Below are positions 1 to 55,305 of a DNA stretch of 55,305 nucleotides, one piece after another. The first letter of the stretch is position 1; each line of letters opens with the position of its first letter. The notes beneath the pieces were generated by a model. That model saw only the letters and a list, made by a program, of their open reading frames with translations. It had not been told where the DNA came from and did not search any database. Location of the stretch: NCBI GenBank assembly GCA_019246665.1, contig JAFAQA010000016.1, positions 1 through 55,305 on the forward strand, written 5' to 3'. The stretch comes from Hyphomicrobiales bacterium. Lineage in GTDB: Bacteria > Pseudomonadota > Alphaproteobacteria > Rhizobiales > Beijerinckiaceae. Made by a program: the position numbers and the translations under genes.

Positions 1-217
1 CGCCCATGCGAATGAGACGCTGGGCAAGCTCGATCGCAAAGGGTGTCTTTCCGGTGCCCCCCGCGCTGAAGTTGCCGACGCACAGCACCGGAAGCGCAGA
101 GCGCGTGCCGCGCCCCGACATGCGGTGTGCGGTCACCGCGCCGTACACTGCGCCCAATGGTTGAAGAAGCCTTGCCTCGAGCCCCGGCGTGCGCCACCAG
201 AAGCCCGGCGCGCGCAT
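1..217 (-). CDS. lpxK: Tetraacyldisaccharide 4'-kinase LpxK (N-terminal part, runs off window)
   Basis: Minus-strand translation MRAPGFWWRTPGLEARLLQPLGAVYGAVTAHRMSGRGTRSALPVLCVGNFSAGGTGKTPFAIELAQRLIRMG; LpxK-type P-loop VGNFxAGGTGKTP; adjacent to waaA. Confidence 0.88.
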   Translation of the reverse strand, partial: MRAPGFWWRTPGLEARLLQPLGAVYGAVTAHRMSGRGTRSALPVLCVGNFSAGGTGKTPFAIELAQRLIRMG

Positions 218-281
218 CAATGAATGGTCCTGACGGGAGCCATCGAGAAACAGCGGGAAATGGCTTTCACTGCCACACTCC

Positions 282-1577
282 TCACCGTGTCCCGAGCGCG
301 AAATGCATGAGATAAGGCTCGATCGCGCGCATGGTCCGATCGACGGCGCCCGTGAGCCCCTCGACCGCCGCCCCCGCGGCCCGCACCATCTCCCGCAACC
401 TTTTCGGGTCGGCAATCATTTCGGCGAAAGCAACCGCCAGTGTACGGCTGTCCGAGATTTCGCGCGCACCTCCGGCTTCATCGAGAGCCTCGTAGACGCT
501 CGCGAAATTTTGGACATGGGGACCATGCAGAATGGCGGCTCCGAGCTTCGCCGGCTCGATCGGATTTTGACCGCCATGGGGGACGAGTGATTTGCCCATG
601 AAGACGATCGGCGTCAGGCGGTAGAACAGGCCGAGCTCCCCCATCGTATCGGCCACATAAACGTCGCACGCACTGTCCGGCCCAAGCCGACGTGATCTCA
701 TCGCCGGACGCAAGCCTGCCGCCTTGATGGTCTCGGCGATCTCGGCTCCGCGTTCGGGATGGCGCGGCGCGATGATCGTGAGAAGGCTCGGGAAGCTGTG
801 GGCGAGCAGTCCGTGCGTCTGTGCGATGATCGCCTCTTCTCCGGCATGAGTGCTGGCAGCCAAGAGGACGGGACGCCCCGCGGTCATTCCCTTCAGGGAA
901 GCCAGCGCGATTTGATCGGCCGGCGGCGGCGGCACGTCATATTTGAGATTGCCGGCCGTGACCACCCGATGCGCGCCGAGGAAGCGGTAGCGTTCGGCGT
1001 CGATCTCGGTCTGGGCAAGGCAGAGGTCGAAGCTGCCGGCGAGCATCTCGATGCTTCGCGGCACACGTCGCCAGCGCGCGAGCGAGCGCTCGGACATGCG
1101 CGCATTCACCAGCGCCAGCGGGAGTTGCCGCCGGCGCGCTTCGATGATGGCATTCGGCCAGAGCTCCGATTCCGCGAACAGGGCGAGGTCGGGACACCAA
1201 TGGTCGAGGAAGCGGCGGATGAAGAGGGGCGCGTCGAATGGGGCGTATTGGTGAAAGGCGCCTGCCGGCAAGCGACGCGCCAGAATCTCCGCCGAGGTCA
1301 TGGTGACCGAGGTGACCAGCACATTGAGCGATTTTTCACAAAGGCGCGTCACGATAGGCAAAAGGGAGATTGTCTCACCCACGCTCGCACCATGCAGCCA
1401 AACGAGGCTGCCATCGGGACGCGGACGGGCCGCAATGCCTCTGCGTTCATCGGCGCGGGCCAGATCTTCCTTGCCGCGCCGCGCTCGATACGCAAGGAGC
1501 GCGCCGGCGAAGGGCTGAGCGACGGTCGTCGCCGCGCGATAAAGCGCCAAAGTTGCCGGAACTTCGGCGGTTCTCAT
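282..1577 (-). CDS. waaA: 3-deoxy-D-manno-octulosonic acid transferase
   Basis: HGASVGE, ALFAESELWPN, LVNARMSERS, GQNPIEPA motifs; next to lpxK. Confidence 0.95.
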   Translation of the reverse strand: MRTAEVPATLALYRAATTVAQPFAGALLAYRARRGKEDLARADERRGIAARPRPDGSLVWLHGASVGETISLLPIVTRLCEKSLNVLVTSVTMTSAEILARRLPAGAFHQYAPFDAPLFIRRFLDHWCPDLALFAESELWPNAIIEARRRQLPLALVNARMSERSLARWRRVPRSIEMLAGSFDLCLAQTEIDAERYRFLGAHRVVTAGNLKYDVPPPPADQIALASLKGMTAGRPVLLAASTHAGEEAIIAQTHGLLAHSFPSLLTIIAPRHPERGAEIAETIKAAGLRPAMRSRRLGPDSACDVYVADTMGELGLFYRLTPIVFMGKSLVPHGGQNPIEPAKLGAAILHGPHVQNFASVYEALDEAGGAREISDSRTLAVAFAEMIADPKRLREMVRAAGAAVEGLTGAVDRTMRAIEPYLMHFALGTR

Positions 1578-2290
1578 AGGCTGTCTCCCCCCATCGCGCC
1601 AGGATCGGCGCTCCCCATCAACGCGTAGGCTCGCTCGTGCAGTCTGTCGAGCCCGTTTTCGAGCGCGCGCCTTGCCTGTTCCATCTCGTCCGGCGAGGCG
1701 TCCGGTGCAACGCGGATAGCATCACCGAGCGCGATTACGCCTCGACCGAGGGGTAAACCCATGCTCGCGCGGTCCCAGGTGTCGAAGTCGATGCGGCGGC
1801 TCGCGACCACGGCACAGGGCCTGATCGGCCTGCCGGAGAGCTTGGCGAGCAAAATGATGCCGGGGCCCACGACACGCGCCGTTTTGGGGATATCCGCGGT
1901 GACGCCGACGATAAGTCCGGAGGCGAGCGCATCCAGCATTTCGCGCAGGGCTCGCGCTCCCCCTTTTCGGCGCGGATCGCCCTGACCGGCGCCTGAGCCG
2001 CGCAGCACACCGATGCCAAGGTGTCGCGCGGCGCGCGCATTGATCTCAGCCGTGGCATGCTTGGAGATGAGGCACGTGCATTTATCGACATCGCGGATCA
2101 TGAAAGGCAGCATGAAATGCTGGCCGTGCCAAAGCGCCGCGATAAAAGGTTTGTCCTTGTCGACATCGAGGTAAAGGTCAGGCGGGTCAAGAGTGAAGCG
2201 CGTCGTGCGGCGCAGGAGCCGCAAATAGCTTGCCAAGCCAAAACCGAGCAGAGCCAGCACGGGGCGCGATCGTCCGATTTGCTTCAGCAT
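1574..2290 (-). CDS. DUF374 / lysophospholipid acyltransferase-like protein
   Basis: ALWHGQHFMLPF and GVTADIPKTARVVGPGIILLAKLSGRPI; overlaps waaA start (ATGA-type coupling). Confidence 0.85.
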   Translation of the reverse strand: MLKQIGRSRPVLALLGFGLASYLRLLRRTTRFTLDPPDLYLDVDKDKPFIAALWHGQHFMLPFMIRDVDKCTCLISKHATAEINARAARHLGIGVLRGSGAGQGDPRRKGGARALREMLDALASGLIVGVTADIPKTARVVGPGIILLAKLSGRPIRPCAVVASRRIDFDTWDRASMGLPLGRGVIALGDAIRVAPDASPDEMEQARRALENGLDRLHERAYALMGSADPGAMGGDSL

Positions 2291-2326
2291 AAGGTGATGT
2301 TCGCCCGTTCCCGCCGCCCAGGAAAT

Positions 2327-2578
2327 TCAGGAACCTTGCCCTGGATCGAGAAGGCGATGCAGGTGCACGATGAAATATCGCATTTGCGCATTGTCGACCG
2401 TCGATTGGGCCTTGGCCTTCCATGCTGCGAAGGCGCTTGCGTAATCGGGGAAGATGCCCACGATATCGAGAGCGTCGAGATCCTTGAACTCGACGCTGTC
2501 GATGCTGGTCAACTCACCGCCAAAGACGAGATGCAGGAGCTGGTTTTTTCGGGCGCCTTTTGTCTCTTTCGGTGCCAT
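2327..2578 (-). CDS. DUF4170 domain-containing protein
   Basis: 83 aa, LHLVFGGELTSIDSVEFKDLDALDIVGIFPDYASAFAAWKAKAQSTVDNAQMRYFIVHLHRLL. Confidence 0.8.
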   Translation of the reverse strand: MAPKETKGARKNQLLHLVFGGELTSIDSVEFKDLDALDIVGIFPDYASAFAAWKAKAQSTVDNAQMRYFIVHLHRLLDPGQGS

Positions 2579-2612
2579 TGTCCCACACCTAGCCGCGCCA
2601 GCTGAGCTTGCC

Positions 2613-3503
2613 CTATCGTGGCGCCGATTCGCGATTCGAGGGCCAAGGTTCGGTAGCGCTCAACGTGTTCTCCGGCAAGCCGAGCGCGCGTCTCACCTCT
2701 GCCAGCATGCAGTCAAACGCGTCTGCCGAGGCGGCGAAGAGGCGTCCATGGGTAGTGCTCGCCTGATTATAGCGTGGCACCGTCCCATCCAAGTCGGCGA
2801 GCCTTCCGCCCGCGCGTTCGACGATGAGATGGGCGGCGGCGATATCCCAATCATTGGCGTTCGCCGAGGCGAGCGCCGCATCCAGCGAGCCATCGGCCAA
2901 TCGGCAAAAGCGGTGCGCGAGAGACGGGATCTTCCCCATGGGAATGATCTGCGTGTTATCTGCCGTAAGCGCGTCGAGAAGAAAGCGCGGTCCCGCGACG
3001 CGCGCTTTTGCAAGAGAAGATGCTTGCGACACGTGGATCGGCCTTCCGTTCAGCAACGCTTCACCGTCCGCAACCGCTTCATGCGTCATTTGCAGCGCCG
3101 GCGCGTGCACCACAGCGACACTCGGCACGCCATTGTCCACGAGCGCGATCGAAACGCACCAGCGTGGGTCGCCTTCGATGAAGGCGCGCGTTCCATCAAT
3201 CGGATCGACAACGAAGACGAAACGGCGCTGAAGACGTTCGGGTGAATCGACCGTTTCTTCCGACAGCCAGCCGAATTCCTCGCCGACCACGGCGACGCGG
3301 CGGCGCAAGAACTCATCCACCTCGACATCCGCCGTGGTCACCGGCGAGCTCTTGCCCTTCGTCCAGACGCGCGCCTTGGTACGCTCTCCATTTCGGAACC
3401 ACTTCATCGCAAGCGCACCCGCTTCGATCGCCGCGGCGCGCACGAGCTGATGAAGGTCCTGGCGCGGCTCCTTACCAGTAGCGTGCGGCTTTTCCTGCTT
3501 CAT
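2613..3503 (-). CDS. 3'(2'),5'-bisphosphate nucleotidase / inositol monophosphatase family (CysQ-like)
   Basis: VDPIDGTRAFIEGDPRW and NDWDIAAAHLIVERAGG motifs. Confidence 0.87.
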   Translation of the reverse strand: MKQEKPHATGKEPRQDLHQLVRAAAIEAGALAMKWFRNGERTKARVWTKGKSSPVTTADVEVDEFLRRRVAVVGEEFGWLSEETVDSPERLQRRFVFVVDPIDGTRAFIEGDPRWCVSIALVDNGVPSVAVVHAPALQMTHEAVADGEALLNGRPIHVSQASSLAKARVAGPRFLLDALTADNTQIIPMGKIPSLAHRFCRLADGSLDAALASANANDWDIAAAHLIVERAGGRLADLDGTVPRYNQASTTHGRLFAASADAFDCMLAEVRRALGLPENTLSATEPWPSNRESAPR

Positions 3504-3901
3504 TCGAACGTGCCCGTGAGAAGCCTCAGCGCCGCTGCGATAAGCACGAGCATCGTGGCGGCCACGCCGATGGCGCGCCCGACGCTGGCGCCCTCATGTT
3601 GCGAGAGGCCCGCGGCGTGAGCGACACGCCCGACGATGAAGACGACTCCAAGCGCGTGGATGAAGCCGGCGGACACGCCGCCGAGCGCGAGCAGGATATA
3701 CGCGGCGAGGGCGAAAGGGGCGTATTCGGTGAAATTGCCATGCGCACGGATCGCTCTCGCCAACGCCTTGTTGCCTCCATCGCCCAAGCCGACGCCGGCA
3801 CTGCGGCGACGGTGGATCACCATGATGGCCAGCCCGACGAGCATGAGCATCAACAGGGCGGCGTGGAACATCGCGGCGCCAAGTGGCGCATTCGCAGACA
3901 T
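3500..3901 (-). CDS. MAPEG family membrane protein
   Basis: MSANAPLGAAMFHAALLMLMLVGLAIMVIHRRRSAGVGLGDGGNKALARAIRAHGNFTEYAPFAL; internal Met preferred as start. Confidence 0.85.
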   Translation of the reverse strand: MSANAPLGAAMFHAALLMLMLVGLAIMVIHRRRSAGVGLGDGGNKALARAIRAHGNFTEYAPFALAAYILLALGGVSAGFIHALGVVFIVGRVAHAAGLSQHEGASVGRAIGVAATMLVLIAAALRLLTGTFE

Positions 3902-4088
3902 ATCGCTTCCTTTCGAAAGAGCTTGATAATCGTTCGTCAAGCAAGACTCGACGAGCCGGGCCGGAAAAGGCTCAAGCACGGTGTCTTAACCACGCCCCTT
4001 AAGCTTTCGCCAGCGGTTTCTCTGCAGAATCGCTTCAACGCCGGGTGCCACTAAAACAATGCCCGGCAGCCTTTAACAGGGGCGTCGA

Positions 4089-4613
4089 ATGTTGGATGAA
4101 GCCAGGCTGCAAGCCGGGGCGGAAGGTGCAAGCCGATCCGCCCCGGCCGGCGAAACGCAAAAGCGCGTGCGGGAGAACCGCGCAGACCTCGGACACGCCT
4201 TCGCCGGTGCGACAGGCGAGCTTGTCGTGACGCGTCCACTTTCCTCCACCTTGATCACTTCACGCGAGCCGCGATCAGCTTTTCTCGGGGTGATGCTGAA
4301 AGCGCCCGCCATGGACGAGCGTCGCGGCTACGCGATCGTCCTCGCCGCGAAATGCGGCCATGAGGATATAGTGCTGGCACGTGATCTCGATAAAGACGAG
4401 GTCGTGGCGCGTTGGCGCGGATTGGCTGGGTCCTTGGGTCTGCCACCTTTGCTTTGCCACGCGAATGGGGAGACCGAATTCCTGCACAAGCAGCTCGGCG
4501 CCGTCGCGCTCGGTCGCCACGCTGCAAGGCGGCGGCGAAGGCTTGCCCCCCATCGCAGGCCACGTTTCCTGATGCGTCGCAAAGCCGGGCGGGCTATAAC
4601 GGCGAAAGCTTGA
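4089..4613 (+). CDS. DUF6101 family protein
   Basis: SAFLGVMLKAP...VLAAKCGHEDIVLARDLDKDEVVARWRGLAGSLGLPPLLCHANGE...RRRRRLAPHRRPRFLMRRKAGR resembles DUF6101 family. Confidence 0.65.
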   Translation: MLDEARLQAGAEGASRSAPAGETQKRVRENRADLGHAFAGATGELVVTRPLSSTLITSREPRSAFLGVMLKAPAMDERRGYAIVLAAKCGHEDIVLARDLDKDEVVARWRGLAGSLGLPPLLCHANGETEFLHKQLGAVALGRHAARRRRRLAPHRRPRFLMRRKAGRAITAKA

Positions 4614-4617
4614 GGTG

Positions 4618-4718
4618 CTTAGAACCCGTTGCGTTTAGATGAGATCAGCAGTGTCAGGTTATCCTTTTATGATGATCTGATCGCAAACCTGCGGCAAGTT
4701 TTGCCGATCATGCTCTGG
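4618..4718. repeat. Palindrome-bearing intergenic repeat, copy A (diverged)
   Basis: cttagaacccgttgcgtttagatgagatcagcagtgtcaggttatc...gatgatctgatcgcaaacc...ttttgccgatcatgctctgg; shared with copies at 21.2 and 24.9 kb. Confidence 0.75.
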
Positions 4719-4735
4719 CGCCAAGCTGTCCAACC

Positions 4736-5677
4736 TCACGCACTCGCGATGAAGGCATCGGCTAATAGGCCGGCGAACAAGATCAAGCCCGCCGTCCAAT
4801 TCGAACGAAACAGCATGAGGGCCTTTGTCGGATCGGAGCTATCGATCGAAGCCGTCTGCCAGGCGAGATGGGCCGCGAAACCGGCACAGCCGAGATAGCC
4901 GAAAATATTGCCGCCCACGAGAATGAGCGACAAGGTCACCAAAAGCACTGTTAACGCCTGGAACGAGGCGACCGCGAGCCTCACACGCCCGCCGAAGAGC
5001 CGCGCGGTCGAGCGCACCCCAATGATCGAATCGTCACGCAAATCCTGCAGCGCGTAGATGGTGTCATAAGCGATAGTCCAAGCGATCGCGCCCGCGTAGA
5101 GCAGGAGCGGCGGCCAATCGAGGCTACCGAACAAGGCTGCCCACCCCATCAGCGCGCCCCAGGCGAATGCGAGGCCGAGCACGGCCTGCGGCCAAAAGGT
5201 TATGCGCTTCATCAAGGGGTAGATCGCGACAACAGCGAGCGAGGCGAGGCCGAGACCGATGCTGAAGCCGTTGAAGCTCACGAGGACGCCGGCGCCGACG
5301 AGGGCGAGCACTCCCATGAAAAGGAACGCCGCGCGCGGCCGCACCTCTCCGGCTGGCAGCGGGCGCGCGCGTGTTCGCTCGACCTTCGCGTCGATATCCC
5401 GATCGAGAAGGTCGTTCCAGGTCGAGCCCGCGCCGCGCATGGCGATGGCGCCGATCAGGAAAAGCAGGAGGTGATAGGGGTTGGGCCACGGATTCTCCGC
5501 GGCGATAGCGGCAAGCGCCGCGGACCACCAGCAGGGCAACAGCAGGAGCTTCCAGCCGATCGGGCGGTCAAGCCTGGCGAGTCGCACGTAGGGACGCGCC
5601 CACTCCGGGGCAAATCTCTCCGCTAACGTGCCGGGCGCCGTATCGAGAAGACGGGCGGGCGCGCCCGTCGCGCTCAC
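4736..5677 (-). CDS. ubiA: 4-hydroxybenzoate polyprenyltransferase
   Basis: GAGSTWNDLLDRDIDAKVERTRARPLPAG and IAYDTIYALQDLRDDSIIGVRSTA signatures. Confidence 0.95.
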   Translation of the reverse strand: MSATGAPARLLDTAPGTLAERFAPEWARPYVRLARLDRPIGWKLLLLPCWWSAALAAIAAENPWPNPYHLLLFLIGAIAMRGAGSTWNDLLDRDIDAKVERTRARPLPAGEVRPRAAFLFMGVLALVGAGVLVSFNGFSIGLGLASLAVVAIYPLMKRITFWPQAVLGLAFAWGALMGWAALFGSLDWPPLLLYAGAIAWTIAYDTIYALQDLRDDSIIGVRSTARLFGGRVRLAVASFQALTVLLVTLSLILVGGNIFGYLGCAGFAAHLAWQTASIDSSDPTKALMLFRSNWTAGLILFAGLLADAFIASA

Positions 5678-6186
5678 AGCGCGCTCGGAGGGATCTTGAC
5701 CCGTGGCGCGAGCGGATCGGAATGCATGTCGACGCTGAAGGCGTCGTCCTGCCCATTCTTAGCCGCCTGCTCGGCCTGGTGCTTGAGCTTGGCGAACTGG
5801 GCGGCGGCTGCGCAGGCCTTGCCACGAATGTTCGAGACATTGGTCGATTCGGCCTCGAGCCCAGCGATCTGGCTATCCTCGATCGAGCACCAATCCTTGT
5901 TGGATTTCGCCCAAGCGAGGACGCGCGCATTCGCGCTCGAGAGCCCGTTGAAGAGCGAGCACGCGGTCATCGGATCGGTGTGCTTTTTCGGCAAGGACTG
6001 GATCTTCTGAATCCAGCCGATACGAGCCTTGAAAAGTTCACCACCCTTTTGGCAATCCGACGACACTTGCTGCGCGAAAACGCTCGCTGGAGCGAGCGCA
6101 AGCGCCGCGAAGAGGGCCATCGCGCCAATAAGCTTAGAGCCGCGGCGCAATGCTTTTGTCGATGCTGGCATCAAGATCCTCCCCAA
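5674..6186 (-). CDS. Secreted/periplasmic hypothetical protein
   Basis: N-terminal signal peptide ending SVFAQQ; Cys-containing mature part; overlaps ubiA. Confidence 0.7.
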   Translation of the reverse strand: MGRILMPASTKALRRGSKLIGAMALFAALALAPASVFAQQVSSDCQKGGELFKARIGWIQKIQSLPKKHTDPMTACSLFNGLSSANARVLAWAKSNKDWCSIEDSQIAGLEAESTNVSNIRGKACAAAAQFAKLKHQAEQAAKNGQDDAFSVDMHSDPLAPRVKIPPSAL

Positions 6187-6435
6187 ATCGGAGCGGTCAA
6201 ATAGCGGCGGCGGCGAGGGAGCGCAACCTCAATGGTGACGGTCGAGCCCAAAAACGAGCGCATGGGGTCGGGAAGTTGCAGGAAAAAAAGGCACAATTGA
6301 GGGCGCTACATTCGATCGAACCGAGGCTTGCCAGGCACGGGCGAGAGCCGCCTCGAAGCTTCCGGCTTGCCTTCGAGAAGCCTCGCCCTCATGACCGGAG
6401 TGCCCTCGCCAGGAGGGTATGGATCGGGACCCTGC

Positions 6436-7179
6436 ATGAACGAACAAGAGCTCGGCGCCTGCAGGCTTTTTGTGGAAGCCGATCTCGCCATTGGCGGATC
6501 CGTCGCGCTTTCGCCGCAGCAAGATCACTATCTTCGCCATGTCCTGCGCCTTCGAAACGGCGCCGAGCTTCGCGCCTTCAATGGACGCGATGGCGAATGG
6601 CTCGCCCGTCTTGTCGGCGAAAGCAGGCGATCAGCGAGGCTCGAGCTCGTCGAGGTGATCCGACCGCAGACGGCGCCCGGCGATCTTCACCTCCTTTTCG
6701 CGCCTCTGAAACAAGCCCGCTTCGATTATATGGTGCAAAAGGCGGTGGAAATGGGGGCATCGCGCCTCGTTCCGGTGATCACCCGTTACACTCAAGTCAC
6801 GAGGGTCAACGAAACACGCTTGCGAGCCAATGCGATCGAGGCGGCCGAGCAATGCGGCATCCTATCCCTGCCCCAGACTACAAATCCGCTTCAGCTAACG
6901 AAGGCCATAAGCGAGCTTGAACCTAACCGCCTCCTCATCTTCTGCGATGAAGCTGCGGAGCGCGAAAACCCCCTTCACGCCCTCGGAGGTGTGAGGCGCG
7001 GTGCGCTTGCGGTGCTCATCGGGCCGGAAGGCGGCTTTGCCGAGGAGGAGCGTCGGGCGCTGCTCGGCAGGCCCGCAACGCTTCGTCTTTCGCTGGGTCC
7101 ACGCATCATGCGAGCCGATACCGCCGCCGTTGCCGCCTTGGCGCTCGTGCAAGCTACCCTGGGGGATTGGAGTGAATGA
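6436..7179 (+). CDS. rsmE: 16S rRNA (uracil1498-N3)-methyltransferase
   Basis: HYLRHVLRLRNGAEL, QKAVEMGASRLVPVIT, LIGPEGGFAEEE, LGPRIMRADTAAVAAL motifs. Confidence 0.95.
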   Translation: MNEQELGACRLFVEADLAIGGSVALSPQQDHYLRHVLRLRNGAELRAFNGRDGEWLARLVGESRRSARLELVEVIRPQTAPGDLHLLFAPLKQARFDYMVQKAVEMGASRLVPVITRYTQVTRVNETRLRANAIEAAEQCGILSLPQTTNPLQLTKAISELEPNRLLIFCDEAAERENPLHALGGVRRGALAVLIGPEGGFAEEERRALLGRPATLRLSLGPRIMRADTAAVAALALVQATLGDWSE

Positions 7180-7378
7180 ACAATGACATGCGCAAGGCCA
7201 ATTCCGTTCTCGCAAGAACACGAGATCGTGCGTTTTACGACGATCATTCGATGGCGACATTGCGGCGTCACGTCGAAGCACATATGTAGATTTTTCCCCG
7301 CAGCGAGCGGGTGATCGCCTCGGTGCCCACCGGGTGGCATCGCCCCCTTCGTATCACCGGAAGAAGGAACAGCTCGGC

Positions 7379-8749
7379 ATGGCGCGCGACGTCTCGGACA
7401 CGACGCCGATTGAAGGTCGCGACCAGCTCGTCGCCTGGATCGAGAAGGGCTGCAAACCGGAAAGCGCCTATCGCATCGGCACGGAGCACGAGAAATTCCC
7501 GTTTTATCGCGCGAGCCAAGCTCCCGTGCCCTATGCAGGCGAGCGCGGTATCCGGGCGCTCCTCGCCGGCATGCAGAGAAGCCTCGGCTGGGAGCCGATC
7601 CTCGACGGCGAAAACCTCATCGGGCTTGCTGATGAGAAAGGACAAGGCGCGATCTCGCTCGAACCGGGGGGCCAGTTCGAGCTGTCCGGCGCCCCGGTCG
7701 AGACCGTCCACGACACCAAGGTCGAGCTCAAGGATCATCTCGATCGCTTGCATGCGGTCGCCGAGCCCCTCGATGTCGGCTTCCTCGGCCTCGGGCACTC
7801 GCCCACCTGGACGCGCGCCGAGACGCCGATCATGCCCAAGCATCGCTATGCAATCATGCGGGCCTATATGCCGAAAGTCGGCACGCGCGGCCTCGACATG
7901 ATGCTTCGCACCTCGACCGTGCAAGTGAATCTCGATTTCTCTTCCGAAGCCGACATGGTGAAGAAGCTGAGAGTTGGCGTCGCCTTGCAGCCGGTCGCCA
8001 CGGCTCTTTTCGCGAATTCGCCTTTTACGGAAGGGCGGCCGAGCGGATTCTTGTCGATGCGCTCGGAGATCTGGCGCGACACGGACAATCAGCGAGCCGG
8101 GATGATCCCTTTCACGTTCGAGGAGGGCATGGGATTTGAACGCTACGTCGAATACGCGCTCGACGTGCCGCTATATTTTGTGAAACGCGGCGACACCTAT
8201 CACGACGTGGCGGGCGCGTCCTTCCGCGACCTGCTCGCCGGCAAGCTTGCCGCACTCCCGGGCGAGCGCGCGACGATGTCGGATTGGGTGAACCACCTCG
8301 GCACCTTGTTCCCCGAGGTGCGTGTGAAGCGCTACCTCGAGATGCGTGGCGCCGATTGTGGCTCGCCCGCGCAAATCTTGGCCTTGCCGGCGTTCTGGGT
8401 GGGGCTGCTCTATGATCAGGCGAGCCTTGATGCTGCCTATGAGATGGTGAAGGATTGGAGTCCCGAGGAGCGCCAGGCGCTCCGGGACGCGGTGCCGAAA
8501 TTGGCGCTCTCCGCCCCTTTCCGCAAGGGTACGGTTAATGACCTTGCTCGCCAGGCGCTCGATCTGTCGCGCGCGGGGTTGAAGCAGCGTGCGCGCCGCG
8601 ACCACCACAGCTTCGACGAGACGCGCTATCTCGCACCGCTCGAATCCTTCGTCGAACGCAAGCGCACATCGGCCGAAGCATGGCTCGAGGTCTATCACGA
8701 GCGTTGGGGAAAAAAGATCGATCCCATCTTCACCGAGGCGGCGATCTGA
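7379..8749 (+). CDS. gshA: Glutamate--cysteine ligase (plant/alphaproteobacterial type)
   Basis: GTEHEKFPF, LEPGGQFELSGAP, LGLGHSPTW; adjacent to rsmE as in many Rhizobiales. Confidence 0.93.
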   Translation: MARDVSDTTPIEGRDQLVAWIEKGCKPESAYRIGTEHEKFPFYRASQAPVPYAGERGIRALLAGMQRSLGWEPILDGENLIGLADEKGQGAISLEPGGQFELSGAPVETVHDTKVELKDHLDRLHAVAEPLDVGFLGLGHSPTWTRAETPIMPKHRYAIMRAYMPKVGTRGLDMMLRTSTVQVNLDFSSEADMVKKLRVGVALQPVATALFANSPFTEGRPSGFLSMRSEIWRDTDNQRAGMIPFTFEEGMGFERYVEYALDVPLYFVKRGDTYHDVAGASFRDLLAGKLAALPGERATMSDWVNHLGTLFPEVRVKRYLEMRGADCGSPAQILALPAFWVGLLYDQASLDAAYEMVKDWSPEERQALRDAVPKLALSAPFRKGTVNDLARQALDLSRAGLKQRARRDHHSFDETRYLAPLESFVERKRTSAEAWLEVYHERWGKKIDPIFTEAAI

Positions 8750-8755
8750 TGGGAA

Positions 8756-9541
8756 TCAAGAGGCCTTGCCGGTCGCGCCCCGCATATAGGCGTTGAGTAT
8801 GTCCTGAACCGCCGAGGCGTGAGCGCTCTGCACTTGCGCGCCCGTCTTAAACATTCCAGTCAACACCTCGAGCCCCGCTTGCATCGCCGGGTTCATGCCC
8901 GGCATCCCGGGTGATGAAGCGCCAGGTTGCGGCGCCGCAGCCACTCCGCCGGGCTGGACCGCCGCTGTTCCCGCATGCATCATGTTCCCCACGACGTTGC
9001 TCAAAATATTGCCGAGCATTCCCCCTCCTGGCTGGCCGGCAGTCTGACCCGCTGGCGCGGCTCCGGCCGCGCCACCAAGGGCGCCTGAGGCAAGCTGACC
9101 GAGAAGCCCGCCGAGACCCTGGTTAGACGCGGATTTGAAGAGACCGCTCATCAGCATGCTCGCGATCACGGGCATCATGGCCATGAGAATTCCCGGATTG
9201 ATGCCCGTCGCTTTCGACACTTGCTGCACGATGGCGGAGGTCGCCTGCCCCGGCCCGAAGAGCTGGCCGAGCACATCGTTTCCCGCGCTGATGGTCTGTT
9301 GATTGAGATGCGAGTTCGGATCGTCGAAGGTGGTCGCATGTTGCCCGCCCAGCATGGACCCGATGATCTGAGAAAGTGACCCCATGTTCTGGGCCTGATT
9401 ATGCAAGCCGACAGAAAAAGCTGGAAGCAGCGCATTGATGGCCGCTTGCGCTTGCTCTTGCGTCAATCCGAATTGCTTCGCGAGATTGGGAATGGCTTGG
9501 CCGCCTTGGGCCGATTGCATGATTTCGGACAGGTTGAACAT
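8756..9541 (-). CDS. DUF937 domain-containing protein
   Basis: MFNLSEIMQSAQGGQAIPNLAKQFGLTQEQAQAAINALLPAFSVGL; Gly/Ala/Pro-rich C-terminal part. Confidence 0.85.
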   Translation of the reverse strand: MFNLSEIMQSAQGGQAIPNLAKQFGLTQEQAQAAINALLPAFSVGLHNQAQNMGSLSQIIGSMLGGQHATTFDDPNSHLNQQTISAGNDVLGQLFGPGQATSAIVQQVSKATGINPGILMAMMPVIASMLMSGLFKSASNQGLGGLLGQLASGALGGAAGAAPAGQTAGQPGGGMLGNILSNVVGNMMHAGTAAVQPGGVAAAPQPGASSPGMPGMNPAMQAGLEVLTGMFKTGAQVQSAHASAVQDILNAYMRGATGKAS

Positions 9542-9632
9542 GGCGCGCTCCTGGAACTTGCGCCGGCGGGGCGTCGGCAATCTTGACCTTAACCGAGCAC
9601 GCAAGGCGCGCAAGCAGCACGACTCGCCGCCC

Positions 9633-10139
9633 TCAGTCGAGCGGAATGCGGGTTTCGTATTTCACGCGCGACAGGCTGAAGCTCGTCCGAAAGCGCCTGA
9701 TGTTGTGCTCCGTGGCGAGCACGCGGCGCGCAAAACCGTTATAAGCCTCCATGTCACGGCAGAGCACGGTGAGAAGATAATCGATCTCGCCCGAGACGAA
9801 GTAGCATTGCTGCACTTCAGGCTCGGCCGCGATCCTGCGCTCGAAAGCCGCAAGAACATCCTCGCGCTGACGCTCGAGCTCGACCCCGACAAAAGCCACG
9901 ATCGAACGCCCGACACTCTCCGGATCAAGGACGGCGACATCCTTCGCGATCACCTTCTCGGCCCGCAGCCGTCGAACGCGTTTGAGGCAGGCGGGCGGCG
10001 AGAGACCGATCTTATCGGCGAGCGCAAGATTGGTGATCTGGTTGTCGTCTTGGAGCATGTCGAGAATGCGCCGGTCCGCCGCGTCGAGACACGCTCCTAC
10101 GCGTCGAACTGAGCGGCCTGGTTGAGCTTGGCTTTTCAT
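9633..10139 (-). CDS. Lrp/AsnC family transcriptional regulator
   Basis: LDAADRRILDMLQDDNQITNLALADKIGLSPPACLKRVRRLRAEKVI HTH and RAM domain. Confidence 0.93.
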   Translation of the reverse strand: MKSQAQPGRSVRRVGACLDAADRRILDMLQDDNQITNLALADKIGLSPPACLKRVRRLRAEKVIAKDVAVLDPESVGRSIVAFVGVELERQREDVLAAFERRIAAEPEVQQCYFVSGEIDYLLTVLCRDMEAYNGFARRVLATEHNIRRFRTSFSLSRVKYETRIPLD

Positions 10140-10255
10140 TTATTTCTCCGAATACATCCCGCCACGCAATTGAACGGAATCAATGGACCGTCAATAAGAA
10201 ATTTGATCCGTCGAATATCGAGGTAAAGTAGAGGCGATCACGCAAGGAGAATCCG

Positions 10256-11614
10256 ATGAATCGTCCGGATCGCCCGAACCGTTTTGAAGTCCATGACACC
10301 GACGCGCTTGCCGCCGCGCGTGACCTGATCGCAGCTTGCGCCGACGCCCGTGAAATGGGGCAGAAAGTTCAAGAGGCGGTGGCGCGAAATGCCGCGTGGC
10401 GTGGCGAGGAGTGCATCAACCTGCTCGCCCCGGAAGCGCCGACGAGCCCCTCGGTCCGCGCTCTCCTCGCGGCGGAGATCGGCACCCGGGCCGCCGAAGG
10501 CCATATCGGCAAGGTCAATCGCTGGTTCGCCGGCACTCGCCACATCGACGAGGTCGAGGCGCTATGCGTCGAGCTTCTGAAGAAACATTTTCGCTGCGCC
10601 TATGCCGATCACCGACTATGCGCTTCGATGATCGGCAACGCGGTCGTCTATACCGCACTCAGCGCGCCTGGCGATGTCATCATGTCGGTGGCGCAACCCG
10701 TCGGCGGGCATTCCTCGAACCGCATTGACGGTCCGGCCGGCGCCATGGGGCGCAAGGTCGTCGATATTCCCTTCGACGCGCAAGAGCTCGTCGTCGATCT
10801 CGACCTCTTCCGAAAGCTGGCACCCCTGGTGCAGCCGAAGCTCGTCGCCCTTGGGCTTTCCATGACCCTTTTTCCGCAACCCGTCTCCGAGATGAAGGAG
10901 ATCGTTCGGCCATGGGGCGGGCGGCTCTTCTTCGACGCGGCCCATCAGCTCGGACTGATCGGCGGGGGTCAATTCCAGGACCCCTTGAGCGAGGGCGCCG
11001 ACATCGTGACGGGCTCGGCGGGCAAGACTTTCTCCGGCCCGCAATCCGGCATCATCGTCTGGGACGATCCCGAGATCACAGCACCAGTCACGAACGCCGT
11101 CTTTCCGATCTGGGCTGCGACGCATCAGGTCAATCGCGTGGCAGCGTTGGCCATGGCGACGGCCGAAGCCATTGCCTTCGGCGAGAAGCTGCAGGCGCAG
11201 ATCGTCGCGAACGCCAAGGCCTTGGCGCGGCACTTGCACGAACGCGGCATTCCGATGCTCGGCGCTCATAAAGGCTTCACGGCGACGCATCAGGCGATCG
11301 CGGATGTGAGCGGCTTCGGGCGCGGGCTCCAGGTGGCGCAGACGCTCGAGCGCGCCCATATCATCGTCAACAAGAATCTCCTGCCATCCGATCGCAAGGA
11401 AGATTGGGACTATCCGGGCGGGCTTCGGATCGGCACGATCGAGGTCACGCGCTTCGGGATGAAAGAGGCGGAAATGGCTAAAATCGCCGAGATGATCGCG
11501 CGCATTGTAGTCGAGGGAGAGGAGCCGGAACGCGTCAGGGCTGAGGCGGTCTCGCTCCGGCGATCCTTCTCGACACTGTATTATTGTTTCGAGAACGGAA
11601 TGCCGCCGGCTTGA
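10256..11614 (+). CDS. Serine hydroxymethyltransferase-like PLP enzyme
   Basis: Fold-type I, SHMT-like overall; putative PLP-Lys region VTGSAGKTFSGPQSGIIVWDD differs from canonical THKTLRGPRGG. Confidence 0.75.
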   Translation: MNRPDRPNRFEVHDTDALAAARDLIAACADAREMGQKVQEAVARNAAWRGEECINLLAPEAPTSPSVRALLAAEIGTRAAEGHIGKVNRWFAGTRHIDEVEALCVELLKKHFRCAYADHRLCASMIGNAVVYTALSAPGDVIMSVAQPVGGHSSNRIDGPAGAMGRKVVDIPFDAQELVVDLDLFRKLAPLVQPKLVALGLSMTLFPQPVSEMKEIVRPWGGRLFFDAAHQLGLIGGGQFQDPLSEGADIVTGSAGKTFSGPQSGIIVWDDPEITAPVTNAVFPIWAATHQVNRVAALAMATAEAIAFGEKLQAQIVANAKALARHLHERGIPMLGAHKGFTATHQAIADVSGFGRGLQVAQTLERAHIIVNKNLLPSDRKEDWDYPGGLRIGTIEVTRFGMKEAEMAKIAEMIARIVVEGEEPERVRAEAVSLRRSFSTLYYCFENGMPPA

Positions 11615-11704
11615 ACCCGTGCCTTCTCGAAGACCCGCAAGCTCTTGCGCTTTCACGGGTGAGATGGTCATTCGCTCGCCGGGGAGCTGAGGATTGGGAT
11701 CGTC

Positions 11705-12847
11705 ATGAAGCCAACGAAGATAGAAGAGCCGGAGCTGATCGGGGGCGATGTCGGTTCTGGCGTGCTCATCCTTTGCGATCACGCCTCGAATGCCATTCCG
11801 GCTGAGTTCGGAAATCTCGGCCTCGCCGAGGCCGAGCTCGAACGCCACATCGCCCATGATATCGGCGCGGCCGAGGTCGCTCGCACGCTCGCGCGCACGC
11901 TCGGCGCTCCGGCGATCTTGTCGCGCTTTTCGCGCCTGCTCATCGATCCCAACCGTGGCCGTGACGACCCGACGCTCGTGATGCGCATCGCCGATGGAGC
12001 AATCATCCCCGGAAACGCCGCCATCGACGAAACGGGGATCGAGGCGCGGCTCGAGCGTTTTTATCGCCCCTATGACGACGCGATCACTGGCGCCATCGAG
12101 GCGAGCCTCGAGACCGATAGCGTGCCGGCCATCATCTCGATCCACAGCTTCACGCCGTCGCTGCGAGGCCGGGCGCGGCCTTGGCATTGCGGGCTGCTCT
12201 TTGATGCTGATGAGCGGATCGCAAAGCCCCTGATCGCGGCCTTGTCGGCGAGCGGCGATCTCATCGTCGGCGCCAATGAGCCCTATGACGGCGCGCTCGC
12301 AGGCGATACGCTGGATCGTCACGCAGGCTCCCGTGGCCTTGCCAATGTGCTCGTCGAAATTCGCCAGGACCTGATTGCGAGCCAGGAAGAGGCCGTGAAT
12401 TGGGGCGAGCGCCTCGCCTTGGCGTTGCGACCGATCCTCGCCGAGCCCCGTGTTCACCGGATCGAGTTTCACGCAAGCCGCACCCGAGCCGGGCGCGCGC
12501 TCAGCAAAAATGCCGGAGCTGTTGATCAGGCAGCCAGCACTGAAGCGTCTTTTGCGGATCTGATGCCGGCACTCGAGGCCTCGGTCTATCGTCGCCTCGT
12601 TGCGCATTTGCGCGAACGCACCGATGTGCAAAATATCGACCTGATGAATCTCGCGGGCTTTTGCCGCAACTGCCTTTCGAATTGGCTCAAGGACGCCGCC
12701 GACGCAGCAGGCCAACCGCTCTCGAAGGAGGAGAGCCGCGCACTCGTCTACGGCATGCCTTACGAGGAATGGCGGGTGCGCTACCAGAAAGAGGCGACCG
12801 AGGTGCAAAAAGCGGCTTTCGCCGCCGGTGCGGCGCATCGGCAATGA
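11705..12847 (+). CDS. N-formylglutamate amidohydrolase fused to C-terminal DUF1244 domain
   Basis: N-term GVLILCDHASNAIP...AIISIHSFTPSLRG; C-term RRLVAHLRERTDVQNIDLMNLAGFCRNCLSNWLKDAA...LVYGMPYEEWRVRYQ = DUF1244, in one continuous frame. Confidence 0.87.
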   Translation: MKPTKIEEPELIGGDVGSGVLILCDHASNAIPAEFGNLGLAEAELERHIAHDIGAAEVARTLARTLGAPAILSRFSRLLIDPNRGRDDPTLVMRIADGAIIPGNAAIDETGIEARLERFYRPYDDAITGAIEASLETDSVPAIISIHSFTPSLRGRARPWHCGLLFDADERIAKPLIAALSASGDLIVGANEPYDGALAGDTLDRHAGSRGLANVLVEIRQDLIASQEEAVNWGERLALALRPILAEPRVHRIEFHASRTRAGRALSKNAGAVDQAASTEASFADLMPALEASVYRRLVAHLRERTDVQNIDLMNLAGFCRNCLSNWLKDAADAAGQPLSKEESRALVYGMPYEEWRVRYQKEATEVQKAAFAAGAAHRQ

Positions 12848-12929
12848 GCGGTTGAGGCAAGTCGCCGAGCTCGAGGCAGCCAATTCGTAAGTAAAAGCGG
12901 GCTGCGAAGCTCTTCGCCGCCCCGAAGGG

Positions 12930-13613
12930 ATGCTGCTCGTCCCCTGGGTCATCCCGCCTGCGATGAGCACGCTTGCCTGGCTTTGGCTATTCGACCCATC
13001 CTACAGCGCGTTCAACTGGGTGCTTGCCAAATTCGGCATCGCGCCGGTTCACTGGCTTGGCGAGGCCGGCTGGGCGCGCTTCTCGGTGATACTGGTCAAT
13101 GTCTGGGCGGGGGCTCCATTCTTCCTGATCATGTATCTCGCCGCCCTCAAATCGGTACCGGACCAGCTCTATGAGGCGGCGGAGATCGACGGCGCCAACT
13201 GGCTCCAAAAACTTTGGTACGTAACCCTCCCGATGATGCGCAACATCATCCTGATCACGGTGCTGTTCTCACTCGTCGTGACCTTCGCCAATTTCGATAT
13301 CATCCGCGCCAGCTACTTGCAGATCCTCACCCGCATCTTCATTCCGGTGGCGCTCCCCGGCATCATCGCCGCGATGATCTTCTCCTTCACGGTGGCTTGG
13401 GCACAGTTCCTCTATCCACTGGCGATGACCACGAGCACGGACCAGCTGGTGCTGCCGGTCGGCATCATCACAAGCTTGATCAAGGGCGATGTCTTCAACT
13501 GGGGACAGATCATGACGGGCGCGCTCCTCGGCGCTGCCCCACCGCTCATCATCCACGCCTTCCTGATGGACTACTACATCGCAGGCCTTACCTCGGGTGC
13601 GACCAAAGCTTGA
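12930..13613 (+). pseudogene. Chimeric remnant of tandem sugar ABC permeases (MalF-like N part joined to MalG-like C part)
   Basis: MalF/UgpA-like ...VPDQLYEAAEIDGANWLQKLWYVTLPMMRNIILITVLFSLVVTFANFDIIRA followed directly by MalG/UgpE-like LTRIFIPVALPGIIAAMIFSFTVAWAQFLYPLAMTT; no adjacent SBP or ATPase. Confidence 0.65.
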
Positions 13614-13681
13614 TCTTTCGCACCCGTCTGCTTGCCAAGCGGACATGATCATTCCCACAGCGCATCAGCGTCCCCCCTTCG

Positions 13682-14695
13682 TCACGCCCGAGGGGTTTTC
13701 GCGCGCTCGCTATCGAGCGCCGCCATTTGTCGAGGGTCATAGCGCTCGCCCGCCACGGCGCCCGGCGGCGCCGCGCGCTCGATCTCGGCGAGGTCCTCGG
13801 CCGTAAGGCGAGCAGCGAGCGCTTTCACCGCCTCGGCGAGCTGCCGGCGGCGACGCGCTCCAATGAGCGGCACGATGTCCGAACCCCGCGACATCACCCA
13901 AGCGATGGCAAGCTCGGCCACGCTCATTCCCTTCGCTTGCGCGATTTCTCGTAACGTTTCCACGAGAGAAAGATTACGATCGATGTTCTCCGCGCTGAAA
14001 CGAGGGCTGCGCAGGCGAAAGTCGCCCGGCGTCGTCGCCCTCTCCTTCGACCAATGACCACTGATCAAGCCGCGCGCCAGCACACCATAGGCCGTGATGC
14101 CGATGCTGAGCTCGCGGCAGGTGGGAAGGATCTCTGCCTCGATGCCACGTGTCACGAGGGAATACTCGATTTGCAAATCGCAGATGGGGTGCACGGAATG
14201 CGCGCGGCGCAGCGTCGCAGCGCCCACCTCCGAAAGCCCGATATGCCGGACATGACCCGCCTTCACCAGATCCGCCATGGCTCCGACGGTTTCCTCGATC
14301 GGCACGTTGGGATCGAGGCGTGCCGGGCGGTAGATATCCACGTGATCCGTGCCGAGCCGGCGGAGGGTGTAAGCGAGGAAATTTCTGATCGCGACGGGTC
14401 GCGTGTCGGTGCCGGCGAAATTCCCATTGAGATCACGAAGCGCGCCGAATTTGACACTTATCACCGTCTCGTCGCGACTTTTGCCGCGCAGCGCGTCACG
14501 AATGAGCATTTCATTGTCGCCCATTCCATAGAAATCACCCGTGTCGAGGAGCGTGATGCCAGCGTCGAGCGCAGCTTGGATGGTCGCAATGCTTTCAGCG
14601 CGATCCGCCGGCCCGTAGACATCCGACATGCCCATGCTTCCGAGTCCGAGCGCGGAGACGCGCGGCCCCGACGCACCGAGCCGATGTGTTTGCAT
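13682..14695 (-). CDS. Aldo/keto reductase
   Basis: LGLGSMGMSDVYG, LLDTGDFYGMGDNE, VDIYRPARLDPNVPIEETVGAMADLVKAGHVRHIGLSE. Confidence 0.93.
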   Translation of the reverse strand: MQTHRLGASGPRVSALGLGSMGMSDVYGPADRAESIATIQAALDAGITLLDTGDFYGMGDNEMLIRDALRGKSRDETVISVKFGALRDLNGNFAGTDTRPVAIRNFLAYTLRRLGTDHVDIYRPARLDPNVPIEETVGAMADLVKAGHVRHIGLSEVGAATLRRAHSVHPICDLQIEYSLVTRGIEAEILPTCRELSIGITAYGVLARGLISGHWSKERATTPGDFRLRSPRFSAENIDRNLSLVETLREIAQAKGMSVAELAIAWVMSRGSDIVPLIGARRRRQLAEAVKALAARLTAEDLAEIERAAPPGAVAGERYDPRQMAALDSERAKTPRA

Positions 14696-14804
14696 AAGGA
14701 CCTCCGTGAGATGCGGAAGGCTGATCACACTTCTTGAGCTGTCGGACCTTTTCGGCCTTGCGGGTCGTGGGTTCGCCCCACGCGGCTGCTCCTCGGTTCA
14801 GTCG

Positions 14805-15413
14805 CTATCCCTTGAAGCGCGTCTCCTCAAAGGAGGGCACGGCCCTCGCGAAAGCGTCGAGCCAGGCGACGAGCTTCGGATGATCATTGCGCCATTTCCC
14901 TTCAAAGCGAAGGTCCTGATAGCCAAGCGCGCAGGCAAGCGTAATCCGCCCGGCATCCGGAATGCCGTCTGAAAGCGCCGGAGGGTCGGCCTCGAGCTTG
15001 CCCAAGGCGCGAGCGACCTTGTCGGCCTGATAGGCGACCCAGCTCGGATCGCGCTTCGTCTCCTCGCGCATTCGCACTTCATAGACACGCAAGATGGATG
15101 CATCGAGGATGCCGTCGGCGAGCGCCTGCAAGGTGAGCACCTCGATACGTCGGGCATCGGTCGGGAAAATTTTGCCCCCGCCGGCGAAGCTATCGAGATA
15201 TTCGAGGATGACCCGGGAATCATAGATCGGCTTCCCCTCCTCGGTCACGAGCACGGGGATTTTTCCGAGCGGATTGTCCTTGCGCAACGGGTCATCGGCT
15301 TTACTGGAATCGGCCGGCACCATGCTGACGCGATCGGCGAGGCCAAGGAGGGCGGCCGCGATCCGCACCTTGCGGCCGAAAGGAGAGGCGGGGCTGGAAC
15401 GCAAGATCATCAT
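14805..15413 (-). CDS. Glutathione S-transferase family protein
   Basis: MILRSSPASPFGRKVRIAA...NPLGKIPVLVTEEGKPIYDSRVILEYLDS. Confidence 0.9.
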   Translation of the reverse strand: MMILRSSPASPFGRKVRIAAALLGLADRVSMVPADSSKADDPLRKDNPLGKIPVLVTEEGKPIYDSRVILEYLDSFAGGGKIFPTDARRIEVLTLQALADGILDASILRVYEVRMREETKRDPSWVAYQADKVARALGKLEADPPALSDGIPDAGRITLACALGYQDLRFEGKWRNDHPKLVAWLDAFARAVPSFEETRFKG

Positions 15414-15520
15414 TGTCGTCAAAGACCTCGTGGTGAAGTGATGTGCGTTTCGCGCACGAAGCTCATCGTCCCTCGCGCTCGCTTGGGATCGCGGGGACAA
15501 CAATCAAACGGCGCTTTCGG

Positions 15521-16639
15521 CTATTGAAGCTTGGCGTATTTGCCGTCGTGCCAGACGTTGATGTCGTAAGTCGCGTTCTTCAAGTCCCCTTTTTCGTCGA
15601 AGGAAACCGGGCCCACAACGGTCTCGATCGGCGGCCCGCTCTTGAGCGCGGCCGCGACCTTCACCGGGTCCTCGCTGTTGGTGCGCTTCATCCCTTCAGC
15701 CATCGCCTGGATCACGGAATAGGAAAAGAGAGTGAAGCCCTCGGGCACGAAGCCTGCCTTCTTCATGTCGGCGACAGCCTTCACTGCAGAAGGCCGGCTC
15801 TGCGGATCGGAGGGGAAGGTAAATAAGGTCCCCTCTCCTGCCGGCCCTGCAATCTGCCAGAACTCGGGCGTCGCGAGCGAGTCGCCCATCATCAGCGTGA
15901 ATTTCAGCCCCTGATCGGCGGCTTGCCGCAGGATGAGCCCGGCTTCAGGATGGTAACCGCCGAAATAGACGAATTCGGCGCCGAGCGCCTTCAACTTGCT
16001 GACCAGCGCGCCATAGTCCTTCTCGCCCGGATTAATGCTGTCGAAGAGTATTTCCTTTGTTCCGCTCGCATTGAGCCCTGACTTGACCGCGCTGGCGAGC
16101 CCCTGACCATAAGCTGACTTGTCGTGCAGGATGACAATCTTCTTGCCCTTGTATTTTTCGGCGATCCAAGGTCCGACAAATTCGCCTTGCGCGTCATCGC
16201 GTCCATAAAGGCGCATGATTGTCGTCCATTTGTTCTTAGCGGCTTCATCGGTGAGGAGCGGGTTGCTCGAAGAGGGCGTCATCATCAGGATGTTGTTCTC
16301 GGCATAGACGCCTGAGGCTGGAATGGAGGACCCGGAACAGGCATGGCCGTCCACGAACTTCACGTGCAGGCTCGCCAACCGGTTCGCCACGGCGACCGCC
16401 TGCTTCGGATCGCAAACATCGTCCTCCACGTCGAGCTTGATCATCTTGCCGTTGATCCCGCCCGCTGCGTTAACCGCCTCGACCCCGGCCTGAGCACCGC
16501 GCTTGAACTGCTCGCCGATCGCCGCGACCGGGCCGGACATCGGCCCCACGATCGCGATCGTTATGTCTTCCGCCTTCGCGGTCGAGGCGGCAAGCCCCAA
16601 AGCCAACGCCGCTAGGTTGAAGCCGAATAGAGCTTTCAT
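15521..16639 (-). CDS. Branched-chain amino acid ABC transporter substrate-binding protein (LivK-like)
   Basis: Signal peptide; ITIAIVGPMSGPVAAIGEQFKRGAQAGVEAVNAAGGINGK. Confidence 0.93.
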   Translation of the reverse strand: MKALFGFNLAALALGLAASTAKAEDITIAIVGPMSGPVAAIGEQFKRGAQAGVEAVNAAGGINGKMIKLDVEDDVCDPKQAVAVANRLASLHVKFVDGHACSGSSIPASGVYAENNILMMTPSSSNPLLTDEAAKNKWTTIMRLYGRDDAQGEFVGPWIAEKYKGKKIVILHDKSAYGQGLASAVKSGLNASGTKEILFDSINPGEKDYGALVSKLKALGAEFVYFGGYHPEAGLILRQAADQGLKFTLMMGDSLATPEFWQIAGPAGEGTLFTFPSDPQSRPSAVKAVADMKKAGFVPEGFTLFSYSVIQAMAEGMKRTNSEDPVKVAAALKSGPPIETVVGPVSFDEKGDLKNATYDINVWHDGKYAKLQ

Positions 16640-16852
16640 CGCATCCTCCCTCGGACGCTCGAAGGGCGGCCGAATTATCTGAACTCTGCGCTCACACTAG
16701 CCGAAGCTCGCCCTGGTTCAAGCCGGAGCTTGCACACAAGGCGAACAGGCGAGCAAAACCTGATGACACTTAGAGTTAGAGTTATCGCCCCGTCACATCG
16801 GGCATGGAGGCGGCGCAATTTTCCCATTTCGGCGCCGTGTCCATCGCCTGCC

Positions 16853-17725
16853 TCAGTCTCCGAGACCCGCGATGATCTCCGCAATTGCCTCCGGCCAGGG
16901 ACGAAGCTTGATGTCGTAAGCCTTCTTGATTTTCCCGGTCGCAAGCCTCGAATTCGCCGGCCGTTTGGCGGGGGTCGGGAAGGCAGAAGTCGGGATCGGG
17001 TCGATCGCCGGTCCCGACCCGCTTTTAAAGGCGTGCCGCATGATCTCGACCGCCAAACCGTGCCAGCTCGTCTCGCCCGCATTCACCAGGTGGAAAGTGC
17101 CTGTTGGCGCGGTGTTGTCCGTTGCAAGCCTCAAGGCCACCTGCGCCAGGCCCCCGGCGAGATCGCGCGCCGATGTCGGGCACCCTTGCTGGTCGGCGAC
17201 CACGGTGAGGCGTTCGCGTTCGCGCGCCAGGCGCAACATGGTCTTGAGAAAATTGCCGCGATGCTCGCTCACCACCCAGGCCGTGCGAATGATGGCATGG
17301 CGGGCGTTGGCGCTGCGCACGCCTTGCTCACCACCCTCCTTGCTCGCGCCGTAGACGCCGAGGGGCCCGACGCGGTCGTCTTCGACGTAGGGCTCTGGCT
17401 TTTCGCCGGAGAAGACGTAATCCGTCGAGACGTGCACGAGCGGGATATTGGCTTTCGCAGTCTCCGCCGCGAGCACGGCCGGGGCAAGGGCGTTAAGGGC
17501 CCAAGCCTCGGCGACCTGAATTTCGGCCTTGTCGACGGCAGTGAAGGCCGCGGCATTGATCACGACGGACCAGGGGCGTGAAGCCACCAGGCGCGCGATT
17601 TCGTCCGGCTTCGAAAGATCAAGCTCGTCGCGACTTGGGAAATGAGCCTTAGCCCCTTCCGGCCAGCGATGACGTTGGAGCTCGAGCCCAACTTGCCCCG
17701 TACCGCCGGTCACCAGGATGTGCAT
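16853..17725 (-). CDS. rfbD: dTDP-4-dehydrorhamnose reductase
   Basis: MHILVTGGTGQVGLELQR, VHVSTDYVFSGEK, GVYGASKEGGEQ, IIRTAWVVSEHRGNFLKTMLRLA. Confidence 0.92.
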   Translation of the reverse strand: MHILVTGGTGQVGLELQRHRWPEGAKAHFPSRDELDLSKPDEIARLVASRPWSVVINAAAFTAVDKAEIQVAEAWALNALAPAVLAAETAKANIPLVHVSTDYVFSGEKPEPYVEDDRVGPLGVYGASKEGGEQGVRSANARHAIIRTAWVVSEHRGNFLKTMLRLARERERLTVVADQQGCPTSARDLAGGLAQVALRLATDNTAPTGTFHLVNAGETSWHGLAVEIMRHAFKSGSGPAIDPIPTSAFPTPAKRPANSRLATGKIKKAYDIKLRPWPEAIAEIIAGLGD

Positions 17726-17777
17726 GAGTCAGCTCGCAAAGTGTCGGCTTCTTCTGCCCCTTCCAGGCGTTCGCTTT

Positions 17778-18196
17778 CTATGCGACCAGCCTGAACCCCA
17801 CCGCGGCGAAGTGATGATCGAAGGTGTAGCAATCCGAATCCTCGCTCCTTCATGATCGCAAAGCTGGTCGCATCGACGGCCGAGAGCTTGTGGAGATCTG
17901 CACGTCGAAAATATTCCCAAGCCAGTTCCAAATCACGCAGCTCGCAGGGCAGGATCTTGATGGTTTCGGATTTGTATACGCCCTCCTTCTATGTCAGCGC
18001 CACCCGTCGGTCGGTGTTGCAGTCGAGAAATGTGAAATGCCTCGACGATCACAGGAACGGAGGTGTGAAGCTTCGCGCCCGTTCCGCGTAGCAGGTCCCA
18101 GTGTTCGCGAGCTTGCTCGTGGAATGAATCTTGTGAGAGTGCGAGAGCAATCCACGCTCCGCTATCGACGAAAACCGCCTGTCCCTGCCGCATCAA
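17778..18196 (-). pseudogene. PIN-domain toxin (VapC-like), inactivated by frameshifts and a stop
   Basis: VFVDSGAWIALAL (first frame), then FLDCNTDRRVALT*KEGVYKSETIKILPCELRDLELAWEYFRRADLHKLSAVDATSFAIMKERG (second frame), then DCYTFDHHFAAVGFRLVA* (third frame). Confidence 0.85.
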
Positions 18197-18402
18197 CGCG
18201 CGCCATGAGCATCATCATGCTCATTGGACGCTCGCTTCGGATCGCCGTCCCAAATAGCGACGACCCCTGCGGCTCGCGGCTTGAGCATGACCTGGCAGAT
18301 TGCGTCGCGGATCAGCGCCGCCCTGCTGCGCTTCGATCGCGCGGCGGCCTTGCGCAACCCCTCGTGTTCTTCCTTTCCGAGATAAATTTGGGTCTTTTGC
18401 AT
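18193..18402 (-). CDS. Ribbon-helix-helix antitoxin (VapB/CopG-like)
   Basis: MQKTQIYLGKEEHEGLRKAAARSKRSRAALIRDAICQVM; overlaps PIN toxin start. Confidence 0.8.
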   Translation of the reverse strand: MQKTQIYLGKEEHEGLRKAAARSKRSRAALIRDAICQVMLKPRAAGVVAIWDGDPKRASNEHDDAHGAR

Positions 18403-18673
18403 GTATAATCACCTATGAGCGCAACTGACATACGTCAGGCTATTTCGCATTCGCGCCTTGGTCACCTCATGTGCAGGTTGACACCTAGGTAATTCGGGGG
18501 TCACGATCTTTGCCACGTTCTGCCCGGGGGATCGTAATCCTATTATTGCGCGGCAAGACGCGCGGCGCGCCCACAATCGCCGCGAATACCTCAAGGCGCG
18601 CCACACGCTTTTAGGGGCTACGTGACGCGCGGAAAGCTTTCTGCCGCAAATCCCAGCCCGACGTGATGTGTTC

Positions 18674-18698
18674 GGAACCTCGCAACGGCGCGGGTGTT
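18674..18698 (+). promoter_or_regulatory. Putative EcfG (general stress sigma) promoter, GGAAC-N16-TGTT
   Basis: ggaacctcgcaacggcgcgggtgtt, about 56 nt upstream of TPP enzyme ATG. Confidence 0.6.
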
Positions 18699-18753
18699 TC
18701 CTGGTTAGCGTTCGGCTTATCAACCTGCATTTCGCTTCCGGGAAAGAACCCTC

Positions 18754-20544
18754 ATGTCCCAAACCGTTGGCGACTTCATCGTGTCGCGACTGCATGATTG
18801 GGGCGTGCGGCGCATCTTCGGTTACCCGGGAGATGGCATCAATGGCGTGTTTGGCGCGCTCAATCGCGCCAATGGCGAGATTGAATTCGTGCAGGCTCGC
18901 CACGAGGAGATGGCAGCCTTCATGGCGGCCGCGCATGCTAAATTTTCCGGCGAGCTCGGGGTTTGCATCGCAACTTCCGGGCCAGGCGCATCCCATCTCA
19001 TCACTGGTCTTTACGACGCAAAGCTCGATCACATGCCGGTGCTCGCGATCGCCGGCCAGCAAGCGCGCGACGCGCTCGGCGGACACTACCAACAAGAGCT
19101 CGATCTCGTCTCCCTGTTCAAGGACGTGGCAGGCGATTTCGTGCAACAAGCGTCCACACCCGCGCAAGTGCGCCATCTCGTCGATCGCGCCGTGCGCATC
19201 GCCTTGGGGAAGAAAACCGTAACGGCCATCGTGCTGCCCAACGACCTGCAGGAGCTCGACTATGCTGAGCCTAGGCGCAAGCACGGGACGGTGCATTCGG
19301 GCCCCGGCTACACCCCTCCGAAGACGGTGCCCTACGAAGCCGACTTGCAGCGAGCCGCGGAGGTGCTCAATCGTGGAAACAAGGTCGCGATGCTCGTGGG
19401 CGCAGGCGCGCTGGGCGCCACGGACGAGACCGTCGCGGTCGCGGATCGGCTCGGCGCCGGCGTCGCCAAGGCGCTTCTGGGGAAGGCGGTGGTTGCGGAC
19501 GAACTCCCTTGGGTGACCGGTTCCATCGGGTTGCTCGGCACGAAGCCTTCCTGGGAAATGATGACGAGTTGCGACACGCTTCTCATGGTGGGCTCGGCAT
19601 TTCCCTATTCCGAATTCCTCCCCAAGGAAGGCCAAGCACGCGGCGTGCAGATCGATCTCAAGCCCGAGATGTTGTCCCTGCGTTATCCGATGGAGGTGAA
19701 CCTCGTCGGTGATGCCCGCGAGACTTTGCGGCTTCTTCTTCCGAAGCTCCAGGCGAAAGCGGATAGAGGCTGGCGCGAGACCATCGAGAAGAATGTTGCC
19801 GAATGGTGGAAGACGCTCGAGCAGCGAGCGATGGAGGACGGCAATCCGGTCAATCCGCAGCGTGTCACCTGGGAGCTGTCACCGCGCCTGCCGGACCAGG
19901 CGATCGTGACGAGTGACTCGGGCTCTTGCGCCAATTGGTTCGCGCGCGACCTCAAGATGCGCCGCGGCATGATGGCATCGCTTTCTGGCGGGCTCGCCTC
20001 CATGGGAGCGGCAGTGCCTTACGCGATCGCGGCGAAATTCGCTCACCCCGGACGTCCCGTGATCGCGCTTGTCGGCGATGGCGCCATGCAGATGAACAAC
20101 ATGGCCGAGCTGATCACCGTCGCCAAATATTGGCGCCGCTGGTCAGATCCTCGCTGGATCGTTTGCGTCTTCAACAACGAAGATCTGAACCAGGTTACCT
20201 GGGAGCAGAGGGTTATGGAGGGAGACCCGAAATTCGAGGCGTCCCAGCAGATCCCGAACGTCCCTTACCATCGTTTCGCCGAGCTCATCGGACTTGAAGG
20301 CATTTATGTGGATGATCCCGCGCGGGTCGGAGAAGCGTGGGACCGCGCGCTTGCGGCCAAGCGCCCAGTGCTGCTCGAGGCCAAGACCGATCCGGAAGTG
20401 CCGCCGCTCTCCCCGCATATTACCTTGGTGCAGGCGCGCCATTTCAGTGAGGCTCTGGCGAAGGGCGATCCCGACGAGAAAGGTATGATCAAAGGCACCG
20501 CACGCCAATTGTTGAGTGCCATCCTGCCGGGAAGCAAAGAGTAG
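18754..20544 (+). CDS. Thiamine pyrophosphate-requiring enzyme (PoxB/acetolactate synthase-like)
   Basis: GYPGDGINGVFGAL, QARHEEMAAFMA, ATSGPGASHLITGLYDAKLDHMPVLAIAGQ, GDGAMQMNNMAELITVAKY...NNEDLNQVTWE. Confidence 0.93.
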   Translation: MSQTVGDFIVSRLHDWGVRRIFGYPGDGINGVFGALNRANGEIEFVQARHEEMAAFMAAAHAKFSGELGVCIATSGPGASHLITGLYDAKLDHMPVLAIAGQQARDALGGHYQQELDLVSLFKDVAGDFVQQASTPAQVRHLVDRAVRIALGKKTVTAIVLPNDLQELDYAEPRRKHGTVHSGPGYTPPKTVPYEADLQRAAEVLNRGNKVAMLVGAGALGATDETVAVADRLGAGVAKALLGKAVVADELPWVTGSIGLLGTKPSWEMMTSCDTLLMVGSAFPYSEFLPKEGQARGVQIDLKPEMLSLRYPMEVNLVGDARETLRLLLPKLQAKADRGWRETIEKNVAEWWKTLEQRAMEDGNPVNPQRVTWELSPRLPDQAIVTSDSGSCANWFARDLKMRRGMMASLSGGLASMGAAVPYAIAAKFAHPGRPVIALVGDGAMQMNNMAELITVAKYWRRWSDPRWIVCVFNNEDLNQVTWEQRVMEGDPKFEASQQIPNVPYHRFAELIGLEGIYVDDPARVGEAWDRALAAKRPVLLEAKTDPEVPPLSPHITLVQARHFSEALAKGDPDEKGMIKGTARQLLSAILPGSKE

Positions 20545-20775
20545 CTCGCGAAGCCGCGCCTCCGACCTGGTGCGCTCCGCCTCGCCGACGCGTGCTACAC
20601 GAGCTGACGGAATGGTCCTTGCGCCTTGCATAACGAAGCAAGGGGTCGGCAATCCTACGAACACGAACGAGGATCGATGATTGCCAGGCTCACGAGGTCA
20701 CCTCGCCGTCCCATTGTTCGAGCGAGAGCCTGAGCCGCCTGCCTCCTCGATATTCGGCAAGTGCCCGTTGCGATT

Positions 20776-21006
20776 TCATCCGCGCCTGCGCAGGCGCCGT
20801 GAAGAGTGCGGTTTCGGGCTGCTGGCCCCTGATTTCTTGCTCTTCTCGCGAGGCCTCGCTGGTTCGCGGACGCCGATGATTGGTGTCCAGCTCGGCGGGT
20901 CGCTCGCAGGAAAACTATCCCTCGAACTGGCCTCCACCTCGTCGGAGATCCCCTCATCTCCTTTTTCAGATGGATTCAACGAGCTCAATCTTCGTACCAA
21001 CCTCAT
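20776..21006 (-). CDS. Small protein with SFPASDPPSWTP motif
   Basis: DEVEASSRDSFPASDPPSWTPIIGVREPARP resembles short proteins with a SFPASDPPxW motif in Rhizobiales. Confidence 0.5.
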   Translation of the reverse strand: MRLVRRLSSLNPSEKGDEGISDEVEASSRDSFPASDPPSWTPIIGVREPARPREKSKKSGASSPKPHSSRRLRRRG

Positions 21007-21208
21007 TCCGAAAAACCCCGCTCGCGACCTTCAAGTTGTCACGTTGCTCCAAGATTGAGGGGCAAATGCGATGGCAAGAAATGGCCGCCTCTCTTCATCA
21101 GAGAAAAGCTTGATCCTGTGCCGGCAAAGCCGTGCGGCACGACAAAACTTCCAACTGACTCACGTCGAGAAACGTCCACCGGGGGCCATAATATTGCGCT
21201 TAGAAAGC

Positions 21209-21308
21209 CTAGAACGGGTTGCACTCAGATGAATCAGAGCGTCAGGTGATTTTTTTTCCGCATGATCTTGTTGCAAAAGTGGGGCCACTTTTGCGGATCA
21301 TGCTCCAG
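21209..21308. repeat. Palindrome-bearing intergenic repeat, copy B
   Basis: agaacgggttgcactcagatgaatcagagcgtcagg...catgatcttgttGCAAAAGTGGggCCACTTTTGCggatcatgctccag; 10-bp perfect hairpin arms. Confidence 0.85.
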
Positions 21309-21617
21309 CTAGAACCTTATTGCCGTTGGGTTTACTTGCTCGGCAGAATGCAAAATGCGTGTGACAAGAGTTGAGAACAGTCGGAATACCGGCTCATGAT
21401 CGGACAAAACCGGATCAGAAGATCCCAAGAAGTTCAATGAGGCAACGAAGAAGCTCGCGGGCTTGCCTTCGAACGGCAAAAAGTGTCTTGTCAGGTATTC
21501 GCATAAAAGCGGGCAATCGTCCTCAGATCGAGACTTCTCGTCGACCGTGAACTCTATGAAGATTCCGGGCAGCCTTGATCCGACAGCGACGCCAAAAAGT
21601 TTGCCCTTGATGTTCAC
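21309..21617 (-). CDS. Hypothetical protein (uncertain)
   Basis: 102-aa ORF in a locally lower-GC stretch; no family recognised. Confidence 0.25.
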   Translation of the reverse strand: MNIKGKLFGVAVGSRLPGIFIEFTVDEKSRSEDDCPLLCEYLTRHFLPFEGKPASFFVASLNFLGSSDPVLSDHEPVFRLFSTLVTRILHSAEQVNPTAIRF

Positions 21618-21665
21618 TGGAAACCTGCCGACCTCGTTCCCAATTATAATTACAGGTTATCGCTC

Positions 21666-22073
21666 ATGACGGTTGGTGATCCACGGGACTGGATGTGGAG
21701 TGAAGCATGCGCGCTCATGGAACGGGCGGCGCGAATGCAACGGCAATTTTTTCAGCCCGGTCACCCCTCCTCGATATCGCCGGCCTGGGAGCCGCCGATC
21801 GATGTTTTCGAGACCGACCGCACGGTTGAGATCATCGCAGCGCTCCCCGGCGTTGAACCGAACGATCTGAAGATCGACGTACAGGGTCCTGAAGTCGTCA
21901 TCAGCGGCTTGCGTCATCTTCCAGCCGTCACACGCAACACGACGATCCATCGATTGGAAATTCCGTATGGGCGGTTCGAAAGGCGCATTCGGCTTTCGCC
22001 GGCCAAGTTCGCAGTCGCCCAATTTGAGCTCGAACGCGGATGCCTGACGCTTCGCCTGGCGAAACGTCCTTGA
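21666..22073 (+). CDS. Hsp20/alpha-crystallin family small heat shock protein
   Basis: PPIDVFETDRTVEIIAALPGVEPNDLKIDVQGPEVVISG and YGRFERRIRLSP. Confidence 0.92.
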   Translation: MTVGDPRDWMWSEACALMERAARMQRQFFQPGHPSSISPAWEPPIDVFETDRTVEIIAALPGVEPNDLKIDVQGPEVVISGLRHLPAVTRNTTIHRLEIPYGRFERRIRLSPAKFAVAQFELERGCLTLRLAKRP

Positions 22074-22079
22074 CGCGAG

Positions 22080-24575
22080 ATGGCGGTGAGCATGGCAAAC
22101 GAAGCGGAGCACGAGACAAATGCGGCGAGGGAGGAGGCTTCGCCGCTGGCGGAAGCCGAGCTCATCATTTTGCCCGTTCGCCAGGCCGTGTTGTTTCCGG
22201 GGATCATTCTGCCCCTCGCGATCGGGCGCCCAGCCTCGATCGCCGGCGCGCAGGAAGCGGCACGAAGCCAGCGCATGCTGGGCGTCGTGTTGCAGAAAGA
22301 TTCTTCCGTCGAGGATCCCACCCCGAGCCAGCTCCATCGCGTCGGCACCATTGCCCAAATCCTTCGGTACGTAACCTCCCCCGAGGGCGTGCATCATGTG
22401 ATCTGCCGCGGCACGCATCGCTTCCGCATCACTGAATTCGTGTCCGGACATCCTTTCCTCGTGGGGCGCATCGAAGAGATCGGCTCCGCCGAAGTGATGA
22501 CGCCTGAAATCGAGGCGAGGCTGCGCCTCTTGCGCGAGCGTGCCAGAGAAGCGGTGCAGCTTCTTCCGAATGCGCCAGGGGAAATCCTCGCGGCGATCGA
22601 AAGCATCGATTCGGCTGCAGGCCTTGCAGACTTCGTGGCCGGCGTCATGGACGCCAGCACGGAGGAAAAGCAGGAAGTGCTTGAAGCGATCGACGTGAAG
22701 GACCGGCTCGACAAGGTGCTTTCGCTTTTGACGCGTCGGCTCCAGGTGCTTCGGCTCTCCAAGCAAATCGGCGACCAGACACAGCAATCGCTTTCCTCGC
22801 AGCAGCGAGAGCATGTTTTGCGCGAGCAGCTGCGGCAGATCCAGAAGGAGCTCGGGGAGGGTGACGACAAGACTGCCGAGATCGCCGAGCTTCGCGGCGC
22901 GATCGAGAAGGCTGGCCTGTCGGAGGAGGCGAAGGAGCAGGCGCTGAAGGAGCTGAAGCGCCTCGAGCGCATGCCGGAAGCTGCCGCCGAATACGGCATG
23001 ATCCGCAGCTATCTCGATTGGCTCATCGACCTTCCCTGGTCCGTGCTGAGTCCTGAGCGCATCGACATTGGCGAGGCCCGCCGCATCCTGGACGAGGACC
23101 ATTACGGGCTCGAGAAGGTCAAGCGCCGAATCCTCGAATATCTCGCGGTGCGCAAGCTGAATCCCGACGGCAAAAGCCCCATCCTGTGCTTCGTCGGCCC
23201 TCCGGGAGTCGGCAAGACCTCGCTTGGCCAGAGCATAGCACGCACGACGGGGCGCAAATTCGCACGCCTAAGCCTCGGCGGCGTGCATGACGAGGCGGAA
23301 ATCCGCGGACATCGACGCACCTATATCGGCGCCCTCCCAGGCAACATCGTTCAGTCGATTCGGAAGGCGGGCACGCGAAATCCCGTGTTGATGCTCGACG
23401 AAATGGACAAGCTTGGCGCCGGCTTTCACGGCGACCCGTCCTCGGCGCTCCTCGAAGTGCTCGATCCGGAGCAGAATGCGACTTTCCGCGACAACTATCT
23501 CGGAGTGGCCTTCGACCTCTCGAAGGTGCTCTTCATCGGTACCGCGAATTTCCTCGACAATATTCCAGGTCCCGTGCGCGACCGCATGGAGGTGATCGAA
23601 ATTCCGGGATATGTGGAGGAGGAGAAGCTCCAGATTGCCATTCGCTACCTCGTTCCCCGGCAGCTCGCCGCGGCCGGCCTCAAGTCTGACCAATGCGAAA
23701 TCAGTGAAGCGGCGCTTCGGCTGATCATCCGTAGTTACACCCGCGAGGCGGGCGTGCGAAACCTCGAGCGGCATATCGGAGCCGTGTGCCGCCACATCGC
23801 GATGCGCATCGCGGAGGGGACGACAGAGGGGATGCGCATCGAGGAGCAGGACGTCACAGAAATTCTCGGCTCGCCGCGCTTCGAGCGCGAGGTGGCGATG
23901 CGCGTGAATGTCGCGGGCGTTGCGACAGGCCTCGCCTGGACCCCGGTCGGAGGGGACATCCTATTCGTCGAGGCGACCCGCGCGCCCGGCCGCGGCAAGC
24001 TGATCCTCACCGGCCAGCTCGGCGAGGTGATGAAGGAAAGCGCCCAGGCAGCGCTTAGCCTGGTCAAGGGCCACGCGGTTGAGCTCGGCATCGATCCGCA
24101 TCTCTTCGAGGTTTCCGACCTCCACATCCATGTACCGGCGGGTGCTGTGCCCAAGGATGGCCCGAGCGCCGGCGTCGCCATGCTGGTCGCGCTCGTCTCC
24201 TTGCTCACAGGCCGCCCGGCCCGCAGCGACACCGCGATGACGGGGGAGATCTCCTTGCGGGGCTTGGTCCTGCCGATCGGCGGCGTGAAGGAGAAGGTGC
24301 TCGCTGCCGCACAGGCGGGGATCACGACCGTTCTGCTTCCGGCGCGCAACCGCAAGGACCTTGAGGATGTGCCCGAGAGAGCGCGCAAGCTCGTTCGCTT
24401 CGTCTGGATCGAGAAGATGGATGAGCTGCTCGCGGAAGCCTTGAGTGACGCCAAGACGCAGAGCCATGACCAGAGTGCCTCGGGCGAGCCGGCCGCAGCT
24501 TCGGTCAAGCAAGCGGCGCGGTCTCTGTCCGGGAGAAGCACAGCGCGGGGGGGCCGTGGTCGAGCCTCGTCGTGA
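22080..24575 (+). CDS. lon: ATP-dependent endopeptidase La (Lon)
   Basis: LPVRQAVLFPG, LCFVGPPGVGKTSLGQSIA, LSLGGVHDEAEIRGHRRTYIGALPG, catalytic PKDGPSAGVAML. Confidence 0.96.
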   Translation: MAVSMANEAEHETNAAREEASPLAEAELIILPVRQAVLFPGIILPLAIGRPASIAGAQEAARSQRMLGVVLQKDSSVEDPTPSQLHRVGTIAQILRYVTSPEGVHHVICRGTHRFRITEFVSGHPFLVGRIEEIGSAEVMTPEIEARLRLLRERAREAVQLLPNAPGEILAAIESIDSAAGLADFVAGVMDASTEEKQEVLEAIDVKDRLDKVLSLLTRRLQVLRLSKQIGDQTQQSLSSQQREHVLREQLRQIQKELGEGDDKTAEIAELRGAIEKAGLSEEAKEQALKELKRLERMPEAAAEYGMIRSYLDWLIDLPWSVLSPERIDIGEARRILDEDHYGLEKVKRRILEYLAVRKLNPDGKSPILCFVGPPGVGKTSLGQSIARTTGRKFARLSLGGVHDEAEIRGHRRTYIGALPGNIVQSIRKAGTRNPVLMLDEMDKLGAGFHGDPSSALLEVLDPEQNATFRDNYLGVAFDLSKVLFIGTANFLDNIPGPVRDRMEVIEIPGYVEEEKLQIAIRYLVPRQLAAAGLKSDQCEISEAALRLIIRSYTREAGVRNLERHIGAVCRHIAMRIAEGTTEGMRIEEQDVTEILGSPRFEREVAMRVNVAGVATGLAWTPVGGDILFVEATRAPGRGKLILTGQLGEVMKESAQAALSLVKGHAVELGIDPHLFEVSDLHIHVPAGAVPKDGPSAGVAMLVALVSLLTGRPARSDTAMTGEISLRGLVLPIGGVKEKVLAAAQAGITTVLLPARNRKDLEDVPERARKLVRFVWIEKMDELLAEALSDAKTQSHDQSASGEPAAASVKQAARSLSGRSTARGGRGRASS

Positions 24576-24654
24576 TCCGAGCATTGCCGAGCAGTGACCG
24601 CATCATTACGATCTTACCGACGAAGGGCCGAAGCAATAACCTTAAGCTTGAGCC

Positions 24655-24852
24655 ATGACCTGGAAGATTTTCGAGGAAGCGAACCGACGATTTAAGGCAA
24701 TGGAGGGCCGCCTGACGGAGGTTGCCATGGCCGACCTTGAACGGCGCGGACTCGACGTTCGAGGAAAGAGCTTGGCGGAGGTGAAGCGCCAGATAGCCGA
24801 CAGAATGCGAAGATCCGCAACTCGCAAATTTTCTCGAGAACGCCGGGAGTGA
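24655..24852 (+). CDS. Small hypothetical protein
   Basis: 65 aa, Lys/Arg-rich helical MTWKIFEEANRRFKAMEGRLTEVAMADLERRGLDVRGKSLAEVKRQIADRM; downstream of lon. Confidence 0.5.
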   Translation: MTWKIFEEANRRFKAMEGRLTEVAMADLERRGLDVRGKSLAEVKRQIADRMRRSATRKFSRERRE

Positions 24853-24900
24853 TAGGGGCCCGCAGTTTTGCTTTTGTTCCGCCCCGCTCAGGCTATTTCC

Positions 24901-25009
24901 CTTAGAACGCATTTGCGTTTAGATGAGATCAGTAGCGTCAGGCTATCTTCTTCTTTTTTGATATGATCTTATCACAAAAGTGGGGCCACTTTTGCGGACC
25001 ATGCTCTGG
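24901..25009. repeat. Palindrome-bearing intergenic repeat, copy C
   Basis: cttagaacgcatttgcgtttagatgagatcagtagcgtcaggctatc...tatgatcttatcaCAAAAGTGGggCCACTTTTGcggaccatgctctgg. Confidence 0.85.
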
Positions 25010-25094
25010 TTTCAGTGGGGCGCTACTCGGCCGCTGGCGCGGGCATTATGTGTGCTTGCAAGGCGGCATTCCGAACCCGAGGCTTCGGCTGGCG

Positions 25095-26213
25095 TCACTT
25101 CTCGCGGGCTTCCCGCAAGTCCTTTCCCGCTTCGATCATTTTGCCGGCTTTTTTGGCGAGGACGGCTTCGAGCAGCGTGCGAGCCGCGTTTCGCACCTCG
25201 GTCTTTATGGCCTCGTCAGAGTCGAGCTCCTCATGGTTCAGCGCATAAGGTTCGTAATAGCCGATGTAGCGGTCGAGCTCCGCCAGTCGTCCGGCGGAAA
25301 CGAGATGCATTGCCGTCAGCCAATCGGAGAGGCTGCGACGTACGCCTTCGGCTCCTTCGGCGTCGCCATGTGCGACAACAGAGTAGAGGCGCCCCGCTAG
25401 GTGGCGAGGATAGTCCCAGCCACGAAGCTCGAGCGTCTTGGCCAAGGCCGCATTCTTGCCTTGCGTGAGGGTCGGGTCTGGGTTTCCGCCATCCGCGCAC
25501 ACGAGTCGGTCCATCATGAGCTTCACGGGTGAGGACACCTGATACCAGTTCACCGGAGTGACGATCATGACGCCATGCGCCTCGACCCACATCGGATAAA
25601 TGTCGTTCATCCAGTCATGTGTCTGCCCGAGCGAATAATTCGGATAACAAGAGCAGGGCCAGTGACAGAGTGGAGGAGCGGTCGAGAAGCAGGCTTTGCA
25701 TGGATGAATCTGACGACCGTATTCGGCTGCGAGACGGTGCAGTTCAAGCTCCTCAACGACGAGATCGGACGCCTCGAAAAGGGATTCCTTGGCAATCTGA
25801 GTGAGGCGCCATGTCTTCGACATCTCGCCCGGGCAAGTGTGTTCACTTCGCGACGAACCACTGATCAGGAGGATGCGCGCGGGCCCATTCGGATCATCAT
25901 GTCGGTGCTCGGCCGCTGCGATGGCATCGCGGGCCTCGATCCAATCGACGGAAAGCTCGTAATCAGGGTCGTGAAAACCTTCTCCGGCCTTGCGCGTGTG
26001 AGGGCTCTTGCGATCGTGCTCGTAGGCATCCCAGGCCGCGGAAGCCAAGCGGTCGAGCTCGGCCAAGAGAGGCTCGAACGCTTGATCTTGGTACGCGCTG
26101 AGGAATCGCCGCCGAAATTCAGCTTCGTCGAGAGTCACACCAGGCGTTCCCTTGCGCGGCTCAGCGCCGCGAGGTTTCTCTGCGCCGGGATCCCCGGCGT
26201 CGCTCGGCTGCAT
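25095..26213 (-). CDS. NAD(P)H-dependent FMN reductase / flavodoxin-like oxidoreductase with N-terminal extension
   Basis: ILLISGSSRSEHTCPGEMSKTWRLTQIAKE; GVMIVTPVNWYQVSSPVKLMMDRLVCADGG. Confidence 0.85.
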   Translation of the reverse strand: MQPSDAGDPGAEKPRGAEPRKGTPGVTLDEAEFRRRFLSAYQDQAFEPLLAELDRLASAAWDAYEHDRKSPHTRKAGEGFHDPDYELSVDWIEARDAIAAAEHRHDDPNGPARILLISGSSRSEHTCPGEMSKTWRLTQIAKESLFEASDLVVEELELHRLAAEYGRQIHPCKACFSTAPPLCHWPCSCYPNYSLGQTHDWMNDIYPMWVEAHGVMIVTPVNWYQVSSPVKLMMDRLVCADGGNPDPTLTQGKNAALAKTLELRGWDYPRHLAGRLYSVVAHGDAEGAEGVRRSLSDWLTAMHLVSAGRLAELDRYIGYYEPYALNHEELDSDEAIKTEVRNAARTLLEAVLAKKAGKMIEAGKDLREAREK

Positions 26214-26408
26214 CTTCAGCTCCTCCCTGGCAGCGTGCTTGCCTTGCTCTTGACGAATAAGGCGGTGCTGCCCTGCTGATGAGAACTACCGAAGCGCAGG
26301 ATTGGCTCCGCGGGAGCGCGGGTAGGCTCAGGCGCCCGCCCGACTGCTGCTCAGCGACATCGGACGGGAGATTCTCTTCTTTATGACACCGGGAAGCGTT
26401 CCTCAGAC

Positions 26409-26906
26409 TCAGCTTTGTGCCTGTGCAGTTTCGTTGATGGTAGAATCGGCAAGCTTCGTGAGAAGCTGGTCGGTCTCCTTTTCCTCGTCGAGCGTCTGCT
26501 CCAGGAGTTCGGCCGCTTCATCCACGCCGAGGTCACGCGCCCAATTGCGCAGCGTGCCGTAGCGGGCGATTTCGTAATGCTCCACGGCTTGTGCCGTCGC
26601 TAAGAGGCCTGCATCGATCGCCTGACTGCCTTTGTATTCGGAAGCGATCTCGTCACCCTCGGTGATGATTCCCTTGATCGCGTCGCAGGTCTTGGCGGAC
26701 GCCCTTTTCCCGATCAGCTCAAAGACGCGTTCCAAGCGTTCCACATGTCCTTTGGTCTGCTCCAAATGTGTTTGGAATGCCTGTTCGAGCTCCTCTGACT
26801 GGCTCGCCTTTGCCATCTTCGGCAAGGCCTTCACGATCGCTTTTTCGGCGAAATAGATGTCCTTGAGGGTGTCCTCGAATAACGATTGCAGATTTTTGGA
26901 AGCCAT
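26409..26906 (-). CDS. YciE/DUF892 ferritin-like protein
   Basis: MASKNLQSLFEDTLKDIYFAEKAIVKALPKMAKA...HLEQTKGHVERLERVFELIG. Confidence 0.93.
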   Translation of the reverse strand: MASKNLQSLFEDTLKDIYFAEKAIVKALPKMAKASQSEELEQAFQTHLEQTKGHVERLERVFELIGKRASAKTCDAIKGIITEGDEIASEYKGSQAIDAGLLATAQAVEHYEIARYGTLRNWARDLGVDEAAELLEQTLDEEKETDQLLTKLADSTINETAQAQS

Positions 26907-27011
26907 CTTCTGTTCCTCTCGACGATTGCTGTTGTGGGATCGATTCGGACCCGTCGAAGGGTGAAAGACGAGCCGGTGACCGGCCACACCATTCGACCGA
27001 TCGAATTCGCC

Positions 27012-27037
27012 AACTCCCGCAGACCATCTTCGGTTCC
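27012..27037 (-). promoter_or_regulatory. Putative EcfG promoter, GGAAC-N17-AGTT
   Basis: Minus strand GGAACCGAAGATGGTCTGCGGGAGTT upstream of DUF892 gene. Confidence 0.45.
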
Positions 27038-27076
27038 AAGGAAGCGAGGGCCGAGCAGGCCGATGCGCCGTTCTTT

Positions 27077-27101
27077 TGAACCAGGCAACGGATCACGCGT
27101 T
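27077..27101 (+). promoter_or_regulatory. Putative EcfG-like promoter, TGAAC-N16-CGTT (one mismatch)
   Basis: tgaaccaggcaacggatcacgcgtt upstream of CYTH/CHAD gene. Confidence 0.35.
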
Positions 27102-27161
27102 GAAAGAGGTAACGCTCACCGCGCGGTTCGGCTGAAGCTTCGCCATTCTTGACCCTCTCGT

Positions 27162-28733
27162 TTGCGAAGCGCGACGCTCATTCTGGGCGGGTTGAAGGAG
27201 AGTCCGTTGCCCCCACCGTCGCCCGCCAAGGAGCTCGAGCTCAAGCTCCTGGTCTCACCTGAGGACCAGCAGCGTCTTCGGCAAGCAAGCGTCATTGCGC
27301 GTCATGCCACCGGGCCTGGCGAGGGAAAGCACTTGCACAGCGTCTACTATGACACGGTCGAGCACAGCCTGGCCGAGCAAGGCTTTTCGCTGCGGGTGCG
27401 AGACGATGGCAAGAGCTTCGTGCAAACGTTGAAGTTCGCCCCGCCCGACGAAAAGGCCTTCTCGCGGCACGAATGGGAGACGCCCGCACAAGACGGCATG
27501 CCTGACGTTTCGCGCTTCCCTGCCTCGGCGATCGGGCCGCTGGCAACCCAGCTTCGAGGCAAGGCCCTCGTACCGATGTTCTCGACATCCGTGCGCCGAC
27601 ACGCCGTTGTTTTATCGATCCAGGAAACAAAGCTCGAGCTTGCCTTCGACGAAGGTGCAATCACAGCGCGAGAGCGTGCAGAGCCTCTCAGCGAAGTCGA
27701 AATCGAGCTGAAGAATGGGAAGTCTCCGAGGCTTTATGAGCTGGCGCTCCAGCTCCTGGACATCGCACCTCTTCGCTGGAGCATCGAGAGCAAGTTTGAC
27801 AGAGGTTACGCCCTGGCGCGCGGCGTTCCCGCGCCCACGTCGAAACCCCCCGCCTCATCGCTCGTGCAAGATACCCCGGTCGATGAGGCGATCGCCGCAA
27901 TCCTTGCCGGCTGTCAACGTCATCTCTTGATCAATCAGCCATCCGCCGAGGACGGCCGAGATCCTGAAGGCGTTCACGAAATGCGGGTAGCGCTGCGCCG
28001 GATGCGAGCCGCCTTCGCGCTCTTCCGACGTGAGCTCGGCGCGAATGGATTTGAAGCGTACGACCGCGACGCGAAGTGGATCGCACACAAGCTCGGCGCG
28101 TGCCGCAACTGGGATGTCTTTGAAACCGAGACGCTGACAAAAGCAAAGATCGACGACCAAGGCACGATCCTGAAAAGCGCCGCCGAGACGAAGAGAGATG
28201 AAAGCTATGCCGCGTTGCGAAAGGCACTTTCGGGACGGCGATACAATAAGTTCCAGCTCTCGTTTGGCCACTGGATCGAACGTCACGGTTGGCAAGCCGA
28301 CCTCGATGCGCCGGTGCAGGAGCGGCTTTCCGAGCCTGCGGCGAAGTTCGCGCCCTCGCCACTCGACACCTTGCTTCGCAAGGCTCTCAAGAAGGGGAAG
28401 AGCTTCGACGAGCTCAGCCTTCGCAAGCGGCATCGCCTCCGGGTCGCATGCAAGGAGCTTCGCTATGCGATCGAGTTCTTCCAACCCGTATTCGATAAGC
28501 AGAGAGCGAAGAAATACGCAAAAAAGCTTGCGCTGTTGCAGAAGCTTCTGGGGAAAGATAGCGACGCCATCACAACTACCGGACTTCTCGATGAGCTCAC
28601 CGAGGGCGCCTCCCCTTCGCTGCGTCACGCCGCGAGCGCGCTTCGCAAATGGCAAGGCCGGGAGCGGCGCGCCGCCGCGCCGAAAGCGAAAGAGGCATGG
28701 CTGAAATTTAAGAAGACGCGGCCATTCTGGTAA
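27162..28733 (+). CDS. CYTH and CHAD domain-containing protein
   Basis: ELELKLLVSPEDQQRL...SVYYDT...FSLRVRD (CYTH); GVHEMRVALRRMRAAFALFR...LRYAIEFFQPVF (CHAD); TTG start at 27162. Confidence 0.93.
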   Translation: MRSATLILGGLKESPLPPPSPAKELELKLLVSPEDQQRLRQASVIARHATGPGEGKHLHSVYYDTVEHSLAEQGFSLRVRDDGKSFVQTLKFAPPDEKAFSRHEWETPAQDGMPDVSRFPASAIGPLATQLRGKALVPMFSTSVRRHAVVLSIQETKLELAFDEGAITARERAEPLSEVEIELKNGKSPRLYELALQLLDIAPLRWSIESKFDRGYALARGVPAPTSKPPASSLVQDTPVDEAIAAILAGCQRHLLINQPSAEDGRDPEGVHEMRVALRRMRAAFALFRRELGANGFEAYDRDAKWIAHKLGACRNWDVFETETLTKAKIDDQGTILKSAAETKRDESYAALRKALSGRRYNKFQLSFGHWIERHGWQADLDAPVQERLSEPAAKFAPSPLDTLLRKALKKGKSFDELSLRKRHRLRVACKELRYAIEFFQPVFDKQRAKKYAKKLALLQKLLGKDSDAITTTGLLDELTEGASPSLRHAASALRKWQGRERRAAAPKAKEAWLKFKKTRPFW

Positions 28734-29060
28734 TTACTTTCTCTCAAAAGGCCATCCCGCCGCCGCGTTGCCGGACGATCCTTCAAAGTGCGAGGTCCTA
28801 CTCCACCACCACTTCCTGGTCCGGCGAAGGCAATTGCTTCGCCTGACGAATTCCCGGCGATTTTCTTCGAACTTTTCAGTTACTCCGTAGTTGTCATCCA
28901 GAATTCACCGACGGAACACCGCGCTTCCTCCTTGCTTTGCAAGATTTACCGGACAGGAAACCTGACCGGACATCTGCGTGCTGCCCGTGGATGGCAGCGG
29001 GAAATATGGTGGCGACGCGCCTTTCGGGATCACGACAAGCGGCGAAAGGTCAGGATTTCG

Positions 29061-30152
29061 ATGAAGAGAAAAAAATCTTGTCTCATCGCAGGCGGTGCGG
29101 GATTTGTCGGATCGAATCTCTGCGATGCCCTCCTTGCAATGGGATTCGAGGTTGTTTGCGTCGACAACTATCGCACCGGTCGCACCAAGAACATTGATCA
29201 CCTTAAACGAGAGACACGGTTTTCCTTTGTCGAAGCCGACATCATTGAACCCCTGCCCACATCACTTTGGCGTCATCGAGTCGATTGGGTGTTCAATCTC
29301 GCCTGCGCGGCATCCCCACCTCATTACCAATCGGACCCTGAACACACGCTGCTCACGAGTGTCATGGGAACGCGAAACCTCCTCGCCTACGCTGAACAGG
29401 TGCGAGCGCGTTTTCTACTTGCTTCGACAAGCGAAATCTACGGCGACCCGCAGATTCACCCCCAGGCCGAAAGCTATTGGGGATATGTGAATCCCACCGG
29501 GCCACGCGCTTGCTATGATGAAGGCAAGCGCGCTGCTGAAACTCTGGCCTTCGATTACGGCAGAGCGAAGCGCGGCGAGGTGCGCGTCGCGCGCATCTTC
29601 AACACATACGGCCCACGGATGCGCGCCGATGATGGGCGCGTTGTCTCGAATGTGGTGACGCAAGCGCTCGCGGGCGATGACATCACGATCTATGGCGCGG
29701 GCACGCAGACCCGATCGTTTTGCTATGTGAGAGACCTTGTGGAGGGCTTGATCCGACTGATGGCCTATGAGGGACCCTATGGAGGTGCTGTCAATCTTGG
29801 AAACCCGGCCGAGATCACCATCCACGATCTCGTCGATCACGTGCTGCGGCTCACCTCCTCGGAATCGCGTGTCGCGCGTCGCCCCCTCCCCATCGATGAT
29901 CCGCAAAGGCGCTGCCCTGACATCTCACTGGCCAAACGCCTGTTGAACTGGGCGCCGCAAGTCAAACTAGACGAGGGTTTGCGTCGGACGATCACCTATT
30001 TTGCCGAGCAGGCTGCTGCCGCCGCCTCATTCCCGGCCGGATCGCATCGCCGAATTCCCGTTCGAAAAAACTCACGCCAGCCTTCGATGCGCCTTGCGAA
30101 GATGAAAGACACGTCCATCCCACACTTGGAACGGTCGCTCACCAACTCGTAA
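29061..30152 (+). CDS. NAD-dependent epimerase/dehydratase (UDP-glucuronate decarboxylase-like)
   Basis: GGAGFVGSNLCDALL, FNLACAASPPHYQSDPEHT, TSEIYGDPQIHPQAESYWGYVNPTGPRACYDEGKRAAE. Confidence 0.9.
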   Translation: MKRKKSCLIAGGAGFVGSNLCDALLAMGFEVVCVDNYRTGRTKNIDHLKRETRFSFVEADIIEPLPTSLWRHRVDWVFNLACAASPPHYQSDPEHTLLTSVMGTRNLLAYAEQVRARFLLASTSEIYGDPQIHPQAESYWGYVNPTGPRACYDEGKRAAETLAFDYGRAKRGEVRVARIFNTYGPRMRADDGRVVSNVVTQALAGDDITIYGAGTQTRSFCYVRDLVEGLIRLMAYEGPYGGAVNLGNPAEITIHDLVDHVLRLTSSESRVARRPLPIDDPQRRCPDISLAKRLLNWAPQVKLDEGLRRTITYFAEQAAAAASFPAGSHRRIPVRKNSRQPSMRLAKMKDTSIPHLERSLTNS

Positions 30153-31004
30153 AGGCTCGAGACGGTTGAGGCACGCGAGATTCTCGACGTCACGGGCATC
30201 CGCGCCGGGGTCGGAGCGATAGGAGAAATTCAAGATCAACAGATCTCCACCCGGCTTCAGCAGGTGCTCCGACTCTTCCAGGTAGAGGCGGGGAAGGTTA
30301 GGATCAGCCTGCACGATATAGGGGAATGAATCCACCGCGAAGATGCAATCGAAACTCGCCGGCGTGAAGGGCGGAAGGCGTGCGCCTCGGCACAAGTGGA
30401 AGCTCACATTCTGGTGGCCGGCGCAGCGCCGGCGTGCGAGGTCAAGCATCCCTGCGGAGACATCGACGCCATCGATGCGGCCGGCGCGCGAAGCGAGCGC
30501 AAGCTCGAACCTCCCGATCCCACACCCGATGTCCAAGAGCACGCGATCATGCCCGACAAGATCGAGAGAGCTCATGAACTCCACGACCTCGGAAGTTGCC
30601 TCCTCGAGGAGATCGCGTCGACCCAAGCTGTAAAGCGCGACGCTTCCCTCCGGTGAAATCGACACAGCGCGATCGAAAGCGGCTGCGATGTGCCGGACGG
30701 CCGCTTCGGGGTTTTCATGCTGCGCCGGCTCATGCGTCAGCATCGCGGCTACGTCTCGAACCGTTTGCCAGGCGTCGGGCGAGCTTGAGATAAGGGCATT
30801 GAGCTCATCGATGCGATGCGCTGTCGAAGGATCGCCATCTTCTACGTGCCGCGAGAGGTGCATGTCGAGAGCCGTCGTCAGTTCTTCGGCATTGCTTGCC
30901 GCCATGGAAAGCTGCATCAGCGCCACCCCTGCCGGCATTGCGCCGGCGCAATAAGCGCACAGGAGCTGCTCGAGAGCCAAAGGCAAGCGACTCGAATCAG
31001 GCAT
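30072..31004 (-). CDS. Class I SAM-dependent methyltransferase
   Basis: VLLDIGCGIGRFELALASRAGRIDGVDVSAGMLDLARRR. Confidence 0.87.
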   Translation of the reverse strand: MPDSSRLPLALEQLLCAYCAGAMPAGVALMQLSMAASNAEELTTALDMHLSRHVEDGDPSTAHRIDELNALISSSPDAWQTVRDVAAMLTHEPAQHENPEAAVRHIAAAFDRAVSISPEGSVALYSLGRRDLLEEATSEVVEFMSSLDLVGHDRVLLDIGCGIGRFELALASRAGRIDGVDVSAGMLDLARRRCAGHQNVSFHLCRGARLPPFTPASFDCIFAVDSFPYIVQADPNLPRLYLEESEHLLKPGGDLLILNFSYRSDPGADARDVENLACLNRLEPLRVGERPFQVWDGRVFHLRKAHRRLA

Positions 31005-31995
31005 CGATGAGCACCCTCTCCCAAACGCGGTGATGATTCCACCGGTCAACGGCGCCCCAACCGTATTTGTAGGCCTCCCGCCCTCGCAGGAAGTGGAATT
31101 CGCTCACGCCTTCCTCGATCGCGTCAGCAATGGCTTGGCCGATGAGAATTGCGCCCGGACTCGCGTCAGCAAAAGCAGTGTCGAAGCCGCCGAGATACGC
31201 GTAGGCGCGCCCCCGATCGAGAAAACCGTAATACGCGCCCACCGGCCGGCGATCGAGGGCAAGGACATAGCATCTCGCAAGGCCGCCCGCGGCAAGTCGC
31301 GGCAACGCTTTCTCGTGGAGATTTTGCACTCGCGGATCGTCGAGCACGCCGGCCTGTTCGCGTTCGCGCCACCGTGCCCGGTGCAAAGCAAAGAGCACGT
31401 CGAGAAAGTATTGGCTGTCCTCCTCACAACGGAAGACACGGATTTCGCCGAGACCTGCCGCGATCACCCGCGCCCGGCGCAATTGTCGCCGACGACGCGC
31501 GGGCACGCATCCCTCGAGATCACGGCCACCACGCAAATGAATGACCGGACAGGCCTCCTGCATTGCGAGAATTTCGCAACAAGATCGGGGCAGCCTGAGA
31601 TGGCGCGCCGAAGCACCGGGCGGCATGTCCTCGAAGCTCCAGTTCAGCCACCGTGCTTCACACATTTTATCGGCGACGGCCTGCGGCGCTTCGGGACATT
31701 GCGGATCTACGAGTACATCGAGGTAATCGCTGAGCGAGATGCCGATGGGCAAAAGACGCGGCCTGCCTTCAGTCTCTTCGAGATAGAAGGGGAAGAGCGC
31801 TTTCATCTTTCCGCCTGCGTAGGCGACGCCGCAAAGCAATTGTCCAGGGGCGAACGCCTCCCACCAGCTCAACAGCCAGGCGGGAGATTGGAAGGGCGTC
31901 GCAGACGGGCAGCGCCTCCACAGCTCCCACCATTGTGGGGCCAGCGCCGCGAGGGCGGGCCAATCGACAACCAAATTCGTCGACAGCTCCCGCAT
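30997..31995 (-). CDS. GNAT/FemAB-like acetyltransferase (CelD/BcsL-like)
   Basis: ATPFQSPAWLLSWWEAF...RAYAYLGGFDTAFADASPGAILIGQAIADAIEEGVSEFHFLRGREAYKYGWG. Confidence 0.85.
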   Translation of the reverse strand: MRELSTNLVVDWPALAALAPQWWELWRRCPSATPFQSPAWLLSWWEAFAPGQLLCGVAYAGGKMKALFPFYLEETEGRPRLLPIGISLSDYLDVLVDPQCPEAPQAVADKMCEARWLNWSFEDMPPGASARHLRLPRSCCEILAMQEACPVIHLRGGRDLEGCVPARRRRQLRRARVIAAGLGEIRVFRCEEDSQYFLDVLFALHRARWREREQAGVLDDPRVQNLHEKALPRLAAGGLARCYVLALDRRPVGAYYGFLDRGRAYAYLGGFDTAFADASPGAILIGQAIADAIEEGVSEFHFLRGREAYKYGWGAVDRWNHHRVWERVLIDA

Positions 31996-32000
31996 CGGCT

Positions 32001-33047
32001 TCACTCCGCGGCAGCCCGATGAAGAGCAAGATCGCGATAGCGCTCAAGGTATGCGGCACACATCGCCTGCGAGGGGAAACGCGCTCTTGCCTCGCTGCGG
32101 CACAGATCCGGGTCGATTTCGTCGGCGATCAGGATCGCTTCGGCCATCTCCGCGGCATCCTCGACAAGGAAACCGGTGCGCCCATGTGAGATGATCTCGG
32201 AAAGCGCGCCTCGTCGGAAGGCGATGACGGGGGTTCCGCACGCCATCGCCTCCATGGCGACGAGCGAGCTCGTCTCCTCGGCGAGGCTCGGCAGCAAAAG
32301 GCAGCTTGCGCTCGCGAGAAAGCGGCGCTTGCGGGCAAAGTCGAGCGCGCCAATGTAGCGGCAACCGGAGCCGAGTTGAGGCTCGATCCGTGCCTCGAAA
32401 TATTGCTGGTGCGCCTTGTAAGGAAAGACCTTGCCCGCGATGAGGAGGGGGACCTCGGCGCTGCGAGCCGCCTCGATTGCAACATGAACACCTTTTTCCG
32501 GACAGATGCGGCCAAGAAAAAGCGCGAAATTTCGCCTTGCATGCCGGTATGAAAGCGCGTCCACATCCACGCCGTTGACGATCGGAGGCAGAAGGCGAAT
32601 GCCCTCAGGCGCCGCGCGAGCCTGGCTCGTCGACACACAATTCATCCATAGACCGGGCCGCGTATATCGAAGGGAATCCTCTGGATACCAGGCAATCGGA
32701 AGATGCAGGGTGACGAGCGTCGCGCCGTCCTGCGGGCAATAAGCGTGAAAATCGATGCCGTGCAGATGCACGAGGTCCACGTTGAAGCGACGCCTGATTT
32801 CCTCGATAGCCTCTCGATAAAGCACCCAAAAGCGCGACCTCACATGCCGGTCAATCGTGCCGACTTCCTTTGGCATCCGCCAATGCGTCCCGGCGACTAT
32901 CGAGTCCTCGCTCGCCAGCACGATCGAGCGGTGGCCGCCTTTCATCAGCGCGGTGTCGAGCGCCGTGAGCACCTGCTCCGCGCCTCCGACCGCATTTGGG
33001 CCTACGCCGGCGAATGGGTAAGCAACGTTGAGGACCGTCAATGACAT
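32001..33047 (-). CDS. Glycosyltransferase family 4
   Basis: FLGRICPEKGVHVAIEAARSAEVPLLIAGK...LLLPSLAEETSSLVAMEAMACGTPVIAFRRGALSEII. Confidence 0.92.
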   Translation of the reverse strand: MSLTVLNVAYPFAGVGPNAVGGAEQVLTALDTALMKGGHRSIVLASEDSIVAGTHWRMPKEVGTIDRHVRSRFWVLYREAIEEIRRRFNVDLVHLHGIDFHAYCPQDGATLVTLHLPIAWYPEDSLRYTRPGLWMNCVSTSQARAAPEGIRLLPPIVNGVDVDALSYRHARRNFALFLGRICPEKGVHVAIEAARSAEVPLLIAGKVFPYKAHQQYFEARIEPQLGSGCRYIGALDFARKRRFLASASCLLLPSLAEETSSLVAMEAMACGTPVIAFRRGALSEIISHGRTGFLVEDAAEMAEAILIADEIDPDLCRSEARARFPSQAMCAAYLERYRDLALHRAAAE

Positions 33048-33070
33048 CGTTTCAAGCCCGAACTCAATGG

Positions 33071-34000
33071 TCACTTCGCCATCGAAAGCGCCGGCGCGAG
33101 GGTGCCTTTCGCGCAGCATGCGTAACGCCTGATCATGGCGGCGCAGAACTCGGCGAACTCGTGCTTGTCGAGCGGGGCGCTGGTGTGATGAGGCGCGATG
33201 CCACGATGTTCCGGAGTGAAGCAGAATGTCACGGTCACGTTGAAATCGGCGAGCGCCTCCATCTGCCGGTCAAACCAGGCGATGGCATTGGGGCGAAAGC
33301 TATCCGCCCAGGATAACCCCGTTCGCAGATACGTCACGCCGAGCCGCTTCATCCAGGCGACCGCGTCATCGAGGCGTTGATCCTCGAAATGAAACCATTG
33401 GCAGAGGCCCATCTGCGGCGTGAAATCGTTAAAGCGCTCAAGCGCGGGTTTCGGGGTCCCGTCGTCGCGCAGAAGGCCCATGGCGAAGTGCCGATAGTAG
33501 GAAGAGCCCTCCGCCTCGCGATGCCGCGTCGTCGCCTGCCAGTTCCTGGGGAGATCATAAAGGCTATACCAATGAATGCGCGGTGTGCGGCCGATGAGAA
33601 GCTCCGCCGTTCGTTGCAGCCCCCACAGTTGCACCTCGTCGGCGCCGAAGGTCGACACGCCGACCTCGCTTACCCAGATCGGAAGCCTCGTTACCGCCCT
33701 GATTTCATCGAGCTTCGCGGGCCATTCATGGATTTGCCAAAGGTTCCAATCAAGCGGAAATCCGTGAACTGCCACGGCCTCGACATGATCGAGCACGCCT
33801 TGGCCCTGCATATTCATCACGAACTGCGCGTCGATCGGCGAGATGCCGCCAAGGACCTTCGGCAGGCTCGCATTCTCTGCCGTGATCGCATCAGCAGCGC
33901 AAATTGCCATCTCGGCAAAGCGCCTCCAATCCGGGTCGATCTCAGGGTCCCAATGGGATTTGTTGTTAGGCTCGTTCCAGATCATCGCAGCTTCGATCAT
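33071..34000 (-). CDS. Glycoside hydrolase-like TIM-barrel protein (beta-xylosidase-like), permuted strand order
   Basis: NEP motif (AMIWNEPNNKSHWD) near the N-terminus, then LPIWVSEVGVS, IHWYSLYDL; barrel-start-like GLCQWFHFED...YLRTGLSWADSFRP...VTVTFCFTPEH at the C-terminus. Confidence 0.8.
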   Translation of the reverse strand: MIEAAMIWNEPNNKSHWDPEIDPDWRRFAEMAICAADAITAENASLPKVLGGISPIDAQFVMNMQGQGVLDHVEAVAVHGFPLDWNLWQIHEWPAKLDEIRAVTRLPIWVSEVGVSTFGADEVQLWGLQRTAELLIGRTPRIHWYSLYDLPRNWQATTRHREAEGSSYYRHFAMGLLRDDGTPKPALERFNDFTPQMGLCQWFHFEDQRLDDAVAWMKRLGVTYLRTGLSWADSFRPNAIAWFDRQMEALADFNVTVTFCFTPEHRGIAPHHTSAPLDKHEFAEFCAAMIRRYACCAKGTLAPALSMAK

Positions 34001-34755
34001 GGCCTTGAACCCTTCGCCGGATAAACCGCGCCTTCCCCGCCCGGTGCCTTTGCGGCGCGGCAGATATAGACCTCCTCCTCCGGTCGGGAGACGATCTCGA
34101 AGCCCGAGCTGCGGAGCATCGCTTCGACGCAAGCGCGATTTGGAATCCACCAATTGGTCGGGTCCCCGGCATATCGGTCCTCGACAAAATGAAGCTTCGG
34201 AAAGTCGGCCCTTTCGAAAGGCGAAACGTCCCAGAACTGATAATCCTGAGCGAGACGATCGGCATCCGCGCTTCCCCTTTGCATGGACTGAAAAATCAGC
34301 ATGTCGTCCGCCACATGCTCGCGGATGAGATCGAGCGCGAGGAGCGGATGGCGAAGGTGATAGAGGACTCCCATGAACAGCACCACGTCGAAGCGTTGGC
34401 CGAGAGCACCCACATCGTAGACGGAAAGCTGCTCAAAGGTGATGTCGAGATCGGCGACGGTCGCCGCGAATCGTGCCTGTTCGAGGTATTCGGCATCACT
34501 GTCGATGCCGAGCACATGCGCCGCGCCCCTGCGCTTCATTTGAATGGAGTAGAAGCCACCGTTGCAGCCGATGTCGAGCACACTTTTTCCCGAGAGATCA
34601 GCCGGAATGGCATCGGCAAATTTGTTCCATTTGACGGCGGGATAGTCGCCGAGAAAATGGTCGGGTGCGGTGACGACGCCGCCGAGCTCGATGTTGTGGA
34701 ACCACGGTCCGAGCGCCTGCGCACGTTTGCGGATTTCTTCGGCGGAATATGGCAT
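33997..34755 (-). CDS. SAM-dependent methyltransferase (CmoB-like fold)
   Basis: SVLDIGCNGGFYSIQMKRRGAAHVLGIDSD...DVVLFMGVLYHLRHPLLALDLI. Confidence 0.88.
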   Translation of the reverse strand: MPYSAEEIRKRAQALGPWFHNIELGGVVTAPDHFLGDYPAVKWNKFADAIPADLSGKSVLDIGCNGGFYSIQMKRRGAAHVLGIDSDAEYLEQARFAATVADLDITFEQLSVYDVGALGQRFDVVLFMGVLYHLRHPLLALDLIREHVADDMLIFQSMQRGSADADRLAQDYQFWDVSPFERADFPKLHFVEDRYAGDPTNWWIPNRACVEAMLRSSGFEIVSRPEEEVYICRAAKAPGGEGAVYPAKGSRP

Positions 34756-34766
34756 CGCCGTCTCTC

Positions 34767-35570
34767 CTACTGCGCGACCATCGGAGCGAAGGTCTTGCCG
34801 AGTGGCTCGGTAATTGAGAGCCTGACGCGGTCAGCTTCGCGATCAGGTCGCCCCCCTCGGGCGAGAAGCTTGAGCGCCGCCTCATATCCGTTCACCGTTC
34901 CCACATCGACATAGGCCTCGCCTGCCCGAACGCCAACGGCTTCTCCGCCTTCCGCGAGATAGGCGTTGATCAACGTGCCGATATATTCATCGCGCCGCTC
35001 CGCCCGCTTCCAGAGGGTGTGAAGCTCGTGGAAGACGCGTGCCGGCATCTTGAACGCTCCCCAGACCCAGCGCGAAGCATCACCGGGCCGCTTGACCTCG
35101 ATCGCCCTCACGCGATCGTCATCGTGGAGCAAAACCGCGTCGAAAAGCTCCGGCCGCGCGACCGGAAAAAGCAGGAAGGAAAGCTTGTCCTCCGGAAGCG
35201 CGGCGAAACCTTCCTTCGGAAACCAAATCGTGTCCGGAAGTCCGACCAGAATGGGTTCCTCGCGCATGAGAGGCGAGGCGCGAAAGATCGCGTCGCACAG
35301 GCCGAGCGGCGCCGGCTGCACCACATAAGCGACCATCGCATGCTCGTAACCTGCGCCGTAATAGCTCACGATGTCCGATTTGCCGGCGCCGATAACGAAA
35401 GCAAGTTTGTCCACGCCCGCAAGGATCATGCGTTCGACGAGATATTCGCTGACTGCGCAAGGGCGTTCGCCCTCTCCCCTTCGGCAGCTGCCGACAGGGA
35501 GAAGCTCCTTCGAGAAGGCGAGCGGCTGAATGCGCGTGCCGCGCCCGGCGGCCGGAACAATTCCCCACAT
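34767..35570 (-). CDS. Sugar-phosphate nucleotidyltransferase (RmlA/GalU-like)
   Basis: MWGIVPAAGRGTRIQPLAFSKELLPVG; GLCDAIFRASPLM; DVGTVNGYEAALKLL. Confidence 0.9.
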   Translation of the reverse strand: MWGIVPAAGRGTRIQPLAFSKELLPVGSCRRGEGERPCAVSEYLVERMILAGVDKLAFVIGAGKSDIVSYYGAGYEHAMVAYVVQPAPLGLCDAIFRASPLMREEPILVGLPDTIWFPKEGFAALPEDKLSFLLFPVARPELFDAVLLHDDDRVRAIEVKRPGDASRWVWGAFKMPARVFHELHTLWKRAERRDEYIGTLINAYLAEGGEAVGVRAGEAYVDVGTVNGYEAALKLLARGGRPDREADRVRLSITEPLGKTFAPMVAQ

Positions 35571-35573
35571 CTC

Positions 35574-36683
35574 TCAAGCCTCCGCTGCGGCTTCGCGCGT
35601 TTCGATACGGTTCCGAGATGACTTCGCCTCGGCGACCATGGCCTCGAACTGGCCGGCACGATGCGCCGAGGTGTGCTCGGCAAGCACGCGCTCGCGCGCA
35701 TGAGCGCCGATGCGAGCGAGCTCCTCCTGAGGTAGATCGAGTGCGGCGATCACGTCGTCGCAAGCCTGGCCGACCAGGATCTCACGCCCGGGCTCGAAGA
35801 AGGAATCGAGCCCATCCCACCAATCACTGAGAATTGCCGTCCCGCAGGCTGCCGCCTCGAAGAGCCGGCCGGACGGGCACCATCCCATTCTGGCCATGTC
35901 GCTGCGCGTCACGTTCAATGTCAGACGCGAGGAAGCGTAAAAGGATGCATGCTGCGCGGGCGGAAGATGGCGCACGAAGAAGATGTTCTTCGTCCAGGGG
36001 AAGCTTTGCGGATATTGTGCTCCTGCAAGCACGAAGCGAAGCTCCGGCCGGTAGCTGGCCGGCTCGATGAAGAGTCGGTTCAGCGCGGCTTGGCGGTCGG
36101 CCGCATAAGTCCCGATGTAGGAGAAGTCGGCGCGATAGGATTCAGCTGAACCCGCGGGGCGATGAATCTGCGGATCGACATGTCCATAGAGCGGGATGGG
36201 ATCGCGGGCACCCGCCAACGAGGTCAGTCCCTCAAGCGCGACACCGCCTGTGAAGCTCAGCACCAAATCGTAATCCGCAAGCCCCCGCGGGCCGATATAG
36301 GTCGTCGATTCACCGCGCCGCAACCGCTCCAGCGTCACGGGCGTGTCGAGGTCGTAAAAGACGCGCAACGCCCCGGGTGCACCGAGCACAAGCTCCGTCG
36401 CCGCCGTTCCGTCCGGGCAATAGGAGGTGACCATCGCCACTTCGGCTTCGGCCACCTCTCGGCGCGCGCAAGCTTCAATATCCGCCCAATCCTCGTAGAG
36501 AATGAGTTCGCCACCCGAAAGACGATCGAGATCCCGGTTCTGCGCATAGTAGGTCGTGTTGCGCTCGAAGAAGGTAACGTGCCAGCCCCGCTTAGCGAGA
36601 GCATGCTGAAGGCCACGCCACAAGGTCGCGTGTCCGTTTGCCCAGGAGGAGCTGATGGTCAGTCCGAATACAACGAGCTTCAC
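35574..36683 (-). CDS. CgeB-family glycosyltransferase (paralog 1)
   Basis: GTG start after GAGG: VKLVVFGLTISSSWANGHATLWRGL; C-term SGRLFEAAACGTAILSDWWDGLDSFFEPGREILV. Confidence 0.87.
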   Translation of the reverse strand: MKLVVFGLTISSSWANGHATLWRGLQHALAKRGWHVTFFERNTTYYAQNRDLDRLSGGELILYEDWADIEACARREVAEAEVAMVTSYCPDGTAATELVLGAPGALRVFYDLDTPVTLERLRRGESTTYIGPRGLADYDLVLSFTGGVALEGLTSLAGARDPIPLYGHVDPQIHRPAGSAESYRADFSYIGTYAADRQAALNRLFIEPASYRPELRFVLAGAQYPQSFPWTKNIFFVRHLPPAQHASFYASSRLTLNVTRSDMARMGWCPSGRLFEAAACGTAILSDWWDGLDSFFEPGREILVGQACDDVIAALDLPQEELARIGAHARERVLAEHTSAHRAGQFEAMVAEAKSSRNRIETREAAAEA

Positions 36684-36708
36684 TGGGCAATTTCCTCGCT
36701 GCCGCGCA

Positions 36709-37305
36709 TCAGGCCACCACCTCGTTGACGGCGAGGACGCGCATGCCTTGTTGATCGAGCGAGATTTTGCTGATCGAGGCTGGAGCAATCTCGATTCTTG
36801 GCCAATCGTCGAGCGATAGTTCGAGAGCGTGTAGAAGTGCGGCCCTGATCACTTCGGCATGGCTGACGAGAGCAGCGGCCCCACTTGGCATCTCGGACGC
36901 AAGCGAAGCCATATGCGCCACGACCCGTTCCTGGATGTCGCGCATGCTCTCTCCGCCGGGCGTTCGTGCGTCGGCGCGCCGCTCATTCCAGTGGCGCCAC
37001 GAGGGGTCTTGCGACAAAGTTCCAAAGCTCTTGCCGGTCCAAGAACCGAAATCGACTTCATCCAATGCAGAGGCAGTTTCGACCGACGAAAGGCGGCAGG
37101 CCTGCGCAACCGCCTCGGCAGTTTCGCTGGCGCGCGCACGCGGGCTCGCCTGCATCCGCGCAAGGCATTCGCGCTTGAGCCTGAGGCCGAGCTTCCGCGC
37201 CTGCTCCCTTCCCTTCTCGCCAAGGCTCGCACCCGGCAATCGTCCGGTGAGGCATTCGCCCAAGCCCTCATGCGCCGCATGGCGGATCAGAAAGAACATG
37301 GTCAT
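36709..37305 (-). CDS. Histidine phosphatase family protein (phosphoglycerate mutase-like)
   Basis: [47 protein letters not shown]. Confidence 0.92.
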
Positions 37306-38399
37306 GAGAGGCGGCTGGGTGGATCCTCGCCCGAGATGAATTGAAGCGTGCGCTCGCGCGCATCAGCGTCCGTGAACTGCCGGGGTGGCGACTTCATGAA
37401 GTAGCTCGATGGACCGATCAACGCTCCGCCGATGCCGCGGTCGAGCGCGAGCTTGGCGCAGCGGACCGCATCGATGACGATGCCTGCGGAATTTGGCGAG
37501 TCCCAGACTTCGAGCTTCACTTCGGCGGTCAACCGCACGCCGCCGAAAGTAGTGCCTTCCATTCGGATGTGACAGAATTTCCGATCGGTGAGCCAAGGCA
37601 CAAAGTCGCTCGGTCCGACATGAACATTCTCTGGAGCAAGCGGAATATCAAGCTGACTCATCACGGCTTGCGTCTTGGAAATTTTCTTCGATTCGAGTCG
37701 CGACCGCTCGAGCATATTGCGGAAATCGGTGTTCCCGCCGAAGTTGAGCTGATACGTCCTGTCGAGCCGCACGCCACGCTCGCGGAAAAGATTTGTGAGC
37801 ACGCGATGGACGATGGTGGCGCCAACCTGGCTCTTGATGTCGTCCCCTATGAGGGGCAGTTTTCCCCTCTCGAAGCGCTCGCGCCAGCAGGGCCTCGAGG
37901 CGATGAAAACCGGAACGCAATTGATGAAAGCGCAACCGCCGCGCAGCGCCTGCTCCGCGTAGAATTCGACAGCTTGCTCGGAGCCGACTGGAAGGTAGCA
38001 CACGACGATTTCCGTTCCGGTGCGCTGCAGCGTCTCTGCCACGTCACATTCGGGCTCTTCCGATTCAGGTATTTCCTCGCGCAGATAAATTCCCAGTCCG
38101 TCGAGGGTGCGTCCCCGTTCGACCGTGACACCGGTGTTTGCAACCTCGGCAAAACGGTGCGTGTTGTTCGGCGGCGCGTAAATGGCTTGCGCGACATCGA
38201 AGCCGACCTTCGAGGCCGCGATGTCGAAAGCCGAAGAGATTTGGACGTCGTCGACGTGGTAGCCACCGAGAATGGGGTTGGTGAGTCCAGGAATCGGCTC
38301 GTTCGATGCCGCTCCTCGGTAATAGGTGAGCCCCTGAACGAAAGAAGAAGCGCAATTTCCGACGCCGACGAGGCCGACGCGCAGCTTTCTCGAGCCCAA
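37302..38399 (-). CDS. Inositol-3-phosphate synthase (Ino1-like)
   Basis: [69 protein letters not shown]; proposed TTG start at 38399 after GGGAGGAG; the ORF extends to 38468. Confidence 0.93.
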
Positions 38400-38439
38400 G
38401 AACTCCTCCCGACATCGAGGTGTGATGAATCGAGACCTC

Positions 38440-38464
38440 AACAGAGCGGAACAGGAAAAGTTCC
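38440..38464 (-). promoter_or_regulatory. Putative EcfG promoter, GGAAC-N16-TGTT
   Basis: Minus strand GGAACTTTTCCTGTTCCGCTCTGTT upstream of inositol-3-phosphate synthase. Confidence 0.5.
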
Positions 38465-38519
38465 TCAAAAGGGCCGGCGTGGACGTCGCGCGAGGAAGAG
38501 CCGGCGCGGAAGAGAGCCA

Positions 38520-38735
38520 TCACTCCCGCCGAAAGGCACCCGCGGTCTCACGCGGCGCATCCGAGCGCCGCACTTCGATCGTGATCTCGTCGCCGGCGCG
38601 CAAATCATTCGTGGCGCCGAGAACCGCGGCCTCAAACGCGCCTTCCTCCGAGGTGTACTCGGCACCTCGCTCACCATTGCGCGTGAACGCCCAGCTCTCG
38701 CCCGCGCCGCCGACTTTGTAGACGATCATCATCAA
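38520..38735 (-). CDS. Small hypothetical protein (possibly DUF2188-like)
   Basis: 71 aa MMMIVYKVGGAGESWAFTRNGERGAEYTSEEGAFEAAVLGATNDLRAGDEITIEV; consensus-matching EcfG-like promoter upstream. Confidence 0.55.
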   Translation of the reverse strand: MMMIVYKVGGAGESWAFTRNGERGAEYTSEEGAFEAAVLGATNDLRAGDEITIEVRRSDAPRETAGAFRRE

Positions 38736-38774
38736 TCACCGCTCGAAACACGCGTGCCCAATCGGTAATTCCTG

Positions 38775-38799
38775 AACGCGCCTTGGCAGCTTGCGTTCC
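38775..38799 (-). promoter_or_regulatory. Putative EcfG promoter, GGAAC-N16-CGTT
   Basis: Minus strand GGAACGCAAGCTGCCAAGGCGCGTT, about 40 nt upstream of the 71-aa ORF. Confidence 0.65.
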
Positions 38800-39142
38800 A
38801 GCCGCCTTGGCCCGGCTCGATTCCGACAACCGCAAGCGCAAAATCCTGGGCCCGAGGCTCGGCTTGTCCATAGATAAGCACGGCATGCTGCTGATGATGC
38901 TGAGGCGAGAGCGTGGGCGACGAGGACCCCAAGAGATCACGTGAGAAGCCTTTCGCCGCCGGCAAAGCTTATTGGACGAGAGCGTTCAGGGTTGAGGGTC
39001 GTCTCGTTCACCTCTCGCCGAGCACCTGTAAGCTTTACCGAGAAGGCGAATGCGGAGGGGTTTTTCGCGCGATCATCCGCTTGCGGCCTGATCACCGCTT
39101 GATGCTTAAGGAAGATCGACGGCCCGATGCAGCGGCGACTGA

Positions 39143-40312
39143 TTACCCGCTCATCCCGGCCGCGATCTTCGTTTGGGGCTGCCGCTCTTCGCGGGGCTGC
39201 GGCGCGGAGGCCACGCGAACAATTCGGGCCCCTTCCTTGCGGCGCTCCATGGCTTCAAGCAGATATCCCTCGAGCTCGCGCGCGCGGTGCTGTGAGCTGT
39301 GGGCCGCGAGAATGCGTTCGCGCGCTGCCTCGGCGATGGCACGCCGCTCACGATCCGTCATGCGTCGGAGAAGACGGAGCATGTCGATCGTCGAATCGGC
39401 AAGGAGAATTTCTTCTCCTGGACGGAAGAGCGTCTCGAGCCCTGGCCAGTGATCGGAGATGATCGGGCTCGCGCACGCCGCGGCCTCGAAGAGACGCACA
39501 CTTGGACTGAAGCCGGCGCGCACCATCGAGACGCGGGTCACATTGAGAGCGAAGCGGCACCGCGCGTAGAATTCAGGGTGATCATGGGGCGCCACATGTG
39601 CCAAGCGCGTGACGTTCGCGGGCCAATCCAAGCCGTCCGGAAATTGCGCTCCGGCAACTACGAAACGAAGCTCAGGGGCTTGGCGCGCCGGCTCGAGCAG
39701 AAGCCGCTCCAAGGCAGGTTGCCGGTCGGAGCTGTAGGTCCCAAGATAACCGAGGTCGAAATGCGGGGTGAGCTGAAGCGGCGGGTAGAGCGCCTCGTCG
39801 ACGGTGCAATAGAGCACGCGAGCCGCCGGTGCTCCGTGGCGCCTCTCCAAGACACGAAGCACGGATCCGCCGGTGAAGGACAAATACGGATCGTATCCGG
39901 GAATGATCGCTGGCGAGAGGTATTCGTAGTCCCCCTCCTCAAGTTTCGCGAGTGTCACCGGGGTATCGATGTCGTAAAATGCCGTGATCCCTTTGCGCAG
40001 AGACTGCACCCATTCGCCGATCGCGACACCATTCGCGACATAAGATCCGATGATCACGGCATCGGCAGTTGCGAGAGCGAGTCGGTGACGCTCGAGATCA
40101 CGCAAATCCCTGTAGAAGTGAAGCGCACAGAAATCGGGGCACGGCAGATCGCGATGATCCGCATACCAGGGCTGGTCGCGCTCCAAGAAACAGACATCGT
40201 GTCCACGCCTCGTCAAGGCACGCAGCAAAGCCCGATAGGTCGTCGCATGCCCGTTGCCCCATGATGAGGAGAGGCTGAGCCCAATCACTACGATTCGCAT
40301 CGGCCTCATCAC
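39143..40312 (-). CDS. CgeB-family glycosyltransferase (paralog 2)
   Basis: MRIVVIGLSLSSSWGNGHATTYRALLRALTRRGHDVCFLE (M5); SVRLFEAAACASPIISDHWPGLETLFRPGEEILLA. Confidence 0.87.
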   Translation of the reverse strand: MMRPMRIVVIGLSLSSSWGNGHATTYRALLRALTRRGHDVCFLERDQPWYADHRDLPCPDFCALHFYRDLRDLERHRLALATADAVIIGSYVANGVAIGEWVQSLRKGITAFYDIDTPVTLAKLEEGDYEYLSPAIIPGYDPYLSFTGGSVLRVLERRHGAPAARVLYCTVDEALYPPLQLTPHFDLGYLGTYSSDRQPALERLLLEPARQAPELRFVVAGAQFPDGLDWPANVTRLAHVAPHDHPEFYARCRFALNVTRVSMVRAGFSPSVRLFEAAACASPIISDHWPGLETLFRPGEEILLADSTIDMLRLLRRMTDRERRAIAEAARERILAAHSSQHRARELEGYLLEAMERRKEGARIVRVASAPQPREERQPQTKIAAGMSG

Positions 40313-41403
40313 GCCGCGTTCCTTTCAGATATCATTCGTGCCTTCGCCTTGAGGATCGCGTCGACCTCGGCGCCGCGCCGCTCATAAGTATGCTCGCGCT
40401 TGATGCGTCGCAGAGCAGCTTCGCCGATCCGACGCGCCGCCGGTTCGGTCAATGACCGAAGAATCTCGACCACATCCTGTCCGTCGCGCGCCACGAGCAC
40501 TTCGCTGCCGGGCGCAAGAAAGAGCTCGATCCCTTCCCAGGCATCCGTGATGAGACAGGCGGCGCTTCCAGCGGCTTCGAAAACACGGGTCGCAGGCGAG
40601 TAGCCGATATCCGCCATACTGTCGCGCGCGACGTTCAACACCGCGAGCGGCGTCGAGTTGAACGCGTTATGGTCGCGCGTATAGACATGCCCGATCGAGC
40701 CCATGTTGGAAGGCAGCGCCTTCGTGTCCCAACCGTTTCCACCGATGAGAAACCTGCGCTCGGGCATGCGTGCGGCAGGCTCGAGGAAGAAATGCTCGAC
40801 GCGAGCTTCGCGATCGGGAAGCCGATTGCCGAGAAAAGCGAGGTCGCAGCCGAAACGCGGATCAGCGGGAACCGGGTGGTGGGTCGTCGGATCAAGCGCA
40901 TTGTAGATCGGCACACAACCTAGCGCGCCGAGACCGCGATAAGCCTCTACCACAGGAGGTCCGCCGCCATAGGTGAAAACGAGGTCGAGCGAGGACAATG
41001 CCCGGCGGACCGGGTGACCACAATCGCGCTGCATTTGCGCGAGGGTCGCGGGCGCGTCGACGTCCCAGAAGATTCGGATCGCGTCAGGGTGCGCCTCTTC
41101 AAGCACGCCCGCGAGCAGCTCCTCGTCAAAGACGCCGACGCCGCTTGCCTTCACGACCACATCAGCTTTGGCGGCCTCCGCGACCACCTTCCGCATTTCT
41201 TCCGCCGTCGCCGGATAGACGCGCACTGTCGCCCAATCGGGTGCTTCCATATCCTTGTGCTTTTGCCTGTCGAACGCATCGGGCTCGTAGAAGGTGATGT
41301 CATGACCCCGCCGCGCGAGATCAGCGAGCAGGCCTCGATAATAGGTCGCAGCTCCATTCCAATAGGAGGAAAGAAGGCTCGAGCCGTAAAATGCGATCTT
41401 CAC
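40309..41403 (-). CDS. CgeB-family glycosyltransferase (paralog 3)
   Basis: MKIAFYGSSLLSSYWNGAATYYRGLLADLARRGHDITFYEPD; ATRVFEAAGSAACLITDAWEGIELFLAPGSEVLVA. Confidence 0.87.
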   Translation of the reverse strand: MKIAFYGSSLLSSYWNGAATYYRGLLADLARRGHDITFYEPDAFDRQKHKDMEAPDWATVRVYPATAEEMRKVVAEAAKADVVVKASGVGVFDEELLAGVLEEAHPDAIRIFWDVDAPATLAQMQRDCGHPVRRALSSLDLVFTYGGGPPVVEAYRGLGALGCVPIYNALDPTTHHPVPADPRFGCDLAFLGNRLPDREARVEHFFLEPAARMPERRFLIGGNGWDTKALPSNMGSIGHVYTRDHNAFNSTPLAVLNVARDSMADIGYSPATRVFEAAGSAACLITDAWEGIELFLAPGSEVLVARDGQDVVEILRSLTEPAARRIGEAALRRIKREHTYERRGAEVDAILKAKARMISERNAA

Positions 41404-42512
41404 CGAGCAACCTCCAACCTTGTCTCGGATCTGAGGCGGGAAATGATCGCGATGAGCTCCTGCGCGCGATGCGCGCAGCTATGGCGCTCCCGAATGGTCA
41501 TGAGCCCGTTCGCGACCAAGGAAGCGGCAAGGTCACGATCCTGCGCGACCGCTCGCATATGCGCGCACATCTCGGCCTCTGTCCTCGCCAGGAGGTAATC
41601 CTCCCCCACGCGGAAGAGACCTTCCGTATCGTGCCAAGGCGCCGAGAGCAGCGGAATGCCGCAGGCAAGCGCTTCGAAGACGCGAATAGTCGGGATGCCC
41701 GGCAACGCCTCGACGTAGAAGTGGCGCGGCACATGCACGGTCGCGATATGACGCGAGAAGGCACCCGGGGCGAGCACATTGGGCAACCAGTCGCGATAAC
41801 GCGCCCCGTGACGCGAGAGTGTTTCAAGCGCGGCTTGCGGGTAGCGCACACCATGAATGTCGAGGGAAAGTCCCGCCCTCCTCGCAGGACGCAGCAGGAA
41901 GGCTGCGAGCTCCTCGGTCCGCTCGCCGTCTCCCCAATTGCCAATCCACACGAGGCCCTCGCGTTCCTCGTCCTCGACCGGAGGATGAAACAAGCTCGTG
42001 TCGGCGGCTTCATGCCAGACGAAGACGCGATCTCCCCACCCCCAACGCCGATAAATGCGAGCCAAGGCCTCACCGAAGGCGAGCACGCCGTCATAACCGT
42101 CGAGATCGAAATGGCGGATGGCCTCGGGATCGCTGACCGCCCGATGGTGCGTATCATGAAAGAGAAGCGTGAATCGTGCTCCCCTCTTTCGCAGCCGCCC
42201 GATCGCGGCGACGAGCCAAGGCTCGTTCCATTCATGGACGATAACGAGATCCTGATCCGCTAGAACCGCCGCGAGATCGAGATCCGCCCCATATTGGTTC
42301 GAGCAAAGTTCCGGGTAGGCCGCGAGATAAGGGGCCAAACCTCCCTGGCCATGGTCTGCCAGCAAATGGGCAAGGCTCCAGGCTGACGTGGGTTCGAAAG
42401 CCGCGACCTCATTTCCCTTTCGTATGAGAGCGCGCAGGACGCCGCGCAAAAAATGCGCGTTACCGTGGTTCCAACATGACAAGAGCGAGTGAGCGAAATA
42501 AGTGACCCTCAC
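41400..42512 (-). CDS. CgeB-like glycosyltransferase (paralog 4)
   Basis: VRVTYFAHSLLSCWNHGNAHFLRGVLRAL (GTG start overlapping upstream TGA); TIRVFEALACGIPLLSAPWHDTEGLFRVGEDYLLA. Confidence 0.85.
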   Translation of the reverse strand: MRVTYFAHSLLSCWNHGNAHFLRGVLRALIRKGNEVAAFEPTSAWSLAHLLADHGQGGLAPYLAAYPELCSNQYGADLDLAAVLADQDLVIVHEWNEPWLVAAIGRLRKRGARFTLLFHDTHHRAVSDPEAIRHFDLDGYDGVLAFGEALARIYRRWGWGDRVFVWHEAADTSLFHPPVEDEEREGLVWIGNWGDGERTEELAAFLLRPARRAGLSLDIHGVRYPQAALETLSRHGARYRDWLPNVLAPGAFSRHIATVHVPRHFYVEALPGIPTIRVFEALACGIPLLSAPWHDTEGLFRVGEDYLLARTEAEMCAHMRAVAQDRDLAASLVANGLMTIRERHSCAHRAQELIAIISRLRSETRLEVAR

Positions 42513-43693
42513 GCAGCTGCTCCCGCGACTTGCGTGATCTTTCCGCAATCCTTGCGCAAAACCGAGGCTCTAGACGGACGGCGCTGATTTTTCTGGATCA
42601 GCTCGGCGTAGAGGCTTGCCATGGCACGCACCATCCGCGCGAGGCTGAAGCTCTCCGCGCGCTGCCGAGCGGCCTCACCGAGGCCGCTGCGCAGAGCCGG
42701 CTCACGCAGCAACCGCTCCGCCGCCTGGGCCAGTGAGCGGTCGTCGCGAGGCGGCACGAAGAGCGCCGCCCCATGCCAAAGCTCGCGGAAGGTCGGAATA
42801 TCCGACAGGAGGAGCGCGCAACCCGCCTGCGCCGCCTCCAGCACTGAAAGCCCAAAGGGTTCATAGACGGAGGTGGATACGAAGATCGGACCCTCGGCAA
42901 GCCGCGCTCGCACCTCCTCGCTTGAAAGCCCCCCGAGAAGCCGTAGGTTGCGGCACTCCACTCTGGCACTGTTCGGCCCTTGAATGGGCCCGGCGGCGAG
43001 CACCGAAACCTCGAGACGTGCCGCTGCCCGATCGAGCGTGCAGATATCCTTGCCTTCGTCCCAAAGACGTCCCGCCGTGAACAACAGCGCCTCGCCTGCG
43101 CCATCCGCGCGCGTAAGCGACGCGCTTTTTGATCGTCCGTTGTGGACCACCCGCGGCCGCTCGGAGAGGCCGTAGCTCGCAACGACTGACGCTCCGAAGG
43201 CGGCACTCGGAACCACAAGGCGATCGGACGCGGCGAGATGACGCCCCACGAGGTCGGCGCGCCAGCGCCAATCCGGTCGCACCGGCTCACCCTTCACTGC
43301 AGCCCACCAGGTGGCAAGGCAGGAATGATGAACCGCAACGACAGGCACGGAAAAATGGGCCGCGCTCGCCAGTGGCGAACCGTTCAACTGAACGAGATTC
43401 GCCCCGATCTCTCGCGCCATTTTTGCGAGGTCTTTTGCGGATTTCTCCACCATCGTCTCGTTGTCTGAAAGCCAGTCAAGCGGAAGCGCTGTCTCGACGA
43501 GCTCGAGTCCCGTGATGCTGCGCGCTTCGCGTTTTTGCGCATCGGTGGGCGCCGGGCCTAGTACGGCGAGGGTCACGAAAACGTTCTGTTCGATGAGGCC
43601 ACGAGCCAAGTCCAACGCGTAGCTCCATACACCGCCTACCGCGTCCGTGGTCATCAAGAGATGGCAGGGCTCTGCATTCACCTCGGCAGACAT
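42509..43693 (-). CDS. Glycosyltransferase family 4
   Basis: MTTDAVGGVWSYALDLARGL; LFTAGRLWDEGKDICTLDRAAARL; FVSTSVYEPFGLSVLEAAQAGCALLLSDIPTFRELW. Confidence 0.92.
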   Translation of the reverse strand: MSAEVNAEPCHLLMTTDAVGGVWSYALDLARGLIEQNVFVTLAVLGPAPTDAQKREARSITGLELVETALPLDWLSDNETMVEKSAKDLAKMAREIGANLVQLNGSPLASAAHFSVPVVAVHHSCLATWWAAVKGEPVRPDWRWRADLVGRHLAASDRLVVPSAAFGASVVASYGLSERPRVVHNGRSKSASLTRADGAGEALLFTAGRLWDEGKDICTLDRAAARLEVSVLAAGPIQGPNSARVECRNLRLLGGLSSEEVRARLAEGPIFVSTSVYEPFGLSVLEAAQAGCALLLSDIPTFRELWHGAALFVPPRDDRSLAQAAERLLREPALRSGLGEAARQRAESFSLARMVRAMASLYAELIQKNQRRPSRASVLRKDCGKITQVAGAAA

Positions 43694-44970
43694 TGGCATT
43701 CCAGCTCGCTCAAGGGCAGAGGCCGTTCGTCCTGAATGTCGCTGAGTTGGTGAAACTGGCTGAGGTAATGGTCGTGAGCTCGCTCCCATGCCTTGCCGTC
43801 CGGCATTCCCCAAAGGCGCCGATAGTCGGGTGAGCTCGGATAAGGGTAGAGAGGTACCGGATCATTCGCCCAAACCTTGTGAGCCTCGAGCTTGGCGCGC
43901 CATTCGCGGATCAATTCAGGGTCGTCCTCCGCCATCTTGATGAGATTTGCCTGCACGAACGGAACGCGCCCGCGGGCATACACGAGACGCTCAGCAAGCT
44001 CGTCGGTCGAAAGGCGGCAATTCTTGTCGAGATGCGCTCTTCCTTCCACGGTGAGACTTTCGACGCCGGCCTCGATCGAGACGCATCCCGCTCGCCCCAA
44101 AAGATCGAGCATCTCGGGCTTCCACAAATCGATGCGGGTCTGAACGCCGAAACGCACCGGGCGCTCAACGAGCGCTTCGAGGAGCGGTTTCTGAGGCAGG
44201 AATATTTCATCGACGAAGTAGATGTAGGTGGCGCCGGCCTCGACGAGCGCGTCGATTTCCACGAGCAAGGGAGCGAGCTCGCGTCGTCGGTATTTGTCGC
44301 GATAGTCGATCTTGGCGCAAAAGCTGCAGGAATAAGGGCAACCCCGCGAGGCTTCGACCTCAACGCCCGGTCCGTCGGGCGCCGCCTCGAAGCGATGATG
44401 GTGATGACGATGCCGGGCGATCCATTCTTTGGGCCAGCGGATGGGAGGCAGGTCGACGAACCGGGTCGCCGTCGGCTCGCCGGTGACCCGAATAAAGTCT
44501 CCCTCCTGGAACGCGATGGAACCAACCTCACGGAGCGCCTTTCCTTCCGCGAGCTTCGCGATGACCTCTTCACATTCTCCGCGCACCACAACATCGACGC
44601 CAAGCTTCGCCAACGTCGTCTGCGGCGTGACCGAACCATGGGGCCCGACGGCGAGCGAGCGCCCTCCTCGCCTGCCGAGTGCCATCACGAACTCGCGCGG
44701 GATTCGCAGCTCAGGCGGCGCGCATCGCCAGAAGAGATAGGATGGCGCGGTCGTGATGACCGTCATTTGCGGTGCGAACTCAGCAACTTCGTCCGCGAGC
44801 TCCGCATTCGATTTTTCAAAAAGATGGCCATCGAAAATCTCAACTTCATGGCCGCCAGTCTCCAGAAGCACGCGAGAGGCACCAAGCTCAAGAGGAAGAT
44901 GTGGCTCACGACAACCGAAATAGATGGAATTGTCGAAACGCCATGCCGGATTGACGAGCGCGACCCTCAT
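43678..44970 (-). CDS. B12-binding domain-containing radical SAM protein
   Basis: N-term MRVALVNPAWRFDNSIYFGC...GHEVEIFDGHL; CX3CX2C cluster motif ASRGCPYSCSFCAKIDYRDKYR. Confidence 0.92.
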   Translation of the reverse strand: MRVALVNPAWRFDNSIYFGCREPHLPLELGASRVLLETGGHEVEIFDGHLFEKSNAELADEVAEFAPQMTVITTAPSYLFWRCAPPELRIPREFVMALGRRGGRSLAVGPHGSVTPQTTLAKLGVDVVVRGECEEVIAKLAEGKALREVGSIAFQEGDFIRVTGEPTATRFVDLPPIRWPKEWIARHRHHHHRFEAAPDGPGVEVEASRGCPYSCSFCAKIDYRDKYRRRELAPLLVEIDALVEAGATYIYFVDEIFLPQKPLLEALVERPVRFGVQTRIDLWKPEMLDLLGRAGCVSIEAGVESLTVEGRAHLDKNCRLSTDELAERLVYARGRVPFVQANLIKMAEDDPELIREWRAKLEAHKVWANDPVPLYPYPSSPDYRRLWGMPDGKAWERAHDHYLSQFHQLSDIQDERPLPLSELECQCLPR

Positions 44971-46070
44971 CCCGCCACCTCCGATCGCTCGACTGAGAAA
45001 ACACGCGGGGACGTCAGCACATTTTTTTGGGAACGAAGCCAGTTGAAGAGTTTCGTTATACCCTCGCGCCATGGTGTCGGCGCGCCGAGGGAGAGGTCGT
45101 GTTCGACGCGCCGGCGATCAGAGACGAAATAGCGCTGATCGCCCGGTCTCCAATCCTGGTACCGGGTCTCCGCGTCGAGACCGAGCTCATTTGTGATGAA
45201 CGCGATCAGGCCGCGAAGGCTCACGGAATTCGCTGCACCTCCACCAAGGTTGAAAGCTTTGCCTTTCACCGAGCCGATCCGGCGCCAGGCCGACAAGTAG
45301 GCGTCGACCGCATCCTCGACGTAAAGAATATCGCGCACCTGCCGACCATCGCCGAAAATGGTGATCGGCTCCTCGTTCAGTGCCTGAATGAGGAAATGCG
45401 CGACCCAACCTTGATCCTCATTTCCCATTTGACGAGGTCCATAGATGCAGCTCATACGCAGCACCGCCGTCGGCATGTCGAAGCTTCTGGCGTAATCGAG
45501 GACGTATTGATCAGCCCCGCCCTTCGAGCAGCCATAAGGCGTATGGAAATCAAGCGGTCGCAGCTCGGAAATGCCGTGAGCGCGCAATTCGACATCTCTG
45601 GGCCGATAGGCGTCGCGATCGCACACAAGGGGAATATCAGCGAGCTCGCCATACACCTTGTTGGTTGAAGCGAAGATGAAGGGAATGGGCCTTTGCTGGC
45701 GTCTCACCTCTTCGAGCAAGCCGAGCGTGCCCGAGAGATTGACGCTGAAATCATCACGCGGATCCGCGAAGCTCGTCGTCACCGCGACCTGAGCCGCGAA
45801 ATGAAAGATGGCACCGGCTTCCGCAACGACTTGGCGAAGCGCCATAGTATCGCGGACGTCCGATGAGATCAGGCTTATCCGCTCAGGGTGGCGTTCGGCG
45901 AGCCAATTTGCATTGAGCTCGGCTCCCTTTCGCGCCATTGAATCCAGGACGAGGACGTGATGGCCCTCGCGCGCCAACCGATCGGCAAGGTTGGACCCGA
46001 TGAATCCTGCGCCGCCGGTGACCAACACCGGCCTGAGCCCGACAACGGCCGGAGCCGCCTCGGCAGTCAT
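44967..46070 (-). CDS. NAD-dependent epimerase/dehydratase (CDP-paratose 2-epimerase-like)
   Basis: VTGGAGFIGSNLADRL; FASTNKVYGELADIPL; TPYGCSKGGADQYVLDYARSF; IYGPRQMGNEDQGWVAHFLI. Confidence 0.88.
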   Translation of the reverse strand: MTAEAAPAVVGLRPVLVTGGAGFIGSNLADRLAREGHHVLVLDSMARKGAELNANWLAERHPERISLISSDVRDTMALRQVVAEAGAIFHFAAQVAVTTSFADPRDDFSVNLSGTLGLLEEVRRQQRPIPFIFASTNKVYGELADIPLVCDRDAYRPRDVELRAHGISELRPLDFHTPYGCSKGGADQYVLDYARSFDMPTAVLRMSCIYGPRQMGNEDQGWVAHFLIQALNEEPITIFGDGRQVRDILYVEDAVDAYLSAWRRIGSVKGKAFNLGGGAANSVSLRGLIAFITNELGLDAETRYQDWRPGDQRYFVSDRRRVEHDLSLGAPTPWREGITKLFNWLRSQKNVLTSPRVFSVERSEVAG

Positions 46071-47176
46071 GCCACAAGCCCTCGAACTTCGAGCTCTCGC
46101 CGGGCCTCCGCGATCCGGTCATGCGCCTGCTGGCCGGCAACCCATTCGCTGAGCTTTGTCAGCCCATCGGCGAAATCTCGCCGTGCGGTGAAGCCGAGCT
46201 CTCGCTGCGCTTTCGAAGTGTCCGCGAAGCAATGGCGGATGTCGCCGGTTCTTGCTTTTCCGATAATCTCGGGTCCGATGTCTGGACGATCCATGGCGAC
46301 GGCGAGCGCCTCGGCGATTTCGGCGACGCTTCGATCCCGGCCGCTGCCGATATTGTAGACCTCGCCATTCGCTTTCGGGTTTTCAAGCGCGAGCGCAAAA
46401 GCTTCGGCCACATCCTCCACATGCACGAAATCGCGTCGTTGTCGCCCGTCCTCGAAAAGAAGCGGTGGCTTGTCGTTCGCGAGGCGGGAGGCAAAAATCG
46501 CCAAGACCCCTGTATATGGGTTGGAGAGCGCCTGACCCGGGCCATAAACGTTGAAGAGGCGCAGCGCCACGGCTTCCATCCCATAGGCGGGCGCCACGGC
46601 GAGCGTCATACGCTCCTGCGCGTATTTCGTCAGCGCGTAGACGGAAGCGAGGTTGGGTCGCTTCCATTCGGGTGTGGGGACCGGCCGCAACGGTCGCCCC
46701 AATTGATCGACCGGATCCCACGACAGGCTCACAGCCTGTTTGCGCGTAGCATCCTCGACAAGCTTTCCATCAGCATCCTGATAAAGGCCTTCGCCGTAGA
46801 CGCTCATGGATGAGGCAACCACCACGCGACGTACCGGCTTTTTGGCGAGAGCTTCGAGAAGCGACGCAGTCCCGAGATCGTTCACGGAGACGTAGCGCTC
46901 GATCGCGTACATGCTTTGGCCGACGCCGACTTCAGCGGCGAGATGAATCACGCTGTCAATCCCTGAAAGCGCCTTCTGCAGCTTCTGCGCATCGCGCACA
47001 TCGCCAACGATGAGCTCGACCCCGTCGAGCCGCGCCGATTTTTGGGCGTCGGGCCCATGAACTTGCTCGAGGAGACAATCGAGAACCCGCACCTTATCCG
47101 CCCGGCGCAATAGTGCTTGAGAGAGGTGACGTCCGATGAAACCAGCTCCCCCTGTAATCAATACGTTTTCGCTCAC
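46067..47176 (-). CDS. NAD-dependent epimerase/dehydratase (UDP-glucose 4-epimerase-like)
   Basis: GTG start, VSENVLITGGAGFIGRHLSQALL; VASSMSVYGEG; YALTKYAQERMTLAVAPAYGMEAVALRLFNVYGPGQALSNPYTG. Confidence 0.9.
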   Translation of the reverse strand: MSENVLITGGAGFIGRHLSQALLRRADKVRVLDCLLEQVHGPDAQKSARLDGVELIVGDVRDAQKLQKALSGIDSVIHLAAEVGVGQSMYAIERYVSVNDLGTASLLEALAKKPVRRVVVASSMSVYGEGLYQDADGKLVEDATRKQAVSLSWDPVDQLGRPLRPVPTPEWKRPNLASVYALTKYAQERMTLAVAPAYGMEAVALRLFNVYGPGQALSNPYTGVLAIFASRLANDKPPLLFEDGRQRRDFVHVEDVAEAFALALENPKANGEVYNIGSGRDRSVAEIAEALAVAMDRPDIGPEIIGKARTGDIRHCFADTSKAQRELGFTARRDFADGLTKLSEWVAGQQAHDRIAEARRELEVRGLVA

Positions 47177-47211
47177 CTCAGCTCCCCAATGCTTAGCGGG
47201 TTCAGCATGGC

Positions 47212-47236
47212 AACTCATTAAAACTGTGAGGGTTCC
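47212..47236 (-). promoter_or_regulatory. Putative EcfG promoter of the glycan cluster, GGAAC-N16-AGTT
   Basis: Minus strand GGAACCCTCACAGTTTTAATGAGTT, about 36 nt upstream of the first epimerase GTG. Confidence 0.5.
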
Positions 47237-47342
47237 AGAGTTGGTCGGGACAAAAGTGAGCGCTGCCGCAACCCGTTCACGAGCCGCCCATCTCTGCCCA
47301 ACCTGGGTGTTGCCTTTGAGCTCGCCGCTGCAATCCTAAACG

Positions 47343-47368
47343 GGAACTTCGCCGGCTCCGTCCCCGTT
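47343..47368 (+). promoter_or_regulatory. Putative EcfG promoter, GGAAC-N17-CGTT
   Basis: ggaacttcgccggctccgtccccgtt upstream of ABC TMD gene; divergent from the glycan cluster promoter. Confidence 0.6.
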
Positions 47369-47431
47369 TGGAACCGGTCCGCACCAAGAGGGAGCGTCGA
47401 GCGAACCTTCTGCAAGGAATGTGAGGCGGAT

Positions 47432-48478
47432 TTGCACCCCTGGCCGTCACCGCTATTGTCGAGACCCTTGCCATCTCTCGATTCGGCCAAGATGCCGAGA
47501 AGCCTCTGGAGTTTGGTCTGGCACCTCAGCGCCACCGATCAAATCTGGGCCGCCATCCTGTCGATTGCGGTCGCGCTCCTCGATACAGCGCCAATCGAAG
47601 TGCAGCGCCGGATCGTGAACGCGATCACTGAAGGCCATGATTTCCAGCCGGTCCTGATCCTCACCCTGATCTACGGCGCGCTGGTCCTGGTGCAGGGTCT
47701 AACCAAGCTGTTGTTGAACGTATACAGAAGCTGGATTGCCGAGAATTCCGTTCGTGCGCTTCGCTCCTTCGTTGGCGGCCTGCCGAGCGCGCGGGCCGCA
47801 AAAGAAAAGGAGGATGCTCGCACGCAGGGAACGGAGATCTCGATTGTGCTCGCCGAGACCGATCCGGTCGGCACTTTTGTGGGCGCGAGCGTCTCGGAAC
47901 CGCTGCTTCAGATCGGCATACTCTGCAGCGTCTTTGGCTATCTCGCCTATTTGCGCCCGCTGTTGGCGCTGGTAGCTCTCCTGGTGCTCTCGCCGCAATT
48001 CGTTTTCGTTCCACTCATTCAGCGCGCCATCAATCGCAAGGTCTCGAAGCGCATCTCGACGTTACGCGCCGCCAGCGCCGGAATGGTGGGAGAGCCTTCC
48101 GACATACGTGCTGCGCTTCGTCGACAGGAGACGCGATTCTTCCACGTTTTCCGCCTCAACATGATCGTGTTCAAGCTGAAGTTCTCACTCAACTTCCTGA
48201 TGAACCTCTCCCACCACATGGGCATTGTCGCCATTCTCGGAATCGGCGGCTGGCTCGTGGTCGGGGGCAAGACGGAGGTCGGAACCGTTGTGGCTTTCAT
48301 TTCAGGGATGCAGACCATAAAGGACCCTTGGGGCGACCTCGTAACCTGGTACCAGAATCTCATGGTTACGCGCACCAAGTTCGGTCTTATCTCCGATGCC
48401 ATTCGAGAAAGAGGCTCGGCTAGCAAGGAGCTTACTGCCCAAGGACGTGAGGTGGCCTTCGCTCCTGAGGCACCCTGA
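47432..48478 (+). CDS. ABC exporter-type transmembrane domain protein lacking an NBD
   Basis: Multi-TM ABC membrane-domain-like sequence (PLLALVALLVLSPQFVFVPLIQRAINRKVSKRISTLR...TEVGTVVAFISGMQTIKDPWGDLVTWYQNLMVTRTKFGLI); stops without Walker A/B; possible starts TTG 47432 or ATG 47492. Confidence 0.75.
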   Translation: MHPWPSPLLSRPLPSLDSAKMPRSLWSLVWHLSATDQIWAAILSIAVALLDTAPIEVQRRIVNAITEGHDFQPVLILTLIYGALVLVQGLTKLLLNVYRSWIAENSVRALRSFVGGLPSARAAKEKEDARTQGTEISIVLAETDPVGTFVGASVSEPLLQIGILCSVFGYLAYLRPLLALVALLVLSPQFVFVPLIQRAINRKVSKRISTLRAASAGMVGEPSDIRAALRRQETRFFHVFRLNMIVFKLKFSLNFLMNLSHHMGIVAILGIGGWLVVGGKTEVGTVVAFISGMQTIKDPWGDLVTWYQNLMVTRTKFGLISDAIRERGSASKELTAQGREVAFAPEAP

Positions 48479-48596
48479 ATACTTCGCTGCGACAGCAGTT
48501 GCGGGCTTGCGCTCAACGCCAACGGTATATGCAAAAATGCGACGCGCGCGGCCCTTTCAGACCGAGCGCGCCGCGAAGGTCTCGGAATTCAGGCGA

Positions 48597-49334
48597 TCAG
48601 GCCGGCATCACGGCCACAATCTCGAAGTTGCGCGGATTGATGATGACGATCTCATTGCCGACCAGGACGAACTCATAGGGCCGCCATCTTGGGTTGAGCT
48701 CGACAATCTCCCGAGGCAAGCGGTGCAGATGAACAGTCCTCGGCACCGGCGTCCCGACCGAAAGCGAGAACCCCCCATTCGTTATGGGACGAATATTCTC
48801 TTTTTTGAGAACCTCGGTGATGCGGCCCCGCTGCTCGCTCGTAAGCGAAGCGGATGGCGTACTTTCCTGCGCCTTACCGGCGCTCGTCTCGCCCGTGGCA
48901 GCCGATTGCCCCTTGGTCTCAGATCCGCGAGCAGTCCGCGTCGACTGATTGTCCGATGAGCCTTGAGTCGAAGCTTGGCTTTGGCCTTTCGATGGTGACT
49001 GGCTTTGCATCGACCCTTGGCTTTGCCCGTTCCCGGAACGCCCCAGGTCTCCACGTTTCATCTCGCCGGGACGCCGGGTTTGCGCTCCGCTCGTGCCATT
49101 CTCTTGCCCCGCTTGACCCATTTGCTGCTTGCCCGGCTGGCGCGCTTCGGTGCTTCGTTTGCGAGGCTGCGTCGATTCATCCCCCGAAGTCTGCGACTGC
49201 ATCTGGCTCGCTCCGCCAGTCTGCGATTGCAGTCCCGTTCCTTGGTTCGCTGTTCCTCCGGTTTGCGCCCAAGCCGCCCCACCCCCCGCAGCCAAGCCAA
49301 GGGCCAGCATTGATACCAAAAGCTTACTGCTCAT
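48597..49334 (-). CDS. DUF1236 domain-containing secreted protein with Q/S/G-rich linker
   Basis: Signal peptide MSSKLLVSMLALGLAAGGGAAWAQ; low-complexity QTGG/SQ repeats; C-term GTPVPRTVHLHRLPREIVELNPRWRPYEFVLVGNEIVIINPRNFEIVAVMPA. Confidence 0.87.
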   Translation of the reverse strand: MSSKLLVSMLALGLAAGGGAAWAQTGGTANQGTGLQSQTGGASQMQSQTSGDESTQPRKRSTEARQPGKQQMGQAGQENGTSGAQTRRPGEMKRGDLGRSGNGQSQGSMQSQSPSKGQSQASTQGSSDNQSTRTARGSETKGQSAATGETSAGKAQESTPSASLTSEQRGRITEVLKKENIRPITNGGFSLSVGTPVPRTVHLHRLPREIVELNPRWRPYEFVLVGNEIVIINPRNFEIVAVMPA

Positions 49335-49386
49335 GACATTCACCTTTTCTGGATCGGTCCTCCCCTCATGTTTTTCGATCAAGGAA

Positions 49387-49411
49387 AACGGTAGCCTCGA
49401 AGCGAGGTTCC
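49387..49411 (-). promoter_or_regulatory. Putative EcfG promoter, GGAAC-N16-CGTT
   Basis: Minus strand GGAACCTCGCTTCGAGGCTACCGTT, about 53 nt upstream of DUF1236 ATG. Confidence 0.65.
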
Positions 49412-49551
49412 CTTGTGCTCCGGAAAGGTGTGCGAGCGCTTTCGTTCTGAGCGGCGTCCGCAACAAGCGCTTCGCACTTGTTCAGGCGACGAGAGAGGAA
49501 ACGAGGAGAACGATGCACAGGCGCTTCGTTCCGGCTTACGACGGCAGCTTC

Positions 49552-49965
49552 TCACGCTTCTGAAGTGCCATCCCAACGACGCGCCCGACTGAGAATGTTG
49601 CGGGACTCATCGAGGGTGAGCCGCGCCGCCGACACTTCACGCACGATCGCCGACGCCACGCCTTTTATGCGTTCAGCCCTCGCCTTGGCCTTGGCAAGTG
49701 CGCTCATGGCCGAGCGCGCTGATCTACCCCTCTTCGATCCGAAGACTTCGATGAATGGCAAATCAATAAGGACTTGCCCGGCGTCATCGGCGATCTCGAA
49801 GGCGTATAGCTGTGGGTCTTCGCCTTCCACCAGCAGCTCCTGCCAAATATCGCGGGCAGCGCGAAAGGCCTCCAGATATGCCGCGTCGAGATTAGAGAAT
49901 TCGAGCCCGTCCTCGTCGCGCGCGAGATCATGGCGGTTGCGCAAATGGAAAAAGAAGCGGGGAAT
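49552..49965 (-). CDS. DUF6894-like protein, apparent ATT start codon
   Basis: (I/M)PRFFFHLRNRHDLARDEDGLEFSNLDAAYLEAFRAARDIW; GGAGG 5 nt upstream of ATT at 49963-49965. Confidence 0.7.
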   Translation of the reverse strand: MPRFFFHLRNRHDLARDEDGLEFSNLDAAYLEAFRAARDIWQELLVEGEDPQLYAFEIADDAGQVLIDLPFIEVFGSKRGRSARSAMSALAKAKARAERIKGVASAIVREVSAARLTLDESRNILSRARRWDGTSEA

Positions 49966-49986
49966 GTTGGCCTCCCTTGTACTCGA

Positions 49987-50772
49987 TCAAATGCGAAAGC
50001 GGGACTGATCCTCAAGATAGCTCCTGGTTACAGTCCGTCGAGACGCATCGCCATCATCCAGAACATGTAGATAGCTCGTCTTGAACAAGGCAAGTCCGCG
50101 AAGCTTTGTCGGATCAAGGATCACAAGGGAATGGTTGTGCTGAGCGATCAAGCCTTGGCTGCGCAATTGCTGCAGCGTTCGATTCACGTGAACCGCGGAT
50201 AATCCAAGCGAGTCGGCGAGATCCTGCTGGGTGATCGGGAATTCGCAGCTATTATTTCGGGCAAGATGGACCGCTTGCAACCGATGGTATATTTCACAGA
50301 TGAGATGCGCCGTTCGTTCGAGCGCCGTGCGGCGTCCGATGCTCACCACGCGCTCCTGCAAAATCGCCTCGTTCACCAAAGCGCTCCGCCACAAGGCGCG
50401 CGCTATCCGAGGGTGCTCGTCAATGACCTTGTCGAGCTTTGCCCGCGGAATTTTGGCAAGCAGCGCCGGGGATAAGGTCGCGACCGAATAGCCGATCTTG
50501 CGAACAACGAACACGTAAGGGTCGCAAAGATCCCCCGGCACGAAGTAGCCAGTGATTTGCCGGCGACCGTCGTCGAGGTGCTTGTAACAGCAGGCAAAGC
50601 CGTCGAGCATGAGGATCACCCCTTGCGGCTCCTCGCCCTCGAACATGACATCGACATGCGCGGGAAGGCACTTGGATGCCTTGCCGAGAGCTTCCAAGGC
50701 GAGCCTGTCGGCCTCCTCGAGCCGAACAAAGTTCTCAAGCTTGCGGATAAGATATTGGCTCACATCCACCAC
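49987..50772 (-). CDS. Crp/Fnr family transcriptional regulator
   Basis: cNMP-binding-like N domain (VMFEGEEPQGVILMLDGFACCYKHLDDGRRQITGYFVPGDLCDP) and HTH (ITQQDLADSLGLSAVHVNRTLQQLRSQGLI). Confidence 0.94.
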   Translation of the reverse strand: MVDVSQYLIRKLENFVRLEEADRLALEALGKASKCLPAHVDVMFEGEEPQGVILMLDGFACCYKHLDDGRRQITGYFVPGDLCDPYVFVVRKIGYSVATLSPALLAKIPRAKLDKVIDEHPRIARALWRSALVNEAILQERVVSIGRRTALERTAHLICEIYHRLQAVHLARNNSCEFPITQQDLADSLGLSAVHVNRTLQQLRSQGLIAQHNHSLVILDPTKLRGLALFKTSYLHVLDDGDASRRTVTRSYLEDQSRFRI

Positions 50773-50903
50773 CGGATCGTATGCCAGGCTGGTCGTCGTG
50801 GCTCTAAGAAGACGAACAGCATAGGGTGACCGAGAACAATTCCTCTTGTAACCAAGGCGTTTTGTAAGTAAGGCGTTCTTCTTTTCCGCCTGTTACCTCG
50901 AGG

Positions 50904-51485
50904 CTAGGAACGTGGCCCCCTTTTTAGATAGGCCCATTGCAGGACCGCGACCGTTTTCGCGTCGAGGATAGCTCCTGTCCCGATCATGCCGAAAGCTTCT
51001 CGCAAGGGAGCCTCGAGAACTTCGATATATTCGCCTTCTTCGTGCAAACCCCCGCCCTGCGAAACCTTATCGGCGGGAGAGTACGTTGCGAGATAGCAGC
51101 TGACCTTCTCGGTGATATTTCCCGGGCTGCTGAAGAGATCGAAGATCCTTTGTAGATCATGCAGCCTGTAGCCGAGTTCCTCTTCGGCCTCATGCAAGAT
51201 TCGAGTTTCGGGATCCTCTCCCTCGAGCTTGCCGGCGCACGCCTCTATCAGCGGTTCTCGATATCCGTTGAGCCACGCCGGCAACCGAAATTGCCGCGTC
51301 AACAAGACCGTGCCGCGCTCCGCATCCAAGGGAAGAACGACGGCCGCGTCATCGAGCTCGTAGATCTCGCGCGTGCTGACGACCCTTGCGCCATCCTGCG
51401 CCCTATAGTCGAAGGTGACCTTCTTGAGGTTCCCCTTCCCCCGAGCCAGGATTTCCGTCGCCCGAATGTGCACATCCTGGTCCAT
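50904..51485 (-). CDS. NUDIX hydrolase (NudK / ADP-sugar pyrophosphatase-like)
   Basis: Nudix box GKLEGEDPETRILHEAEEELGY; VVLPLDAERGTVLLTRQFRLPAWLNGY. Confidence 0.9.
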   Translation of the reverse strand: MDQDVHIRATEILARGKGNLKKVTFDYRAQDGARVVSTREIYELDDAAVVLPLDAERGTVLLTRQFRLPAWLNGYREPLIEACAGKLEGEDPETRILHEAEEELGYRLHDLQRIFDLFSSPGNITEKVSCYLATYSPADKVSQGGGLHEEGEYIEVLEAPLREAFGMIGTGAILDAKTVAVLQWAYLKRGPRS

Positions 51486-51627
51486 GCGCCGCTCTTTTTT
51501 CGTCCACTCCTTGCGAAGTCGACATGGAGGCGCGAAGTTCCGGAGGGCCGACGCAAAGCTCCTTTTCGACGCCCAGCGGCGCCACGCGAGAAGCCTCGCA
51601 ATCCAGTTTCGGAATCACGGCACGGGT

Positions 51628-51837
51628 CTAGCGGCTTTCCTTGAGACGCTGCAGTGCCGCGTCGAGCTTTTCGGGGTCGGATCCGCATCTTGCCAGAAGC
51701 CGGCACGCCTGGAGATGACTGATCCCATTCCGGAAGGCGAGGGCGCTCGCATGATCGCGGTTCACAAGGCCGCGCATCTCTGTGCCTTCACGCCCTGTGG
51801 AAACGGCCTCGTCTTCCGAATGCGCGCTTCGCCTCAC
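51628..51837 (-). CDS. Small hypothetical protein (helical, possibly DUF3606-like)
   Basis: ALAFRNGISHLQACRLLARCGSDPEKLDAALQRLKES. Confidence 0.4.
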   Translation of the reverse strand: MRRSAHSEDEAVSTGREGTEMRGLVNRDHASALAFRNGISHLQACRLLARCGSDPEKLDAALQRLKESR

Positions 51838-51893
51838 CCGAATACCCTTGCGATAACTTAGGCAACCGAGGGCACTAATCCTGAGCCCGGCGG

Positions 51894-52136
51894 TCAGCGA
51901 GAGCGCACATGACCTTCATGACCGCGATCGTGAAAAAGATAGAAGCCGTAGCGATGGCTGGACCAATCCGGGATGTCCTCCCGAATGCCCGAATTTAGAA
52001 GATCCTTTTCGTCGGCGACTCCGCCGTAGACCCAGGCGCGCCCGCTGAGAAAAAGCGGCAACGGCTCTGTTTGAGGAACGGCGCAACAAATCCTCGGTTG
52101 CGATACCCGTCTGAAGAGGTTGTAATGAGTCGTCAC
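51894..52136 (-). CDS. Small hypothetical protein
   Basis: CAVPQTEPLPLFLSGRAWVYGGVADEKDLLNSGIREDIPDWSSHRYGFYLFH; likely GTG start (VTTHYNLF). Confidence 0.45.
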   Translation of the reverse strand: MTTHYNLFRRVSQPRICCAVPQTEPLPLFLSGRAWVYGGVADEKDLLNSGIREDIPDWSSHRYGFYLFHDRGHEGHVRSR

Positions 52137-52266
52137 ATCGAGCCTCCCACAACGACCCGTATGGCCATCGGCGCGCTCCAAAGAATATCGACCCGCCTCA
52201 AAAATTGCGCACTAACATAAGTTAGTCAGGCATTGTCCCTGTGCATGGTTTGCTCGACGAAACTGC

Positions 52267-52291
52267 GGAACCTTTCCTTTCAACCCCGGTT
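52267..52291 (+). promoter_or_regulatory. Putative EcfG promoter, GGAAC-N16-GGTT
   Basis: ggaacctttcctttcaaccccggtt, about 56 nt upstream of PRC-barrel ATG. Confidence 0.5.
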
Positions 52292-52346
52292 TTCGTGGCA
52301 GAATTCCGCGGGCTCTAAGCTCGCGATTAGGACGGAGGATCAGACC

Positions 52347-52901
52347 ATGAAAGCAACGGTGCATGCGCTCGCGCTCGCGGCCCTCATGAGCGCTCTCGGT
52401 TCCTCGACCCATGCGCAAACCAACACCACCGGCGAGCAACATTTCGTTTCCAATGCGAGTCAGGGAGAGTGGCGCGCCTCAAAGCTCGTCGGCGTCGCTA
52501 TATACGGACCGGATAACAAGTCGATCGGCAAGGTAAGCGACATCATCATTGACGGATCCGGAACCGTGAAAGCCCTGGTCGTGGGCGTGGGCGGCTTTCT
52601 CGGTGTCGGTCAGAAAGACGTGGGGCTGCCTTTCACCGAGGTGAAATGGAGTGACCAGCCGGTCGTCGAGCCAACGCCCGCTCCGGCGACGGCCATGCAG
52701 CCGACGCCACCCGCAAACTCGTCATCGATCGCCTCGACCAATCAAAATGCCGCACCTTCGGCGACGACCTTGCCGGGCAGTTCGGCGGTCACACCGCCAC
52801 GGACGACAGTATATGACTACCCCGACCACGGAACGGTGAGTTTGACCAAGGACGAGCTCAAAGCGGCACCCGACTTCCATTACGCTTCTGGGAAATCCTG
52901 A
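52347..52901 (+). CDS. Secreted PRC-barrel domain protein
   Basis: Signal peptide ending THAQT; WRASKLVGVAIYGPDNKSIGKVSDIIIDGSGTVKALVVGVGGFLGVGQKDVGLPF. Confidence 0.92.
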   Translation: MKATVHALALAALMSALGSSTHAQTNTTGEQHFVSNASQGEWRASKLVGVAIYGPDNKSIGKVSDIIIDGSGTVKALVVGVGGFLGVGQKDVGLPFTEVKWSDQPVVEPTPAPATAMQPTPPANSSSIASTNQNAAPSATTLPGSSAVTPPRTTVYDYPDHGTVSLTKDELKAAPDFHYASGKS

Positions 52902-53016
52902 CGCGCAATTTCGCGAGGAGGCGCCCTTCGCCTCTCGCATCTAGTCCCTAACGAACCGGGGGGCAGACGAGCGGCGAAGTTTTCATCGGCTATGGCGTAC
53001 AAGCCAAGGCAGGACC

Positions 53017-53355
53017 ATGGCCAATACGCAGCTCAGCCGATGCGACCTTTTGGCATCGGCAGTGCTTTTCGCCAGTACGGCGGGCGCGAGGGCGGGCGTC
53101 GCGAATCTCTTTCCGGATCTCGCGACTTCGAGTTCGGTTGCTTCGCGTGAGCCCACGAGCCTCATTCGCGTGGTGCTTCGCGGCACGCAAAGCGTTTCGA
53201 CCCCAAGCGCCCGCCCCAGCATGCCCGCCTACGGCTGGCAACTGAACGACGCCGTCCTCACCTTTACCCGCGACAGCTGGGGCCATGCGGCCGTCCCCGT
53301 TAGCGAACGCAATGTTCGGAACGCCCGTGCGCGGCTTGCCACAAGAAGCGATTGA
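53017..53355 (+). pseudogene. C-terminal remnant of a cytochrome c, heme-binding CxxCH absent
   Basis: GVANLFPDLATSSSVASREPTSLIRVVLRGTQSVSTPSARPSMPAYGWQLNDAVLTFTRDSWGHAAVPV resembles the C-terminus of ADH/gluconate-dehydrogenase-type cytochrome c. Confidence 0.65.
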
Positions 53356-53469
53356 GAAATTAACAACCAATCGAGAAACTCAATAGGTGAATCGTGATCG
53401 CCCGAGCTCCCCGTCACGTGGCGCAAAATCGATCATCATTCTCGAGGTGCACCGGAACGGCAGGCTCGC

Positions 53470-54747
53470 ATGAAGCGCAGGGTAAAACTCCCGCTCCGCA
53501 AGACAGCCGCAAAATACCGTCGAGCCCGCAGGTCCTTGCGCGAGCCGATCTCGGCTCGCAGCCGACACGGGCTCGACTGGACCAATTTCTTCATCTCGGA
53601 TGTTCAGACGAGCTTCGGCTCTTTCGTCGCCTTCTACCTCGCCGGTTTGCACTGGTCGAAACCCGATGTCGGCCTCGTGCTGACTGTCGGTGGCCTCGCG
53701 GCCGTCATTAGCCTCGTTCCCGGCGGAGCCCTCGCCGACGAAAGTGCCCATAAGCGGCTTCTGGTCGCCTGCGGCATCGTCTCACTTGCCGGTGCCGCCC
53801 TCATCTACGCGCTTGCCCCCGCTTTTTACACGGTAATGCTTGCCGAGGTGCTCCATGGGACCACGGCCGGATTGATCGGCCCCGGCATTTCCGCAATCAG
53901 CCTTGGGCTTGTGGGGCGGCGAGCCATGTCCTCGCGAACGGGTCGCAACCAGCGATTTCAAGCGGCCGGAACCGCGATTACCGCCGGAATTATGGGATTC
54001 ATCGGCTCACGCTTCTCGACGCCGGCGATTTTTTTCGCAACGGCTGCGTTTTGCGCCCCAGCGCTTCTTGCGCTCAGCCTCATTCGTCCCGATGAAATCG
54101 ACTATCACCGCGCCCGCAATGCCAAGACTGGCGAGCAATCGCGCGATCTCTCACGGCTTCCCGACCTTGCCAAGAATCGCCCACTCCTCATCTTCGCCGC
54201 ATGTCTTATGCTGCTTCAGCTCGCCGACGCCTCGATGCTGCCCATAATCGGCGAAAACCTTGCGCTCAGCGCCAGCGGCTTCGGCTCGCTCTACATGTCC
54301 GGGCTCATTGTGACACCACAAGTGGTGGTTGCCGGATTGGCGCCGTGGGCCGGCTATCATTCTGAAAAACGTGGCCGCAAACCGCTTCTTGTCCTCGCTT
54401 TCGCGATCGAAGCTGCGCGGGCGTTGCTGCTTGCCTTTTTCAGCAGCTATTCGGTGCTGATCCTGGTGCAGCTCCTCAACGGCATCAGTTCGTCAATCAT
54501 TTCGGTGTTGACGATCCTCGTGATCGCGGACCTTACGGCCGGCAGCGGTCGATTCAATTTGATGACGGGCGTGGTCGGCATGCTTCAGGCGATCGCCGCG
54601 GCCATCAGCACCACGTTGACCGGTTTTCTCTTTGCAAAGTTCGGCACCTCGATGGGATTCTTCGCGATCACCGGTGTCGCGACGGCAGCAACGCTCCTGC
54701 TCTGGAGCGCGCTGCCCGAGACCAAGCCGGCAAAATATCTCGATTGA
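53470..54747 (+). CDS. MFS transporter
   Basis: 12-TM-like; VGGLAAVISLVPGGALADESAHKRLLVACG motif-A-like loop; GYHSEKRGRKPLLVLAFAIEAARALLLAF. Confidence 0.92.
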   Translation: MKRRVKLPLRKTAAKYRRARRSLREPISARSRHGLDWTNFFISDVQTSFGSFVAFYLAGLHWSKPDVGLVLTVGGLAAVISLVPGGALADESAHKRLLVACGIVSLAGAALIYALAPAFYTVMLAEVLHGTTAGLIGPGISAISLGLVGRRAMSSRTGRNQRFQAAGTAITAGIMGFIGSRFSTPAIFFATAAFCAPALLALSLIRPDEIDYHRARNAKTGEQSRDLSRLPDLAKNRPLLIFAACLMLLQLADASMLPIIGENLALSASGFGSLYMSGLIVTPQVVVAGLAPWAGYHSEKRGRKPLLVLAFAIEAARALLLAFFSSYSVLILVQLLNGISSSIISVLTILVIADLTAGSGRFNLMTGVVGMLQAIAAAISTTLTGFLFAKFGTSMGFFAITGVATAATLLLWSALPETKPAKYLD

Positions 54748-54952
54748 ACCTGCGACCACTTGCTCGACGAAGCGCCCATGGCTGAAGCTTGGCGGCCTCA
54801 GGGTTGCGCATGGGCTCGATCGCAAGCGCAACCGAGACGAATGCGCCGTTCTCGAAGGAGGCGCGTCTCGTTCTGGCATCATGACGGTGCTCGAACCTTT
54901 TTGCGCTCGAGAAAGAGGCAAATTCCGAGTGGTTCGCAAGTTCAAAGCCTAT

Positions 54953-54977
54953 GGAACTCGCTTGCGGGCGGCTCGTT
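54953..54977 (+). promoter_or_regulatory. Putative EcfG promoter, GGAAC-N16-CGTT
   Basis: ggaactcgcttgcgggcggctcgtt, about 56 nt upstream of DUF4142 ATG. Confidence 0.65.
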
Positions 54978-55032
54978 GGATTGGCGAACCGCCGGGCTGG
55001 CGGGCTGGGCCAATCAAATGGGGAACTCAAAC

Positions 55033-55305
55033 ATGTTCGAGCGACATCTCGGGCTTTGCGGAATGGCCATTGCGGGAATTCTCGTCGCCGCACCGGCCAT
55101 GGGCCAATCGACCACCGCTCCCTCGGTTTCCGAAGGGCAGATCGTGAAATATTTGCAAACCGTGAACCACGGGGAGATCACCGACGCAAAAATGGCCTTA
55201 CGACGAAGCAAGGATGCCGACATAAAAAATTTTGCGAAGCAAATGATCAAGGACCACAGCGCGAATGAGAAGACGATGGCGGGCCTCGCGCGCCACCTCA
55301 AGCTC
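55033..55305 (+). CDS. DUF4142 domain-containing protein (N-terminal part, runs off window)
   Basis: Signal peptide, then APSVSEGQIVKYLQTVNHGEITDAKMALRRSKDADIKNFAKQMIKDHSANEKTMAGLARHLKL. Confidence 0.9.
   Translation, partial: MFERHLGLCGMAIAGILVAAPAMGQSTTAPSVSEGQIVKYLQTVNHGEITDAKMALRRSKDADIKNFAKQMIKDHSANEKTMAGLARHLKL

Follow-up and report, generated by a model that had tools for sequence, protein, structure and literature searches.

A conserved two-operon cluster combining a cobalamin-type radical SAM enzyme, glycosyltransferases and a circularly permuted glycosidase-like barrel, with general-stress-type promoter matches

Gene content and layout of the locus

The window (the whole stretch of 55,305 nucleotides analysed here) carries 16 minus-strand genes, A to P (30072-47218), where a first-pass annotation had counted about 17, together with a convergent plus-strand gene, Q (28788-30152), omitted from that earlier gene set. 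All seven stop/start overlaps listed previously were confirmed in the sequence (46067/46070, 44967/44970, 42509/42512, 41400/41403, 40309/40312, 37302/37305 and 33997/34000), and the gene identities stood: two SDR epimerases, a B12 radical SAM enzyme, two GT4 and four CgeB-like (PF13524) glycosyltransferases, Ino1, a histidine phosphatase, a nucleotidyltransferase, two methyltransferases, a barrel and a CelD/GNAT protein. The proposal of a single coupled 17-kb operon did not hold, because a 0.7-kb gap (38400-39142) splits the genes into two minus-strand units, operon 1 (A-G, 39143-47218) and operon 2 (H-P, 30072-38399). Starts revised from conservation are those of H (38399), J (36683), N (33047) and P (approximately 31004). 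Neither the two-operon layout nor Q, with its likeness to UDP-xylose synthase, had been recognised in the earlier reading, which also overlooked the promoter matches of general-stress type and the circularly permuted order of the barrel. The features are as follows.

46067-47218, minus: A, SDR-family NDP-sugar epimerase/dehydratase (Pfam Epimerase, 191 bits)
44967-46070, minus: B, NDP-sugar epimerase, CDP-tyvelose 2-epimerase-like (PDB 9rl0/1orr, 249-257 bits; next family 124)
43678-44970, minus: C, cobalamin-type radical SAM enzyme, TIGR04295 (694 bits, cut-off 400)
42509-43699, minus: D, GT4 glycosyltransferase, start uncertain (Pfam)
41400-42512, minus: E, CgeB-like glycosyltransferase, PF13524 (107 bits)
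40309-41403, minus: F, CgeB-like glycosyltransferase, PF13524 (122 bits)
39143-40312, minus: G, CgeB-like glycosyltransferase, PF13524 (146 bits)
38775-38799, minus: EcfG-type promoter match GGAACGCAAGCTGCCAAGGCGCGTT upstream of the small ORF and Ino1, at the same position in two relatives
38520-38729, minus: small ORF (69 aa) between the promoter match and Ino1, conserved in two relatives
38440-38464, minus: second EcfG-like element GGAACTTTTCCTGTTCCGCTCTGTT, with TGTT, one base off consensus, conserved in loci L007 and L008
37302-38399, minus: H, inositol-3-phosphate synthase (Ino1) of actinobacterial type (PDB 1gr0, 438 bits)
36709-37305, minus: I, histidine phosphatase, branch 1 (147 bits)
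35574-36683, minus: J, CgeB-like glycosyltransferase (134 bits)
34767-35570, minus: K, sugar-1-phosphate nucleotidyltransferase-like, remote to RmlA/GalU
33997-34755, minus: L, TIGR04290 methyltransferase (384 bits, cut-off 300)
33071-34000, minus: M, PslG-like clan GH-A barrel, circularly permuted as judged by rotated match and strand order, with invariant E10 and E112
32001-33047, minus: N, GT4 glycosyltransferase
30997-32004, minus: O, CelD-like GNAT acyltransferase, PF13480 (116 bits)
30072-31004, minus: P, class I methyltransferase
28788-30152, plus: Q, UDP-glucuronate decarboxylase (UDP-xylose synthase)-like (4gll/2b69, 343 bits; next family 156)

The PDB matches of A are generic (best 6wjb, 155 bits), and those of H clearly separate Ino1 from five-membered-cyclitol-phosphate synthase (192 bits). 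K was considered as an inositol-1-phosphate cytidylyltransferase and rejected, since it gave no match of that kind but only the remote ones to RmlA/GalU. The conserved domain of Q begins at about residue 93, and Q belongs to the system, since in many other loci it immediately follows G in the same orientation. Sequence assigns A, B, D-G, J and K to enzyme families, not to particular substrates.

In C the cysteines of the radical SAM motif CxxxCxxC (C211/C215/C218) are invariant, and its AlphaFold model (pTM 0.88) has the two-domain fold of TsrM, MgmA, OxsB, AprD4 and CysS, which share the motif, although identity to these enzymes is only about 16-20%. The motif together with a B12-binding-like domain (Pfam B12-binding score 21.6 bits, under that model's cut-off) characterises C as a cobalamin-dependent radical SAM enzyme with predicted cobalamin binding. 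The reaction would most likely be a C-methylation, a prediction made from a fold that alone cannot separate methylation from AprD4-type dehydration.

Conservation, promoters and barrel topology

We found 56 loci, in Alphaproteobacteria, Acidobacteriota, Myxococcota and Deltaproteobacteria, with the core A-G order (including D between C and E) kept in 41 of the 42 complete ones, so that the co-conservation on which the first-pass annotation had staked its reading is very strong. A leads operon 1 in nearly all loci, while accessory genes vary by lineage and are attached divergently, upstream or downstream of the core. Of 385 genomes examined in the class, 14 carry TIGR04295, 13 carry an M-like barrel and 12 carry both, an overlap with a chance probability of approximately 6e-20 when the relatedness of the genomes is ignored. 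An M-type barrel was present in all 20 core-bearing genomes and the TIGR04290 methyltransferase in 19. Many carriers of the cluster are soil and plant-associated bacteria.

The published EcfG consensus is GAAC-N16,17-C/GGTT (PMC4814048), and operon 2 has a match to it in the window (from 38799) and in relatives. Such matches precede 24 of 78 operon-leading genes against approximately 0.6 expected, being found before A in 11/48 cases (0.34 expected) and before H in 13/30 (0.24 expected; 7 of the 13 come from one Bradyrhizobium/Rhodopseudomonas group), whereas the strict form precedes only 3 of 432 internal genes. Most A-led operons (e.g. in Azospirillum) are without a match, and none was found before A in the window. 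NepR is encoded in this genome, and neighbours of the cluster include Ku, topoisomerase IB, treZ and PRC-barrel genes, a set reminiscent of the EcfG regulon published for Sphingomonas melonis. Taken as predicted promoters, these consensus matches suggest that the cluster is apparently under general stress control. Copies outside the Alphaproteobacteria cannot use EcfG.

The strands of M run 4-8 and then 1-3 instead of the canonical 1-8, and this holds for every complete standalone member of the family as well as for the AlphaFold model. When rotated, M matches PslG (4zn2, 5bx9) over the whole barrel (residues 6-289, E 3.5e-6), whereas the unrotated sequence gives only a partial match (E 0.03), and a sequential Foldseek search with the model returned low-TM barrels only, as expected for a permutant and so neutral on the question. 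Both catalytic glutamates (E10 and E112) are invariant. Sequence and model together show M to be a naturally occurring, circularly permuted version of the PslG-like clan GH-A barrel, with its chain beginning at strand 4. It shares the whole barrel and both catalytic residues with the Pseudomonas glycosidase, but is permuted, is without a signal peptide and is encoded inside a biosynthetic operon. In six records, one of them from Tistrella, B is fused to a canonical-order GH barrel, and both topologies, permuted standalone and canonical epimerase-fused, are found in the same pathway. Natural circular permutation of a glycosidase barrel is known from GH13/GH70; those families belong to clan GH-H, however, while the present barrel is clan GH-A-like and is found in both topologies within one pathway.

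A candidate pathway and competing readings

Hydropathy analysis found no membrane segments in A-Q, and across the 56 loci the surroundings of the core hold no recurrent multi-TM family and no recurrent initiating transferase, flippase, polymerase or ligase, in agreement with the earlier claim that no export or polymerisation genes are linked. The linked flippase, polymerase and ligase of a Wzx/Wzy capsule or O-antigen cluster are thus missing, and the Wzy_C proteins of this genome lie on other contigs. As a candidate exporter, up_ABC (47432-48478) was discarded: it lacks an ATPase, and just two of the other loci carry it. The apparent lack of membrane proteins in the cluster and of any recurrent multi-TM family around it favours a soluble product, as had been proposed, and a cytosolic one. 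Unlinked genes could attach the product to protein or lipid.

Our best explanation, whose chances we judge to be about even, is a general-stress-induced, seemingly complete cytosolic pathway to a soluble, non-polymeric, xylose-containing, methylated hetero-oligosaccharide, which in some lineages would include inositol. We infer its reactions and their sequence, the substrates, the C-methylation, the product and its role as follows. The alphaproteobacterial general stress response would switch the cluster on. UDP-xylose would come from Q and epimerised nucleotide sugars from A and B, and the glycosyltransferases D-G would successively attach as many as four sugars. C would introduce a single carbon-centred modification, most likely a C-methylation, L would act as a methyltransferase, and M would trim the chain or act on it by transglycosylation. 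Where Ino1 is present, H and I may provide inositol, either as the acceptor or as a residue, while the remaining genes J, K, N, O and P would be putative lineage-specific additions and decorations. The product would likely serve as a stress or desiccation protectant.

Several glycosyltransferases accompanied by epimerases are typical of surface glycans, and the glycan might instead decorate an envelope lipid, LPS, or a protein such as flagellin, with unlinked general machinery carrying it to the outside. The unlinked Wzy_C proteins would fit such a route, and there is precedent in Bradyrhizobium ORS285, where an 11-gene sugar-modification cluster 40 kb from the ligase gene is required for O-antigen (PMC4743980). 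We consider this rather unlikely given the absence near the core of the recurring transferase, flippase, polymerase and ligase, the lack of membrane segments in every cluster protein, and the chain of M, which opens directly at barrel strand 4 and leaves no room for a signal peptide. A bradyrhizose O-antigen in particular appears unlikely: no recovered locus comes from the photosynthetic strains of that study (PMC4743980), the text of which does not permit a gene-by-gene match. Quite improbable, in our estimation, is a signalling or antagonistic specialised metabolite, such as a cyclitol glycoside or an aminoglycoside-like pseudo-oligosaccharide. The aminoglycoside enzyme AprD4 among the fold matches of C, the decorating acyltransferase, deacetylase and methyltransferases, and a patchy distribution with plasmid location are all compatible with it, yet the loci share no recurrent linked exporter, resistance gene or regulator dedicated to the pathway, and the promoters resemble the general stress type.

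The part assigned to inositol also required revision. An Ino1 match is absent from the whole assembly in 9 of the 20 core-bearing genomes, including the isolates Aquibaculum and Telmatospirillum, which weakens "inositol-linked" as the defining trait of the earlier proposal; the barrel and TIGR04290 are near-constant instead, and inositol would be part of the product in some lineages only, not universally. The same absence bears on a mycothiol- or GPI-like glucosaminyl-inositol pathway, which we regard as highly improbable. The cluster does resemble mycothiol biosynthesis in having an Ino1 nearest to the actinobacterial enzyme, a GT4, the GNAT acyltransferase O and, in six loci, a PIG-L deacetylase gene between M and N. 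H nevertheless scores 489 bits against TIGR03450, under the cut-off of 638, the GT4s match MshA weakly, neither PIG-L nor a remnant was found between M and N of the window, and the cluster has many extra glycosyltransferases, a radical SAM enzyme and a barrel. MshC was not found, the sole match (266 bits against a cut-off of 485, in a search that gives a match in all 14 controls and exceeds the cut-off in one) being probably an ordinary cysteinyl-tRNA synthetase, and with MshC absent we rejected mycothiol itself.

Orphan families and wider meaning

The scores of C and L lie well beyond the curated thresholds of TIGR04295 (B12_rSAM_oligo) and TIGR04290 (meth_Rta_06860), both hypothetical equivalogs without a described reaction, the first of which hints by its name at an oligosaccharide context. 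In the literature searched for the two families and for the gene combinations, no paper names either family, and no described pathway, product or characterised homologous cluster was found. It is possible, at somewhat under even prospects, that the cluster represents an undescribed class of pathway, in which a general-stress-induced cytosolic oligosaccharide is made with the help of a cobalamin radical SAM enzyme and completed by a naturally circularly permuted clan GH-A barrel, with lineages swapping in a canonical epimerase-fused one.

If true, the general stress response would include a new protective metabolite in the plant-associated genera Azospirillum, Bradyrhizobium and Methylobacterium, and two orphan NCBI families would have their first functional frame. 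Because both barrel topologies occur in the same pathway, the cluster would also offer a clean natural experiment on circular permutation in a very common enzyme fold.

Two operons, a convergent gene and their recurrence across genomes

The minus-strand cluster consists of 16 genes, lettered A to P, running from 47218 down to 30072. The first-pass annotation had described a single unit of about 17 genes; its gene set, gene identities and all seven stop/start overlaps are present as described, but a gap at 38400-39142 divides the genes into two operons, and Q was missing:

A-G, minus strand, upstream of the gap: operon 1 (the core), with SDR epimerases A and B, radical SAM protein C (TIGR04295), GT4 glycosyltransferase D and CgeB-like glycosyltransferases E-G
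H-P, minus strand, downstream of the gap: operon 2, with Ino1 (H), histidine phosphatase (I), CgeB-like glycosyltransferase (J), nucleotidyltransferase-like protein (K), TIGR04290 methyltransferase (L), glycosidase-like barrel (M), GT4 glycosyltransferase (N), CelD-like acyltransferase (O) and methyltransferase (P)
33071-34000, minus strand: M, 309 aa
28788-30152, plus strand, convergent: Q
38799: EcfG-type promoter match, upstream of a small ORF and Ino1
Immediately upstream of Ino1: second EcfG-like match, one base off consensus

Q scores 343 bits against UDP-glucuronate decarboxylase (UDP-xylose synthase) versus 156 for the next family, and in many other genomes it lies directly behind G on the same strand.

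A single search of 84,980 species genomes, with radical SAM protein C as the query, recovered 56 loci; of the 42 that have all seven core genes, 41 keep the order A-B-C-D-E-F-G. The H-I-(J-K)-L-M group is divergent from the core in Azospirillum and the Acetobacteraceae/Roseomonadaceae; Bradyrhizobium has it upstream and co-directional, and in the window and Methylobacterium soli it lies downstream. N-O-P forms a third, rarer block. That the blocks are joined in different arrangements favours a functional connection over common descent of a single operon alone. Among 385 evenly sampled genomes of the class, 14 have TIGR04295, 13 have the barrel and 12 have both, an overlap with a hypergeometric chance of ~6e-20 if relatedness is ignored. 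Further occurrences are in Acidobacteriota, Myxococcota and Deltaproteobacteria, and the system is plasmid-borne in Azospirillum, Tistrella and Bradyrhizobium. Bradyrhizobium sp. 195 carries a TIGR04295 gene on two different plasmids (L064 and hit H8), with p195_1 typed as conjugative. Bradyrhizobium clusters have an extra Metalloenzyme-superfamily gene, annotated as phosphopentomutase, between M and A (L047:6155-7594, L064:16477-17682).

Stress-type promoter matches

EcfG promoters are described as GAAC-N16,17-C/GGTT in Methylobacterium (PMC4814048) and GGAAC-N17-20-GTT in Sphingomonas (PMC6599016). Within 450 bases upstream, the strict motif GGAAC-N16,17-CGTT precedes A in 7/48 loci (0.18 in shuffled sequence) and H in 10/30 (0.16), versus 3/432 for internal genes. 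A slightly wider motif within 300 bases gave 11/48 before A (0.34 expected) and 13/30 before H (0.24 expected); related loci in these counts are non-independent, and several separate genera contribute. Both window matches lie at corresponding positions in two relatives; the motif search found none before A in the window. The window genome encodes the anti-sigma factor of the EcfG system, NepR. Consensus matches suggest that the A- and H-led operons may be under general-stress control, and neighbouring genes such as DUF892, PRC-barrel, topoisomerase IB, treZ and Ku/LigD are in keeping with stress islands.

A 69-aa ORF (38520-38729, minus strand), which has no Pfam match and is kept in two relatives, lies between the EcfG-type match and Ino1. 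Divergent from A, a protein resembling an ABC-transporter membrane region but lacking an ATPase domain (47432-48478, plus strand; EcfG-type match at 47343) is kept only in L007 and L008.

A circularly permuted barrel

M starts with MIEAAMIWNEPNNKSHW, the equivalent of strand 4 of clan GH-A barrels, which bears the acid/base glutamate; its C-terminus corresponds to what should be strands 1-3. Unrotated, M matches the solved glycosidase PslG weakly and over its first part only (E 0.031); with the C-terminal part put in front, the whole barrel is covered (E 3.5e-6). Strand order is identical in all complete M proteins of the loci, and the catalytic glutamates E10 and E112 are invariant (27 sequences). 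In the AlphaFold model (pTM 0.84, mean pLDDT 82.5), the barrel begins with a strand at residues 2-8 and closes with one at 254-260.

Six records, among them Tistrella, Telmatospirillum and Aquibaculum, have a canonical-order barrel fused to the N-terminus of epimerase B. The Tistrella barrel aligns with M as two swapped pieces and with rotated M as one (E 2.6e-37); likewise, an own-order M profile gives two swapped pieces in each of the six fused barrels, and a rotated profile a single piece. These canonical fused barrels are decisive internal evidence for reading M as a circularly permuted clan GH-A barrel. The radical SAM tree places the fused type at no fewer than three positions, so individual lineages have swapped one form, permuted standalone or canonical fused, for the other. 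One Myxococcota genome (L057) has a standalone permuted barrel together with a canonical-order barrel in the epimerase B reading frame. No earlier description of circular permutation in a clan GH-A barrel came up in a limited literature search, a weak hint that the form may be new.

Chemistry and nature of the product

C has a cobalamin radical SAM fold with invariant cluster cysteines, its nearest solved structures being TsrM, MgmA, OxsB, AprD4 and CysS; it would most likely perform C-methylation, with AprD4-type dehydration a possible alternative. B is similar to CDP-tyvelose 2-epimerase and K is a remote relative of RmlA/GalU. Six loci have a PIG-L deacetylase gene between M and N; neither it nor a remnant was found there in the window.

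H is closer to M. tuberculosis Ino1 than to five-membered-ring cyclitol synthase. Among 20 genomes picked to span the differing layouts, the barrel occurs in 20, the TIGR04290 methyltransferase in 19 and Ino1 in 11, with isolates (Aquibaculum arenosum, Telmatospirillum) among those lacking Ino1. Inositol synthesis is therefore a lineage-specific input and not the heart of the pathway, with the reservation that several assemblies are incomplete and external inositol could be taken up. In Rhodospirillum centenum, inositol-1-phosphate synthase RC1_0768 is up 4-8 fold late in cyst formation (PMC4340629).

The first-pass annotation had proposed a soluble, methylated, inositol-linked oligosaccharide or glycoside with no linked Wzx, Wzy or ligase. 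The main rival is a surface product processed by machinery encoded elsewhere, which keeps that standing because the window genome encodes Wzy_C proteins away from the cluster. Against it, hydropathy gave no membrane segment in proteins A-Q, no multi-TM family is found repeatedly in the vicinity of the core across the loci, and on annotated complete plasmids no Wzx, Wzy or ligase adjoins the cluster, as the annotation had held. A soluble, methylated oligosaccharide is thus the likeliest product, and inositol drops out as its general feature; we infer product, step order and physiological role alike. To the earlier picture are added the general-stress promoter matches, a putative UDP-xylose step and a permuted barrel with a canonical fused counterpart.
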